A DNA stretch of 64,000 bases. It comes from Ligula intestinalis. Its lineage: Eukaryota > Platyhelminthes > Cestoda > Diphyllobothriidea > Diphyllobothriidae. Shown piece by piece: positions 1 to 64,000 of this stretch. The stretch is taken from NCBI GenBank assembly GCA_036362985.1, contig JAYGXS010000003.1, forward strand, positions 79,780,998-79,844,997. Reading direction: 5' to 3'. Under the pieces are notes generated by a model that was given only the letters and a program-made list of their open reading frames with translations, was not told where the DNA came from and searched no databases. Position 1 is the first letter of the stretch. Every line of letters begins with the position of its first letter. The position numbers were made by a program, and so were the translations under genes.

Positions 1-18
1 GTAGTAGTAGTAGTAGTT

Positions 19-55
<37 letters not shown>

Positions 56-81
56 CAGTAGTAGTAGTAGTAGTAGTAGAA
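1..81. repeat. (GTA)n microsatellite
   Basis: Nearly uninterrupted GTA trinucleotide repeat from the window edge, with single substitutions at about positions 18 and 56. It probably continues beyond the window. Confidence 0.95.
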
Positions 82-1194
82 GCGGTATTCAATGATTGAC
101 CGCATGTCAAACAATCTCCTGCCCATCGCCTTTACTAATGGATGTTCGCTTTTGTCTTACTTAACACCTCAAAGGAGGTACCCATTGACGAAGGTTCGGT
201 AGTATTCCTCACGCCTGAACATACTCCACAAGCTTCTGCCTTTCCAAAAGCCTCTTCTGATCAAGGACCTACCAGGATTCTAGCCCTAGTGACAATACGG
301 GAGCAGGAGGCTCGCTGTGCCTAATTTTATGAACCACCCATTTTGAGTTGGTAGATCACAGGATGTGGGATTGCCGTAGTAACTGAAAAGGCTGGCAAAA
401 TTCGTGTGCGTGCACCACAACATGACCTCCCCCCTTGGCACACACAAACAGCCGAATTTTAACAACCAAGGAGTCAAGAAAGAACTATCACCGTCTGACT
501 TTCGGTCCACTGTTCAGCCCCTTCCACACAACTAACACGGGGCTGATGGCAAGGTGTGACATAGGCGTCAAATGGTTGGGTAAACAAAAGAGTCTCTAAC
601 ACAGATTGTCCCAATTTCAACGCTCACTTAGTCTTCGTGACGTCACAGCGACTGTTCGCCAAAGTAAGGTCTGATAATGCTGGCTTCTGAATCACGGGTA
701 AACTCCACTCTACGGTTGAGACTACTCTATAGAAACATTGTCTTTTACGTTGGCTGTTCGCTATTGCCCTTGCCAAATTTCCTAGTAAGCCGATTTTCTC
801 CCTGGGGCTAGAATTAATAGCGTCATTAACAGCATATCGGGTCTTTCTCAATTTACTTACCCGTCTGCTGTGGGTTAGATTTATGCTAAAAGATAGCTGC
901 CTTCTTCGTTAAAATCAACTGTATATCGTAAACGCGGCATTCTGAAACAAAACAAACGTTGATAGCCTGCGAGAGCGGCACCATCGGAAACGACTTCCAG
1001 AATCTCTCTACTCTGTAGTTCTTATATAAACCATATATTTCCTTGTTTTTGCTATCTCCGATGATGTACTCAAGAACGAGCGTGAAATGTTAGACGATTA
1101 ATATACCATCCTCCATTTTATATACATATACATATATATTTATATTGCGTTCATCATCTCCCAAAGATTAGGAAGAAGAAGAAGGGCGCGTTCA
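82..1194. other. No recognisable gene
   Basis: Reading frames here are short and match no family I recognise. Intergenic or decayed repeat sequence; nothing is supported. Confidence 0.5.
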
Positions 1195-1200
1195 TGGAAA

Positions 1201-1236
1201 CTGACGTTTCAAAAACCTCCACGCTTCCATCGTCAG
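1201..1236 (-). repeat. Hammerhead-like core, solitary
   Basis: Minus-strand core: CTGACGA at 1236-1230 (one change from CTGATGA), a 19-nt potential stem-loop, GAAA at 1210-1207, then CGTCAG. This matches the core of the pseudo-LTR-like modules elsewhere in the window. A nearby plus-strand TATCTGGACCCC (about 1281-1292) recurs at 9906-9917. Function is inferred only from resemblance. Confidence 0.45.
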
Positions 1237-1364
1237 ATTTAAGTGGTGGTTGAGTCTGGTGGTCACGACCACCAAATAGCATATCTGGACCCCGAATCTT
1301 TCGGAATTTAAATATAGATTGCTGATTGAAGCAAAAATGCGCGTACTGGACATAAATGACAAGA

Positions 1365-1646
1365 AGAAGAGACGATCTCGGGAATAGTGGTAAAATATCC
1401 TGACGTTTCGAAAGCGTGCAGGCTGGCATCGTCGGAGGTTGGTGTTTGCAGGACGATGACGGAGCTCCATCCCCGCCCGCGTAGGGGATCTAGCACCAAT
1501 AGACGGAGAGCGAACGAGAAGTCAGTTCTTACATCTATAAGGACTGTGAGGCGTGTACAAATACCAACCTCCGACGATGCAAGCCTGCACGCTTTCGAAG
1601 CGTCAGAATATTATACCCACTATTCCCGAGATCGCCTTGTCTTCTC
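1365..1646. repeat. Inverted pair of hammerhead-like modules
   Basis: Arms at about 1365-1452 and 1559-1646 are reverse complements over roughly 85 bp with few mismatches, around a spacer of about 105 bp. Each arm has a core: minus CCGACGA at 1435-1429 with GAAA at 1409-1406; plus CCGACGA at 1571-1577 with a mutated GAAG at 1597-1600. Both carry the outer sequence ACTATTCCCGAGATCG. The two copies are arranged head-to-head, as in other pseudo-LTR pairs in this window. No coding sequence lies between them. Confidence 0.7.
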
Positions 1647-1974
1647 ATATATATATCGATATATATACATCAGTTAGAATATTGTGCCCATTACAAACTA
1701 ATGCTTAGCCTCCTTTGCCTTTTTGGACTTCAACAATGAGACGATAAGCGCGCGACGCAAGCACCATTTTGAAAGACCTCTAATTTTTCCTACATTTCAA
1801 AACCTATTCAAAGAAGTTAGACATGATGCTGGCATTTGCAGTGTTAACTCATGACGCGTTGTTGGTGATCTCCCGGTTTTATGAATTTCGTGTGCCTTAT
1901 TCTATTTTCAGTGAATGGACTATGATTTCCTAAAAATTGTTGCATTATGCTTTCCAAGAAAAAGAGTGTCTCTG

Positions 1975-2378
1975 TATACAGTGTGTCCCAAAAAAATGTA
2001 TCGGAATTTTAAATTATTGTAAACTTGTTGTTTATGATAATTTTATTAATTCAGAAATGCAGAAACATTAACGATTATTATTTTATTGTTCTCTGCAGAG
2101 CAATTTGACTATTTTTTTAATAATTGGATTGACAGAAGCCACTGAACATGAATGCGCCCCAAAAGCAAGGAAATTGTTATATACTGTGTGCAATTTCATT
2201 GCTTCGCGTTGTCTGCAATGTTTGGATTGATATGAACGTCAGTTTGAGAACATTCAGTGCAAAAATAATAAACTGAGACCTGTGAATTTTTTTAAATTTT
2301 AAAATTATAAAATTATAATAAACATTTAGTTTGCAATCAGTCAAAATATGCATGCATTTTTTCAGGACACCTCGTATA
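1975..2378. mobile_element. MITE-like element with GTGTCC ends
   Basis: The left end reads TATACAGTGTGTCCCAAAAA. The right end, reverse-complemented, reads TATACGAGGTGTCCTGAAAA. Both continue as AAATG. These imperfect inverted ends of about 28 bp enclose about 400 bp of AT-rich non-coding DNA. The TA-flanked GTGTCC-AAAA ends resemble mariner-type non-autonomous elements. The class is tentative because no transposase is present. Confidence 0.5.
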
Positions 2379-4030
2379 TAACCTGTTAAAATTGCGTACA
2401 GCTGAGTTAACTGTGAATCATTCGTGTTGAGCCTTGCCTGTATAATTATACACAAGTACGATAAAATACCCTAGTGATATAAGTTAATCTTCAGAATATT
2501 TTTGGTGAAATCCAACGCGCTTAATTTGTTGTGCCTTCATAACGGCACTTTTAGGGGGCGACTCCAGCCGCGCTAGCTACCTATACCTTCCTCCCCCCTT
2601 CGATCGTCCTGAGTTGGTTAGTGACACCTGCCCCAGGTGAAAGGTTAGCTAGAAGTGCGGTAGATGCAATGCAAGCCTACCTTCGCCATTATCTAAAGCA
2701 TGGAGAAGTCATCAAATTTACTCTTCGTTTGCTGATACACGTAATGGACGTCCTCTTGCTCTAACGTCTTCTGCCTGAATACACGCACGGGCTCGTGCTC
2801 GGCCGTCTTGTCTTCGTCTCTCTCTCGTACCGGGCTTTGGGAGCCGGGGTCGGTTATTCACCGTTCGTGCTTATTAGAAGTATCAAGCACGGGTCATAAA
2901 GTGCCAATACTCCTCCTACTAAAAGCTACCAACGCAGGTGGACGATTAGGCAAAAACTTTTGCTTTGACTGAGGACAACCTACGGATGGACCGATCGTCG
3001 CCTCGTCATCACCAAAACGGGGCTCCACCTTCAACCACGCAAGAGAACTCAAGCCAATTACTTCGTGCTGTCTCTTCCTCCCTCTGCAAATTGCAATGAT
3101 CGCGTCGCCAGTCGCCACTACCGCAAATGTGGTCGTAGGCTACATGGGCATTGTCACGTTCTTCTTCATATCGATCTAAAAACCGACTGCTGATAACCTA
3201 AGCGGATTCTTTATTTTTTGTCACAGCAAGGGCGCATCATGGTCGCATCTTCTGTTTTTGGGGATGTTTTGATGACTCAAAGGTCTCCTCCTTGTTTGAC
3301 CCTTTTGATAAAGATATTAATCGCGATGGGCCCCTTGACTTGCCACCAACATTCACAGCAGTATGCAGATCCTATCTTTTACATACTTTAGCCTACAAGT
3401 GACAGTTTGTCTCCTAAAAAACTAAAAATAACATTCAATTTTTTGAAAGCTGGGCCATGCCTTAGGATTTTTCTGGATATCTACTCTTTTTGCTCAGTTA
3501 CACCTGCTGGCTCGTGTTAACTGGCATCAACACACGTGCTTTAATTACGTGGAACAATTCAGTATTCGCCTAAAATTTTGTAAACAACTTGCTTTGAACT
3601 GTTCGGCTTTGCCAATGCATTTCTTAAATACTCTGTACTAATAGGGAGTTCAAAGTCATTTGCTTATATAAGCGAAGCAAGTAATATTATGCGAAATAAT
3701 CAGTCAGTATCAGTCAGTATATTTGGAGTAAATGACCGAAGCCCTTAAAAATTCCATTGAAATGGTATAGGAATGCATAAGCTTTTGTGAAATATGCAAA
3801 CATTGTTACAGATCGCTTTTTTGTGCAAAAGTACACAGAAATAATTTGGAAAAATGAATTGTTGAAGAGATGAGGCGTTTGCGGAATGGCAGCGTACAAA
3901 TGTTCACTGAATATGCAGTCGCTGTGATCTTCTAGTGTAAATAAATACGCTGTTGAAATCAACCGAGTAGTGTGATTGTTTGTAATGTTATGTCAAATAG
4001 GTGTAAGGTGTTAACACAGGGTTATCCAAA
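2379..4030. other. Non-coding; one dispersed repeat
   Basis: No gene is recognised. The stretch at about 2555-2700 (a CGACTCCAGCC motif, then GTGCGGTAGATGCAATGCAA) resembles about 10452-10555, where it sits directly beside the large palindrome. It may therefore be outer sequence of the same element family. The remainder is unremarkable apart from a duplicated CAGTCAGTAT at about 3702-3720. Confidence 0.4.
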
Positions 4031-4077
4031 CGTCACTTGAAGACGTTCACAGTGGGTGAATGCACAATAGACTCGGG

Positions 4078-5765
4078 CTAGGAGTTCCACTGTCGAATGA
4101 CTTTTTGAGAGAAGAAGGATGAACGTTGGTTTGTTCGGCTTAGTTCCTTCTTCAACTGGCAGTCATGTCTTCGGAGGTTCCTTCTTGGGGCCATTTGAAA
4201 GAGATCCTCCCATTTGACATCCAGACCAGCTCCCCTTAGTAAGTGAAAAGTTGCTATAAGGTCCCCTCTGTCTTGTCTATAATGGAGGGGAAAGAGGTCT
4301 AAAGCAGTCAGTCGCTGTTCATAGTTGGACTGCTTAAGTTCAGGGACCACCTCTGTAAAACGTCTTTGAACACCTTCGAGAATCCGCATGTCTTTCTGAA
4401 GCCAGGGTCGCCAAGCCTGTATCGCATATTCCAGATGCGGCCGCACGAAAGTTCCATATATTTTTCCGAAGACATCGGTATTCATTGCTCTCGCTGCGGC
4501 TTTGGAACTCTGTGCGTTGACACTAAATCGTCTTTAATAAGAACATAGGCCTCTTTGCAAACTTACGGTTTCAAGTGGTTGGCTTCCCAAGAAATAATGT
4601 CACAAGAGTGCAGTTCTGCGTCGCCTTGCTGATAGTATGTGCATATCTACACCTTTATTGTGGTTGAAATTCATACACCAACTGTCGCTCCAACAGTGCA
4701 GTCGGTCTATATCCTCTTGTAATATTTGGAAGTCCCTTTCGTCTTTTACCTCTCTCCACAGTTTGAGATCATCAGCAAAAAGTACTATGTCAGATTTAAT
4801 TTTTCGCACGATGTCATTTACGTAGATGATGAAAAGGAGTGGCCCAAGAACTGGCCCTTGTGGAACTCCACTTTTGACAGGTGCCCATTCTGAACAGTAG
4901 CCACCTGCAGTAACGTTTTAACTACGGTCTCCAAGGAAGTCTTTAATCCAGGTCAGGAGATTCCCTGTTATCCCAAAGTCGGTCAATTTTTGGATGAGTC
5001 GCTGATGTGGAACCCGATCAAACGCCTTGGTGAAGTCAAAATAAATAACATCTACTGGATGTCCTTCATCCATGGATTTTGTCCAGTGTTCTAGCGTTGT
5101 GATAAGATTTGTAAGACAAGACCTCTTCTCATAGAAACCATACTGGACTGAGCTGATTTGGCGGCGAAATGAATCGAGTGATATAATCGATTTGTTGATT
5201 ATCCGTTCCAGCAGCTTACAGCAGATGCACGTCAAACTAACCGGTCGATAGTTGGTGGGATAGAGTCGTGATCCTCCCTTATGGATGGGTACGACATTTG
5301 CAAACTTCCATGTTTCAGGTAGTTTACCAGCTTCGAGCGATTTTCGAAAAATTATACTGAGTGGTTCCGCTAGTTCCTCAGAAAGTTCGCTTAGAAGTAC
5401 CCCTGGGATCTCATCTGGTCCAGGTGACTTGGCCGGATCCAACTTCTTTAACTCTGTCAAAACTGTCTGCGGTATAAATAATACAGTGTTTATAATCAAG
5501 TTGTGGACGGCTTGTGACAAAGGACGTGGCTGGAGAGGTGGCTCCGTGTTATAGACACCTTCGAAGAATTCTGAAGAAAGTTCGGCATTTTGAGGGCCAC
5601 TGTCTTTTTAAGTTGCGAGATGGTCACGGTTCTTTGTAGAACTTCTAATGTAGGAGTAGAAGGCTTTGGATTTTTAGCAGCGCCTCTTCCAGAAGTCGTA
5701 GTTCATACGAGGCTCGTGTTGCACTGATGATTTTCTTGCAGGAATTGCGTTGTTGTCTATACTCA
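4078..5765 (-). mobile_element. CR1-like non-LTR retrotransposon, copy 1 (RT, degenerate)
   Basis: The 3' half of a CR1-like ORF2, read on the minus strand. RT blocks appear in order: SPGPDEIPG; NYRPVSLT; QYGF; motif A FDFTKAFD; SGVPQGPVLGPLLF (about 4881-4840); and motif C FADD at about 4770. Downstream is the C-terminal region FVRPHLEYAIQAWRPWL. One frame runs from 5520 to 4600, broken by a TAA near 4920 and a TGA at 4600, and the last third stays in the same frame. Upstream of 5520 the frame is broken by stops and a frameshift. The endonuclease half is missing (5' truncation). Its 5' edge abuts the 3' end of copy 2. It is inactive, but the motif A and C residues are intact. Confidence 0.88.
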
Positions 5766-7376
5766 TGGAGCTTGTTTTGATCCTTCGTCTATTGAAAAAA
5801 AATTATCCAAGCGTTGTTTGTGCATCTGAAGGGAAGTGGCCTCCACGACTGACTGTGGAAGGTTGCTCCACTCTTGTATGACATTTTGCGTGAAGAATTC
5901 AGAGCGGAGGTTTAGCTTGGACATTTTCGTGCGCAGCTTCATTGTGTGCCCACAAAGATGAGGCGAGATGTGCCACTGAAACATGTCTTCAAAGCGTAAT
6001 CCTTTCTCAAGACCGTTTATTATCATGTAAACTAGGAATAGATCCCCTCTTTGTTGCCTGTAATGCAGAGGGAATAAATTTAGGCATGCCAGTCTATCTA
6101 TGTAAGTGTGGTTCTTTAGACCTCTTACTAGCTTTGTTGCCCGACGCTGCACTTTCTCCAGACATGCTGTGTCCTTTGCTAGCCATGGCCGCCACGCCTG
6201 TATGCCATACTCTAGGTGTGGTCGAACAAATGTGCCGTACACTCTGCCAAAGAGATCTTTATCGAAGGGTATAAAAGCCCTTTTGATAGCATGCAGCACT
6301 CCCGTGGCTTTATCTGCAGCTTTGACAGATTTTAATAAGGGATTCAGATTACTCGGTATCCAAATGCCGAGGTCTTTTTGCGTAGATGCTACGGGAATTT
6401 TGATTTTTTTTCAGGTTATATGTCCTGCTGCTCTGGGGGATAGGGTAGTTTGTTGGACGCAGGTGGAGGACGGCACACTTTTGCACATTAAAATCCAGCA
6501 GCCATCTTTCGGACCACGTCTGCAGTTTGCAAAGATTATTTTGCAGAGCATCTCGGTCGCTTGGGCGCTTAATGACCTGCCAGAGCTTAACGTTATCTGC
6601 GAACATTATTTTACCGCAGTCCAGTTCTTGAAGTCTGTCATTTAAATAGAGAATGAAGAGTAGAGGACCGAGAACGGAGCCTTGAGGAACCCCACTAACT
6701 ACGTCAACCCAGTCCGATTTATCCTCCCCAAAGCAAACGCGTTGTTTTCTACTGACTAAAAATGACCTGATCTAGTCCAAAATTTTCCCCTTGATGCCAA
6801 GAACGCTCAGTTTATGTAAAAGGCCTTGATGGGGCACGCTGTCAAAGGCTTTGCGGAAATCGATGTACACTACGTCCACTTCGAAGCCCTCTTCTAAAGC
6901 ACTTGTCCAGGTCTCAATTGAAGTCAGTAAATTTGAAAGGCAGGAGCGGCCTCGCCGAAAGCCATGTTGAAAATTTTGTATGATGTCACTTTCATCGCAA
7001 AATCTTAGCATGGCCTGCTTGACAAGGACCTCCATCATTTTGCAGGAAGGCAAGTCAAGCTTATGGGCCGAAAGCTGTTTGCAGACATCTTGCTACCTCC
7101 CTCGTATAACGGTACGATGTTGGCCATCTTCCACTGCAAACGCAAGTCCCCTGTTCTCATTGAAGGCTCGAACAGAATTGAAAGAGGCACCGATAGCTCG
7201 GTCGACAGTTCTTTAAGTATCAGTCCAGGGATCCCAATTGGTCCAGGAGACTTGTCTGGTTTGACGTGACTAAGGACATGTCTTACGTATGCGTCAGAAA
7301 TGGTAACAGTTTCAAGAATGGCTGTACCTTCGCCCACTTCTACTCCCGAATTATCGTCGGGGGATTCCATCATAAA
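5763..7376 (-). mobile_element. CR1-like non-LTR retrotransposon, copy 2 (RT, degenerate)
   Basis: A second 5'-truncated CR1-like RT in the same orientation as copy 1. It starts at MESPDD...VEVGEGTAI and contains DKSPGP, SFRPISLTCL, QHGFRRGRSCLSNLL, motif A YIDFRKAFDSVPHQ and SGVPQGSVLGPLLF. Motif C is FADN instead of FADD, so a metal-binding aspartate is lost. Breaks: a frameshift near 7040, an in-frame TAG near 6772 where the family has tryptophan, and another frameshift between 6350 and 6300. The C-terminal FVRPHLEYGIQAWRPWL region ends at 5763. The MESPDD...VGEGTA segment also occurs at 63866-63925, so this copy and the element at the window's right edge are one family. Confidence 0.88.
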
Positions 7377-8040
7377 CGCTGAGCAAGAAGAACGTCCACA
7401 ACAGAACTCTGATATTTATATTCTTAAAATTATTAAAAAGCTTTTCTGTAGTTCGTCACCTCTTCGAAAAGCACTTTAATGACGAATATTTCTGTATTTT
7501 ATTTTTCCAAGATAATGGCAAAATGAAACTGGAGATTCTTTACAAGACCTCAAGGAGAACGTGCAAACAAATGCAGTGTAGCAAAGGGGTTTTGCAGGTC
7601 AGTAGCTACATGCCGTACTTACCTAAAGCATTCTGTGCTGCACCAGTAGATGGCTTATTTACTGATGGGTATTGGCCTGCAATGTCTTAAGTGTGATCAT
7701 GTACAATGACACTATCGCAGGTGGCTTACCTAAATGGGTGAAACCCCGGCTGCTGCAATTTTCAGCCCCGTTTCCCTGGGAGGGGAGGAGAGTGTTTGGA
7801 CGCCAGATGAGAGGACTAATATACGGTTTACAGAAGTAGGAGTATTAAGAGCTAGTTGCTGTCTCAACACCAAAAGGATCCCCAAATAACAAGTCTGGCA
7901 AAACTGATTAAACTCGAAAAACTTAACTGCTCATAAAGCTGTACAGTTGTGCAGCGTACGATAGCCAGCCATGTAGGTGCAAAAGTGAGGATGTGACAAG
8001 TTTAAACCCTGCAATGAATAATCAATTGGCTGGCGCTAAT
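7377..8040. other. No recognisable feature
   Basis: No reading frame or repeat that I can support. Confidence 0.4.
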
Positions 8041-8360
8041 CGAACGAGACAGGATTATTGATTAGCTACAACCGTAAACGCGGTGAGTCGGCATCAAGCG
8101 TGCAAAAGGGCAATAGCGGGCAGCGAGCGAAGCTCAGCGCGCGAAAGGCAGCATGAGTCAGCGCAGTGGCTCTGGGCGAGAGATTCCTACAGGAGGAATT
8201 TGACAGCCAGAAGAGCGCACGACCACCCCCGAATAAGTCGGGTCTGAAATGTGTGAGCGTCACAGTCATCATAGTGTCTACTGTGTGAGTCAGCTACAGG
8301 ACGATGACTGGCCGGACCAGGTTGACGGCAGAGAGCAATGGTGCGTGCAGCCTTGTTAAC
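8041..8360 (+). repeat. Dispersed repeats R2 + R1
   Basis: The first part (about 8064-8180, with GCATGAGTCAGCGCAGTGG) recurs at about 18050-18215 and 52470-52630, where the shared core is GCAAGATGAGTCAGC. The second part (about 8277-8360, GTGTGAGTCAGC then a TGACTGG-like stretch) is a diverged member of a family also at 19347-19450 and 53812-53950 (plus) and 24855-24945 and 49736-49800 (minus). No coding content. Possibly pieces of one non-autonomous element. Confidence 0.5.
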
Positions 8361-8949
8361 CATCGTGACAGGTTTAGCTTTCGCGCGGGGTGAGGTTGCA
8401 AAACACTTTTGCGTTCTCGTAGTTTAACAAATGACGGTTATCTGTCAACGGGCAGTTGCATTTGAAAAAAAACAAGACGTTTTAAATGTCGGCAGATCCC
8501 TGCCGGATCACCCTATTCGGCTGGTCCTTTGTAGGTCAGCATTGACTAGCAACCTGTGCAAAAAAAAGAATTAGGTTACCGAGCTGTTGGTTTGCACTCC
8601 CACTTTAGGATCTTCGTGGTTCGCTTCGTCCAGAGCTGTAGTTTTGTAATTAATAACCAATGCGTTTAATTAGTTCGCTGGAAACGGAACATTAACTGAG
8701 CCCCCTTAATCATCGCTAACCCCCAGAATCGTGTATAACGGATATGATGGTAATGAGAATTTTCAGGGTAGAATCTTGCCACACTTAAGCAGCAAAATCA
8801 GTTTCAGGAAAAAAAATATCAATAAATTTCCGTCATATTTATTCTTCTAAGCCGTTGTTTAGCATAGTGGTTGACTTTGATTTTAAAGACATATAAAGAA
8901 AAAGGAAATCATAATAAATAAAAGGAAATTAAATACGAGAAAAATGCAA

Positions 8950-9700
8950 TAAAACAATGTCGTGGCTTGTGATGTCTTATGCGAGGAACTTATCCGAGGC
9001 AACTGCAAGATTCCTGAAGCCATTTGGGATCGGTGTGGCTGATAAGCCGGAATCATTCATCAGACAGCAGATAATGAGGCCCAAAGACCAGCTACCACCG
9101 ACAGAACAGTCAGTCGTGGTCCACAGCATACCATGTCAAGACTGCGATGCAAGGTATGTTAGTCAATAGGGCAGACGCCTTGGCACCAGGTTGCGTGAGC
9201 ATCAGTTCGCAATCAACTGCAAGGATAAGCTATCTGCGGTCTATGAGCACATTCAGCTGAAGAACCACATCTTCGCCTTCGAAGAAGCAAGAGTAATAGG
9301 CTGAGCCAATGACAAGATGGCTTGACTCCTGCTGGAAATTCGGTCTTCGACTAGCACACTTAACAGAGTTATAGACCTTCATCCTGCCTACCAAGTGGTG
9401 CGCAAACGGCCCAAGTTAGTTCGCATAAAGCCAAAAGGACGGAAAAACAGGCCCCAGCGTGGAATACAACTGACATCAGAGGAAAGTAGGAGAGAGAGGT
9501 CGGCCAGGAACCAAATGATATGCGTCAAACGCTACATCACCATCGCGCCCACGAGGTTGACATGAACTCAAGCGGGCAGATACAAGTGTACGAGGGACAG
9601 GCCAGTAAGCACACTGACTTACATACAATTATGACAGCCGCAAACGGGACAAAGCTCAGACTGGCCCCCAGCCGTCAATCTCACGGACGGTAAGAAACGG
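8950..9700 (+). mobile_element. Penelope-like element, C-terminal GIY-YIG fragment
   Basis: The reading starts in a LSEATARFLKPFGIGVA segment typical of the RT to GIY-YIG linker in this PLE family. It continues through a degenerate GIY-YIG region (VVVHSIPCQDCDARYVS, stop, GRRLGTRLREHQ) and ends in the C-terminal LLLEIRSS...NRVIDLHPAYQ block. In-frame stops lie near 9166, 9301 and 9330. The catalytic IGxT is changed (YVSQ then TAG). The RT domain is absent. Clearly a dead fragment. Confidence 0.72.
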
Positions 9701-10311
9701 AAAAGCAGGTCAAAGTTCATGTACCGACCACGGATATGATAACAGGCATGCAGCGAGGCTAAAACAGCCCTTGCAAACTAAAACAAACACCACGTTGCTC
9801 TGACAATGAATACAAGTGAGTGTCCAAAACGTCAGTCTCATTATAACTTGATCCATGTCCTTGTACCTTCTTCGTCTTTTTTGGGGGGAGGATGAACATG
9901 ATAAGATATCTGGACCCCAAATCTTTGCGCATATTATAGATGTTGTAGTGCGCACACAGAAGGTTACTACGCATAACCTAACCTTACTAGAAGCGCATAC
10001 TTACACAACTTTTAGTAGTTGTTACTTTTTCTTAAAGATAACCACCCGATGGACTGATTGAATTCCTCAGAATATGCTACCAATACACATGTTCCTGCAT
10101 TGTGAACCATTTATATATTCAGTGCGTTTCCTGTTATTATAAGCAGACCGGTGCCTGAGGCCTATGAATAGGATGAAAATGTCAGGTCGACGTCAGCGTA
10201 TGACAAGCCATGACCTGGAAGGTTTTCAACCGATGAGATAACTCGAACCGTGCATTTAGTTTGTGCGGACTGGCAAACTGGTGGGCTGAGCCATGGTTCC
10301 ATGGCAAATAA

Positions 10312-10385
10312 AACTCTTGTTCCAGTGATCGCATCTTCGTCTTCTGAACTGCTTCCTGGGACTCGAATATTCGCTTCTATCGGTT
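10312..10385 (+). repeat. Pseudo-LTR-like tail, solitary
   Basis: Contains TTGTTCCAGTGATCGC, TCTTCGTCTTCTGAACTGCT and GGGACTCGAATATTCGC. The same three blocks recur almost identically at 17339-17400 and, without the hammerhead core, in more diverged form at 28843-28905. This is the segment that follows the hammerhead-like core in complete modules. Confidence 0.6.
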
Positions 10386-10556
10386 CCTTCTATATGTGGC
10401 CTTCATGGTTCTTTTCGACAATGGGATCGGAGCCAGATGTGACGACTTGCTTAAGAGCGGCTCCAGCCACACCAACCGGCTGACACCGGGCCCAGGTACG
10501 GGAGGGTGAGTGAGTGCGGTATATGCGATGCAAGTCTACGTTATTTATAATCTAAT

Positions 10557-10867
10557 TAATAGAAGGCTGGAAGATGCTCTCTGTGACCAGTTTTTTATTT
10601 GTTCGACATTTCGGACTCTCACCCGAGGCCATTATCAAATAATGAAAACGTGCAGCTCACTGCGTGATTAAGTCAGCTCTGCCGTGGGTGACCTTGATTT
10701 CCCATTGTTCGCTCTGCTGCGAACTCAAGGTCACCCACAGTAGAGCTGACTTAATCACGCAGTGAGCTGCACGCTTTCATTCTTTGATAATGGCCTCGGG
10801 TGAGAGTCCGAAACGTCGGAAAAAAATAAAATACTGGTCCCAGAGAGCGGCTTCCAGCCTTCTATTC
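10557..10867. repeat. Large palindrome: inverted pseudo-LTR-like modules
   Basis: Arms 10557-10697 and 10725-10867 are near-perfect reverse complements (about 141 bp) around a 27-nt centre. Each arm contains a degenerate hammerhead-like core (TTGATAA, then GGCCTCGGGTGAGAGTCC, then GAAA; the right GAAA is at 10810-10813). The outer part has TACTGGTCCCAGAGAGCGG and CAGCCTTCTATT. Very similar sequence follows the PLE ORF at 43331-43440, which ties the palindrome to that PLE family. There is no coding sequence inside. The transcript would form a very long hairpin. Confidence 0.9.
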
Positions 10868-13849
10868 AAGTACCTGGGCCTCCCATATTTTCAATTATTC
10901 AGAATCTAATTGGTGTGCAAGTCATTGCATCTGCCTTAAGCTTGCTGAAGCAAGCGGTAGACCTCGTCACGTGTGATGTTCGATTTGCAAAATTGATGAT
11001 TAATCATTATACCATAGCAATAAGAGTCACTCTTCATCATATTTACAAAGAAAGCAAACACGTTTCCTTTTTCTGTGGCTTTCTGAAGCCTAGGGGCAAC
11101 AGGCAAACAAGTTATGTGCACATATATTCAAAAATGGTATTTTACCTTCTACTCCAATCTGTTTCAGATTCATTTACCTGAATAGAAAAAAATAACGGTT
11201 TTACTAGTGTATTTCGCGGCTAAGAATGGGATGAACATACAGTATGGCGGAGAAGTCAGTAAAAAATGTCAAATTTTGCGAAAAATTGCGTATTCTTTGC
11301 AAACCGACATCAAAACAACGTTTAAAAAGAGTAACGAAGAACCTTTGGCAAGTTAGTTAGTTACAAGAAACGTAAAAAGTAATTGAAAACATCCAAATTG
11401 GGGTTCCAATTAGCTCGTTTACTAGACATCAACCAGGATGAATACATCCTAAAACACATCGGTGTACAATTAATCACTATCAAGGTGCTAATTGTTTCGT
11501 ACGGAAAATCTAATGGTCTTCATAACACTCAAGATCCGCAGACTTAAAAATAGCTACTAATTACAGCAAAAAATTTAAATATTTTCATAAAATGAAACAG
11601 TAAACTAGCTACTTGCTTTATATCAGAAGATATTTTTCTTAGTCAGCATAATGTAAACATATTGCCGTTATTTAATTAAAACTATTTACAGGTGGACCTT
11701 TAAATGACGATAGAGTTGCGAGTGTCTTTAGTGCTGCCAAGCTTTCGTCCATTTAAACAGAATTTGTCAGACATTCATTTCAAAACTTTAAAATAAGATA
11801 TCTATTTAAAGCATTTACCATAAAATGAGTTTTTGGATATAATTTATTTTGAAGATGTCCATGTGGACCATATTAAGAAATAACTTCAAACAACAACACA
11901 TATTTTAGAGCAAAAGAACATCTGTGACAGAAATCAGATCTTGTGATACTTATGATTAAAAAATCGTTCTTCAATAAGTTAGCTCTTAAGAAGCACTTTC
12001 ATTAGATATACAGCTGAGGAATATGTGTAAATGTTACCTATTTCCAAGTTGTTGTCAAAAAGAAACTGACACTTTTCAGTTTACCAAAAAGGAAGTGATA
12101 CAGTTTGTTTGGAACTGAAAAAACTCCCTTTTCTCTTTATGCTGGAGTTCTTTCTGCCATTGTTGATAAGTTTGAGGCTCTGTGCTAAGCCTGTGGATGC
12201 AAAAAAGAGTTGCTCAATTTCTACTAAGGTTTTGCAATAATTATTAAGCTTCTGTTTCTTCCGTTTCTAAATTACACATCAGCGGAAATTTTGGTATACA
12301 AAAAAGCCTATTTCTAAGGGATTCGGATTAAAAAGATCTGCTTTTACCTTCTTTTTTTGAAAATAAATGGTCACCTTTGGGTACGTCTTAAATGTTTGAT
12401 GCGGTAAAACAAAATGTGGTCAAAATATTTTGACTGGATTTTGTGGCAAAACCTTCGCATATTAGCAAATAATAATGAAAACTTAAATCGCTTCTTGTGT
12501 CTGAAAGTAAATGCGATTTCCTAAACTTGGTTGCACCTGTATTTGAGCAATTTCAGACTGAAATTTCCGTATCGGGAAGAGATATATTTTAAACTGTACT
12601 GCTTGTATTTGCATCCTCTCATAGCATTATGCACTTAGATAAAAAAGTTAGTTTTGTCGTAAGCCATAGCATGGAAAATATTTTTGATATCGGGTTACCA
12701 ATGATTTTGCAAAAGCTAATGCCTATTAGCGTCAATAATCTAAACTAGAAAGACAGTTTCCTCATTTGGGTCTTTCTCAGGATTAAATGTACTCAGTGGA
12801 TCAAAATAAATTGACTAAATCTTGACTAAACTACCGAGTCAACCTTCGTCATAACCTTTGCACTAATTCATGGCCATACTCTTCTTTTGAAGGTAGTATT
12901 TTTGAGATCGATACGCAAATACAGGCATTTACGGGATGAAAGGTGCAACCATGTACACTGGATTGCTTATCGCATGAAATCTCATAAATTTTACTTGCAA
13001 ATTTCTGTTACGCGAAATCAGCAATAGTGAAACGGCTGTTCTTAAAAAAGATATTGGCAAGCATGTAAATTAATACTTACTGCCATAACAATCGTAAATT
13101 TGCACTAGAATTTCTCACCCAAATAGGGTTAACTAAGTAGCGCGGACGCATAAAAAGGTAACAAAATTGCAGAATAACCGCAAATAAAATAACAAGCAAT
13201 ACTGAATATACTATGGAGGGAGGAGGTTCTTTGGGAAACAAGGATAGTTTATTCAGTAAATTTTCGACGCTGGATCGCCAGGTCATCGTCAAGCTTGGGT
13301 AGCTGTACAACGAACAATTAAAGTCTCAAAAGTGCTAAATAGGCAATTGTCATTGTTGTGATTGCTGGTTGGCAGCTGCCATTTGCATCAGTGTGTATCG
13401 ATCGGCTCGCGTCTCTTAAATCCTTCTTTTTAAGTTTTGTACATTCCATCCCGGTCGATATGTCGGTTGATGCATGAACCATCGGATTGCATGGCCTCAA
13501 TAAATTTTCGGCCCTTTTAAATTAGTAAGTATATTCCGTTTAGTTTAATTTTATTAGTGACATGCGGTTACATTTCAGTTTGAAAAATGGGGAAAAAACC
13601 TTTCTTTTATAATTTTAGTTTGACTTTGAAATTTGTTGCATTGGTTGTAGTTATCATTTTAATTATCTCACGCGTTTATTTGCAAAAAATGGTTATTTCA
13701 ATAATTATTGGTATTGTAGATGAGAAAGGCTATGCACTCCGAGCGATATAATCAAGAAAAGACGAGGTTTTTCGGAAAAATCAAGATGCACTTGTGACTC
13801 CTGGGTACCTGTATCAAGGAACATCATTTAGCTGTCGGTTGTATGGACC
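10868..13849. other. AT-rich region, no gene recognised
   Basis: About 3 kb of AT-rich DNA, especially 11200-13000. All frames are short and match nothing I know. No inverted ends, tandem arrays or retroelement motifs were found. The least repeat-like long stretch of the window. Confidence 0.5.
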
Positions 13850-14345
13850 GCCTATCCCTCGTCTTTGCACACGTAATTGATTACGACCATCGATTCAGTT
13901 GCGATGACACATAAATCGTCACCGTGGCCAATACAAAACCAGCATCTGAATTGCTCGAGACTTGGTACTCTACGGCGGGCAGTACCAAACAGCACGTCGA
14001 TTTGAATGAGCAATACGGTGCCTTGAGATCCAAACTTACCGTTCCCCGTCCTATTCAAACACCGACGGCCGCTGACCTAATCACATCCACATCCCCCTCC
14101 AACAGCACGCCCGCCACAAACACGCAGCTTCACCATCACATCCACCGACCCACTATCAACCACCCCCCTTTCATCCGCAAGCTGCCCACAAACACGCGCT
14201 TGCACAAACTATGAGTCACTCCACACGCCATTGGTCTAACTTTCTTGATCGCTTAAACTGTCTACTGTAATTCTTTTCCCTCACTCCTCGTTATTTCTTC
14301 TGATGAAGAGCACGTGTTACGAGCTCGAAAATTCACAAATACATC
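13850..14345 (+). mobile_element. Penelope-like C-terminus followed by exact CTGATGA core
   Basis: Around 13870-14060 the translation carries the C-terminal block of the PLE nuclease domain (a degenerate stretch, then ASELLETWYS and KQHVDLNEQY). A proline- and threonine-rich tail ends at 14214. About 85 nt downstream comes a core with exact CTGATGA at 14300-14306, stem arms GAGC (14308-14311) and GCTC (14323-14326), and GAAA at 14327-14330. An ORF end followed by this motif matches the 3' layout of PLEs. The 5' part and the RT are missing. Confidence 0.65.
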
Positions 14346-15250
14346 CTGATGTTTCCGAAGAACTTCTTCTTTTCGTAATAAGTGATATTATTGTTAAGAC
14401 GGCACAGAATATAAGTCAATAATATAGCCGTCCTCGGTTCATGAGGACTGAGGGAGAACAACACGTGATTGCACCATCGCACAAAGGGCCAGGTTACGGA
14501 CAGCCTTCAAGTGCCCAGACCACAGGAAAACACAAAAATTTACGCACACACGAAACAGTGCTGCCGGGTTGTGTCATCTCGAGGTCACTAACTTCACAGG
14601 ACGGCTGCCAGGATTAGTAATTCGTGCAGAAACCAATATGAAGAGACCTAGAGGACATGGAATGCTACGGACAGAAGGCAGGATCTGCTGCTCACGAAGA
14701 GGAAAAGCTAGAGACGAGACGACTGCTGCCCAAAGTGCAGGGACATACAAACAGACACTGCAGAGCTAATGTACACACAAAGACTGTTGCAGTAAACTGT
14801 TTTCTTCTATCCTGCCTGCCTTCTATTCCACACATAAAACTGGGGAACTCTGAGTTTCAGTCGCAGGTAGCAGTGGCCACTAGCGAAGCCAGGGCTAGCG
14901 TTGACTGCGCCCAGTCATGTCTGAGAGAGTGGTGGCCTCTTCTTTTACAGGGTTGTGAAGCAATTTCAAGTAGAGTGCGATTGGTGTGTTGCACGGTCCA
15001 AGGGGGTGTCGCGTATACAGGCAAATGCTGCGTTGGCCGAAACCTGGCGTGTTCAAGTGGCCCTGAGGCAGTCATGACTACCTGGACGCGCGTGGAAGTC
15101 TGTCAATGGTCTTTAGGTCAGCGAATCGGAAACGGCTGCTTGTGAAGTCGTATGTCGTTGGGGCAGCGGGTATCGAACACAGAAATTAGCGAGCATTGTT
15201 GGCTGTCCGCCCAAAGTTGCTACCAAATGATTGAAATAGGCAATACCTAA
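14346..15250. other. No recognisable gene
   Basis: Several overlapping frames exist, up to 162 codons at 14657-15145 (plus), but none has family motifs and both strands are open over the same GC-richer stretch. I do not support a gene here. Confidence 0.4.
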
Positions 15251-15254
15251 TTGT

Positions 15255-16400
15255 GTCGGGAATTGAAGCAAATATGCGTGGCCCAGGTTCTTGTTGTAAA
15301 GAGGAAGCCACGATCTCTAGAACGACTACTTTATTTTTCTGAGCTTTCGACTCCACACGAGAAGCCATCATCAGAGAAAATGAGAAAACAGCAAACGTTG
15401 GCTACGCGTATGCGGGGGCGGAAGAGGGTTCGCACTTATGGTTTGTCCATAGCTATGCCACACCCATTCTCACGCCATCTTATCGTGTGTCCCCTACGCG
15501 CGTCCCTGGAGTTGTGGAGTGCGCCCTTGACGTGGCTGCCTGCATGTTTGTACAGAAACTGGGCCGTAGTTTCAGGTCATAAGTACGGATGGCATAGTAA
15601 CAGGATGGTATATTCGCATGCATGTTGATGGAGTTGGGATCTGACACCCAGGCCTCCAGCAGTTCGCGTCTCATCCTATTACTGGCTCGTGCCATTATCC
15701 GTGTGCCCGAGAAGTCGAATTCGTAGCCTTCTTCCAGGGTGTGGGTAGCGATCTGGGACAGTGGGTCGCCTCTCCGTTTTGTCCATTTGTGGTCCGTTAT
15801 TCGCGAGCCAAGTTATCGCCCGGTCTGCCCTGCATAATGGTTAGAACAGTCGCAAAATGGCACCTGGTAAACGACACCAGACTGCTCAACTACATCTAGT
15901 GGGTCGTTTATTTGCATGGTTCGTGCACGCATAGTAGCAATCGGGTGATAAGCAATACCTATGCCGAGCTCTGCGGCGATGCGCTCGGTTGCTTCTGACA
16001 CGTTTTTAATGTATGGTAGAGGATGCCAGAGCGTTGGTGATCCCACTTCGTTTGTTCCCCGTGGGCGCGTTCGGAGGCATCGGTGGATGAAGCTGTTGGG
16101 GTATCCGTTCATGGCAAGTTGGTCCCGAAGATGTCACAATTCTTGCGCTCGTCCTTCCGGTTCAATGCAGTGTGTTTTCACCCTCTGAAATAGTGCTCGA
16201 ATACAGCCACGTTTATGCGTTAGTGGGTGGTTGCTATGGGAGCTGAGAACCTGGGTTGTGTTAGTTGTCTGTCTATAAACTGCGATGCTCACTTCCCCGT
16301 TGGATCTGCGTGTGACAAGGTCATCCAGGAATGGTAGTTGTCCGGCATTGTCTTCTTCCTTTGCGATGTCGCAGGTTTTGGAAATCTGCTAACCTACTCC
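15255..16400 (-). mobile_element. Penelope-like element, RT end to 3' pseudo-LTR
   Basis: Minus strand. LPFLDDLVTRRSNG and VYRQTTNTTQVLSS at 16350-16240 are the last PLE RT blocks. They are followed by the linker FIHRCLRTRPRGTN and the GIY-YIG domain (GVVYQVPFCDCSNHYAGQTGR), whose IG is changed to AG. The C-terminal RRELLEAWVSDPNSINMH block comes next. In-frame stops occur within the linker (near 16135) and after TGR (near 15813). After the ORF, an exact CTGATGA (15374-15368) and GAAA (15348-15345) flank a 6-bp pairable stem (GGCTTC/GGAGTC, with wobbles). This is the 3' half of a PLE with its hammerhead-like tail. Confidence 0.82.
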
Positions 16401-16857
16401 GTTCGATTCTACCGAAAGTATCGTTCACGTATTGGCACCAAAACGCAGTTTCAAACTGTTCAAAGGAGACTTTTTTCCAGCTCCTGTAAGACCATTTCTG
16501 CGATGAGACTGGAAATTGGGGATCCTATCGGCGTCTTTTTTGCCTGTGTGTGTGCGTTTTCTATAAGGTCGTGGAAATTTTCTGAGTAAAAGGCATACTA
16601 CGTACGTAGTTTTTTTTACAGAATTTTTTTTTTCAGACGGTCGGTATGAATCCCGTTCCAAAACCCACTGAAATACTTGGGCATTATGCAGCATGATGAA
16701 TAATATTCGAACGTTAAGCACTCTTTTCAAAACGAAAACCTATTGCATAATTTTGATTAACATTTCACGACTGACAGACAGGGAGGCAGGCAACTTATTT
16801 GAATAAGTGCTCCTTCAGGACATTCAATGTCATCTGATTCAAATGCAAAGACAAGAG

Positions 16858-17300
16858 CTCATACTGTTCAGAAGATGAAGATGCGATCACTGGAACAAAA
16901 GTTATATTTTCCTGACGTTTCGGATTCCCTCTGGAATCCTTGATCATAGGTAATCGAAGAACAGTCTGAAACATGCGCAGGTAGGGTGATACATGCACAG
17001 ATAACACGGTATTTATAGTTCGTAGCGGTCAACCCCATGCGTACTATAATTGTCAGTTCCTTTAGCCACCGCTTGATGTCGTAATTGGTGCGATGATGGC
17101 TCATTAATTATCAAGGCATTCTTGTCCGCTTCAGATGCGGGGTTGATAATTACGCGACAATTATGCCCGCTGTCGTCAGAGTTGTCGTTGCGCCCAGTCC
17201 TTCCCACGTGACTGATTCTCTCGCTCAGGAAATGTCTCAGTACACCGTATGGGAACGCCAAATCGTTGCGATTGTTGATAGACTGGGGCCGGAAAACCAT
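16858..17300 (-). repeat. Pseudo-LTR-like module with TATA box and hammerhead-like core
   Basis: In minus-strand order: a GC-richer leader (CACGTGGGAAGGACTGGGCG near 17205, GACGACAGCGGGC), a TATA-like CTATAAATA at 17018-17010, a hammerhead-like core with a degenerate first box (CTATGATCA), stem arms GGATTCC/GGAATCC, GAAAC at 16921-16917 and GTCAGG, then the tail GTTCCAGTGATCGCATCTTC ending near 16858. The leader resembles 24655-24845 and 25722-25912. A plus-strand tail copy lies next door at 17333-17400, giving a head-to-head layout. Confidence 0.65.
17010..17018 (-). promoter_or_regulatory. TATA-like box in pseudo-LTR-like module
   Basis: CTATAAATA on the minus strand, about 70 nt upstream of the hammerhead-like core. 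The same box at the same relative place occurs at 31659-31668 (plus) and 49514-49505 (minus). A related TATATAAAC lies at 27627-27619 (minus). Conservation across otherwise diverged copies suggests an RNA polymerase II promoter; this is inferred. Confidence 0.45.
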
Positions 17301-17332
17301 GACTCGAGCCGCTCGCGACTCACGCGGTTATC

Positions 17333-17400
17333 ACCTCTTGTTCCAGTGATCGCATCTTCGTCTTCTGAACTGCTTCTTGGGACTCGAATATTCGCTATGA
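17333..17400 (+). repeat. Pseudo-LTR-like tail
   Basis: Near-identical to 10312-10385: TTGTTCCAGTGATCGCATCT, TCGTCTTCTGAACTGCTTCT, GGGACTCGAATATTCGC. It diverges in the opposite direction from the minus-strand module at 16858-17300. Confidence 0.6.
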
Positions 17401-18049
17401 TTGGCAACTCACACTGTGTCCTTAAGTCTCGGGCAGGCTATCGTCTTAAATGGTTTCAAATTAGATGCACTTATGTGACATGACAATTCCCAGATCTGTC
17501 TTACTTCCGTCCTTTCAAACTAACGTTCATCCGCCCATTGGTTCAATGAATTAACCATCCGGTAGAGTTAAACGCAGACCTTATGAACATCGTGAGGGAT
17601 TAAGTGCATGACAGAAACTGTCAATTCACCTCCGGCCATATAAAATACATGGATTCTTTAGAAAGATGCAGCTGAACGAGCCAGTGATAGGTTGTTTTAG
17701 CGTCTAAGACTCTGTCGTTTAAGTTCCTACTTGAAACACAGTTTGGTGTTCTATCGAGGTGGCTTAAGTTAGTAGAGAGAGCTCGTGCCACTGCGATCTT
17801 CAAGTCCAGTTCCGTGGGCGGAACGAAGTGATTGTGTCAACAGCAAAACGTTTTCCAAATCACTAGTGAGGCAAGACAGAATAAACTGGAACAGCTCTTC
17901 TGTGAGGATAAATAACTGCTCAAAGGCTTAGTCACCAACCAGCTGTCAGCTGTGTATGCGAGTCAAGTGTATCCGTGGGGCGTTGTGCGTGTTCTGGAGC
18001 TTCGCCTGACCGATTTTTGTGCTCTCTCGTCTGCACAGCCAATCAGGTG

Positions 18050-18215
18050 AAGTGGGTGTATTGATTGACATGGAGAGTACGCGCGTTCGAAGCAACGACT
18101 CAATCGATAGTGTTAGAAAGGGCGATAACGCGCGGAATGGATAATTGCTCATGAGTGCGAGGCTTGGCAGAGCGAATGCAAGATGAGTCAGCGTGGTGGC
18201 ATTGTGCGCACAGAC
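18050..18215 (+). repeat. Dispersed repeat R2, second copy
   Basis: The core CTTGGCAGAGCGAATGCAAG followed by ATGAGTCAGCGTGGTGG matches 52580-52625 closely and 8130-8172 more loosely. Non-coding. Confidence 0.5.
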
Positions 18216-18389
18216 ACCCACAAGGACGCCACGTGGGAGATATTTTTGTATTCTACAGTAGACGCCAAAGATCACGCAAAATGTCGACATATGCCAAAGA
18301 TTAATACTATTTCGCTTATCGGTATTGACTCAGGTTGTGATACTAATTATCGTGTAGTCTATTCTGAGGTCATTTCATTCATTATAGAA

Positions 18390-19112
18390 TGCGGGCTTTT
18401 TAACGAGCTTCGTTCTGACCGCTAGCAAAACGTATCGATTGTAAAAAGTAACGACTTAAATAGCATGCGTTTTATCATTTATTTTGACTGCTTTTATAAA
18501 TTCAAATATATTCTATGGAAAACATGCACGAAAAAATATTTCTTGTATTTGGTTGATAAACAATTGCGTCTTCTTTGAATTTTGTACTCAAAGAAAGGGT
18601 AGCTTTCGGTATTTAAAAAGTTGCTAATTATGACCTTTTATACAACTGTGAGGTGTTTATTTACAATGCATCGTATCCGTCAATTCATAAATGCTGCCTG
18701 CACTGCATAAAATATGTTCCCCATCTACTTCAATATTTTATGACAACTATGTGACTACTTCCTCAAACTGTAGGCGAAGACGTACTTTTCCTTAAACCGG
18801 ATGTACACAGTGCGCAGTTTGTAAACTTGACTTCCAGTATAGCAGTCAGTAGGTTTCAAAATTATTCGGTAATTTGGAAAATTTTTAAAAACCGAAAGCT
18901 ACCTTCTCTTTGAGTATAACACTTAAAGAAGGTGTACTTTTCTACCAAACCAGTACAAAAAATAATTTTTTGTGCATGTTTTCCTAAAAATATATTGAAA
19001 TTTACAAAGGCAGTGAAAATCAGCGACAAAAAATCATACTAATTAAGTAGCCATTTTTTATGATTTACACTTTTACTTAGCGGTCAGAGCGAGGCTCAGT
19101 AAAAACCCGGCA
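18390..19112. mobile_element. Fold-back element with ~240-bp inverted repeats
   Basis: Arms at about 18390-18630 and 18868-19112 are reverse complements at moderate identity. Shared blocks, reading inward from the left end: GCGGGCTTTTTA; TTCTGACCGCTA; ACATGCACGAAAAAATA; CTCAAAGAAAGGGTAGCTTT. The arms flank a spacer of about 240 bp. No transposase is present. Long arms with a short non-coding centre fit a fold-back or MITE-like DNA transposon. Target-site duplications are not clear. Confidence 0.7.
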
Positions 19113-19346
19113 TCCTGAGGTACTCAAATGTGCTGAGATTAGGCTGTACGATCGCCATTTTTAAGGCCATTCGTAATCTATATATTAAAATCGAAAGCGC
19201 ATATCAGAATTTCGGGTGACATTTCATGAGATAGGGAATCTACTGCAGACGTTTTGGAGAAAAGGTCAGCAAAAGTTGACTTTCAGACGAGCATTAGTCA
19301 TCAGCCCAGAGAGCCAGCGTCCGAAGTGTGAGAGCGGGGCAGTTTG

Positions 19347-19450
19347 TACCATAAGGTCCTGTGTGTGTCAGCCTTGAAGGTGATTGGTCAAACAGAGGTA
19401 TGCAAACGCTGTTGTGTGTACTTGCTAGCTGCCGCCCGAGACTAACTTCC
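19347..19450 (+). repeat. Dispersed repeat R1
   Basis: Contains GTCAGCCTTGAAGGTGATTG and GGTCAAAC. Best match to 53812-53950 (plus) and to reverse-complement copies at 24855-24945 and 49736-49800. Non-coding. Confidence 0.55.
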
Positions 19451-19479
19451 GCATGAAATGGGGCCCCTACAGTTCCTCT

Positions 19480-21060
19480 CAAACCTGCATTTTTTTAAAA
19501 GCTGACCACGATATTTTTTGCAATTTATAGGAGTGCATCGAGAGTGTTATTGCATTACCCAACTTGATATGTTTTCGCAAAAGAAAGTAGGCAAAACGAC
19601 TCAACTGGGATAGAGATATTCTTCCTCTAAGCAATTTACTGTTTCGAAGTGATCCCTCTGCCACCCTACAAAATGCCCCGTAGTTGCATCCGCTCGTTCA
19701 ACTTTTAAAAAGCGTGGCACACCAAGTTACTGCCATTCTGCAAACCGAAATCCTTGCTGAACTGATTTATGACTGAAGGAAAATCAAAAAGAAGTATAAA
19801 GACTTAGTACTAGGCAGAACTTCGGTGCTATGCACGTTCGTCTCAACATATGAACTTCTTCGCAATGCAACTCAGCGGAGTCTATTACAAACACGCCAAT
19901 TAACACGTTCAGATGCACGTAACTGAACAGGTCCCATTAAGTGTGGTTCTCTCAATAATACTTTGCCTTTTTCTCAGGTCTGCAAAAATCTCATTGGCCA
20001 GGACATGTGCATTTACTTCCTCGCACGATAAAAAATTCCTTCGATGCAACAATTTGTAGTTTACCATGCATAATTATCAACTTATTTCATTAAAGTAAAC
20101 ATGCTCTGTTTCATAATTTCATATAATCGTGGATTGCAGTGTTTTTATATATGACTTTACTTGCGTACGGTTCTTTTTTATGTTTATTATTTTATTTTTA
20201 AATTTTAGTTTATTTTACTTTCCTTCGGGTTCAGTTAGTTGGCTTTAGTTTATCTTACTTTAGTAAATTTACTCTGCTTTTCAGTTACGTTTAAGTTAGG
20301 TCTTTAATTTGTTATTTATTCTTATTAGGTTATGTTTCGTTTTTACTTCAATCACTCTAGTTCACTTCCCTTTGAATTTTTTACTGAAGTTTACTATTTA
20401 GTATCCGAGTTTTGATAGAAGAGCTTGCATGCTTGTGGCTGGAACATCTGTGGTTTTAAAATTCGCTTAATTTAAGCTGGAACTCAGTATGTGGATGATG
20501 CTTTCTTCGGCATCGAAGCAGATTAGGTGTCAAAATTCAAAGGATATCTTACTGTCATTTTCTCGGGCATACAGCTCACGATGGTTGAGAAAAAAGTAAA
20601 CGGTAGGGCTTTCTTGTGAGGCCGCCTAACTTTTAAAGGATTTGTTCGATAGTTTTTTTCGGTGAGTGGGCTTTCTTTTTCGTCTTTGGCACCTATTCCT
20701 CAACTTTTTAACCTACATTTTCAATTAAATAAAACAATAAGAAGCTTCTTTATTGCGCATTTTGCCGCACCAAAGAGACGCTGGTTTACCTTCATCCCTT
20801 TAATCCCCTTTTACCCCTTATTTTGCAGAAATTCGCGACGGGAGAATTTTCTTTTCCAGGTGGCCTCACAAGAACATCCTACCACAAAAAGAACTCACCG
20901 GCTTTTCTCGACGTTCTCGTCTACCACAAAGGTTGCGGTGATCTAAAAAGTAAACTTTTCAGGAAAGTGGCCAAAAGGACATTAGTACTGGGATTTAGCA
21001 GCCACCTCCCACTCATTCACAAACGAAGTTCAGCGATGATACCCATATAAGCATTAAGGA
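19480..21060. other. AT-rich region, no gene recognised
   Basis: Runs of T-rich low-complexity DNA (about 20170-20400). No coding or repeat signal that I can support. Confidence 0.45.
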
Positions 21061-21208
21061 AGTCAAGTTAAGCGAAGGAACGTTTTCGATTAATTCATCA
21101 TCAGGCAATACAGTAATATAAGGGAGGGTAGATTTAACGAAAGTTTTAGGCAAACCAACCAGTAGTAACAACGGAACAGATGGGGGAGAGAGGTGTAAAA
21201 GGATCAAG
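21061..21208 (-). repeat. Inverted pseudo-LTR, left copy
   Basis: Reverse complement of 23838-23982 at roughly 90% identity over about 145 bp. On the minus strand it contains TGTATTGC, exact CTGATGA (21104-21098), TGAATTAATC and GAAAA (GAAA at 21087-21084). It lies 3' of the PLE coding region. Confidence 0.9.
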
Positions 21209-21488
21209 GGGGATCACGGGGATCAGCTTTTAGTCTTAATTGGGGACAGATAAATGGGGGTGGGGGGAGAGGGGAAGGGAAAATAGTCAGACAACTAGTT
21301 AATGTCATCCAGTGGTACTCGTCTCGGGTTTTGTTGGGAGGTGTGAGGACGCAAGGTTTCAACGTCTTGAGACGGTTTCGGTGGCCTTTGGATGCTTGAT
21401 GCCGCTGTCTTACCATTGTTTCGCGGCGTAGTAAGAGGCGTGAGGGCGGATTTTGAAAAGGCCTTTGTCCACGGGAGCCTTAGGGCCG

Positions 21489-23644
21489 CTACGAATGCTT
21501 TCTGCGCACATAAAATTGGGTTTGTGCGGCGAATGGCGACTGCTTCTGTCGTCGCAAGTATCCGCTGACGCAGGAACTTAGAGTGTTAGCCGAAACTTTA
21601 TAGACGACTCTAAATGTATGGTTGACATCTACCCGATGACCGCTGTCTACCAAGTGAGCCAGAATTGCGCTTGACATCGACTTAGTTTCGCCTCTGTTTA
21701 GCCATGCAGGGTGGTGCTCTCGCATGCGCTTGGATAGACGTCTAATCGTTCGACCACTGTAACTTGTCCCACAGGAGCATGTAAAGTTTTAGATACACAT
21801 TGATGTGGTCTGGAATGGCAGTCTATCCTTGCCTTCAAGGCGAAGAAGTGGAGTGCTTGAGAACAATAATCTTAACTTTGCTGCTGGATATGTACGCGCG
21901 ATTGCAGCGTTCAGACGAAGCTGTAGAAGTTCGCTTGCTTTATCACCTTGAAAAGGCAATGTAAGAAATATGGTTTTCTTCTCAGCCGTCGGTACCTCCG
22001 GTCTTGGTGGACGTTCCTCCATAAACTTATCGATGAACTTATCGGGGAACCCATTTTCTTATAAGGTATTTTTAAGCAGTACGAGTTCGTTCTCCAGTGT
22101 GTCTGGAGAACATATTCTACTATCTTGGTTCGTGAGGCAGCGGACTAGGCCTCGTTTCTGACTTAGTGGCACAAAACTGTAGAAGTTCGTATATTGCCCT
22201 GTCCAGATCTTCTTACGAAATACACTTCTAATTATTGATCCATCAGATCTTCTACTAAGGAGGACGTCCAGAAAGGGGAGGCACTGTCTGTCCCTTTTTT
22301 CCAAAGTGAAGGTTAACGCTGAGTGCACCTGATTCACGTTATCTAAGAATGCGTCAAGCTCAAGTCTTCCGTCTGCTATTATAAATATATCATCCACATA
22401 GCGATCATAGGCTGGAAGGTCTTTTATAATAGGAGAAAGTTTGTTGCTCGCCATTTTGCTCATGAAAGTATCCGCTAAAAGAGGTCTTAGCGGTGATCCC
22501 ATCGCTACCCCATCGATTTGGCGGTAAAATTGGCCATTAAAGCTGAATTGCACGTTTAAAGTGCAGCTTAAGAGTAATTTCTTCATGTCTATGATCGGCA
22601 TGCCGATTGGGAACTCTTTTTTTAACAATCTCGTCACACGAAAATTCGATGGTTTCTGTGAGGGGGATATTGGTGAACAGTGACGCGACATCTAGGGATA
22701 ACATCGTTTTACCGTTGATAGTAGTGTTTCTTATGGATTCGACGAATTCAAACGTATCCCGTAGGCTATGCGGTGCTATTTGGTGCCGAATCGGTTTCAA
22801 CTTTTCTGCCAGCCACTTTGCAATTGCATGATATGGTGAGTTGCATATTTCAATTATTGGCCGTATTGGAAGGTCCGGTTTGTGAATCTTTCGCAAACCA
22901 TAAAGCCTTAGGGGAGCTGTGCCTGTGGGTTTCAGCGCTTCTAACTCTTCTTCACTAAGAAAACCTCGGCCTTTCAGTTTCCGAAGACAAGTAGTGAGTT
23001 GAATTTCTATGTTCTCCGTTTGATCCTTATTTTGTCTTTCCCTTTTTGAACTTAGTTTCGTCAGCCAGGATTGATTCAATTTTTGAGACGTAAATACTTT
23101 TACTCATAAGAACGAGACCATAACCTTTGTCCGGTTTTGTTATGAATATATCAGTATTTTGGCGCAAAACTTTGAGCTTAACCAACTGCTCTTTCGTAAT
23201 GTGTCCAATACTTAAAGGTTTAGTTCAAAGATATTGATAGCAACAATTCACGAGTGTAGATTTGAAATACTCTGCCTCTTCTGGCGTTGTAGGTACTAAG
23301 TCATTTGTCTAACTCAAAAGATTTTCGAATTGCACTTCTGCCCCTTATCTGTTCAGCCTTCTATTAGGAAAACAAAATTTGTGGCCTAGAGATAGTACTT
23401 AAAGCAGGTGTTTGTCAAGGGTCATGTTGGTAAAATTATGTACGTACCGCTCCTGATCATTTGGGAATGAGGATTGAGCATTCTTCGGATTGATACTGCG
23501 GATGAGTTTTGTCCGTTTTACTTCAATACGTATTTGATTCACAGTCTGTACGTAGCTGCTGAAGTTCATTCTTTCTTCATCGTTTAAGTCATTCAGGACT
23601 GCCATTCGTTGATGTAGATTTCGGTTTAGCTCATTGATCTTCAT
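21489..23644 (-). mobile_element. Penelope-like element coding region (RT + GIY-YIG), degenerate
   Basis: Reading 5' to 3' on the minus strand: an N-terminal region (ending near 23399), then LRLYGLRKIHKPDLPIRPII, motif A LSLDVASLFTNIP, a frameshift near 22610, VQFSFNGQFYRQIDGVAMGS (motif B), motif C YVDD at 22400-22389, and LPFLDVLLSRRSDGS. A stop at 22059 precedes PFQGDKASELLQLRLNAA. The GIY-YIG domain has its first tyrosine replaced by TAA (21791-21789) and YIG changed to YSG. It ends with MREHHPAWLNRGE and the C-terminal HLVDSGHRVD block. The RT catalytic residues are intact; the ORF is dead. It encodes the PLE polyprotein (reverse transcriptase plus nuclease). It is bracketed by inverted repeats. 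Confidence 0.9.
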
Positions 23645-23837
23645 TGCGAAACCTTTTAGTCGATTCTCGGCATATCTCTTTTAAGTTGTGTTCGAGATTA
23701 TCATTCGACTACTTCGAAGAGACTTCCAGTAATCGTGAGGATATTCACATTTGACTGTGCAGTTTGTGATAAAATCAGAAACTATATTCGCTTCGGCAAG
23801 GCGGGTGTTGAAACGCAGGTACTCATTAAGTACCCCA

Positions 23838-23982
23838 TGATCCTTTTACACCTCTCTCCTTCATCTTCCCCTTGTTACTACTGATTGGTTTGCCTAAAAC
23901 TTTCGTTAACTCTACCCTCCCTTATATTACTGTATTGCCTGATGATGAATTAATCGAAAACGTTCGTTCGCTTAACTTGACT
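23838..23982 (+). repeat. Inverted pseudo-LTR, right copy
   Basis: Reverse-complement partner of 21061-21208. Contains exact CTGATGA (23939-23945), TGAATTAATC and GAAA (23956-23959), followed by a TTCGTT/AACGAA pair that could form a stem. Sits 5' of the PLE coding region, oriented outward. Confidence 0.9.
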
Positions 23983-24199
23983 AACGAAGTTTTCTAAAGA
24001 GCGCTAAATCGGCGTGCCAAGAGGCATGGCAATGAACCGGAAGGCGCAGTTGATGAACTAGAGTACATTTTTTTCGCAAATATTCCCATGTTAGATTATA
24101 AAAGTCGGTTTCGAAAACATACGTTTCCAGTAACTCTTGTTCCCATGTATAGGTTTGGATACGTTGATAAGGTCACAGAATCAGTTAGGGGTTGGGTTC

Positions 24200-24845
24200 G
24201 CATGCAGTCTGAAGGCAATCATCCGACTGAAAGGCCCACTGCCACAGTGCGAAACGTATCGAATCTGGTGGAGAGGATGGCAGAGCAACTACGTCGACAA
24301 AACTTGGAAACTACTCCACACGCAAATGACGCACCATGCATCATCGGTGAATGGGAGTAACGTTAACGCTTAGATCGTGGCTCGTTTGGCGGTACATGGT
24401 CATACCTGGAAACTTGTGGTGAGGGGAGAGTTGACAGTGGCGCTTGCCAACAGTTGTCTGAGTCATGGTTCTCCGACCTGCATTCAGTTAAGAATTTTCC
24501 AAGGGAAAGACTCACTGCCACAGCACGAACCATAACGAATCTCAAGCAGTTTTTGACAGAGCAACTACGTCGGCCAAACTTGGAAACTGCCCGCACGTTT
24601 ATCATGATTTTCCAGCCCGCATTCAGTTTAACATTTGCCGGGAAAAGTATAACTAGCCACGTGGGAAGGATCCTGAAGAGCATCAGTCCCGGTGACAGCG
24701 AGCCAACTGGTCAAATAATCGTCATTCCAGAAAAACATGGCGATTCACGACTCGATTTTGGGCCAAAAAGCAAACATCTCGTCAATTACAACTCTCAGTA
24801 ATGAACACGAGTACTTCCAAATCTAGAAGACGTGTAGTTGCTAGC
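24200..24845 (+). repeat. Module leader with internal tandem duplication
   Basis: 24210-24320 and 24490-24600 are direct repeats offset by about 276 bp (shared CAGAGCAACTACGTCG and AACTTGGAAACT). The downstream part (24655-24845, with CACGTGGGAAGGATC, CATCAGT and GGTGACAGCGAG) recurs at 25722-25912 and resembles the leader of the pseudo-LTR-like module at 17160-17220 (minus). Confidence 0.6.
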
Positions 24846-24854
24846 GTGAGTACG

Positions 24855-24945
24855 CACCAGTATCTGTCAACTGGTCGATCACCTTCAAGGCTGACTCGCA
24901 CAGGACATCACTGCGATGAATCACCCGCTCTCATACTTCGTATAC
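24855..24945 (-). repeat. Dispersed repeat R1, minus copy
   Basis: Reverse complement contains GAGTCAGCCTTGAAGGTGAT, matching 19347-19450. Non-coding. Confidence 0.5.
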
Positions 24946-25128
24946 CAGTCCTCTCGCAGGTAATTGTGCGCTCGTCCGATAGTCAGGTTCCTCCCAAATA
25001 TTATCCACGACCTCTGTACAGATTTAATCATTCCTTCCACCTGGCATTTCACTTTCTCTTTTCCCACACGGAAATGGTTCTGAAAATCTCGACGGCAAGG
25101 GTTTTTCGGCAAAGTTAGTTTGAATAAT

Positions 25129-25563
25129 GCACCTCATGTACCCCTAGACCTAGCGTTTTGTCCCACGGAAACGGTGGTTATAGTGCATTTGTGGGTGGGT
25201 AAATAGGAAAAGCAGTGAGAAAAATTTGTATAAGTGAGTGGAAACTACACGAATCTAACTCCAGAAAAGTTAGTCGGATCTCAGGTAAGTTTAAGTAGAC
25301 GACCTTTTTACTACTATTGCTATTTTTCCAGGAATTTCAAGAAACCTACATTTTGATAATCGGTTTTTTTCCGCAATATGTTAAACGTTAGTACAAATGC
25401 GGAAAATCTACAGATACAAATCAACAAGATTTCTAAATAAAATAAAATTGCATATAGCAGTTATCAAAGTATATTTCATTGCGTTTCCATATGTTCCACC
25501 CCTCAGCCCCTATAACCATCGTTTCAGTAGGACAAATGCTGGAACTAGGGGTACATGAGGTGC
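25129..25563. mobile_element. MITE with ~55-bp terminal inverted repeats
   Basis: Both ends read inward GCACCTCATGTACCCCTAG, and the match continues for about 55 bp (GTCC, GAAACG, TGGTTATAG blocks) with a few mismatches and one short indel. The 435-bp element has no ORF. The ends are flanked by T...A, making TGCA at both borders, possibly part of the target site. It lies between two direct copies of a module segment (24655-24845 and 25722-25912). The superfamily cannot be assigned from the ends alone. Confidence 0.8.
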
Positions 25564-25721
25564 ACTGCTTAAACCACTGTTGTCGGTTTGTCTTATTAAC
25601 TTAAGTTACTGCGATACAACCAGCTACTTCAGTCATGTTCCGCATTTAGTTAAATAGCGTGATAACCTTCTGCCTCTATTTTCTGTGCTGTGATTTGGCC
25701 TGGACATAAAAATAATAGTCA

Positions 25722-25912
25722 CGCGGGAAGGATCCGGGTGAGCATCAGTGCCGGTGACAGCGAATCAACTATCCGAATTAGCGTCACATCAGAAATTAGC
25801 AAAGATAATAAAATCGCGGCGATCAACTACTTAAATAAGCACAAATCGTATCAACAATGACTCTCAGTCCTGAACACGAGTACTTCCAAATATAGAAGGC
25901 GTGTGGTGGCCT
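25722..25912 (+). repeat. Module leader, second copy
   Basis: Direct repeat of 24655-24845: CACGCGGGAAGGATCCGG, GCCGGTGACAGCGA, and CACGAGTACTTCCAAAT near the end. About 80% identity by eye. Confidence 0.7.
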
Positions 25913-26236
25913 GACAACCACGCCTTGTAAATTCTGTGCACCGTTTCTGTGAGTGAGAATCCGAAAGGTCAGGCTCTTTTTCTAGTGCTCGTGCTTCCTT
26001 CTACATGGAGTTGCAAGATAATCTGAATATGCTAAAGTGGCCAACGCGGTGATTCTCAGAACTTTCCTTTGACTTTTGTTCAATGCTTGTATTTATCATT
26101 TGACCAGCATCCAATGTCTTGGTTAGTACCCCTGCATCCCTGCAGGTAGTCGTTTAGCGACTAGGAGGACCGAAAAGGACAAGGAAAGCTATAATAACCA
26201 TTTCTGGCCTATAAGCCATCATCGATCAGCCACATT

Positions 26237-26760
26237 TTGTTGTTGTCGACAGCTGAAATTGTTACCGGGTGGGGTTGTGAAATCAAAAAAGGTGAAGTAA
26301 GAAGCATCAACAGTGCTATCTTTGCCCACATGCTTTACTCCGGACATCGAGTGGACCCCAACGAAGCTTTCAAGGTAATTTATAAGGTCCCATCAAAATA
26401 CCCGGGTCAGTATTTCCTAGCAACAGCAGACACAACCGCGATCCCCTTGAGGAAGTCGGGGTTCGGGCGCACAAAAGAACCTCCTGTGAGCTCCGAGCTT
26501 GGGATGCTCAATGGCTACATAACTGTCTGCCCCTTTCCGTGCTTTCTCTCCTTTTCACTCTGCCTCGTTTTCAGATTCAACAACCCCCATCGTCTCGTAA
26601 CCAGCCGAATACTATCAACCCCAACCCCCCACCCCTATTTTCAAGACAAATTTGCCTGTATTTATGAACATACTTGCTCATATGCAATCTTTTACCCCCT
26701 TCCCATATAAATGTAATAACTCGACGAGAATTAAACAAAAGCTTACTTATGCTCGCCAAA
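26237..26760 (+). mobile_element. Penelope-like C-terminal fragment and 3' end
   Basis: The translation contains EVRSINSAIFAHMLYSGHRV and AFKVIYKVPSKYPGQYFLAT, the post-GIY-YIG block also seen at 57509-57650. RT and the GIY-YIG core are missing. Downstream (26716-26745) a degenerate version of the CTGATGAGAATTTATCGAAA core at 57980 is recognisable, so this is a 5'-truncated 3' end of the same PLE family. Confidence 0.72.
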
Positions 26761-27490
26761 TACTCTTCTAAACTCAGCCAGTATTCGCATTCTATTGACC
26801 ATCTTGCAGCAAATAATCACTTCCCGCTAACTACGTTGAGTGTGAGAGAAATCAGCTCGTCTCGAAGACCTAGATCAACGTTCACGCATAACTTTCTCGA
26901 AGTGCCAGCTGCAAAACTGTTCTTTATTTCTTTGTAGAGATCGTCTTAATCCATGCTGTTTGAACGCTAACACACATATACATACGCACATCTCGTAGAT
27001 ACTTGCGCAATATGAGATGCTGCCGCCCTGTCTTCCAAGTGGAGCATGCTCTTATTCTGGCTCTGTTTACGCCCAGTGAATTTATTCTGGAATAGGTTGT
27101 CCTCCCCCCTTCTGCTCTTTTGAGACAACGGCATTGTCGGTCGACGTGACATATTTCATGCAGCAGCTAAGCCGCTCATTAGCGTAGCTGACGGGTTTGA
27201 TCCAAGCAATCACCACGGCTAAGTCGGTTTTTTAGTGGCTTAATTTCTCCTCACGCCTCGCCTCGCCTCCCCCCTCTCAATTCAAGATCTGGACCATCGG
27301 TTTTGTCCCCTTCTAGCCCACGCCCTTTTAGCCTTCCTTCCTTTCAAGCCAGCGACTCAGAAGGCTTAACGCTTATGCAAATGCGCCCGTTGGCTCGTAT
27401 CGTTGTAGTTCTCGCTCGGGCAGATCAGGGCACATAGCTGTTTTCGATGGGACAGTCTTCAAAGCAAAAATCGCGTGTAGAAAGGGAAAT
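26761..27490. other. No recognisable gene
   Basis: Short frames only; no family resemblance. Confidence 0.4.
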
Positions 27491-27496
27491 TTTGGG

Positions 27497-28520
27497 GAAA
27501 GAGCAGATGTGATCACAGAGACAAGAAATAGAGTTGCCTGACGTTTCGAAATCCGTGGCGAAACCATCATCGGGGACAATATCAAAAACGGGTAATTTAT
27601 ATACAGGGATTTACAGTGTTTATATAGGATACAGAAACTAGGCTAATGCATCCATATCACAATTAACGAACCCCCCCCTTTCAAGGATAGTTGCCCACTT
27701 GTTGGCTAATTGCTTGATTATTAGGAGTTTGGTAGATTTGCTTGATTTCAGTTGACCGAATTGTGAAAAACTCGAGGCATTCGGTGGGATTTGAACCCGC
27801 GTATTAGAAGCAGCCTTTACTGGAAGCCAACGCTCGAACCGTTAAGCAACTCAAATTAAGTAAATCTGCCAAACGACCTAATAATTAAGTCATCCTAGTT
27901 GTCGTTCTGCTGGGTTCTAGATGATTACTTAGGAAATCCTGCTTGGGAAGTCAGCTTGCTGTTCCGCATTGGTGGATTCCATGCGAGCGGTAAAGTTGGG
28001 CGGGTAATATCGACCCAAGTGTGATTAAATTCATGGCGCGAGGTGGGGCGTTTGTAGCTTAGTGGTTAGAGCATTGGCTTCCGGTAAAGGTCTGCTCTAA
28101 TACGTGGCTTCAAATCCCGCCGAATGCCTCGAGTTTTTCACAATCGGGTCAACTAAAATTGCTTGATTGTTGGCGCGCGGATCGTGACCTGCTAAAAATG
28201 CATCACTAGTGCTGGATTTTGGCGTGATGATTGCTCAGACGACTGGCTCCCTGGGACAGGCATAAAGTGACGCGTTCCATTCTGCGTTCTCCGAGTGGCG
28301 ACCTGCTTTGGCCAAACCTATCCTCAGCACCGAATATGGGTTGGGTAGGTCGTTGCACTTCTTTGTAGACTGGGGGCCCGTGAACCATGACTCAGGTAAC
28401 TCGCCACTCACACGACTGTCACCTCTCGTGAGGATGTCAGCCTTATAATATTTGAATGTATGACCGTGCCTCGTCAAATGAGCCGTGACTTTAGAAGTAG
28501 CATAATTTCTCCACACTGCT
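27497..28520 (-). repeat. Pseudo-LTR-like module split by a SINE pair
   Basis: Minus strand. The leader (28520-28172) contains GAGTCATGGTTCACGGGCCC, CAACGACCTACCCAACCCAT and ATTCGGTGCTGAGGA. It matches the leader at 31400-31290, is interrupted at 28171, and resumes at 27722. Then follow a TATATAAAC box (27627-27619), a core with CCGATGA (27573-27567), GAAAC (27547-27543) and GTCAGG. The interruption is the SINE-containing insert 27723-28156. Confidence 0.65.
27723..28156. mobile_element. Inverted pair of tRNA-derived SINEs
   Basis: A plus copy has an A-box-like GTAGCTTAGTGGTTAGAGC near 28054-28072 and a B-box-like GGCTTCAAATCCC near 28106-28118. A minus copy has GGTTCAAATCCCACC at 27798-27784 and GTTGCTTAACGGTTCGAGCG at 27850-27831. 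Both end in GAATGCCTCGAG then TTTTTCACAAT. They lie tail-outward. The composite is flanked by AATTGCTTGATTATT (27708-27722) and AATTGCTTGATTGTT (28157-28171), a 15-bp target-site duplication with one mismatch. Confidence 0.72.
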
Positions 28521-28837
28521 GCCGCATATTCAGTAATTCGGGTCTTGCGAAGTCTTACAGTTTCTCCGACATATTTGCTTAGACCGCGACCGCACCAGAT
28601 CCTATGGAAGTCGACAAGACATATCTAGAGTCGTCTTCCGGTTCACTATGGTGCGTCATAGCCCGCCGATAAAGCGTCCTTATGCAACTGTGATTGCGGT
28701 TGATTAGGTGGTTGCTATGGCAGTTCAGTACTTACATCCTATTTATCAATCACCTGATTACAGTACAAGTACTGAACTTCAACAGAAACCACCCTATGCA
28801 TCTGTGGCAGATTTCTAAAAGTCAGACGAATCGAATT

Positions 28838-28905
28838 CTTGTCCCAGTGACCACAGTCGCTTTTTCTCAATTACTTCTTGAGCCTCGCATTTTCACTTGT
28901 CTTAG
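28838..28905 (+). repeat. Diverged pseudo-LTR-like tail
   Basis: CTTGTCCCAGTGACCACAGT, TTCTTGAGCCTCGCATTTTC: a degenerate version of the tail at 17339-17400, in opposite orientation to the minus module at 27497-28520. Confidence 0.5.
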
Positions 28906-29639
28906 GTCGAGTTTTTATTGCTGTCAAAGGCCCGCTTATTACATTTACGTGGATATGTTATATTACAGTTATGCTTGCAGTTGTGCGTCGGTTTATGAAA
29001 GGAGTTAGGAGTGAAGGTAAGAGTTAGGGCCAAGGTTAAGATTCAGTTTTCCAGCATATAGCGTTTTGCCCTATCCGGCCAGTATTACTTGATTTTCGTC
29101 CGTTTACGCACTATTACTTCACGCCTTTGTAATTGCGCTATGTTTTCCGGCAGGTAGTTCAAGTAATTAAACAGAGATATGACAGAACTGAAGGTTTTCT
29201 CCACGCCTTCCTCCACAGATTTCGCTAATTACCGCATCAAAGTCAGGAAATGTAAAGCATCCAACTGCTGCAGAAATTATTGGAACCGAAAAGCATGAAC
29301 AAGTTGCATTCTAAGCTCAAATTCACGACAAAAAATAAACCTTGGAATACATGGAAAAAGCAGTGCCCGCATCACCAGAGTTTTGCTCCTATGCGATGGA
29401 AAGGTAACTCGATATACACTCGTTTCTAAAGGCAAAGCACGGATGCAGAAATCGCTGGCCTCAAGAATACTTGACTTACGCGGAGATATCCAGCACATTT
29501 TATCCGCAAGGACAGCAAACACCTACGGCCAAAAAATGATGGAAAATTTGGTTCCGAAAATCATGTTTTTATATATTTGCCGTTTAAAGGGACAAAATTT
29601 TAAATATTACTAAACGACGCCTTTGTTCTATCATTGAAA

Positions 29640-30072
29640 GAACATGCAATGCGGCGGAGTTCATATTTTGCAATCCAACAAAGCCTCTACCAACTCCACG
29701 CGCAAAGGATGTCTTGCCAGTGCATGCTATTACTGTGGCTATGAATTTACATGTACTTGCAGACGCGAGTACATTGGGCGAACAGAACGGCAATTGGCAG
29801 CCAGATCTATAGAGCACCTGCCCAGATGGCTGTTAAAGCAAGGAAACAGAATTTCATGCTCATCCATTACGAAGCATTTCCTATATATGGGTCACTCTGT
29901 GGACCCAAAGACGTCCTTTAAAGCACGAGCAGGTACTCGGACACTGCACTGCCTGGAGGCAGCTTACATAGGGTGCTTGAAACCTAATCTGTGTAAACAG
30001 TTGGGGCACGTGCTTAAGTTAGCTCTTCCTGCTCCTAGATTTACACATTCCGCCCTTATCCACTGTTAAGTT
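29640..30072 (+). mobile_element. Penelope-like GIY-YIG domain fragment
   Basis: A 141-codon frame with YEFTCTCRREYIGRTERQLA, the second half of a GIY-YIG nuclease (YIGRT with the arginine eight residues later), then SCSSITKHFLYMGHSVDPKT and the C-terminal LEAAYIGCLKPNLC block. The first GIY is degraded (CYYCGYEF). RT is missing. The frame is intact from about 29700 to 30067, so this piece decayed less than its surroundings. Its role in PLEs is second-site target cleavage. Confidence 0.8.
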
Positions 30073-30867
30073 TTCTCCACTTATGTTTCCCACGGTGTGC
30101 TCTAGGTTGCTAACCATATTGATTTGCCTTTATGACAACTTACCATTACCTTGTTTTTTGCATTGATTTTTTCCGTACAAACAGTCGCAAAATTTCTTGT
30201 TTTCAGTAAATTCGTGCATACTTTAAGTTCCCTCCGGATAAAAAAGGTTTTAAAAATTACTCAGAAAATCCCTACTAGCATCCTTTTCGTATTATAGGAG
30301 AATCTCTGGGAAGGGTTATAGACAATGTTTTTGAAACCCCCTATTGTTCACAAACCTGTGCGTCATAAATGCACGCTTAAACGTTTTCAATCTTAAAATG
30401 GTACTTACAAACCGTTAGTAGCATTGTTTTGACAAATAACTCTTTTTGGAGCTTCTGTGGTATTAGTTCGAGTTCAGACTGTCGAGGGACAACCTGTGCT
30501 CGAGTTTCCCAGCGAGGCTACGGATTCAATTCCTGTCGTCCTAACTAACTCATACGGGCAGGAAGCCTACATCGCCACGATCTCCAGATGCCTTTTTTAC
30601 AAAAAAACCTATCGACGAATGAAACTTAATAATTCCGTATCAGTATCAGGCTTTAGAGACACTACGAGTCTACTTACGCGAAGTTGTGCACGGTCCAGTG
30701 GTCAAATTTGTAATCATAAAGCGCATATTTAAGGTGCGACAGGCATTGGCCTAGAGAGCATTTGCCCCGTGGCTTCAATTAGGGGATATACTTGGTCTTT
30801 TGGAGGTTATAGGGAATGCCACTGAGGATGTGAAATCATAGTTCTACCGGGCTTGTTCGTAAAGATC

Positions 30868-31500
30868 CCGTTTGTTTTGTATTTTGATGCCAGTGGAACT
30901 AAGTTCACTGACAATACAAGTGAACATGCGAGTCCCAGCAAAAAATTGAGAAGAATATGATTTGATCGTTGGGACAAAATATTTATTTACGTGACTTTTT
31001 GACCTCCGTCGCGGATCCCTCATCAGAGACGGGAACATAACGCAGTATCAGAAGCGGGTAACACATTCACAGGAAGTTGCAGTGTTTAAAGGGCACAGTC
31101 CTTAATGCGAACGTATGGTAACTAATGACAACTGCCCTCTTGTGCGTGGATTGCTTGATGGTGGCCATGCGGGCTGTGACCTGCTGAACTTGCATCACGC
31201 ATTGTAGAATTGGACGTGATGATTGCTCCGCCATCTGCCCCCCCCCCTCCCTGGTGTTGGTGTAAGATGACGCGATGGCTTGTCCGTTCCCCAATTGGCG
31301 ACTTGGTTTGGCCAAATTGAGCATCAGCACCGAATATGGATTGGGCAAGTCGCTACACATGTTTATGGATTGGGGTCACATGAAACATGACCCAAGTTTT
31401 ATTCGGCTCACCCGATTGTCACCTTTTGCGAGAATTTCGGCCTCATCAATTTGACTGTGTGGCTGGGTTTCGTCGAATGAGCCGCAACTTGGGAACATGC
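30868..31500 (-). repeat. Pseudo-LTR-like module, minus
   Basis: Leader 31430-31290 (GGGTCATGTTTCATGTGACC, TTGCCCAATCCATATTCGGT), then GCAATCATCACGTCCAAT, a TTTAAACAC box near 31090, and a core with exact CTGATGA at 31026-31020. The stem reads GGGATCC-GCGAC-GGAGGTC, but GAAAC is degraded to AAAA. The tail (TTGTCCCAACGATC, GCTGGGACTCGCATGTTCAC) ends near 30868. Confidence 0.7.
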
Positions 31501-31559
31501 ATCATTTCGCAAGTCGCCTCTTGAGAAACGCACAGACCACCGCGTCGTTTTGCGCCAGC

Positions 31560-31830
31560 ACCGGAGAGTCAGATGGCAGAGCAATCATCACGCCTGAGTC
31601 AGATTTCACATGCCGGGCAACAAGTTATCAACACACAAGCGGGCGATTATTGTTAATTCTATAAATACTACAAATTTCTGCGTATATGTTACCCATTTCC
31701 GCTATTGCGCCCTGTTCATGTCTCTGGTGAAGAATCCGCAATGGATATCGAAACGTCAGGCGAACAAAGGTGTTGTCCCAGCGATCGAGTTGTCGTCTTC
31801 TCCATGTTCACTGAGTTATTTCGATTATAG
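31560..31830 (+). repeat. Pseudo-LTR-like module, plus
   Basis: Head-to-head with the previous module. GGCAGAGCAATCATCACGCC, then TATA-like CTATAAATAC (31659-31668), CTGGTGA (31724-31730), stem GAATCC-GCAAT-GGATATC, GAAAC (31750-31754), GTCAGGCG, then TTGTCCCAGCGATCGAGTTG. One of the better-preserved cores in the window. Confidence 0.7.
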
Positions 31831-33430
31831 GACGATGTATTGCCTTCTGCTTTGCTGCGAAGGTCCAATCTAGTTCCATTATAAACACCGAGCGGATTTT
31901 CAGACGGCGTCAAAATATTATTTTCAATGTACGATTTGATTTTGCTAAAACAGAGTCGACCCCATCAAGCGGGCTTGTCGCATTTAACAACGTGTCAGTG
32001 TTGGGCTCCAAACATGCAGCAGATCAACCGCATCAAGACCTTCTCCTGTTTCTGAACCCGAATTTGAGGCACGCAGTCGCTACAAGACCTTCTTCTTTTC
32101 CGACTGCGCTTTACTATGCCTAAATATAATGCCTACTAACTTGATTTGAGTAATAGTTTAGTATGCACGTCGATGCAATGACCAAGTCTCAGCCTATGAT
32201 TCCTTCGTCCCACGCCGATACTCCAAAAAGAAGCCCTGTTGGAATAGCCATCTCTAATATCTCGAACAACTTTTTAACGATTATTTGAGGGTATTTATTT
32301 GCCAAAATACGTCAACCAGTCCTTTTGAACCAAGCTGGGAATTGAATTCGATTCAAAAGAACGCGACTGATTGTGACATAAACTAGTATCAACACAATTT
32401 GATCAGAACTCTAATGGTCTAATCATTGAGCCGCAAGGTCGATCTAAACAAAGAGTTTGTGGCATAATGGTTAGAAGGTTAGAGTTCTCATCAAAATGTC
32501 GCGAGTTTGAGCCTCGGGTGGGGCACCACTTAGGGTTGGGTGTGACTGGTTGACGAAACTAGAAATGATCATTCCAGGCTGAAGGCGGGGCGCGAGAATG
32601 ACCTCCAATGCAGAGCGGAACGAGTGAGCTCCATTAGCGATCGGTAAACATTCATCAACGACTGACCCAGCTTTGATCCAACGCAGGATAAAGGGAGGTT
32701 GACTTGACCGCGTAGTCAGTGTTTCTTAGCACAAGGCACCTCTTGTCGTTTTAGAGTGCAAGCAAATGGGCTGAAACCAACCGATATGACAACTCACGAG
32801 CTATGTAAATGCCGATGATTGCGGGTCACTGTTTAGGGGAAGTTTTTGGCTACCGGCAGCTCAGGTGCCTTACGGTAAGTGTGCGTTGATTAACTTCGAC
32901 GGCTCTAGTGACAAACCAAAATCACTCGAAAGCACCAGAGGAGATAATACGTGCGCTGCAGTCCGCATAGATGAAATACGACTGCAATGCACTTTGTAGG
33001 GAACAGAACAACGGGTATAAAGAGACGAATATTCCATGAGCCACACACTGAGGAAGTCCTGAACCAATGGGTTTCCGTCGTCATTTTGGATAATTGTGCC
33101 AGCCGCTTCGGTGTTCCAAACTACCTCATACCAAGGCGGACCAAAATGGTTCCAATAAAATGAGCTTTCTAATGATTTTGGTCACTTTTCAGGAGCTTAA
33201 ACGCAAACAGTCGATAGAAGACACACCTAGTGGAGATTTAGCGTGGACTAAAATATTTCCTGTCGGGGGAGGATATAAGAGATTTACAGTTGAACTTCGG
33301 TTAACGAGTTTAATCCGCTTCGACACTGAGCTCGTCAGGTTAAACGTTCATCTTCCAAAAGGTAGCCGATCAAACTGTCCCAATTCACTGACTGGCTGCA
33401 GGTAACCGAGGACCATGCCATGGGAACAAG
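31831..33430. other. No gene; one SINE-like piece
   Basis: No recognisable coding sequence. About 32455-32540 has a TGGCATAATGGTTAGAAGG A-box-like stretch and a GAGTTTGAGCCTCGG B-box-like stretch 50 nt apart, a weak tRNA-derived SINE candidate. Confidence 0.4.
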
Positions 33431-33436
33431 ACTCCA

Positions 33437-33905
33437 CGACGGACGACAGTTCCCTCGTCGATTTTGATGATGGGCACCACGCGCTCCACCAAGCCGCAGC
33501 AAACGCTGATGCAAGCCGCAACCGACACTGAGGCGAGCTGGGCAAGCAACATGAAAGCGGCGACAGCAAGCGGGAGCAACATAGAGAACTAGCGCGAGAG
33601 AAAAACAGGAGTTTAGGCAGACTCGCGCAGAATCTACCCACTCGCTCGCCGCTCTCATCTTCGTTTCCAGTGTAAAGACAAAGTCAATAAGACCGGGGAT
33701 GAGGGAGGGTGTAGATGGCTGGCGCGATAATCACTCAACACGCGCACACTTGACTCAGCCAACTCGCTAGGTAGGACCCCGCGTGCGCGGGAACGCCATG
33801 AAGGCCACATGGCGTACTAGAGGAGCAGCAACGTAGGTGGCCCAAGTTTTCCCGTCAGTTGGCACGACGGGCACAGACACAGACAGACACACGCACTGAC
33901 AACTG
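33437..33905 (+). repeat. Dispersed ~470-bp repeat, copy A
   Basis: Direct repeat of 44455-44925 at high identity. Shared blocks include GACGACAGTTCCC, AAGCCGCAGCAAACGCTGA, GGCGAGCTGGGCAAGCAACA, GGATGAGGGAGGGTGTAGAT, GGCTGGCGCGATAA and GTTTTCCCGTCAGTTGGCA. It carries short alternative frames on the minus strand, but these are not conserved between copies (frames and stops differ). Identity of the element is unknown; it may be the untranslated end of a retrotransposon. Confidence 0.8.
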
Positions 33906-35040
33906 AGCGGAAGCTCGTCAATCGAAACATATTTTCTGCGAGTCGCTCGCTCGTTACCACTGAACTATGGCTGCTCGCCAACCGGTGCTCCACAGCGCTT
34001 GTAGTGACTAGGTTGGAAGTCTAGCAGTCAATAGCTCAATCTTCAGCGAAAAGAATGTTAAGTAAACATCCTTCAGCTCGGATGCACAACATCTCGTAAC
34101 AAAACGCAGGCCTCAAAGATCGCAGAACTGAGCATTTATGTGAAATCGATAAAAAAAAAGTCGTAAGTAATGACTCGTAGATGCAACAAATCGAAACAGC
34201 CAACAGATGTGGTAGCTCCTTATTGGAGACTGGCTCAAAAATAGATTTGTGTGAGCAAACGAAACGTCAGGCGAAAAAAATTATAATGTCCCAGGAATAA
34301 CATCTCATTCTTTTTTGTAAACATGGGGACTGTTTTTAAATGTCATTTTCTAGTTTGAATATTTGCAGCTTGTACCATCATTCTTTGCCTATACTGCCCT
34401 ACCTGCGTTGGAATGGATGAGTATATCTCCATTTCAACACTCAGGTCTCAAGGTCAAATAGAAATTCCTGGTTGTCGCATAAAACCCTATTGTTCCCGGT
34501 TCCGGTTTCTCCAGTTAACCGAAACCTTCTGATGGTTCGTTCATCGCAGAGGATGGGAACCAGGATTGTTCCCACAACGCAGTTTAGCACCGATGTATAC
34601 AAATTATTGAACCAGGTCAGAGTAGTGAATGGACATGAGCACCGCTAAATAGTCCGCTTGCACGTTTCTAGCACTACACGATCTCGAGTTCCCAACCAAA
34701 TCACCAGACCGCTATATGCTCTGCTTCATTCTAGAGCGCAAAGGCATCCCACCCGTTGGCAATCTTTCAAGTCCCGAAAACTAGCTCATCACAACTGCCC
34801 CGGAGCACTTTGATAGTTCACAATGAAACAAGGCGCTGCATACCAGCTGGGCAGACCTCAAACCATGTCCTCACCAAAGTGGTCAGTCTAACTGGAAATG
34901 ATATAGGTGATGGCTAGCCACGACCGCCTAATGTCCGTCGCAGAAGAGTTGTGATATCACATATCCGAGGAGCAATAACACCATATTAGGAGACGAGCGG
35001 CGTAGGGAACCACAGCAGACGCGTCTACGAACCGCGTTCC
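33906..35040. other. No gene; one module remnant
   Basis: At 34261-34275 GAAACGTCAGGCGAA with ATGTCCCAG downstream is the second half of a hammerhead-like module; the first box is not recognisable. The rest has no support. Confidence 0.4.
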
Positions 35041-35125
35041 CACCCGCCCTCCCGGCGGCCAAGGTCTGCTACACCCATCTCCCTACGTTGGATCAACTCT
35101 CCCCTCCGCCCAATCCGTGTTTTTG

Positions 35126-35665
35126 ATGACGGAACAGCCCCTCCCGGCCACGCTGCTCCGACTCCTCCTCCTCGCCGCCGGAATCGAGGCCAACCCTGGA
35201 CCTCTCTGGTACTGCTCGTTCTGCCGAGTCCATCTGGGCCGCCGCGACTGGTCTGTACGTTGCGGCTCCTGCAATGGCTCGTGCCATCTCCGCTGCAGTG
35301 GCCTCGCCACGGCTGCCGATTGGTCGCCCGCCTTCGCGTGTCCCAGCTGTCCCGTGCCCCCACCGATCTCCATGCCTCCAGCCCGTCCAGTCCTGAACCC
35401 AAATCCTCTGGTCTCCGACCTTGCCTCACCACCTGGTCTTAAGATCTTACAATTCAACGCCAACGGCCTCCTTGGGAAGCTTGACCAGCTCCTGGCCTTC
35501 ATGCGCTCGCACAGCATAGCTGTGGCGGCTATCCAAGAGACAAATTGGTCTATCTTCCTGTGCCGATTACACGATTGTCCGTCGCGACCGAGGCCGCAAC
35601 AAAGGCGGAGGTTTGGCCTTCCTGGTGGACAAATCCATTGCCCATCACCAGCTTCCCCTGCTTAG
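35126..35665 (+). pseudogene. N-terminus: 2A-like peptide, PHD-like finger, start of endonuclease
   Basis: The first ATG in this frame is 35126. A leucine-rich stretch (LLRLLLLAA) leads into GIEANPGP, whose NPGP is encoded at 35192-35203. This matches the ribosome-skipping 2A consensus ExNPGP; the usual preceding aspartate is glycine here. Next comes CSFC, then CGSC, HLRC and CPSC at PHD-like spacing (C4HC3). The endonuclease begins with LKILQFNANGL and keeps IQETNW. The frame is lost shortly after that. 2A-like sequences are known at the N-termini of some APE-type non-LTR retrotransposons, where they can act as alternative targeting signals. Confidence 0.75.
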
Positions 35666-36196
35666 AGCCGATCCCACGGAAGTACTGGCGATTTCCCTTG
35701 ACATTGGCCCGGCGCCGCTAACCGTCGTGAACGTGTACATCCCTCCAACTTCCAGTTGTTGTCCCGATTTCACCGCCTCTATCGCTCCCTACTTACCTTC
35801 TGGTGACAGTTTAATACTAGGTAACTTCAACGCCCATCACGACCTGTGGTGCTCCAATTTGGCGGCCGATTCCCGGGGAGAAGTCCTGGCGGATGAACTA
35901 GAGCAAGCTCCCTTTGCAGTCCTCAACGAGGACAGCCCAACGCGGCTCCCACTCAACGGTGCCCCTAGCTCTCCCGATATCTCCCTTGCCAGTCTCAGTC
36001 TGGTAGCCTCCACCACCTGGAGCACGGAAATCAGCCTAGGGAGCGATCTCCTTCCTATAGTGCTCGAATTGGCCACCTCTGCCGACCGTATCAAGGCTCC
36101 AAACAGGCACTTCATCAACTTCAAGAGAGCTGACTGGGCAGCGTTCACCGCCGAATGCGAAGCAGGAACCGAGCTGCTACCGCCCCCCCCCCCCCA
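35613..36196 (+). pseudogene. Endonuclease domain with lost catalytic residues
   Basis: Continues the APE-type endonuclease in another frame: VVNVYIPPTS, then LILGNFNAHHDLW, where the family has GDFNAH (Asp to Asn; codon AAC at 35823-35825), and GSDLLPI, where the family has SDHLPI (His to Leu; codon CTC at 36048-36050). Both are metal or proton-transfer residues, so nicking activity should be gone. The frame breaks at a 13-C run (36183-36195), where a homopolymer error in the assembly is also possible. Confidence 0.8.
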
Positions 36197-38434
36197 CCTG
36201 TGTCCACACGGTGGAGCGGGCCGTTCATTACCTGCTTCTGGCAGCAGCAGGCCACCACATACCGAACGGTCACATTCCCATACTGCGCCCTAACTACCCA
36301 CGCGAGGCCTCCCGACTGGAACGAGAGAGAGACGATATTCGAGCGCCAGATGCAAATGACCCGCGTGTAAGCAAACTCAATGGCTTGATCACCAAGACCG
36401 TCAACGACGACAAACGAGAACGTTGGCATGAAAGAGTTGCAGATTGTAATTTCCGCGGCAACTCAGCTGCCACCTGGAAACTTCTACGCAATCTGACCGA
36501 GCCCCAGGCTGACACAGCTAACCAGTCCATTAGCTTTGGAGACGACATCTTCAACTCGAACAACGGTCAGATCGCTGCGAAGGTGAACAAACTGTTCTCG
36601 CCCCGCTCGGCGCCCAGTCCCAAAAGCAAGCACTCCCTTCTTCGTCTCCCCCATAAGGCCCCGCCTCCGGACATCTCCTTCTCGGCCGATGCTATCCTCA
36701 CCGCCGTCACGAAAACGAAAGTCTCGAAAGCCTCAGGACCGGTAGGCCTGGCACTTATCTATTTTCGCTATATCGGCCCCAATGTGGCTGCCTACCTTGC
36801 GGCCGTTTTCAATCTTTCGCTGGCCAGTTCAATCATCCCCGATTGCTGGCGCCAGTCCATCATCATCCCACTGGTCAAAGCTGGCAAGGACCCCAGGCTA
36901 GCGACCTCCTTTCGCCCAATCGCCCTCCTCAGTCCACTGGCGAAGATGTTGGAACAACTTCTCCACCCCATGCTGAATTCTGCAGCGGATATGTCTAGCC
37001 ATCAACATGGTTTCAGGTCGGGTCATGGGACTACAACGGCGCTTTTCGAGCTCAGCGACGCTATCCTCGAGGGCTTCAATCATCAGAAGCCCGCTTCGCG
37101 GACTGTGGCAGTCTCAATTGACCTGTCACGAGCCTTTGACTGCGTCCGCCACGATCATCTCCTGCAGGATTTTGTCTCCCAACTGGCCTGGTCCGATGGT
37201 TGGCGGCTTACATCCGTGGCCGCCACAATCGTGTCCTTTTCCGCGGCACTCTCTCCAAGCCCCGTAAGCAGACCTGCAGTGTTCCTCAAGGCTCTGTGCT
37301 CAGCCCGACGCTGTTCAAAATTTACATGCGGGAACTCCCACTCCCTCCGGCACCCGCCAAAGTGGTATCGTACGCGGATGATGTCACCTTCTTCTGCCAG
37401 CACCATCACATTGATCAGGCTGCACAGGTTCTCTCGAAATCCATGCCTCATGTTGTGGACTTCCGTCACTGCTTTCATGCTGGACCCGAAGGATTTCAAT
37501 CGTCAACGGTGAGGCTTTGCCGCTGGTCCGTAAGCCAAAGCTCCTTGGCGGCCGTTTAGATCCGCTCTTCACGTCCGCGGACCATGCGAGGGAGGTCGCA
37601 AGCAAAGTGAGCTGGTGCACCAAGGTCCTCAAGGCTCTCGCGAGCACATCCTGGGGCTGCTCAAAAGAGACGCTGGCGACCACATTCAAAGCGCTGGCCA
37701 AGCCGCATCTCACCTATGCGGCACTAATCTGGTCTCCCACAATCAGCTCCCCCAGCCTCCGCCGCCTTCAGTCAGCACAGAACGGTGCCCTCCGTAAGAT
37801 CACGGGCTGCTATAAAATGTCGCCCATCGATCATCTTCATGCGGAAACTTCTGTCCTGCCGGTCGCCGCACACAACAAACTCCTGGGTCAGCAGTTCTGG
37901 TGGACCTGTTTACAGCCTGGCCATCCGAACCACAATTGTTGCAACGCTCCTGAGCCTAGCCATAACGCTCGGAAGTCTGTCCGAGATCTCCACAAGGCAG
38001 TTGTCGGCTCCTCTCTCTCTGATCTACCCGTTGATGGCTCCGCCATCAGGACAGGCTACCAGCGCCTTCACCAGAGAGCCGTTGTGGACGCAAAGTCCAG
38101 CTACCACCCCCCGGTCCTTCTGGGTGGCTACCCACCTCCGATTGCGGCCTCAGAACGACATCTCCCAAGGGTGACTCGCTGTACCCTGGCGCAGCTACGC
38201 AGCGGCTACTGCATGCTCCTTCATCAGTACCAACACCGGCTCGACCCGTACATACCCAACTGCGGCGTCTCGCCGCATGACTTCCGTCATCTCTTCACCT
38301 GCAGTTCCCAGCCCAACTCACCCCTGAGGACCATTGGCTCAAGCCGGCCGAGATCGCGGCTTTTCTCTGTCTCCCAACTGCACCCAGTTTGGGCTCCGGC
38401 GGGAAACCCTGATCCAACAAGGGCTACTAACTAA
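36197..38434 (+). pseudogene. Reverse transcriptase and C-terminal domain of the CR1-like element
   Basis: The frame from 36211 contains KASGPVGLALIYFRYI, FRPIALLSPLAKMLEQLL, HQHGFRSGHGTTTALFEL and motif A VSIDLSRAFDCVRH. After a frameshift near 37180 the next frame has SVPQGSVLSPTLFKIYM and motif C VVSYADDVTFF. After another, 37517-38434 holds the CR1 C-terminal region (HLTYAALIWSP, LRRLQSAQNGALRKITGC) to a TAA. RT catalytic aspartates are all retained. Frameshifts, not missense changes, inactivate this half. Confidence 0.87.
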
Positions 38435-38440
38435 CCAACG

Positions 38441-39259
38441 ACCGTCGTATACGGACCCTTATTTCAAATGATCGATTTATCCTGTTGACTGGCAACCCGT
38501 CAAACCATTTTAACCTGTAACAATACTCTTATTTATGTCATATTGTACTACGGAGTACTCTGTTTTGCAGGCGTTTCTCAGGAACTGATGTTTATTAGGA
38601 AGCTAGACCCTGGCGAATAACTAGCTAGAAAAGCAGAGCCCGAAATCTTCTAACAAAGGCTAACATTATCATATGTGGACAACTTCTTACCGTTTTTTAG
38701 TTGTATAGCAAGCTGACGATTCGAACCTGAACTTCTTTCTTAATAGGTCTGCCGGAACTCATTAAGATAAAATTCGGAGGCTTTAATTCCATATGGTATT
38801 TATGCAGGGGTGACTTTACGGTGATCACTTTTCCATATTCAATAGTCAGAGGTGCAGTGCCTCACAAGCAAAAAGAAACGCAGTTGTTTTGCCCCTAAAC
38901 GTTGTCTAAAACAACACGCCACACAAGTGGGAATACGTTCAGGTGTAAGCAGAATTCTGCCTAAACTGTAAACTGGGATATTTATTGTCGTCAGATAGCT
39001 TTCCGGTCAGCAACATAACCTAAACATTAACACAAAAATTATGTTTTCAGCCATCTCTGATGAGTAAAAAAGGTAGCTCAGGCGGTTGGTCGGCCACCAA
39101 TCATATACAGATTTGAAGGTAGACCAAAAACGCGACGTAGGGTAAAGAGAAATAAAAAAGAATTTACACGCGGGGAAAAGCCATAAGAACAGTTAGAGTA
39201 GGGCAGGTTAATGTGGAAAATAAAACACAGCCAAGGAGAAAATTGAGAATAGAAAGTAT
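38441..39259. other. Downstream of coiled-coil gene; candidate poly(A) signal
   Basis: No ORF recognised. On the minus strand AATAAA at 38986-38981 lies about 275 nt past the stop codon of the coiled-coil gene and could end its transcript. An interval of this length would be its 3' UTR. Confidence 0.4.
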
Positions 39260-41142
39260 TCAAGGCATAACTTCCATCTTCGCCGCTTTTTCGGCTAAGG
39301 TAGGGGCAGATTTTTTCAGCTTTTCTTTCTCACCATTCACATACGCCTCACCAACTCGGTCAATTATCTCGTCATCAGGCACTTCATCAACAAGATACTC
39401 AATTGACTTGGTAGGACGGGGAGTGGGATCCACATGCACCATGACTTCAGATGCGCCCGCAAGTCGACGATCTTGGGTAGTTCGGTAAATGGACTTGGAG
39501 TATTGTTCGGCTTGTTCGAGGGTAATTGTAAGCTTAGCGAGACTTGCTTTGTATCGTAAGATTTCATCCAGTATACGACAACGCTGTCGTAGAATGTTTA
39601 ATTCAGCATCACGACGTCGGATGTCTGATTCCAGACACCGAATAGTAGACCCATATTCTTTAACTTTGGCATGGAGTGCGGCTGTTTCTTGATCTCGCAC
39701 TTCGTGCAGTTCCTAATAATAATAGCAATAATAATGCCAATTACATTAAGGGCAGGAAATATAAATGAGGATAGTTAACGGTACTTTGGCAAAAAATTGG
39801 CAAGAGCGCTAATTCATTTCTAGCATATACCATGAGATTTTACAGAAAAAATATCTTGCTGTATTCTGCGGCTCTACCATCACTGGTGTTTGTTATAAAC
39901 ATGTTTTATGTAAAAAACGATAATCCTAATTGTTAGAGGTCTTGTTGCGAAGAGATTGGTTCTTAGTATTCGTCGCTATTCATTTTAACAAAACAGTTTT
40001 ATGGCAGCTCATAAGAAGGCACGAGGTGAGCCAGGAGTTGAAGAATGTTTTTTTGAATTAATTAAAGTTCCCTGGACGTGTGTCTGTGAAGATACCCAGT
40101 TCTCTGCCTTTCTTACTGCCTATGCCTCTCCCACAACGCGCAACGGAGTCAGTTCCCAAACAAGACCAATTGTTCATCTGATTATAACTTTTTCAGACAT
40201 GAAAAATTCATGTTTACGTTAATTATTAGTGCCATTTTTAGTCAGGTTCTACCTCGCTTATCTGGATGAACGCGGTTTAAGTTCTAGTGATTCTTTTCAG
40301 CCTACTCGGCGTCGGGCGTCATCTCTGCTAAATCACATCGTGTGTGCCTTTCTCAAAACTTTCGGGCCACAGGACTTATCTCATTTAGGATAGGAGCATT
40401 AAATTTACTTTTTAGTTTTGTTTTTAACTTTCGTGTAAAATGATTTACATATGTATTTATGCTGTGCAAGCTTTTTTTAAACTACGATGGTAGGAACATG
40501 GAGATAAGATAACTACATGATAAATTGATAAGGCATAATGAAAAATGATGATATAAACAGTAAATATATCTGGTGAACATTCAATAATCGTTTGAACGGA
40601 CTAATCATCTGCAGACGGCACGAGAGTCAACCCTTGTGGATCACCTCACAATTTTAAAGATGGACAGCAAACAAGGAGTCTTAGTTATACTAATTTTGGT
40701 TAGTATGTTCGACACAAAACTGTAACTCTCACACAAAAATGGACGACGAACCTTCACGGATTCCGAATAAAGCGCATCTTTTCTATCCATTTCCGCCTTC
40801 TGCTCCTCAAGAGCCGCCTCCAGCTCTTCTACCCTTTTAGCTAAGGCATTTAAATGTTTATTAGCTTCTTCGATATTTGTTTTGTAGGCGGAATCACCAC
40901 TTCCACCGCCCAAAAGCCACATAATCGAATGTAAATGCTTTGCAAACTTAGTAGTTTGTCTAAGGCGGTAATAATCGTGATAATACAAACAAACACTGCA
41001 TATCCTGTTGTGTTGTAGCGCCCGGGAGCGTAGGTTCCTCCGTCGGGATGATTTCCTCCGGTATAACAGCTATATTAACTTCTTCAGCTTTAGCCACCGG
41101 CTTCTGCACGTCCTCGATCACACTAGAATCGTCATTAGTCAT
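39260..41142 (-). CDS. Coiled-coil protein, VMAC-like (three exons)
   Basis: Exons: 41142-40997, 40959-40752 and 39712-39260, joined in frame with GT-AG introns of 37 and 1039 nt to give 268 codons plus stop. The protein has an acidic, disordered N-terminus (about residues 1-48), then a long heptad-rich coiled coil (about 75-190; NIEEANKHLNALAKRVEELE, ETAALHAKVKEYGSTIRCLE, DIRRRDAELNILRQRCRILD), and a charged C-terminus ending KAAKMEVMP. From memory, the IEEANKHL...ELEA, RDAEL...L and LAKL...LEQAE pattern resembles vertebrate vimentin-type intermediate filament-associated coiled-coil protein (VMAC), a small poorly studied protein. Coiled coils are easily over-matched, so the family name is tentative. 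The gene itself is well supported by matching phases across both introns. No sign of decay. Confidence 0.72.
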
Positions 41143-41925
41143 TGCAAATGATCACAAAGTAATAATCCGAGGTAGGTATAGTGTATGAAGGTTTATTGTA
41201 CAAGAACAGATGTTGTTAGGAAAAATGTTTAAGGGTTATGCACAGATAAGTAAAACACTCAAGACTGGTGATTTGGGAAGGTGGATTTGGAATCTACTAC
41301 CGGGGAGAGAAGCCCGTCCGTTGTTACTTGTACTCAAACAAAGACAGAACAAGGAACCTTTGTTAGTATCTCTTCTCGAGGTCGGCCCTTTGTGTCCCAC
41401 TCTGGTTAAACAAACCCAGGGTCAGCTCTGTTTGCTACAGTGTAGTATGCGAAAGTTGTGACCGTATTATAGGAATAATCTCAAAAATCGAATAAGCTTT
41501 CAACTAGGGATTATTTTACCTAACTTTTTGAAAACACTAGGTTAATCCACCGCTTCGTTTTGAGCTCAACTTTTTACTAAAATTCGTACATTTTATTTTA
41601 AAAAGTGCATTATCCGAAAGGGAAACTCACCAGCAGATCTAAATGACTTTGCTTATTAACCATTAAACTATATCTAAGGATATTCTAGCTACTTTTTCTA
41701 AGCCCAGAACATCTTTTTTAATTCTTCTGCCTATCGCAGCCCCTAAATTAGGTTTTACAGTCCCGCAACCTAACTATATCTATGACAATTTTACCGCATG
41801 TGGACTATCACCTAGGAAGTGGCCGTAAAATTTGGGCTTGTGGTATAGGGTAGTGTAGTTATTGAGTATATATAAAGGGGATAGTGAAGGCGTTGGCAGA
41901 CGAGGTCAAACTATGGAGAGCCATC
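41143..41925. other. Upstream region of the coiled-coil gene
   Basis: No ORF with family support. The promoter of the minus-strand gene should lie in its first few hundred bases, but no clear TATA or initiator is recognised. Confidence 0.35.
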
Positions 41926-41929
41926 AGGT

Positions 41930-43310
41930 CTGACACTGACAACTGGCAAGGTTTGGACTGGCCAAGTGGCTTTTTCAGCGTTTCAAAGTTCTATCAGAGG
42001 ACTCTGCAACGACCATCAAGTCAGCTGAACAGTTCAAACAAAATCTGCAGGGTATTCGACTAACATATGACGAAGGGATGTTTTCCTTCGATGTGACCAC
42101 ACCTTTCACCCCGATGCCGCAACGTCTTGCAGTGGCAACAATTCAAACCCTGTTAGAAGAACAGTAAAACGAGGCGGACATGAAGCGCAAAATAAGCCAT
42201 GTTGTTGGACTCCTGAAACGCTGCTTAAGCACCTTTTACACCTTCAATGGAACCGTGTACGAACAAATAAAAGGTACACCAATGGGGCCGCCGTTGTCCG
42301 GCCTGATTGCCGAGAAAGTATAAGAATGAATAGAGGCACTGGCTTTTGAGCACTATCAACCATGATTGTAGATCCGGGATGTTGATGAAACGTTTGTATT
42401 CATCAGTCGAGACAGGATTGAGGATTTTAAAGAGATTCTGAACTTCATATTCCCCGACATCCAGTTCACGAGGGAGGAAGAAAAAGACTGCCAGTTGCTG
42501 TTCCTCGACGTGCTGATGTGCAGAAAAAATGGTTGGGAACTCAAAACAACAGCTTGCAGAAAGGCGATGAATACCTCGCATATTCTGAGTTAAATTAGCA
42601 ACCATCCCGTGGCGCACAAACGCAGCTGCGTACGAACGCTGTATCGCCACACAGAAACTCACTGCAGCGAACCAACAGACGAAAAGGCCGAGGTCAATTA
42701 TCCGCGGAAACTGTTCAAAATGAATGGGTATCCTGGCACCTTCGTCGAAAAATGCAGGCGCGGAACAAAAAAACAACGGGGCAGCCAGAATTAAAACACT
42801 GGCAAGCAATAGGCTTTATTGCTTGCGTATCCGAAGAATTTGCCTGACTGGTTAGCGAATTCGGGATTGGCGTCGCTCACCGACCGGAAGCGACAATCCG
42901 CAGCCGAAGGACCAATATATGTCAACCAGAAATCCGGTGTTATTTACCAAATCGATTCTCTTTGCGGTCAAGCCAATTATTATGGCTATACCAGCAAACG
43001 GGTTGCCACGAGACTGCACGAGCATGAACTCGCCGTGCGAAGGAAGGACAAGCTATCTTTGGTCACCGTCCACGCATACTCGCCAGGGCGCGACTTCGAC
43101 TTCAAACACGTACGAATACTAGGCCAGTCGGACGACAGAGTCCCACGCCTATTGCAAGAATATGGCACTCGCACGCGGATTCTATTAAAAGGCATACCAA
43201 TCTCCCAGATGTCTATCTCACGTTGCGCGAGCAATGACAGGGCTCAAGTTCACTCGCGGCGAAGCGAACAATGGGGCCTCAAGGTCACCTCCGGCAGAGC
43301 TGATTTATAA
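41930..43310 (+). mobile_element. Penelope-like element (RT + GIY-YIG), degenerate
   Basis: RT motif A survives as FSFDVTTPFT, then GTPMGPPLSGLIAEKV (motif B, near 42280). Motif C is DVDE where the family has YVDD. LLFLDVLMCRKNG and VAHKRSCVRTLY follow. The linker is MNGYPGTFVEKCRRGTKKQR. The GIY-YIG region (SGVIYQID, then a small shift, NYYGYTSKRVATRLHEHE) has IG changed to YG. It ends with HAYSPGRDFDFKHVRILG. At least four in-frame stops lie between 42165 and 42370, plus more after 42590. Same PLE family as 15255-16400. The N-terminal part is weak or missing. Confidence 0.82.
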
Positions 43311-43330
43311 ATCAGTACTATTCTAGTGAG

Positions 43331-43440
43331 CTGTACGCTTTCACGCCTTGACAATGGCCTCGGGTGAGAATCCGAAACGCCAGGCAAGTAAAATACTGGT
43401 CCCAGAAAACGTCCTTCCGCCTTCTATTCAATTACCTGGG
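43331..43440 (+). repeat. 3' pseudo-LTR-like segment of the preceding PLE
   Basis: GAGCTGTACGCTTTCACGCC, TTGACAA (43348-43354, degenerate first box), GGCCTCGGGTGAGAATCC, GAAAC (43374-43378), GCCAGG, then TACTGGTCCCAGA and CCTTCTATT. Matches the right arm of the palindrome at 10725-10867, and identifies that palindrome as pseudo-LTRs of this PLE family. A CCAG/CTGG pair could close the third helix. Confidence 0.75.
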
Positions 43441-43958
43441 CTTCGCATTTTTTGACTACTGAGAATATTCACATATGCTATGGTAAGTAGGCGCTCAACG
43501 ATCGGTTATGGGACTGAGTCGTCCTGATATGCCTTGGAGCCCGCTCGTGAACCCTGTTAGCACCCGCTCAATGGCTAGCACATCTGGACAACAATACATT
43601 ACTGACAAAGAAAAGGGAGACAAGAATGACCAGTTTTGGTTGATAAGTCGTCATCAAACAGCCATATCCAAACATATGACCATAAAGTGAAGGTTCATCA
43701 AGTATTCCCTGAAATTTTTCCCCACTTTCAGTCAGAACAGCGAGGAATTACAATGTTTCATTCCTTAATCACCCGGTTAAGACACAAGCTGGTTCGTAGT
43801 TTGTCTCTGCTTTGTACCGGTGATCTCAGACAATTGTCGCTCTTCTCAATACACTAAATCGGACATTTAAAGAGCACAGAGTACTCCGTTAAGCATTTTG
43901 AAGGCCACAATCGTCTTTTGACTCTTGGGGCGTGCGTGCGTAGGCCGGTCCATGCCAG

Positions 43959-44299
43959 GTGCCATCAGGTATGTGCACCCACCGGCCCACACCATCTCTT
44001 TCCTCGCGGCGACCGCCTCCATGCTAGCCGTTGTGGTGACATACCCAATGACTCTGATTCGCTCAAAGGTGCAGGCCTCCTTCTTCTGGAAAGATCCGCT
44101 CTGCGCCGGTGGTCAACTGCACCCCAAAATCACCCTACCTAGCCTGCTCTTGGTCACTTGGCGTGAGGACGGTGTCATCGGTCTCTACCGCGGCATGGGC
44201 GCAAATGTGATCAAGGTTCTGCCCGCCATCGCCATCAACATGCTGACCAATGAGTCCATCGAACGGAAGTGTAACATTGGTCTTATTGGCTCCAAATAG
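43959..44299 (+). CDS. Mitochondrial carrier (SLC25) C-terminal exon
   Basis: The last exon of a solute carrier of the inner mitochondrial membrane. The frame reads HTISFLAATASMLAVVVTYP then MTLIRSKVQA, the fifth transmembrane helix and third-repeat signature (Px[DE]xx[KR] in variant form PMTLIR). The matrix segment EDGVIGLYRGMG and last helix ANVIKVLPAIAIN-MLTNESIER follow, ending in TAG at 44297-44299. The GLYRG-x-NxxKVxPA spelling is closest to the ATP-Mg/phosphate carrier group (SLC25A23/24/25); substrate is inferred. The exon start is uncertain: CAG acceptors at 43956-43958 and 43966-43968 both keep a usable frame. Upstream repeats one and two were not found in the window, so either the introns are long or this is a relic. 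No in-frame stops. Confidence 0.75.
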
Positions 44300-44349
44300 G
44301 GGATAGTTGGCGTTATCCCCGACGCGCACATTTCCTACTCACACTTCCT

Positions 44350-44351
<2 letters not shown>

Positions 44352-44398
<47 letters not shown>

Positions 44399-44408
44399 NN
44401 NNNNNNNN

Positions 44409-44454
<46 letters not shown>
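44352..44454. repeat. (CA)n repeat with assembly gap
   Basis: CA dinucleotide tract on both sides of ten Ns at 44399-44408. The true repeat length is unknown. It sits between the SLC25 exon and copy B of the 470-bp repeat; the corresponding position in copy A has no CA tract. Confidence 0.98.
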
Positions 44455-44456
<2 letters not shown>

Positions 44457-44925
44457 CAGTTCCCCCTTCGATTTCGACGATGGGCACCACACGCTCCAAC
44501 AAGCCGCAGCAAACGCTGAAGCAAGCCACAACTGACACAAAGGCGAGCTGGGCAAGCAACACGAAAGCAACAGCAAGCAGGAGCAACGCAGAGAACTCGT
44601 GCGAGAGAAAACAGGAGTTTAGGCAGACTTGCACAGAATTTTTCCACTCGCTCGCCACTCCCACCTCCGTTTCCGGTGTAAAGACCGGGGATGAGGGAGG
44701 GTGTAGATGGCTGGCGCGATAAACACACAGCACGCGCACACTTGACACAGCCATCTCCCTAGGTATGCTCCCGACAGCGCGGGAGCACCATAAAGGCCAC
44801 ATTAAGAGGGAGCCATTGCAGCCTGACTCTCAGTCCTCCCTCTCCTCCCGTACGCACACATAGACACACGCGTACAGAAGGAGCAGCTACGTGGGGGCCC
44901 GAGTTTTCCCGTCAGTTGGCAGACC
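44455..44925 (+). repeat. Dispersed ~470-bp repeat, copy B
   Basis: Direct repeat of 33437-33905. Differs by small indels and a roughly 65-bp insert near 44800-44870. Non-coding by comparison of the two copies. Confidence 0.8.
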
Positions 44926-45359
44926 CTCCAAGCCACGGCTTTTAGCGCACCGTGATAGATTCAGACGCATTCAGATTTATTATAGTGAGGGAAGAAACGC
45001 GCCGAGGTCAACCTCACTCTCTCCCCCACCGCATAGTGACCGCCTAGCTTTTCGGGCACCCGCAGTGGGGCCTGAAACCCAGTGGGAGCGCGAGCGCAGT
45101 CACCAACAGGGAATTAGAAGTGAGAGAAAGTGCCAGCGCTTTCCAGGCCGCAGGGACCGTGGTTGGCTGAAGACTGGCATTGCATGTGCATACAGCCCAT
45201 TGGATCTTAGAAGGGTGAAAGCAGCCCTGCATGTAGCCTGGGCCAACACCCTCCTGAGAGGGGTAATCGGTCAGTCAACGACTGAAAGGCACTACCCATG
45301 CTCCTTTGACGGTCGGCGTCCGTGGGCGAGGCTGTAAGGAGAGCAAGAGACAATTGGTG

Positions 45360-45560
45360 AACTTTGCAAGTGTGGACATGCAGAAAAAGAGGAAGAAGAA
45401 GAGTAGAAAAAAGATGAAGTAGAAGAAAAAAGAAGAAGGAGGAGGAGGGGAAAGGACGAAGGGAAAAAATGGGAAAAGGGATAGAAAGAAGAAAAAATTG
45501 AAGGAGGGAAATAGGGAGAGGAGGCGAGGGGGGAACGCAGACGGGCCGAGAGAGAGGGGA
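45360..45560 (+). repeat. Polypurine tract
   Basis: About 200 nt of almost pure A/G on the plus strand with GAAGAAG and GGAGGAGG runs. The apparent proline/serine/leucine-rich minus-strand frames over it are compositional artefacts. Such tracts can form triplex (H-DNA). Confidence 0.85.
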
Positions 45561-45789
45561 GGAAATCAAGTATAGAAAGAAACAATGAGAGCAAAATCTC
45601 AACTTACCTTGCAGCAGAGAATCTTCAGTAACTACTGAGGCTGACGATTGTGCTAAAGACAGAACTGTAGGGGCCGATATTTTGAGTACGATTGCGATAA
45701 TGGAGCGAGTGATATGACTACAGGAGCTATTATGGGGCAGAAAAGGCAAGACAGTGTTCGACAAATTCAGCAAGAACGGCCTCCACTTA

Positions 45790-48285
45790 CCTGAGGGAGG
45801 AGGCCCTCACCTGTGTTCCCGAAAAACTTGACGACGCAATCGTGACGCGAGGCGACTAGTGAGTGTGGCTGAGGCTGGTGGTGGGGATGTGTGAGGTGCT
45901 GGGTGTGCCGACATCACGGTCAGTGCCGCTGTCGTGAATGCGCATGTGACCTAGTAGGCCCATGCGATGAGCGAATGATCGGGGGCAGTGTGGGCAAGGA
46001 AGACGGCGGTCTCGTCTGTGTTTTGGTGCTCGAGGCACAAGTTCACCAGTCTCCGTGCGATGGATTCGCAAGTGACCGATTCGACCGATGCGTGAGGAGA
46101 ATTTGCGATTGCACTGAGGGCATATCAGGCCCTCAGAGCTGGTGGGGGGTTCATGTGTGAAAGTTGTTGCGGGCGGTAATGTGTCGGAGGGAGTGGAAGA
46201 AGTTGTGGGTGAGTTGGAGTCGGTGGACGAGGGCAACGAGGCATCTCTCGCGTCGGTGATTGCCGTCGACGTGGAGGGTGGAGTGGGGTCTGGCGGAGTG
46301 TTTGGTGCAGTCGACGTGGATGCTGTCGGAGGAGGGTTGCACGGCTTCCGGAGGTGACCGACCAGGCCAATGCGTGCACGGAAGGTGCGTTGACAACGCG
46401 GACACGTTGGAAGGGCTTGGGTGGTGGCAGCGTGCGTCCCTGGATTGTGAGACTTGCGTGCCGTCCGTTTTTCCTTGGCGGTGGCGATCCGACTAGCTTC
46501 GTAGATTGCGGCGCCCGTTTTGACCACTCTTCGCCACGCGGTTCGGTCCAGGGCAAGCTCCTCCCAGTTCAGCGTGGTGATTTGGAGACGCTTCAGGGAG
46601 TTCTTCAGGGTGTCCTTGTAACGTCTCTTCTGTCCTCCGTTGCGACGAGTACCTACGGCGACATCGCCATAGAACAGTCGCTTGGGTAGCCGTTCCTCAT
46701 TCATACGTACCACATGTCCGCTACAGCGCAGTTGTATCTGCCTGAGCATGGCTTGGATGCTGAGAACTCCCGTTCTCTCCAGGATTTCCGTGCCCAAAAT
46801 CCTCTCCAGCCACTTCACCTTCAATATGCGGCGTAGGCAGCTGATAAGAAAATGGTTCAGTTTCCGCGCTTGGACAGAGAACATGAGACTGAAGAGGGTG
46901 GGTGCGAGGACACAGCCCTGCTTCACTCCATTGGTCACTGCGAAGGCTTCAGACAGCGTTCCGTAGTCCGTGACGCTCGCCATCATCCCATCATAAAGTT
47001 GTCGAACCATGTGGGTGAAGTGTTCCGGACAGCCAAACTTCTGCATAACCTTCCAAAGTCCAGGCTGGTTCACCGTGTCAAAGGCTTTTGTCAGATCTAT
47101 GAACGTAGTGTAGAGGTGGGTCCGCATCTCTTGACATTTCTCCTGCAGCTGACGCGCGGTAAATATTATGTCAGTGGTACCGCGGTGACGTCGAAAACCA
47201 CACTGACTTTCAGGCAGAAGCCCTCTTTCCAGGTGGCTTTTCAGACGATTGAGGAGAATGCGTGCGAAGATTTTTCTGGCAATATTCAGCAGTGAGATGC
47301 CGCGGTGGTTGTCACAGACCTGGCGATTCCCCTTACGCTTGTAGAGGTGGACGATGGTGGCGTCCTTGAAATCCTGGGGAACTTGGCCCTGTCGCCACAT
47401 CTCTTGGAACCGGGTGGTTAGGTGAGTTATGAGTTGGTGACCACCATATTTGTAAATTCCCGCCGGGATCCCGTCGGACCCTGGTGCCTTCCCGCTGGAC
47501 AGCTGCTGCACAGCCTTCATGGTCTCCTCAGGGTTGGGTGGGAGGTCGAGATCAGCCTTAATTTAGACTTGCGGCAACCGTTCAATGGCAGCCTCAGAGG
47601 TGGTAGAGGGCCGGTTGAGTACACTTTGGAAGTGCTCGGCCCAGTGGCTCAGAAGTTGGGTCTTCTCAGTGATGAGCGTGGTACCGTCCGCGGTGAGAAG
47701 TGGGGCTGTGCCACTCACTACGGGGCCGTAGACTACTTTAAGCGCTGCGAAGAAGTTCTTCCATTCATTGCGATCCGCGTAGCCTTGGATTTCCTCACCC
47801 TTACGAGCCATCCAAGCGTCCTGCATTTCCCGCAGCCGCTGCTGTACAAGACGGCGACTTTGGTAGTAGGCTGCTTTCGTGGCGTCGGTAGGGCGAACGA
47901 CATATTCGATGCGGAGGCGATTCTTCTCAGAGATGAGAGTACGGATGGCTGCATCGTTTTCATCTAACCAGTCTTGGTGTGGGCGGGACGCGGGCCCAAG
48001 GATGTGTTTGGCAGTGGATTGTACAGCATCCCGTAGTTGACACCATCGAGTCTCTACGGAGGTGTTCTCTTCCGCGAATGGGAGGTTATTCAGCTGTTGG
48101 GTCATTTCGTTGCTGAAACGCATGCGGTTGGCAGACAAGTTTAACAGATCAGTATTCGACTTACCTGGGGGTCGCTTACCTTGAGGTCTCCTGCGTGGTT
48201 GAAGACGGATCCGCATCTTGGAGATGATGAGACAGAAGGAGGTGGAGGGAGGCAGCCTCCCGCTCTTTGTAACTTAAGCTACATT
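45790..48285 (-). mobile_element. RTE-like non-LTR retrotransposon with C-terminal zinc fingers, RT core deleted
   Basis: 5'-truncated: it begins just after the endonuclease (LIISKMRIRLQPRRRPQGKR, near 48240). The linker (TRWCQLRDAVQSTAKHILGP, AYYQSRRLVQQRLREMQDAW) is intact. One in-frame TAA at 47566-47564, where glutamate is expected, separates it from a 554-codon frame (47520-45856). That frame has [43 protein letters not shown], motif [13 protein letters not shown] and [18 protein letters not shown]. It then jumps directly to [18 protein letters not shown], skipping about 200 residues with motif C (FADD). The C-terminus carries C2H2-type fingers at frame residues 373-394 (CCHC), 467-487 and 509-529. 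Inactive as an RT. Confidence 0.88.
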
Positions 48286-48289
48286 AAGA

Positions 48290-49384
48290 TGCATTACAAT
48301 TTTATATTGTTGGCAAAAAAATTAAAATACAATGACGATACCCCTGGGCCTAAAATACAAAGTATATTTATTTAGCATGTCCTCTCTGCATTGCCTATAT
48401 TACGGAAAATGAACGTGTTAGCAAAATGGCCTGAGTACAGCGGGTATAGAGAATTTTCATATCGTGTATCATCTAAGCATAAACATCCCAGCGGAAACTT
48501 TTACGAATTTATTCCTGATAACCAGTAAATGGTCCACTAAAAAAGAATAAGTAATAAGTTATGTACTTCCAAGAAATTCCAGAGATTATTTGCGATCTGA
48601 AATGTCCTCAGGTTTGCGTAATTTGTAAGTTTTCTGACAAGAATGATCTTCATTCCAATGATAATTAACAGTAAGCACAGTAACGAAGGGCCAGTTAAAA
48701 TAATGGTATTGTTATTAAAGGTTAACGTCCAGTGTTAAAGGAGTCCATCAGCGATAACGCCGACGCCTACTCACTTGATCACAATTCGTGTTCTAACTCA
48801 TGAGGATCAACAACTAGGTAAACGAGAAAATAGAAGGCTAATGGCAATAGTGGTAGCTCTATAGATGAAAATATGAATGTGGTCGTTAAGGAGGTCGCTT
48901 CTTCATAAAAGAGAAACGAACATCAAAATATCCCTCACATTTTTGCATTCTTTAAGGTTCGTTTGTAACAATCTACGGATAAAGACAAAGACAGTATGAC
49001 ATTGGGGGCGGGGATTTTCCAGCCTTTTCAAGGTCGGTACAGCACCTCAATCCTAATTAAGGTCAGCATATAGCGAATATTCATTCCATCAGTCGTGGGT
49101 TATACAACTTGCAAACGGATGAAACCTAGAGGTAGTTACGCCTCTTTGAATGATTTAACTGGCTTTCTATCGAATAAGGTACTCCGAACTCGTTTGGACA
49201 GCAGCTTGGGGGATAAGCTAGGTGTACTGAGAAAACTGATAAGGGCGATTTAGGTACATTTTATCATCAACTCTGTTAGCTGAGTGTTGCCGACCCTAAT
49301 CGGATGCCACCGCCAACTTGGAGGTGAAGAAGAGATCAGCCCTACTGATAGAAGAGAACAGGCAAGCTATAAGAAACTGTTCAG
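48290..49384. other. No recognisable gene
   Basis: No ORF over 60 codons with recognisable motifs and no repeat identified. Confidence 0.45.
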
Positions 49385-49625
49385 AAGACGAAGAAAATTC
49401 GATCGCTGGCACAGCAAGCTTAATGACATGAAATTTCGAAATCCTCAACAAAACTTCTGAGAAAGACACCGTCAGATAAGGATGGTAAGAACGCCAGAGG
49501 TTGAGTATTTATAGTGTGCAAAAACCATGCAGTTATGCGCCTTATCCAAAAAGGTGATCTGGCATTCATCGCTCGTGGGTGAACATAACATGATACGTGC
49601 TCGTTTTTCCATGGTGACTTTACAT
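49385..49625 (-). repeat. Pseudo-LTR-like module, minus, diverged
   Basis: TATA-like CTATAAATAC at 49514-49505, then a core in which CTGACGGTGTC replaces the first box (near 49475). GAAA sits near 49438, and the tail GTGCCAGCGATCGAATTTTC with TTCGTCTTCTGAAC ends near 49385. The order matches the other modules; the first box is decayed. Confidence 0.55.
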
Positions 49626-49735
49626 GCACACGGAGTCAAGTGACTGCAAGACTCGACCTACCTTTCGGACAGCCACATTTTCCGCGTTAACGCTTGTCTG
49701 GCGCGGCTCACTGACATGCGTGCATTTGTTTACCT

Positions 49736-49800
49736 TCCCGGTCTGGTCCATCACCCTTCAAGGCTGACTCACACCGGACCTTATATGGCGGTTGCTAAAA
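49736..49800 (-). repeat. Dispersed repeat R1, minus copy
   Basis: Reverse complement contains GTGTGAGTCAGCCTTGAAGG followed by GTGATGGACCAG, matching the family at 19347-19450. Confidence 0.5.
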
Positions 49801-49859
49801 AGGCATCACTCCGGACCCGGTGCCCTAGCAACCGGACTGCACTAGACCAAGTGGCAATT

Positions 49860-51400
49860 TTCTCCTAACTATCTTCCACTTTTTCTGTTTAGAATATAGC
49901 ATTCCTACCGATCTGGCCTCCCGTGATTTCTCCTTCACACACGCCACCGGGTCCGAGATCGTAGTAGCTAGTGTGCAACGTATTTACACCCCGAGTCGTT
50001 AACTGTCGAAATTTTATATCGATCCTCGACGTTGTGATTACTCGGCTATGCTGCGCGCTGTCATTTGGTCTTTTGGTGGCCTTTGTTACTTCTCTGGCTA
50101 ATTATTCTGCTTAGGCAAAGTCTCAGCACAAAGTTTGAAATCGGGGGTTGTGGCGGCACAACTCCATATACAACGCTAAACCTCTCGCCAATCGCGACTG
50201 GTAGCACGTGCGCACCAATGTCTGCCAAACCCGATCCGGTGCGGTTAATTATCTTCCTGAGATTGACTCGCACATATGGTCCTAATGTGATGACTTCTGC
50301 GCTCTGTCACTTCAGCCGCCCACGTTCGACCAGCAGTCAACCTTCTCTAACCGATTCTCTACTAGCTCTGAACAGAATACACTATTCTTCCCACCTGACA
50401 TCCCAAGTCTTCTCTTCACACAGGTAACTTGACGTGAAGATAGCAGCGGTTAGTGTTTGTCTAACCAACGCCCTCCTAACGCTTGACGCAACAGACGAGG
50501 TCGCTCAGAGCTTAGGACCTCGCGCCAAGCAGCTTTCGCGCGTGCCTCGAGGCATGCCTAACCGGACGGGTGACCGCGACTGCTGCCAGACGCAACTGAC
50601 GTGCACCCAAACACACGCACCAAGTCTCCCCCATTCTGGCCTCAACCAACAATGGCTTGACCTCAATCTGTCCAACGAGATTCCCGCTTTAGTAGACTGA
50701 CCTCATTTAGTTGGTTCGCCTCAATCCGTGGGACAAAGACAACAATGCAGTGTCTGCCTTCAAGATTCACTCCGAAACCGACCCGAATAGGGAACGAACG
50801 CAATAATCCACGAGTCAACACTCTTTCCATCTATTCTCTTTTCTTTCTGCAGAATACACTAGTCCTAACAATCTGGCCTTCCAAAGACTTCTCTCTACTC
50901 ACCTAAAGGAACTGTAGCGGGTCGTGCCTGCCTGACTAGCTCGCGTCGAAATGCACTTTCCCAAACGCTCACCGATGTGTTTTCTCAACGTCTAGATCAG
51001 CCAATCATAGTTCTCGCATCTATGAGGCGACGAATGAGGAGCTTGCACGCGTGCCCGACGCAAGTTGCCTCTCTGCCCAAAATCTACAGGCCGACCTAGC
51101 CAATGAAAGCTATCTCTCTCTCTGTCTTCTGGTCTGACTACTCTAAGACCTCACTTGGGCCCGGTCAACCTACTGATCGGACGTGTCTCTCCCGAGTCAA
51201 TCTATTCTCCTCTTCCGTTGTGTACACAATAAACTCTTCCTACTACTCTGGCCTTCACCGACTTCTGTTCTCTACTAAGTAGCCATGGTCTGAAGATCGC
51301 AGTTGAACGGTTCGACTCACTTAACCCCCTGCGATAGAACCATGGGCCTGGAAGATCGTAGCTGTTAGGATTACTCGTCTTTATCTTAACACATATAGTC
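49860..51400 (+). repeat. Cluster of diverged LTR-like repeats
   Basis: At least four related segments, at about 49860-49990, 50330-50460, 50815-50940 and 51180-51400. Each has a CTATTCT-like pyrimidine stretch, then an AATAYAC or AATAAAC signal, then CTGGCCTT and GACTTCT. The last copy reads TGTGTACACAATAAACTCTT and continues to CATGGTCTGAAGATCGCAGT. A poly(A)-like signal followed by a shared downstream block suggests the R region of LTRs. The spacer CAGGCCGACCTAGCCAATGA near 51090 also recurs at 55030. No gag or pol frame was found, so the LTR reading is an inference. Confidence 0.5.
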
Positions 51401-52089
51401 CTATTAACTTCAGCCCTTGCGCCGCCTGCTGAAGAACCAAAACTGAAGCTGTTCGACGGGTGTTCAAAGCAAACAGCTACCGATACCTTTTTCTCGGCAA
51501 GCGAATGCCCGAAAGGACGAGAGACTAAACCGAAACAGCCCTGCATTTCGATGAGCGTTTCCGTTTGGGAATAATGTTTAGGAAACTACCTTCTCATACC
51601 ACTCGGAATTAGAGTTGTTCACTGACAAGAAGCAACTATGAGGCTCCAAAGATGAGTTGATTATTTATTCTGGTGCGTGTTATGTTCCCCAGTCGCGGTT
51701 GCGGCAAAAGCAACTAAGGTAGAAAAAGTGGGATACATCTCCACATACGGATGGTCGAACGTGCAGCAGCAATGAGAAGGAAGGATGCTTACTCTCGCAT
51801 CGCGGCTCATGTGGCCAGACCTGGCCACACCTTTAGGTTTGACGATATTCTCGCAAGAGCTGATAACCGCATTTTCTGTGGATTATAAGAGTCCGGGTTC
51901 ACTGCCCCGCAGTCGACTAATAAGCGCAGTGAACTCCCAGGTCCATATTTTTGTGCTGATACTTTGTCTACTAAGACTAATAAGTGTAAGGTTTTCAGTA
52001 AAATTGAACCGAATTTCCGAGCCATAATCACGTCAAGAATCGAGAACGATGATAAAATTCTGACAATTAACGCTCACACCTAATACTAT

Positions 52090-52245
52090 GAAGTTGAGAT
52101 GTGGTAATTGGATTAAGCACGTAGCCGCATGGCGACTGCATCTTAAAAATGTTGCCGCTCATCACCCTTATCAGCGACTGTCTCTGGTGATGGGTTGCAG
52201 GAAAACCTGAAACGTCATGCTCCAGCAACCGCATCTTCTTCTAAA
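52090..52245 (+). repeat. Pseudo-LTR-like core, plus
   Basis: CTGGTGA at 52184-52190, stem GGTT...AACC, GAAAC at 52209-52213, GTCATG, then CCAGCAACCGCATCTTCTTC. The upstream TATA box is not evident. Confidence 0.5.
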
Positions 52246-52469
52246 TAGATTTTTTGAGAAAATGACTTTGAAAAACGAAGGTTTCCTAAATTAGAAGTCA
52301 GTGGAGCCAGATTAAGATGGGCCAGCTTTTTATTGCCGGAAGGGAGCTTTACAACAGGCTCTTCCAAGCGCTAGCAACTAGCTGTATCTTCCGACCAATT
52401 TCGGCAATCCATAGCAGCAGCTGGGAAGCCTTGACTTCGGCCGACCAACTGAAATGTTGAGCTCAAGTT

Positions 52470-52630
52470 CGTCTCAAGCAGGCGATCGATCGAGAACATG
52501 GGGCGCACAGGAAGACTCGGGCTTCTAGCAGCGGGTGACCGAGAGTGTGTGAAGGAGGTTGCCACATGTGAGTATTCACGGCTTGGCAAGCAAACGCAAG
52601 ATGAGTCAGCATAGTGGTCCTGAGTGCGGA
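52470..52630 (+). repeat. Dispersed repeat R2, third copy
   Basis: GGCTTGGCAAGCAAACGCAA followed by GATGAGTCAGCATAGTGG; best match is 18160-18200. Confidence 0.5.
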
Positions 52631-52639
52631 CTGCCAAAG

Positions 52640-54990
52640 ATTAACACAATCAGTCAAAATATGGCAGCCTTTGCTATCCAACGGAGAACTGTTCCGAGCT
52701 CTTCAGGTCCGATGTCATTTTTGTGTTGCACCATCAGCGTCATAAACGAGGCCAACTAGATCAGGCAGAATCACAGTCTTACCAGTACTCTTTTGCTAAA
52801 AAACACGTAGGTCGTTTGCTACAAATGCATTACCAAAGAGGCGTCTCGGAGCCTACAAAATCGGAAGATAATTGTTGAATTAGAATATCCCTTCGGCTTC
52901 ATATGAGGGCAAGCACCCTACTTGTAACTTTTATGCTGACCGATTGATTTCACGGTCATATAAGTGGCCCGTTCCTGTTACAGGGCAGCCTACCTGGTAG
53001 CAGTCCAAGTAAAAAACGCGTCTTACGCTTGGAGTTCAAAGACTTCGAAGGAAGGATCGCAGTGGTTAAGTTAATAGGGAAAACCCTTGGCGCTGTGATC
53101 TTCAGGTTCTATGTCGAAAGAGGGCAGGTGAGACGTCGGGTGGAAACTGTTACAACGACGAGTCCATCGTCGTTAGTGTTATAACGATGACATCTGACGT
53201 GTGTCACCGTCAAATTACGCCCTGTTGAATTCCCCAAGGAAGAACACAATTGGAAGGGCATAGTTCTGGAATCCACCCGGAGGAGGGTTTGTTGTGTACA
53301 AACCCGGAGGAGCTGCCTCGGGTGGCTGTTGTCGCTGGTTGATTTCCAACGCGCTCTTTGTCCCGCCTCGAGGCAAGCCTGGCATCGGGAGTGGATTGGT
53401 GTCACCTCGAGTCCACTGTTGCAACTCTCCCTGTGTCAGGGGGACAGTGTCTTATAGGAGAGTGTCTAGTGTGCGCTCGCCTGTAGCCTGATTGTCGCAT
53501 CGGGACAACTGCGACCAGTGGCACGCGCGAGCGAGCGCGTGCATCTCTGTCCTTTCCAGAGGTTAAGGTCATCTCGTTTGGACAGTCATCGCCTGTTTGC
53601 GGTCAGAGCTAACAAGCAAATACATTTGGCTAGGCTCGACGCCTTAGGAAAGCCGACAAGGTTGCTACCATCCTAACATAAACATTAGTGCATTCTATAC
53701 AGCGAAAATGGAGAGTATGTTGGAGGGCGTTGAGTGTCGGACAAGTGTATGACCGGCCGTAAGAGGATCACGTCCAAAGTGTGTGAGCCTAGCAGCCATC
53801 TCAGTGTCTACAGCACAGTCTTTGTGTAAGTCAGCTTTGAGAGTGATTGGTCAAATACGGGTAGGTAGACATTAATGAATGCGCACTTGCTGGTAGCAGC
53901 CATGAGAGGCAAACGTTGCACGCAGTTTTCGGCTAACCCAGGGGCAAGCCGGAAACTGCAATCACGCGACCTCATGTGTGGCTTGGCGTGAGAGGCGGAA
54001 GGCGCTACAGGACCACTACAGAATTGCCTACCAAGGTGAGCACTTAAAGTGGCTTCCACCTCTTAATTCTTGATTCCATATCACTACATCTTTGGCGCCC
54101 GATGCCCTTGTCCATGCTCCGCCACTTATCAAGGTTGGGAAGGCTTGTGCTACCTAATATCGACTCGGGATTCTCATCTGATCCAAAATAATTCTATATG
54201 CCGCTGTCTAACTGGCATATAAGGTAACTCGGTTGCGATACTTAACTTTACAGAGATTACTTTTCGATGGCATGTTTATCTTATACATGAAAATTCTCAA
54301 AATCCACATCAACGTGGATTCTAACAATAATCTCGGTCGTCACCTGTAAAGTCATAGCCACTTACTCTGCACACAGAAGTGACCGAGTGCTCAATCGATT
54401 AAAAACTTGTCAATTATCCCTTCCAGGACAGTTTGTGATGCAATAACTGGGGATTGCCGGAAGAAGTGACAGAAAATAGCTAGCGATACCCCGACTTCCG
54501 CTAACTATCCACTTGTAGACAAAGTTGGCGTCCATTCCTAGGCTCACAACCTACGCATACCAGCATAAGAGACTGGAATCTAAGTTGCAATTCACGTAAT
54601 TTTACTTCGAGCTAATGATACTCGGTTGACAGAGACAACATGGCCCAAAACGCCGGTATCTACTCCATCCCAGTTAGTACATAATGGGACTTGCAGGCAT
54701 ACTCCGGTGAAACAGCTTGTTTCGAGAGATACTTAAGGCGCCAAATCTAAGTCATCCAGGGGGTGTCTGCCCGCTCATACTGTGAGACATAAGCCGAGGC
54801 CGCTGAGTTTTTCAAAATCGGGTCAAGTCTACCAAACCCCTCTATTAATCAAGTGCGCCTGGTAGTCATCTGATGGATTTGTAGTGGTCCTTGCCTGTCG
54901 GACGCCTGGCCTTCCTGTCGTTGCGTCAATCCGTCTAGACCTCAAGGTCGTGGCGGCCGCCAAACTTACTGGCACGAGACACAGGCCGCC
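52640..54990. other. No gene; one R1 repeat copy
   Basis: No supported coding sequence. 53812-53950 is an R1 copy (GTAAGTCAGCTTTGAGAGTG, ATTGGTCAAATAC). Near 54808 GAGTTTTTCAAAATCGGGTC matches the 3' end of the SINEs at 27.7-28.2 kb. Confidence 0.45.
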
Positions 54991-54999
54991 TACGCTGAA

Positions 55000-55430
55000 T
55001 TCTGCCCACACAATGTCCAACCAAGCACAGGCCGACCTAGCCAATAACCGCTCTCTCTCTCTGTCTACTGGCCTGACTGCTGTCAAACTGGCACTTGCAC
55101 CGCGGCTGGCTCTCCTGCTGGTCCTAAGCTCTCCAACTCAAATCTCTGTCCATCTATTCTCCGTTTCTTTGTGTACACAATAAACTTTTCCTTCTACTCT
55201 GGCCTTCCTAAGACTTCTATTCTACTACTTGGGATCCGGTCAATCTCCTGAGCATACGGGCTCTCCCGAGTCAATCTACTCTCATCTATTCTCCTCTCCC
55301 TTGTGTACACAATACATTCTTCCTACTACTCTGGCCTTTTACGACTTCTCTCCCGCACTAAGTAACCATGGTCTGAAGATCGCAGTTGCCGGGTTTAACT
55401 CACTTAACCCCCTGCGATAGATTATAGATT
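55000..55430 (+). repeat. LTR-like repeat, tandemly duplicated
   Basis: CAGGCCGACCTAGCCAATAA, then two adjacent copies (about 55120-55250 and 55262-55430) of the block with TTGTGTACACAATA, CTACTCTGGCCTT and GACTTCT. The second matches 51180-51345 closely, through CCATGGTCTGAAGATCGCAG and TTAACCCCCTGCGATAGA. Confidence 0.55.
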
Positions 55431-55439
55431 GATTGCTCA

Positions 55440-55595
55440 GGAAATCCCGCTTGAGCGGTCAGAATTGATGGATGTCATATGTTGCGGTAGACTGGATGGG
55501 TAAATGGACCCACCGCGGGATTACACTCACGACTCCTGGTGGGTGCTTCGTAGCTCAGTTGGCTAGAGAGTTGGTTGTACTAAAGCCCCCCCCCC
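55440..55595 (+). mobile_element. SINE-like fragment
   Basis: GCTTCGTAGCTCAGTTGGCT then AGAGAGTTGGTTGTACTAAA is a tRNA-like 5' half with a good A box; the B-box half is missing after a C-run. The sequence before it (GAAATCCCGCTTGAGCGGTC) resembles 27941-27960, upstream of the plus-strand SINE. Confidence 0.5.
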
Positions 55596-56221
55596 CTAAC
55601 AATACGGCCAAATGTGCCCAACCCCTCGATCGATAAGTTTAGAAAAATGTAATTTTTGCACTGATAATTCCTGTTTCATCGATTTTCAGCAGAAAATAAC
55701 CTACACCCGACTGGCTGCTGGTAACAGTACTTGTCGATAGCATCGGACTGGTACATGAAATTAGCCAAGACCTCGAATTTCTAAACTGAATCACACATAC
55801 AATTTTCGAAGCTGATCGTACAATATTCCTATTTTAGATTCACGCTGACGTGGGCGTGAATGACTTCACATTCACTCCATAGCGATTGTGGCGTTTGTCA
55901 ACCGCCTGAGTCACAAGCCAACTGGAAGACATGTGGCACTGAGACAATGACTCAGCCAATGGTTACATCGAATTGCCACCCGCATATAAAGCGTTTCAAA
56001 AAGAAATTAATAGCAAATGGCCGAAGGTGATTTTCAAGACCCAGACGAACTTGAGATTACGGTCGACAAAATTCAAGACTGGCATCTAAAGTCTTATTTG
56101 CAAGCTGTCAGATCTTGGAATAACAGGAAAGCGCTTGAACCGGATTTAAGAATTCTTACGCTGTTGTTCAGAACCGGTGCTTGTTAAAACTTAAGTCCCA
56201 TAAGGGTCAGCCCTCGGGCCG

Positions 56222-58040
56222 CTTTTATTCATAAACTATGTAACTGAATATGACTTAGAGCGTCTCCGTCCCGTTGGCACGCACATACCTCGATTATATG
56301 GGCTGCCTAAGATTCACAAATATGGCATGCCCGTTCGTCCCACCCTAGATTTGAGAAACTCGCCATACCATGTGACAGCAAAATGGCTAGCAGACAAGCT
56401 GAAACCCATACAGAGTCAAATAGTACCTCACAACCTCCGAGACACCTTCGAATTCGTGGACGGCGTAAAAGACCTCGACCTGAACGGGATGATGATGTTC
56501 TCATTTGATGTCTCGTCCCTGTTCACGAACGTGCCGGTGACAGAAACAGTAGACTACATCTGTGAATTCATTACCTTGACTCAGCACGACATAGGAATGC
56601 CGGTAACTGCACTGAAGGAATTATTACTAAAATGCACCTTGAATGTACAGTTCCTATTTGACAATAACCTGTACAGACAATTGGACGGAGTAGCTATGGG
56701 CTCGCCCCTGGGCCCACTTCTAGCAAATATATTCATGGGCAAACTAGAAGCTACGCAACTTAGCCACCAGATAAATAATCTAACGTACTATAAACGGTAC
56801 GTTGACGACATATTTGCAGTTGCATCAGATCAAACTAACTTATCAACACTAATGCATACTGTAAATCGGGCGCACCCATCGATAAAATTTACCCTAGAAG
56901 AAGAACAATCTAGATCGCTTCCATTCCTTGATGTGCTATTGAGTAAAAGAGCTGATGAGAGCATTCAACATAGAGTATATCGAAAGAAGACGTGGTCTGG
57001 GAAACACATCAATTTTGCTAGTTTCGTACCGTTGAACTTCAAACGCAATTTAGTACGGTATTTGACACAAAAGGCGAAGAGGATTTGCTCGACTGATAGC
57101 ATTGAAGAGGAGCTTAAGATTATTGAAGGCGTGTTTCGACAAAATGGGTATCCTTGTCGATTTATCGCTAAAAACATGGCTGAAATGCCGTCAAAGCCCT
57201 CACTACTAACAATGGAAAAGAAACATATCGTCATCAGAGTCCCATTTCAAGGAGACGGACGAAGGGAACTACTAAGGAGGCGCCTGAGTCAAGCCGTAGT
57301 AACTACCTTCCCAGCAGCCAACGCCCATGTATTGTTCTCAACTACTCCCATCCTATTCGGAGAGATCAAGTATAAACTGCCAGCTCAGACCACCTCTATG
57401 TGCATATATTCATTTGTCTGTTCCTGTTGGACAGGATATATTGGTCGCACGAGCCGGTGTTTATCCAAAAGAGTAAGATAACACATCCCAGCATAGTTAG
57501 GGAAGGGCCAAATTAAGGGCATAAATAGTTCCATCCTATCGCACTTGGTAAACTCTGACCATCGCGTGGATGCCAAAGAGGCCTTCCGAGTGATCTACAA
57601 GGTGCCCTCGAGCTACTCAAAATTCCTCGGACAGCGTCTGTTGGCAACGGCAGAGGCTGCCGCCATTAGGCTACACCGACCAGTGCTGTGCGCCCAAAAG
57701 AACTTCGTCGCGGCGCCACAGTTACCATGGGCGAAACTAGCTAACACGCCTACACACGGTGGACCACTGGCCTCGGAAACGGACCCCCGCAGAGACGAAC
57801 AAGTCCTAAATCCAGCCACGCACACCTTATCGGCGATCTTGGACGCCGGGCCGTCTAGAGATTGACCTTCTGTCCACAATTTCCCCAACCCTCCCCCGCC
57901 GACCTTGACAACAATAACGCGAAATCTGTCCACGAACCGCCATTGTTTATTTATTTCAATACCACATAAATGTAAAGGCCTGATGAGAATTTATCGAAAA
58001 CAAACGTATGTTCGCCAATTTATCTTCTGAAACTATGTAA
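56222..58040 (+). mobile_element. Penelope-like element (RT + GIY-YIG), best-preserved copy
   Basis: One frame runs from about 56230 to 57865 with only two stops. Blocks: PRLYGLPKIHKYGMPVRPTL, motif A FSFDVSSLFTNVP, motif B GVAMGSPLGPLLANIFM, motif C YVDD at 56798-56809, RSLPFLDVLLSKRADES, then the GIY-YIG domain CIYSFVCSC...GYIGRTSR (57401-57457). TAA at 57479-57481 and TAG at 57494-57496 interrupt RVR-HIPA-L where a sister copy has REHHPAWL. The C-terminal SILSHLVNSDHRVDAKEAFR and the tail complete it. After the ORF, exact CTGATGA (57980-57986), GAATTTATC and GAAA (57996-57999) mark the 3' end. The RT and nuclease residues are all intact. The N-terminus is missing or divergent; a 56-codon frame at 56017-56187 may be its remnant. 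Confidence 0.92.
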
Positions 58041-59330
58041 ATGACCAAGTACTTGAGGTGAAATCGGGTATAGCGCTCTTTGCAGATGATAATAACCTAT
58101 GGAAGGGATAAATAAAACTAAGAGACTCCCAACATGTGTGTGGTAGTGCACTTAATGTCAGCAGGACGCCAAACAAATGCACCCTTACGATAGTATCTCC
58201 TAGAAAAAATCCGGTTTTTATCCCGCTTAAGATTCTTCAATCAAATTCAGTTTCTTCTACTGTTCCGCATTTTCTTTAAAACAGACTTTAAAAAGTACGA
58301 AAGCAACTTAGGGATCCACCTTGTAGCTTTTTGTCAGTTCACTTAATGAAAGCGCAAATCTTTGAATTAGCGTTAAAAATTAGGCTTGCACGAGACAGAC
58401 ATAGGGAGTTTCTAGCTGCACATTTATCTTAACACTGATTCTATTAACCTTTTCTTGCAATCCTATTTTCCGAGCAGATTTATCCATGACTCCAAGAAAG
58501 GACCATCGGGAATTTAGGAGATCCTCTTGAAACTATTTTCCTCTGCCTCTTGTCCCCCGGGAACCTAGAGGTCTCCATAAACCATAACTCACTCAAACGA
58601 TGGAGGCCATATGAACGTACTCAGTCTAAACTACTCACCATCACCTGAATTCCATTGCGACTCCTGAAATGTCGAGGTCCCACGGCAACTGATGCTCCTT
58701 CACGAGATTTCGTATCAAGCGCATTAGCGACCACGAGCGAACAATACACATATTTTATTATCACATTCTGAACTGCCGTTGTAGTATCAGCCTACTCTAC
58801 ACCTCTATCTTATTTTCCTAAGCAATGTTTTTCTCCTACACACGTTTTTTGAAAATGGGGACCCGTTGAACTCTGCCTCCATTTACAATGCAGGATTTTT
58901 TAACTGTCTACTTTCTAGTCCACCAGTAATTGCAAAACATCGCCAAATATTGCCCTAAAAGGACAATTTCTGCTGATTTTTTATTGCAAATTTGCACATT
59001 TTATCTGCGCATATCGTCATATTTTTTCCCGAAATTAAGTTCATTTAGATAGTGCCTTCCTGGCACTAACAAATATAAACCCAAAAAATCAACCACCTTA
59101 AATCACAGGTGCGCAAATAAACCTAGACGACATAAACGTCCCAACACCCTGTTCGAAGGCCACCGCTAGGATAATGTCAACTATGAGCACGATACCAAAA
59201 AGATTTGTTAATATTTTCCGCGAGGTACAGGAAGAATTTGTGCAGCCGCACCTATTATATACGGTAGGGCTTGGCGGCTGCGGAAAGACGTAGGTGTTTG
59301 TGAAACAGGATTACGAGAGAGGTCAGCCCA
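58041..59330. other. No recognisable gene
   Basis: No ORF or repeat that I can support. Confidence 0.4.
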
Positions 59331-59339
59331 CAACTCAAG

Positions 59340-60300
59340 ACCTCATAGAACTCTCGAGATTTTCTTTACCTTCTAAGAGACCACATATGAGCAAATCAAG
59401 CGTCCCCCAATGGGGTCCTTGATGGCTGGGCTCATTATCGAGGTGGTACTACAAAAACTCGAGAGACGGCTCTTCAAAGAGTACGAGTCCAAATTTTGGT
59501 CGCGATACGTGGCCGATGCCTTCGTTGCCATCAAACAGAACAGTATCAGTAACTGCAAAGACCGATTGAAATCGATCTTTCCCTATCTACAGTTCACGAT
59601 GGAAGGATAAGTGCAGGACAGATTTCCTTTCTTGGACGTTCTCATCTGCCGCCAACCGGAAGGCAAATTGGCGACATCTGTCTACCGTAAACTGACAAAT
59701 ACCTCGCAAATATTGACTTACAATAGTAATCGCCCACTGTAACGCAAGCAAAGTTGTATACTTACGCTATACCGACGGATCGAAACCCAATGCAGTACAC
59801 CGACTGCCAAACAAGACGAGGTAAAGCTGCTCCAGGAGCTCTTCAGAGCTAACGGCTGTTCACGAGCGTTCACTGAACGAAATGGTACGCCACCAAAAAC
59901 GCAGACTGGGGAACGTTGCCCTTCGAAGTCGTGGCGGAGCATCCCGCACATGAAGGGGGTCTCAGAAACCGTGGCTAGATCCCCCGCGTCTCTCGGAGTA
60001 GGAACGACCCACAGGTCTGCCGCCACAATCCGGAACAAGTAATGCGGCCAAAAAAACCTATACCGAAAAAAATTCAGCCGTCGCCTACCGACTTTAGTGC
60101 AGTTGTGGGATATGCAACTACAAACGCGAATGCATGAGCCTTATCTGGCGGCCAGAAGATTGCACCCAAAGTCAGAGGTAGCAACCCATGCTGCAGAGAT
60201 GGGGCACGTCTTCAACCTTGAAGCCATCGAAATTGTGGGCCCAGGTGTCGATCCCACGTCAAGGCACTTCACTGTGGACAATAAAGAGGTGACCTTATAG
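59340..60300 (+). mobile_element. Penelope-like element, heavily degraded
   Basis: A decayed motif B (TYEQIKRPPMGSLMAGLIIE, spread over a frameshift near 59400) leads into KFWSRYVADAFVAI, where motif C YVDD is YVAD (catalytic Asp lost). A stop follows at 59608, then RFPFLDVLICRQPEG and SVYRKLTNTSQIL. The GIY-YIG core is gone; 60160-60297 keeps a HAAEMGHVFNLEAIEIVG block equivalent to the nuclease C-terminus. Same family as 41930-43310. Confidence 0.75.
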
Positions 60301-60817
60301 CAACGTTTCAGTTGGTAAGTGGACTTGATCTGGATGTCGACTGAGAATATATTTTGAATCTAGCAAGACAGGATTGCCAGCCTAAAACCCAACTTCACCA
60401 AACCAGCTAACGCTACTCCCTTTTCTCGCAGAGTCGGCCATCTGTAGAATTATTTACCGACTTATGCTGTACATTCCTCCACTGAGTGTGTTCAAGAGAT
60501 ATCTGGATAATCACCTGTTAATGGTGAACCCAAACTGTCCACACCTTATCTAACGATTTAGCGACCCAATGATGAAAACACTACTGTCTTAATTGCAGTA
60601 GGTCGTTTTGTTTACATTAAATTTGGCTCTGGCGAAAATTGTCGTAGTGCAAATGCAGTGAACCTGTTATACAGTCCTCAGAAAAATAAGCAAGTCTTTC
60701 ATGAGCAAATAAATTGTAAATAGACTAAAAACGTTGAATAAAAGAGCATATGTATAAGCAAGGGCCGTGAGTATCCCTAAAAGGTGGTTGCGTAATACAG
60801 TGGACCAGGCGAGTGTG
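60301..60817. other. Downstream of the UROD exon
   Basis: Candidate 3' UTR and flank of the minus-strand UROD gene. No clear minus-strand AATAAA was spotted. Confidence 0.35.
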
Positions 60818-61009
60818 TTAGGTTGGCTTGGTTGAGAACTTATGCACGAGGTCCACAAAAGCGGCAACCTTCTCCGGTTCAACATCGGGGTAGATACCGT
60901 GGCCGAGATTGGCGATATGGGGCTTGCCCTCGAAGGCGGTCATCATCTCATGAACGCGGGAAGAAAGATCATCGAGAGGGGAATACAGCGCGCAGGGATC
61001 CAGATTGCC
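60818..61009 (-). CDS. UROD: Uroporphyrinogen decarboxylase, terminal exon
   Basis: UROD converts uroporphyrinogen III to coproporphyrinogen III in the cytosol, the fifth step of heme synthesis. This exon encodes the last 63 residues: GNLDPCALYSP, HEMMTAFEGK, then the C-terminal signature PHIANLGHGIYPDVEPE and KVAAFVDLVHK, ending FSTKPT and TAA at 60820-60818. A pyrimidine-rich TTTCTTTCTGTTTCTAG acceptor directly precedes GGC of the first codon (phase 0), exactly where other animal UROD proteins continue from a conserved Leu-Gln. No stops or shifts, so it looks functional. Earlier exons were not found up to 64000; the CR1-like element at 61.4-64 kb occupies the upstream intron or flank. Confidence 0.85.
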   Translation of the reverse strand, partial: GNLDPCALYSPLDDLSSRVHEMMTAFEGKPHIANLGHGIYPDVEPEKVAAFVDLVHKFSTKPT

Positions 61010-61588
61010 CTAGAAACAGAAAGAAATGTGGTTAAACACAGTTTAACACAAAAGTCCACTGAACTGCGTTCAAGAAAACACTCCGCAGAGTGGTAAAAGC
61101 CTAAGGTCCAACTGTATAAGGCAGAACTGTAAAGATTATGCTTGGAGACGATGCTTTTGTTTAACAATGTAATGCTCTTCCAAATAACGCGTCTGACCGG
61201 TGGGGTTGACTGTAATTTTCACAAATCGGCAAGCAGCCGCCAAAAATGGTGTCGAACGCAATTAACTCAGGAATAGAGTCTACTGCATTTACATAAATAT
61301 TGTCAAAGTTAAAACAAATAAAACATGAAAAAACTTAAGCTTTTTAATTTCCTTAGAAATTGATTTCTGTTCGCGGTATACATCGGTATATCAACAAGAA
61401 AGTAAACAGGGTAAGCTGGGGGACCTACTGACGAGCCGGATCCCCCGCAGCTGTGTCAAGCAGCGGCAGAATACCGGCGAAACGCGTGCCAGGGCCTTTT
61501 AGCTAGTACCCAGGCCGGTACATTGGCCGAATAAGAAAGTGCCTAGGAAAGAGAGTACGTGAACACATCCCGGTCTGGATAAGTAAAG

Positions 61589-62570
61589 GTGAAACTGGAT
61601 CGATCTCAAGTTTTATTCTCGCACACTTTTGATAAACCAAGAAACCACGAGTCCAGCAGGGCCAAACGCAGACGCATATGCCAGCAGAAGGCGGCTGAAG
61701 AGCAGCCTGCTAAAGACCAACCAAAGCCCTCAGTTTTATCGCAAGACAGCAGTTGGAGCACGCCATGTGAACAAAAAGCAAAGCAACCACTCCAAGAGGA
61801 TGCGGCGCATGCAGAGGACAGGTCCGTGGTTGATAAACCAGGAAACCACGAGTCCAGCAGGGCCAAACGCAGGTGTATACGCCAGCAGAAGGCGGATGCA
61901 GAACGTCCTGCTAAAGACCAACCAAAGCTCTCAGATTTATCGCGAGACAGAACTTGGAGCAGGTCATGTGAACAAAAAGCAAGACAACCACTCCAAGAGG
62001 AGACTTCTGAAGAAACGGAAGTTGAATTGGACCAAAGGGCAAACGGTAACTTAGAAGAAAATGCTACCAGCAAAATGTCCATAGAATCTTTCACAGATCT
62101 AGACTTCGAAACCCCTGCTGCTACTCTGCTTCAGTGCGATGTGACCACGGCCCAAGCTCGAGCCAACCGTAAGCAACATATAGTGATACAGGGTGCACCA
62201 GAATCAACAGCTACAGTTGCTGGGGATAAGGTGGAGCACGATCGAGGTCTCGTTTGGCAGTAGGCTAAATCACTACTAAGGGGCACTGAGTCTGTAAAAA
62301 TTCTCAAAACATTTAGAATAGGCCGCCGAATGGTTCAAGCTCTCGGCCACGACCATTAAAGGTCAGTTGGGACACCGAAGCGCAGGCACAGCTTATGCTG
62401 GAAAGGAAGTCGTCTCTGCGGACCATGTATGCTGGAGTTTTCTTTCAGCCGGATTATGAACCAAAGGAACGCAGGAAAATGCGACTTTTGAAAAACGATC
62501 TAAACGACCGAAAGAACAAAGGCGAAACCGGCCTACAAATAAGAGGATGAGAAATAGTCCACATTGAACG
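61589..62570 (+). pseudogene. CR1-like ORF1, with internal duplication and stops
   Basis: The frame 61589-62263 has two copies of a 67-residue unit (NHESSRAKRR...QQKA, RPAKDQPK, CEQKARQPLQEE), rich in charged residues, then DLDFETPAATLLQCDV and QHIVIQGAPEST. It stops at a TAG (62261-62263). Past a frameshift the typical ORF1 core continues as PRPLKVSWDTEAQAQLMLER and FFQPDYEPKERRKMRLLKND, with GETGLQIRG before a TGA at 62548. ORF1 proteins of CR1 elements bind RNA. No CCHC knuckle is seen. The ORF is inactivated. Confidence 0.7.
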
Positions 62571-62579
62571 AAATTTTCT

Positions 62580-64000
62580 TTGGCCGGAAGTAGTCAGGCG
62601 GAAAACTTAACCAAGGTCAACCGGCCGGTTCTAGAAGATACCACAAGCAATAGTGGCCGCTTCCTCGAGATCTATTATACCAACTGTCAGAGTCTCTTCA
62701 ATAAACTTGACGAACTCAAAACAATAATATCTGAGCAGAAACCGCATATAATTGCATTAACAGAGACTTGGCTGACCGAAGCAATAGGGATCAGCGAAGT
62801 CAGCATTGAAGGCTATCAACTGTTCCACTGCGACAGATCTCAACGTAGGGGGCGGAGGAGTGGCACTTTATGTAGCCAATGAAATTTCCTGTTGTCAGAG
62901 GGAAATCGCAGACATAGCTCTACGACGATATGTAATAATTTCAGGCAAAATTAAGATAAGGCAACATCCGGCACTCAATATATGCGTTGTTTATCGGCCT
63001 CCCAGCTCTAGCGAAAGTGACGACGTAGAACTGCTAAGTTCAGTGACAGTTATCTGTAAACAGGAAAATCTATTACTCCTGGGTGATTTCAACGCTCCTG
63101 GCATCAATTGGATGAGGCCTGGAGTAAAGGCCGCAGCAGCACCTTTCAAGTATCAACTACTTCAGTTTTCTTTGGAGGAATATCTCATTCAACACATAGA
63201 CTTCACAACCCGACTGCGAGAAGGCCAGCGATCAAACCATCTAGATCTCGTTTTTAGTAAAGAAGAGGGGGTCATAAGGGAAGTGAAATCACAACCGCCA
63301 CTTGGGTTAAGCGACCACGTTGCTTTTACCTGCGTGTGTTACCTACTGTCTCCAAAATCGCAAATAAAGAGGCGCAGAAATATTTGGAAAGCCGATTTTG
63401 AAGAAATGATACGTACCGCTTCCATAGAAAACTGGTTACCCAGTACGAACGATACAAATGAATTATGGCAGCATATCCAAGAGACTGTAGAGCGCTTAAT
63501 TGAAGCCCATTGCCCAATGACCATGTGCCAGACCTCCATACGTCAACCAGCCGATAAAAAGGGCCATGAAGAAGAAACAAAGGTTGTGGGAAAAGTACGA
63601 GCATCTTCAAGATTCAACATCACTTGCCGAATATAAAGCGCAACGAAATATATGCCGCAAGGAAATGCGAAATTCTAGAACTGCCTTTGAGCGTCAACTT
63701 ACAACAAAAGCCACAATATGTCCAAAGAAGTTTTATGGATACATCCCCAGTCAAAGGAAGCACCGGGACGACATTGCAGCTCTAAGGGATAACCTCGGGA
63801 ACGTAGTAACGGAAGGACCGCGGAAAGTAGAGTTACTGTCAGAGTTTTTCAGATCGGCGTTTACGATGGAATCCCCCGACGACATTTCGGGAATAGAAGT
63901 GGGCGAAGGTACAGCCGTTATTTAAACTGTTACCTTTTCTGTCGCAGACGTAAGATATGTCCTCAGTCACATCAAACCAGACAAGTCACCTGGACCGGAT
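62580..64000 (+). pseudogene. CR1-like ORF2: endonuclease and start of RT
   Basis: LEIYYTNCQSLFNKLDEL and IIALTETWL open the APE-type endonuclease. After a shift near 62850: NVGGGGVALYVANEIS, LNICVVYRPPSS, LLLLGDFNAPGINW, RSNHLDLVFS and GLSDHVAF. All expected catalytic residues (N, E, D/N of GDFN, SDH) are present. A second shift near 63560 leads to KYEHLQDSTSLAEYKAQRNI and RKVELLSEFFRSAFTMESPD. A TAA at 63923-63925 stands where copy 2 has glutamate. The RT starts at 63970 and leaves the window. Confidence 0.85.

What the first reader, a model, noticed from the sequence alone, without database searches (positions are those of the whole stretch)
1195..58040. A hammerhead-like core recurs at about 17 places in 64 kb
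A first box CTGATGA (or a one-base variant), a short pairable segment of about 10-20 nt, then GAAA occurs at many sites. Exact first box and GAAA: 14300-14330 (+), 15374-15345 (-), 21104-21084 (-), 23939-23959 (+) and 57980-57999 (+). One-base variants of the first box: 1236 (-), 27573 (-), 31724 (+) and 52184 (+). The copy at 31026 (-) has the exact first box but a lost GAAA. More decayed copies lie at 1435, 1571, 10557-10867 (two), 16945, 43348 and 49475. Several sit just after PLE ORFs. Hammerhead motifs in PLE pseudo-LTRs are established knowledge; the density and the number of distinct sequence families in one window are notable.
Basis: partly seen in the sequence, partly recalled or inferred. 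Interest (0 to 1): 0.75.

Follow-up and report, generated by a model that had tools for sequence, protein, structure and literature searches.

The report
Decayed tapeworm Penelope retrotransposon hammerhead ribozymes
The repeated motif is real: it looks like the small self-cutting RNA (hammerhead ribozyme) that Penelope-like jumping genes carry, here mostly as worn-out copies in a tapeworm genome, so it is a well-documented example of a known thing rather than a new one.

Summary
Four copies are added; 6 of 20 keep both boxes. Thirteen of 20 share CTGANGA-N19-GAAA: a minimal type I hammerhead with an extra U after A9 and no helix III of its own, only a self-complementary ACGT (AGCT, AATT in others) suited to pairing two RNAs. 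Covariation supports helices I and II. Rfam finds nothing, but also misses evident viral-contig hammerheads with this core, so that test does not decide. Five of nine Penelope-like (PLE) remnants have a copy 145-266 nt downstream. Copies form head-to-head pairs, some with direct repeats and a 30-nt tail at one end: published PLE architecture. Genome-wide a strict pattern occurs 887 times, reversed 0. The density is ordinary for such genomes. The best lead, insert ends at the ribozyme cut site, was tested in one subfamily without clear enrichment. Cleavage was not measured. Verdict: new members of a known kind.

The parts
14300..14335 (+). intact minimal hammerhead, family C; stem II GAGCaCG/CGaGCTC, helix III palindrome AATT, cut expected after C14334
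15340..15374 (-). intact minimal hammerhead, family A; stem II GGCTTC/GGAGTC, helix III palindrome AGCT; 151 nt after a PLE remnant
1202..1236 (-). intact-core minimal hammerhead, family A (CTGACGA, N7=C), palindrome ACGT
57980..58014 (+). family B hammerhead with intact boxes, stem II of about 2 bp and a hairpin helix III AAC..GTT; 145 nt after PLE coding remnant
   Evidence: stems read by eye
23939..23969 (+). family B hammerhead, helix III AAC-GTTC-GTT, right end of PLE insertion 21031-23982
21079..21104 (-). family B hammerhead boxes, near left end of PLE insertion 21031-23982
1401..1435 (-). decayed family A copy, head-to-head partner of 1571+
1571..1605 (+). decayed family A copy, head-to-head partner of 1435-
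1058..1092 (+). decayed family A copy (new)
9800..9834 (+). decayed family A copy (new), 502 nt after PLE remnant
10604..10638 (-). decayed family A copy, left half of palindromic insertion
10784..10818 (+). decayed family A copy, right half of palindromic insertion
10537..10915 (.). 379-bp head-to-head insertion, 8-bp direct repeat TGCAAGTC at both ends, right end 30 nt longer
13257..13292 (-). family C copy (new), one core change, stem II with a bulge, helix III AATT
13714..14386 (.). possible head-to-head insertion of family C; left arm starts within 2 nt of the predicted cut site; 9 of 10 bp direct repeat (4.5% of random anchors do as well)
16913..16947 (-). decayed family A copy with perfect 7-bp stem II
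26721..26745 (+). decayed family B copy (new, found by looking after a PLE remnant); helix III AGC..GCT, a two-sided change from AAC..GTT
27539..27573 (-). decayed family A copy
30992..31026 (-). decayed family A copy, left end of insertion
31724..31758 (+). decayed family A copy, right end of insertion
30912..31805 (.). probable head-to-head insertion with 9-bp direct repeat GTTCACTGA, left end 33 nt longer; part of the repeat resembles element sequence
43348..43382 (+). decayed family A copy 164 nt after PLE remnant
52184..52217 (+). decayed family A copy (N18 spacing)
21031..23982 (-). PLE insertion with inverted terminal hammerhead segments, 9-bp direct repeat AACGAAGTT, left end 30 nt longer (tail)
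10301..10381 (+). 81-nt tail-only copy starting within 1 nt of the predicted cut site, candidate 6-bp duplication GGTTCC
17336..17397 (+). tail-only copy starting about 13 nt after the cut site
56204..57835 (+). PLE coding remnant (reverse transcriptase), 68% to Spirometra and Sparganum proteins
15525..16546 (-). PLE coding remnant
41940..43184 (+). PLE coding remnant; weak GIY-YIG match below Pfam cut-off in 42819-43310

Best explanation
The sites are the minimal type I hammerhead ribozymes of Penelope-like retroelements, mostly decayed, in pseudo-LTRs and solo ends left by many insertions. In an active element the motif sits roughly 150-270 nt after the coding region, at the junction to the next unit of a tandem. 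Its core is C3UGANGA9, an extra U, stem II of 5-7 bp, GAA, then a four-letter palindrome (ACGT, AGCT or AATT) that cannot form helix III alone, so two RNA copies would have to pair there to complete the ribozyme (family B instead has a short helix III hairpin). Cutting after C17 would separate tandem units. Reverse transcription starts at one of two sites about 30 nt apart, downstream of the motif (38 and 68, or 76-96 and 109-126 nt from the ATG-like position, by family), giving inserts with or without a tail; priming on both target strands would give the head-to-head pairs. Shown here: the core, its covariation, the PLE linkage, pairs, tails and repeats. Inferred: cleavage, dimer action, priming on both strands.
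For: 13 window copies, gapless: 79.5% of cells paired in the three-helix model, covariation score 0.397 against 0.202 shuffled (0 of 500) and at most 0.178 slid. Stem II: two-sided changes in 4 of 6 pairs; arms dealt among copies p 0.0017 for 13 and 0.0047 for 10 non-redundant copies; helix I in register 38 of 52 cells, slid at most 30. All 12 essential positions have the hammerhead letter as majority, mean conservation 0.878 against 0.652 for the other columns. A model of these 13 finds held-out 52184+ (E 1e-4) and 14300+ (E 0.011). PLE coding remnants and adjacency. Genome: 887 exact matches, reversed pattern 0; 61 distinct hairpins, 197 of 305 inner cells paired against 162.6 (sd 6.4) with arms dealt; of 10 neighbour pairs within 5 kb among 100 listed places 9 are head-to-head, 1 same-strand, none tail-to-tail; 8 of 9 such pairs have the tail at exactly one end. 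The architecture is described in PMC3846280 (passages) and PMC11167929 (main text section).
Against: Rfam gives no hammerhead hit in the window at E up to 10. The count of pairs with two-sided change is reached by 22 and 47 of 500 shuffles, so that measure alone is weak; helix III rests on one pair with one two-sided change. Single-sequence folding is no better than shuffles (z -1.85 to +1.63 in 8 sequences), and for 15374- and 16947- the lowest-energy fold is an extended hairpin. A rival extended hairpin pairs slightly more cells, 80.8%. Helix II of family B is only about 2 bp. Fourteen of 20 copies have lost at least one box letter. The codon-position test gives no coding signal (119/131/103), so the published overlap with the ORF start is not supported here. 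By the looser measure the repeat at 10537-10915 scores 8 of 10, as 43% of random anchors do. No cleavage was measured.
Confidence: 0.9

Rival explanations
1. The conserved block is an extended hairpin (CUGAUG pairs with CGUCAG around stem II), a protein-binding or processing signal of the PLE RNA and not a ribozyme.
For: RNAalifold chooses a short form of it; the full form pairs 80.8% of cells with covariation score 0.354, 0 of 500 shuffles; single copies 15374- and 16947- fold so.
Against: Its covariation comes mainly from stem II, which it shares with the hammerhead. Its outer helix fits worse in 15374- (GCTCAG) and 14300+ (ATTCAC), where the palindrome is kept as AGCT and AATT; it does not explain the conserved unpaired A9, A13 and A14 or the covarying helix I.
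Confidence: 0.07
2. The segment is conserved only because it encodes the first residues of the PLE protein (M...SKRQ).
For: 14 of 20 copies have ATG at A9; the fixed spacing keeps a frame; PAc has its ORF start at stem II (PMC11167929) and a rotifer PLE has the first 12 residues of the ORF in the pLTR (PMC3846280).
Against: Differences fall about equally on codon positions (119/131/103 in 8 pairs); coding does not predict covarying stem II arms or conservation 5' of the ATG.
Confidence: 0.02
3. Chance matches to short degenerate boxes.
For: Four of the nine exact sites look like this.
Against: 10 rows against 1.87 expected; 3 strict sites against 0.05; 887 against 0 genome-wide.
Confidence: 0.01

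Closest known systems
Minimal type I hammerhead ribozymes of Penelope-like elements (Cervera and de la Pena 2014; Lunse, Weinberg and Breaker 2017; neither held, known to me through later papers and their reference lists)
   Same: no real helix III, location in pseudo-LTRs, thousands of dispersed copies, dimer action proposed (PMC7761336 and PMC6155905, passages)
   Different: nothing fundamental seen; this window shows family-specific palindromes ACGT, AGCT and AATT and a family with a short helix III hairpin
Poseidon PAc element of Anolis (PMC11167929, main text section and passages)
   Same: hammerhead at the pLTR-ORF junction, ORF start at stem II, two RT start sites that define the tail, both target strands cut and extended in vitro
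   Different: tapeworm PLE; no protein or activity data here. The PAc hammerhead cuts only with its protein and is not needed for insertion in vitro
Penelope of Adineta vaga (PMC3846280, passages)
   Same: head-to-head inverted pLTRs, 9-bp target duplication, 31-bp tail on one of them, palindromic junctions
   Different: that paper infers self-priming from the inverted ends; the word hammerhead does not occur in it by the count
Metazoan retrozymes (PMC7229834, passages)
   Same: type I hammerheads in short mobile repeats
   Different: retrozymes are short tandem repeats without coding partner, in invertebrates usually with a real helix III; the copies here link to PLE coding sequence and show no tandem array

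Membership tests
hammerhead ribozyme | core C3UGANGA9 ... G12AA, A15.1-U16.1, H17 (recalled numbering) | tested here: met
   majority letter correct at 12 of 12 essential positions in 13 copies; both boxes intact in 6 of 20 copies
hammerhead ribozyme | helices I and II with covariation | tested here: met
   genome hairpins (helix II only)
hammerhead ribozyme | helix III within one molecule | tested here: not met
   families A and C have only a palindrome; family B has a 3-bp hairpin. For the PLE variant a missing helix III is part of the description (PMC6155905)
hammerhead ribozyme | match to Rfam hammerhead models | tested here: not met
   weak as evidence, because eight viral-contig loci with the same core also gave none at gathering and L028 none for that site at E up to 10
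hammerhead ribozyme | self-cleavage | not testable with these tools
   needs a bench assay
PLE pseudo-LTR hammerhead | adjacent to PLE coding sequence | tested here: met
   5 of 9 PLE remnants within 300 nt, 4 of 9 without the one found by looking there
PLE pseudo-LTR hammerhead | inverted pLTR ends, tail on one end, target duplication | tested here: met
   of 8 window pairs, clear at 21031-23982, good at 10537-10915, probable at 30912-31805, possible at 13714-14386, none usable in 4; genome pairs
retrozyme | short tandem non-coding repeats with type I hammerhead | tested here: not met
   Tandem Repeats Finder shows no array at the sites

The most novel reading that the evidence does not exclude
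The self-complementary helix III may do more than cut: by pairing two PLE RNAs it could act as a dimerisation signal that delivers two templates to the protein dimer, one for each target strand, which would explain why inserts are head-to-head pairs whose two ends usually differ by one tail (8 of 9 pairs). A second reading, that hammerhead cutting sets some 5' ends of inserts in vivo, is weakly suggested (four ends within 4 nt of the cut site in one subfamily, two more in the window) but not shown.
Probability: 0.12. Interest if true: 0.7.

Novelty: new member of a known kind. Interest (0 to 1): 0.3.

Why it matters
It documents the PLE hammerhead in what looks like a tapeworm genome, with 887 exact copies of one strict form, shows by covariation that helices I and II are real, and shows that Rfam scans can miss this class. 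The role of these ribozymes in PLE transposition is called unknown in PMC7761336, and PMC11167929 finds cleavage unnecessary for insertion in vitro; the young, numerous copies in this genome, with two discrete 3' ends and head-to-head pairs, are good material for testing it.

Tried and rejected
Rfam at gathering and at E up to 10: negative, and found to be uninformative. Cut-site footprint: in the window two tail-only copies start within 2 nt of the predicted cut (10303+, 13797-), so I tested it in one young subfamily of the genome. Of 266 tail copies the first 100 were listed; 71 of these also appear with the intact upstream segment, and the other 29 were all obtained (3, 26). Two of the 29 start within 4 nt of the cut (L080, L094). 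A pattern for a non-C before the cut gave 9 places genome-wide, of which L118 and L121 start there; the others are changed, shifted or start elsewhere. In the fetched loci the 5' ends of 12 copies (without L118 and L121) spread over -41 to +8, about 0.22 per nt, so four ends against roughly 1.9 expected by my own arithmetic: no clear enrichment, and the sample is not even. Coding-frame test: no signal. Dimer cofolding did not single out the hammerhead dimer. PLE protein against viral contigs: no relative. The covariance model also scores most of the 35 viral loci, but those were picked by the same letters, so this proves nothing. The candidate repeat of pair 27573-/28785+ lies inside element sequence and was dropped; pairs 1435-/1571+ and 16947-/17336+ gave none, 49475-/52184+ only 6-mers. 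Left undone because the genome search stayed busy: the spectrum of helix III pairs, ends at neighbouring positions, and a second subfamily.
Full report
What was checked. The pattern CTGATGA-N5..35-GAAA occurs in 10 rows at 9 sites against 1.87 expected. Reading each site shows that 13 of 20 share one architecture, CTGANGA-N19-GAAACGTC with losses, with an N18 version (52184+) and N20 versions (14300+, 13292-); these are here called families A and C. A second, shorter one with N9-N10 (57980+, 23939+, 21104-, 26721+) is family B. A strict structural descriptor finds 14300+, 15374- and 1236- where 60 Markov sequences give 0.05 on average; with one core change allowed it finds 6 sites against 0.98, largest 3, adding 1058+, 52184+ and 13292-.

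Is it a hammerhead? In the 13 gapless family A copies the conserved columns are the hammerhead ones: the majority letter is right at 12 of 12 essential positions, their mean conservation is 0.878 against 0.652 for the other columns of the motif (random choice of 12 columns p 0.001), and the free position N7 varies between T and C. The numbering of core positions is recalled. Stem II pairs in 79.5% of cells, four of six pairs show changes on both sides, and no shuffle of 500 reaches the covariation score, though 22 of 500 reach the number of such pairs. Dealing the arms among copies gives p 0.0017, or 0.0047 with 10 non-redundant copies; helix I pairs in 38 of 52 cells in register against at most 30 slid by one or two columns, p 0.009. 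The last helix is a four-letter palindrome, ACGT in most, AGCT in 15374-, AATT in 14300+ and 13292-; in family B a hairpin AAC..GTT, AGC..GCT in 26721+ (read by eye). An extra base, mostly U, stands between A9 and stem II.

A control for Rfam. The same core with the extra U occurs in viral contigs of IMG/VR: of 35 loci found by pattern, 13 have a stem II of at least five pairs in a 17-19-nt hairpin, several of them near-identical; helices I and III were read by eye in L028 and L002. Rfam finds none of eight of these loci at gathering, and in L028 misses this site even at E up to 10 while hitting another hammerhead weakly. The Rfam negative in the window therefore carries little weight.

What it belongs to. 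The coding remnant 56204-57835+ is a Penelope-like element: its named best relatives are Spirometra and Sparganum proteins at 68% identity; a Schistocephalus protein reaches 79% over 47% of the query and an unnamed metagenome protein 85% over 54%, which suggests a diphyllobothriid-type tapeworm. The relatives carry the PLE-type Cys-rich GIY-YIG end by my reading. tblastn with 120 relatives marks 11 stretches; I set aside 20760-21029+ (one weak hit) and 46876-47010- (one hit inside another reverse transcriptase ORF) and kept nine. Five of the nine have a same-strand motif 145-266 nt downstream, a sixth at 502 nt; random placement of 20 motifs gives 0.41 on average and P 2e-5 for five. Leaving out 26721+, which I found by looking there, P for four is 5e-4.

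Insertions. Copies come as head-to-head pairs. An open search for shared words at pair ends gave 9 bp at exact offsets for 21031-23982 and 8 bp for 10537-10915. A scan that allowed ends equal within 2 nt or 27-33 nt apart gave 8 bp, 9 bp, 9 bp (30912-31805) and 9 of 10 bp (13714-14386), each with one end 30 or 33 nt longer; 2.3% of 1000 random anchors reach 8 exact and 0.7% reach 9. By a looser count of matches out of 10, 4.5% reach 9 and 43% reach 8. Four of eight pairs gave nothing usable. This is the architecture published for Adineta (PMC3846280, passages) and linked to two RT start sites in Anolis PAc (PMC11167929, main text section).

The whole genome. The assembly has 644 Mb in 2377 contigs; TGATGATGGN{8,20}GAAACGTCAG occurs 887 times, the reversed control never. 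Of the 100 places listed, 96 have the same spacing. Among 61 distinct hairpins of that length the inner pairs form in 197 of 305 cells against 162.6 with arms dealt and at most 165 slid. One young subfamily has 266 tails, 172 with the intact exact segment upstream. Among the 100 listed places, 10 neighbour pairs lie within 5 kb: nine head-to-head, one same-strand, none tail-to-tail. In 8 of 9 such pairs exactly one end carries the 34-nt tail. Of 77 distinct copies 42 have the tail by a regular expression and 35 do not, at least one of these (L061) with a changed tail; 57 of 77 have a TA repeat of at least four units near the 3' junction.

A lead tested and not supported. Two tail-only copies in the window begin within 2 nt of the predicted cut, one with a candidate 6-bp duplication, which 2% of random anchors also give with ends restricted as in the pairs, and 9.5% with looser ends. 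In the young subfamily of the genome 5' ends are spread over the motif; four fall within 4 nt of the cut where I estimate about 1.9. In 71 of the 100 listed tails the insert runs on upstream through the cut, in line with the in vitro finding that the hammerhead is not needed for insertion (PMC11167929).

Density. Sparganum proliferum has 197,550 Penelope copies (9.95%) in 653.4 Mb (PMC8166898, passages), about 19 per 64 kb, so some 20 motif sites, several of them paired ends, is ordinary.

Literature. In the listings of searches (open-access library; one search shows 15 of 297, 25 of 28, 15 of 28) I saw no paper on hammerheads of tapeworm PLEs and none linking insert ends to the cut site. The two founding papers on PLE hammerheads are not held, so this is no claim of priority.

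Noticed in passing
window 28048-28128 (+), inverted copy 27745-27850: tRNA-like sequence above Rfam gathering, with an 84% inverted copy 203 nt away, between two hammerhead copies; similar sequence (70%) recurs at 31150-31508: perhaps a SINE caught between PLE ends.
   Followed up: no
IMG/VR loci L013, L015-L017, L019-L021, L023, L025, L028-L031, L002: Viral-contig hammerhead-like motifs with an extra U after A9; in L028 and L002 helices I and III were read by eye. Eight of these loci gave no Rfam hit at gathering.
   Followed up: partly
L028 13020-13095 (-): Second, weak RAGATH-1-type hammerhead match (25.4 bits, E 1.3) about 260 nt from the first.
   Followed up: no
window 45856-47520 (-), 35613-38434 (+), 62806-63636 (+): Other reverse transcriptase and endonuclease ORFs, probably non-LTR; 33443-33864 and 44453-44921 are 83-87% similar direct copies.
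   Followed up: no
window 61629-62001 (+): Tandem repeat with a 201-bp unit within an open frame.
   Followed up: no
loci L044-L113, 3' junctions: The young PLE subfamily sits mostly next to TA repeats (57 of 77 copies): target preference, or repeats seeded by the insertion.
   Followed up: partly
loci L071, L084, L086, L087, L109, L110: Six of 12 nearby insert 5' ends fall 27-36 nt before the cut site, at the 5' edge of the hammerhead: a possible reverse-transcription stop or microhomology at TGATGATGG.
   Followed up: no
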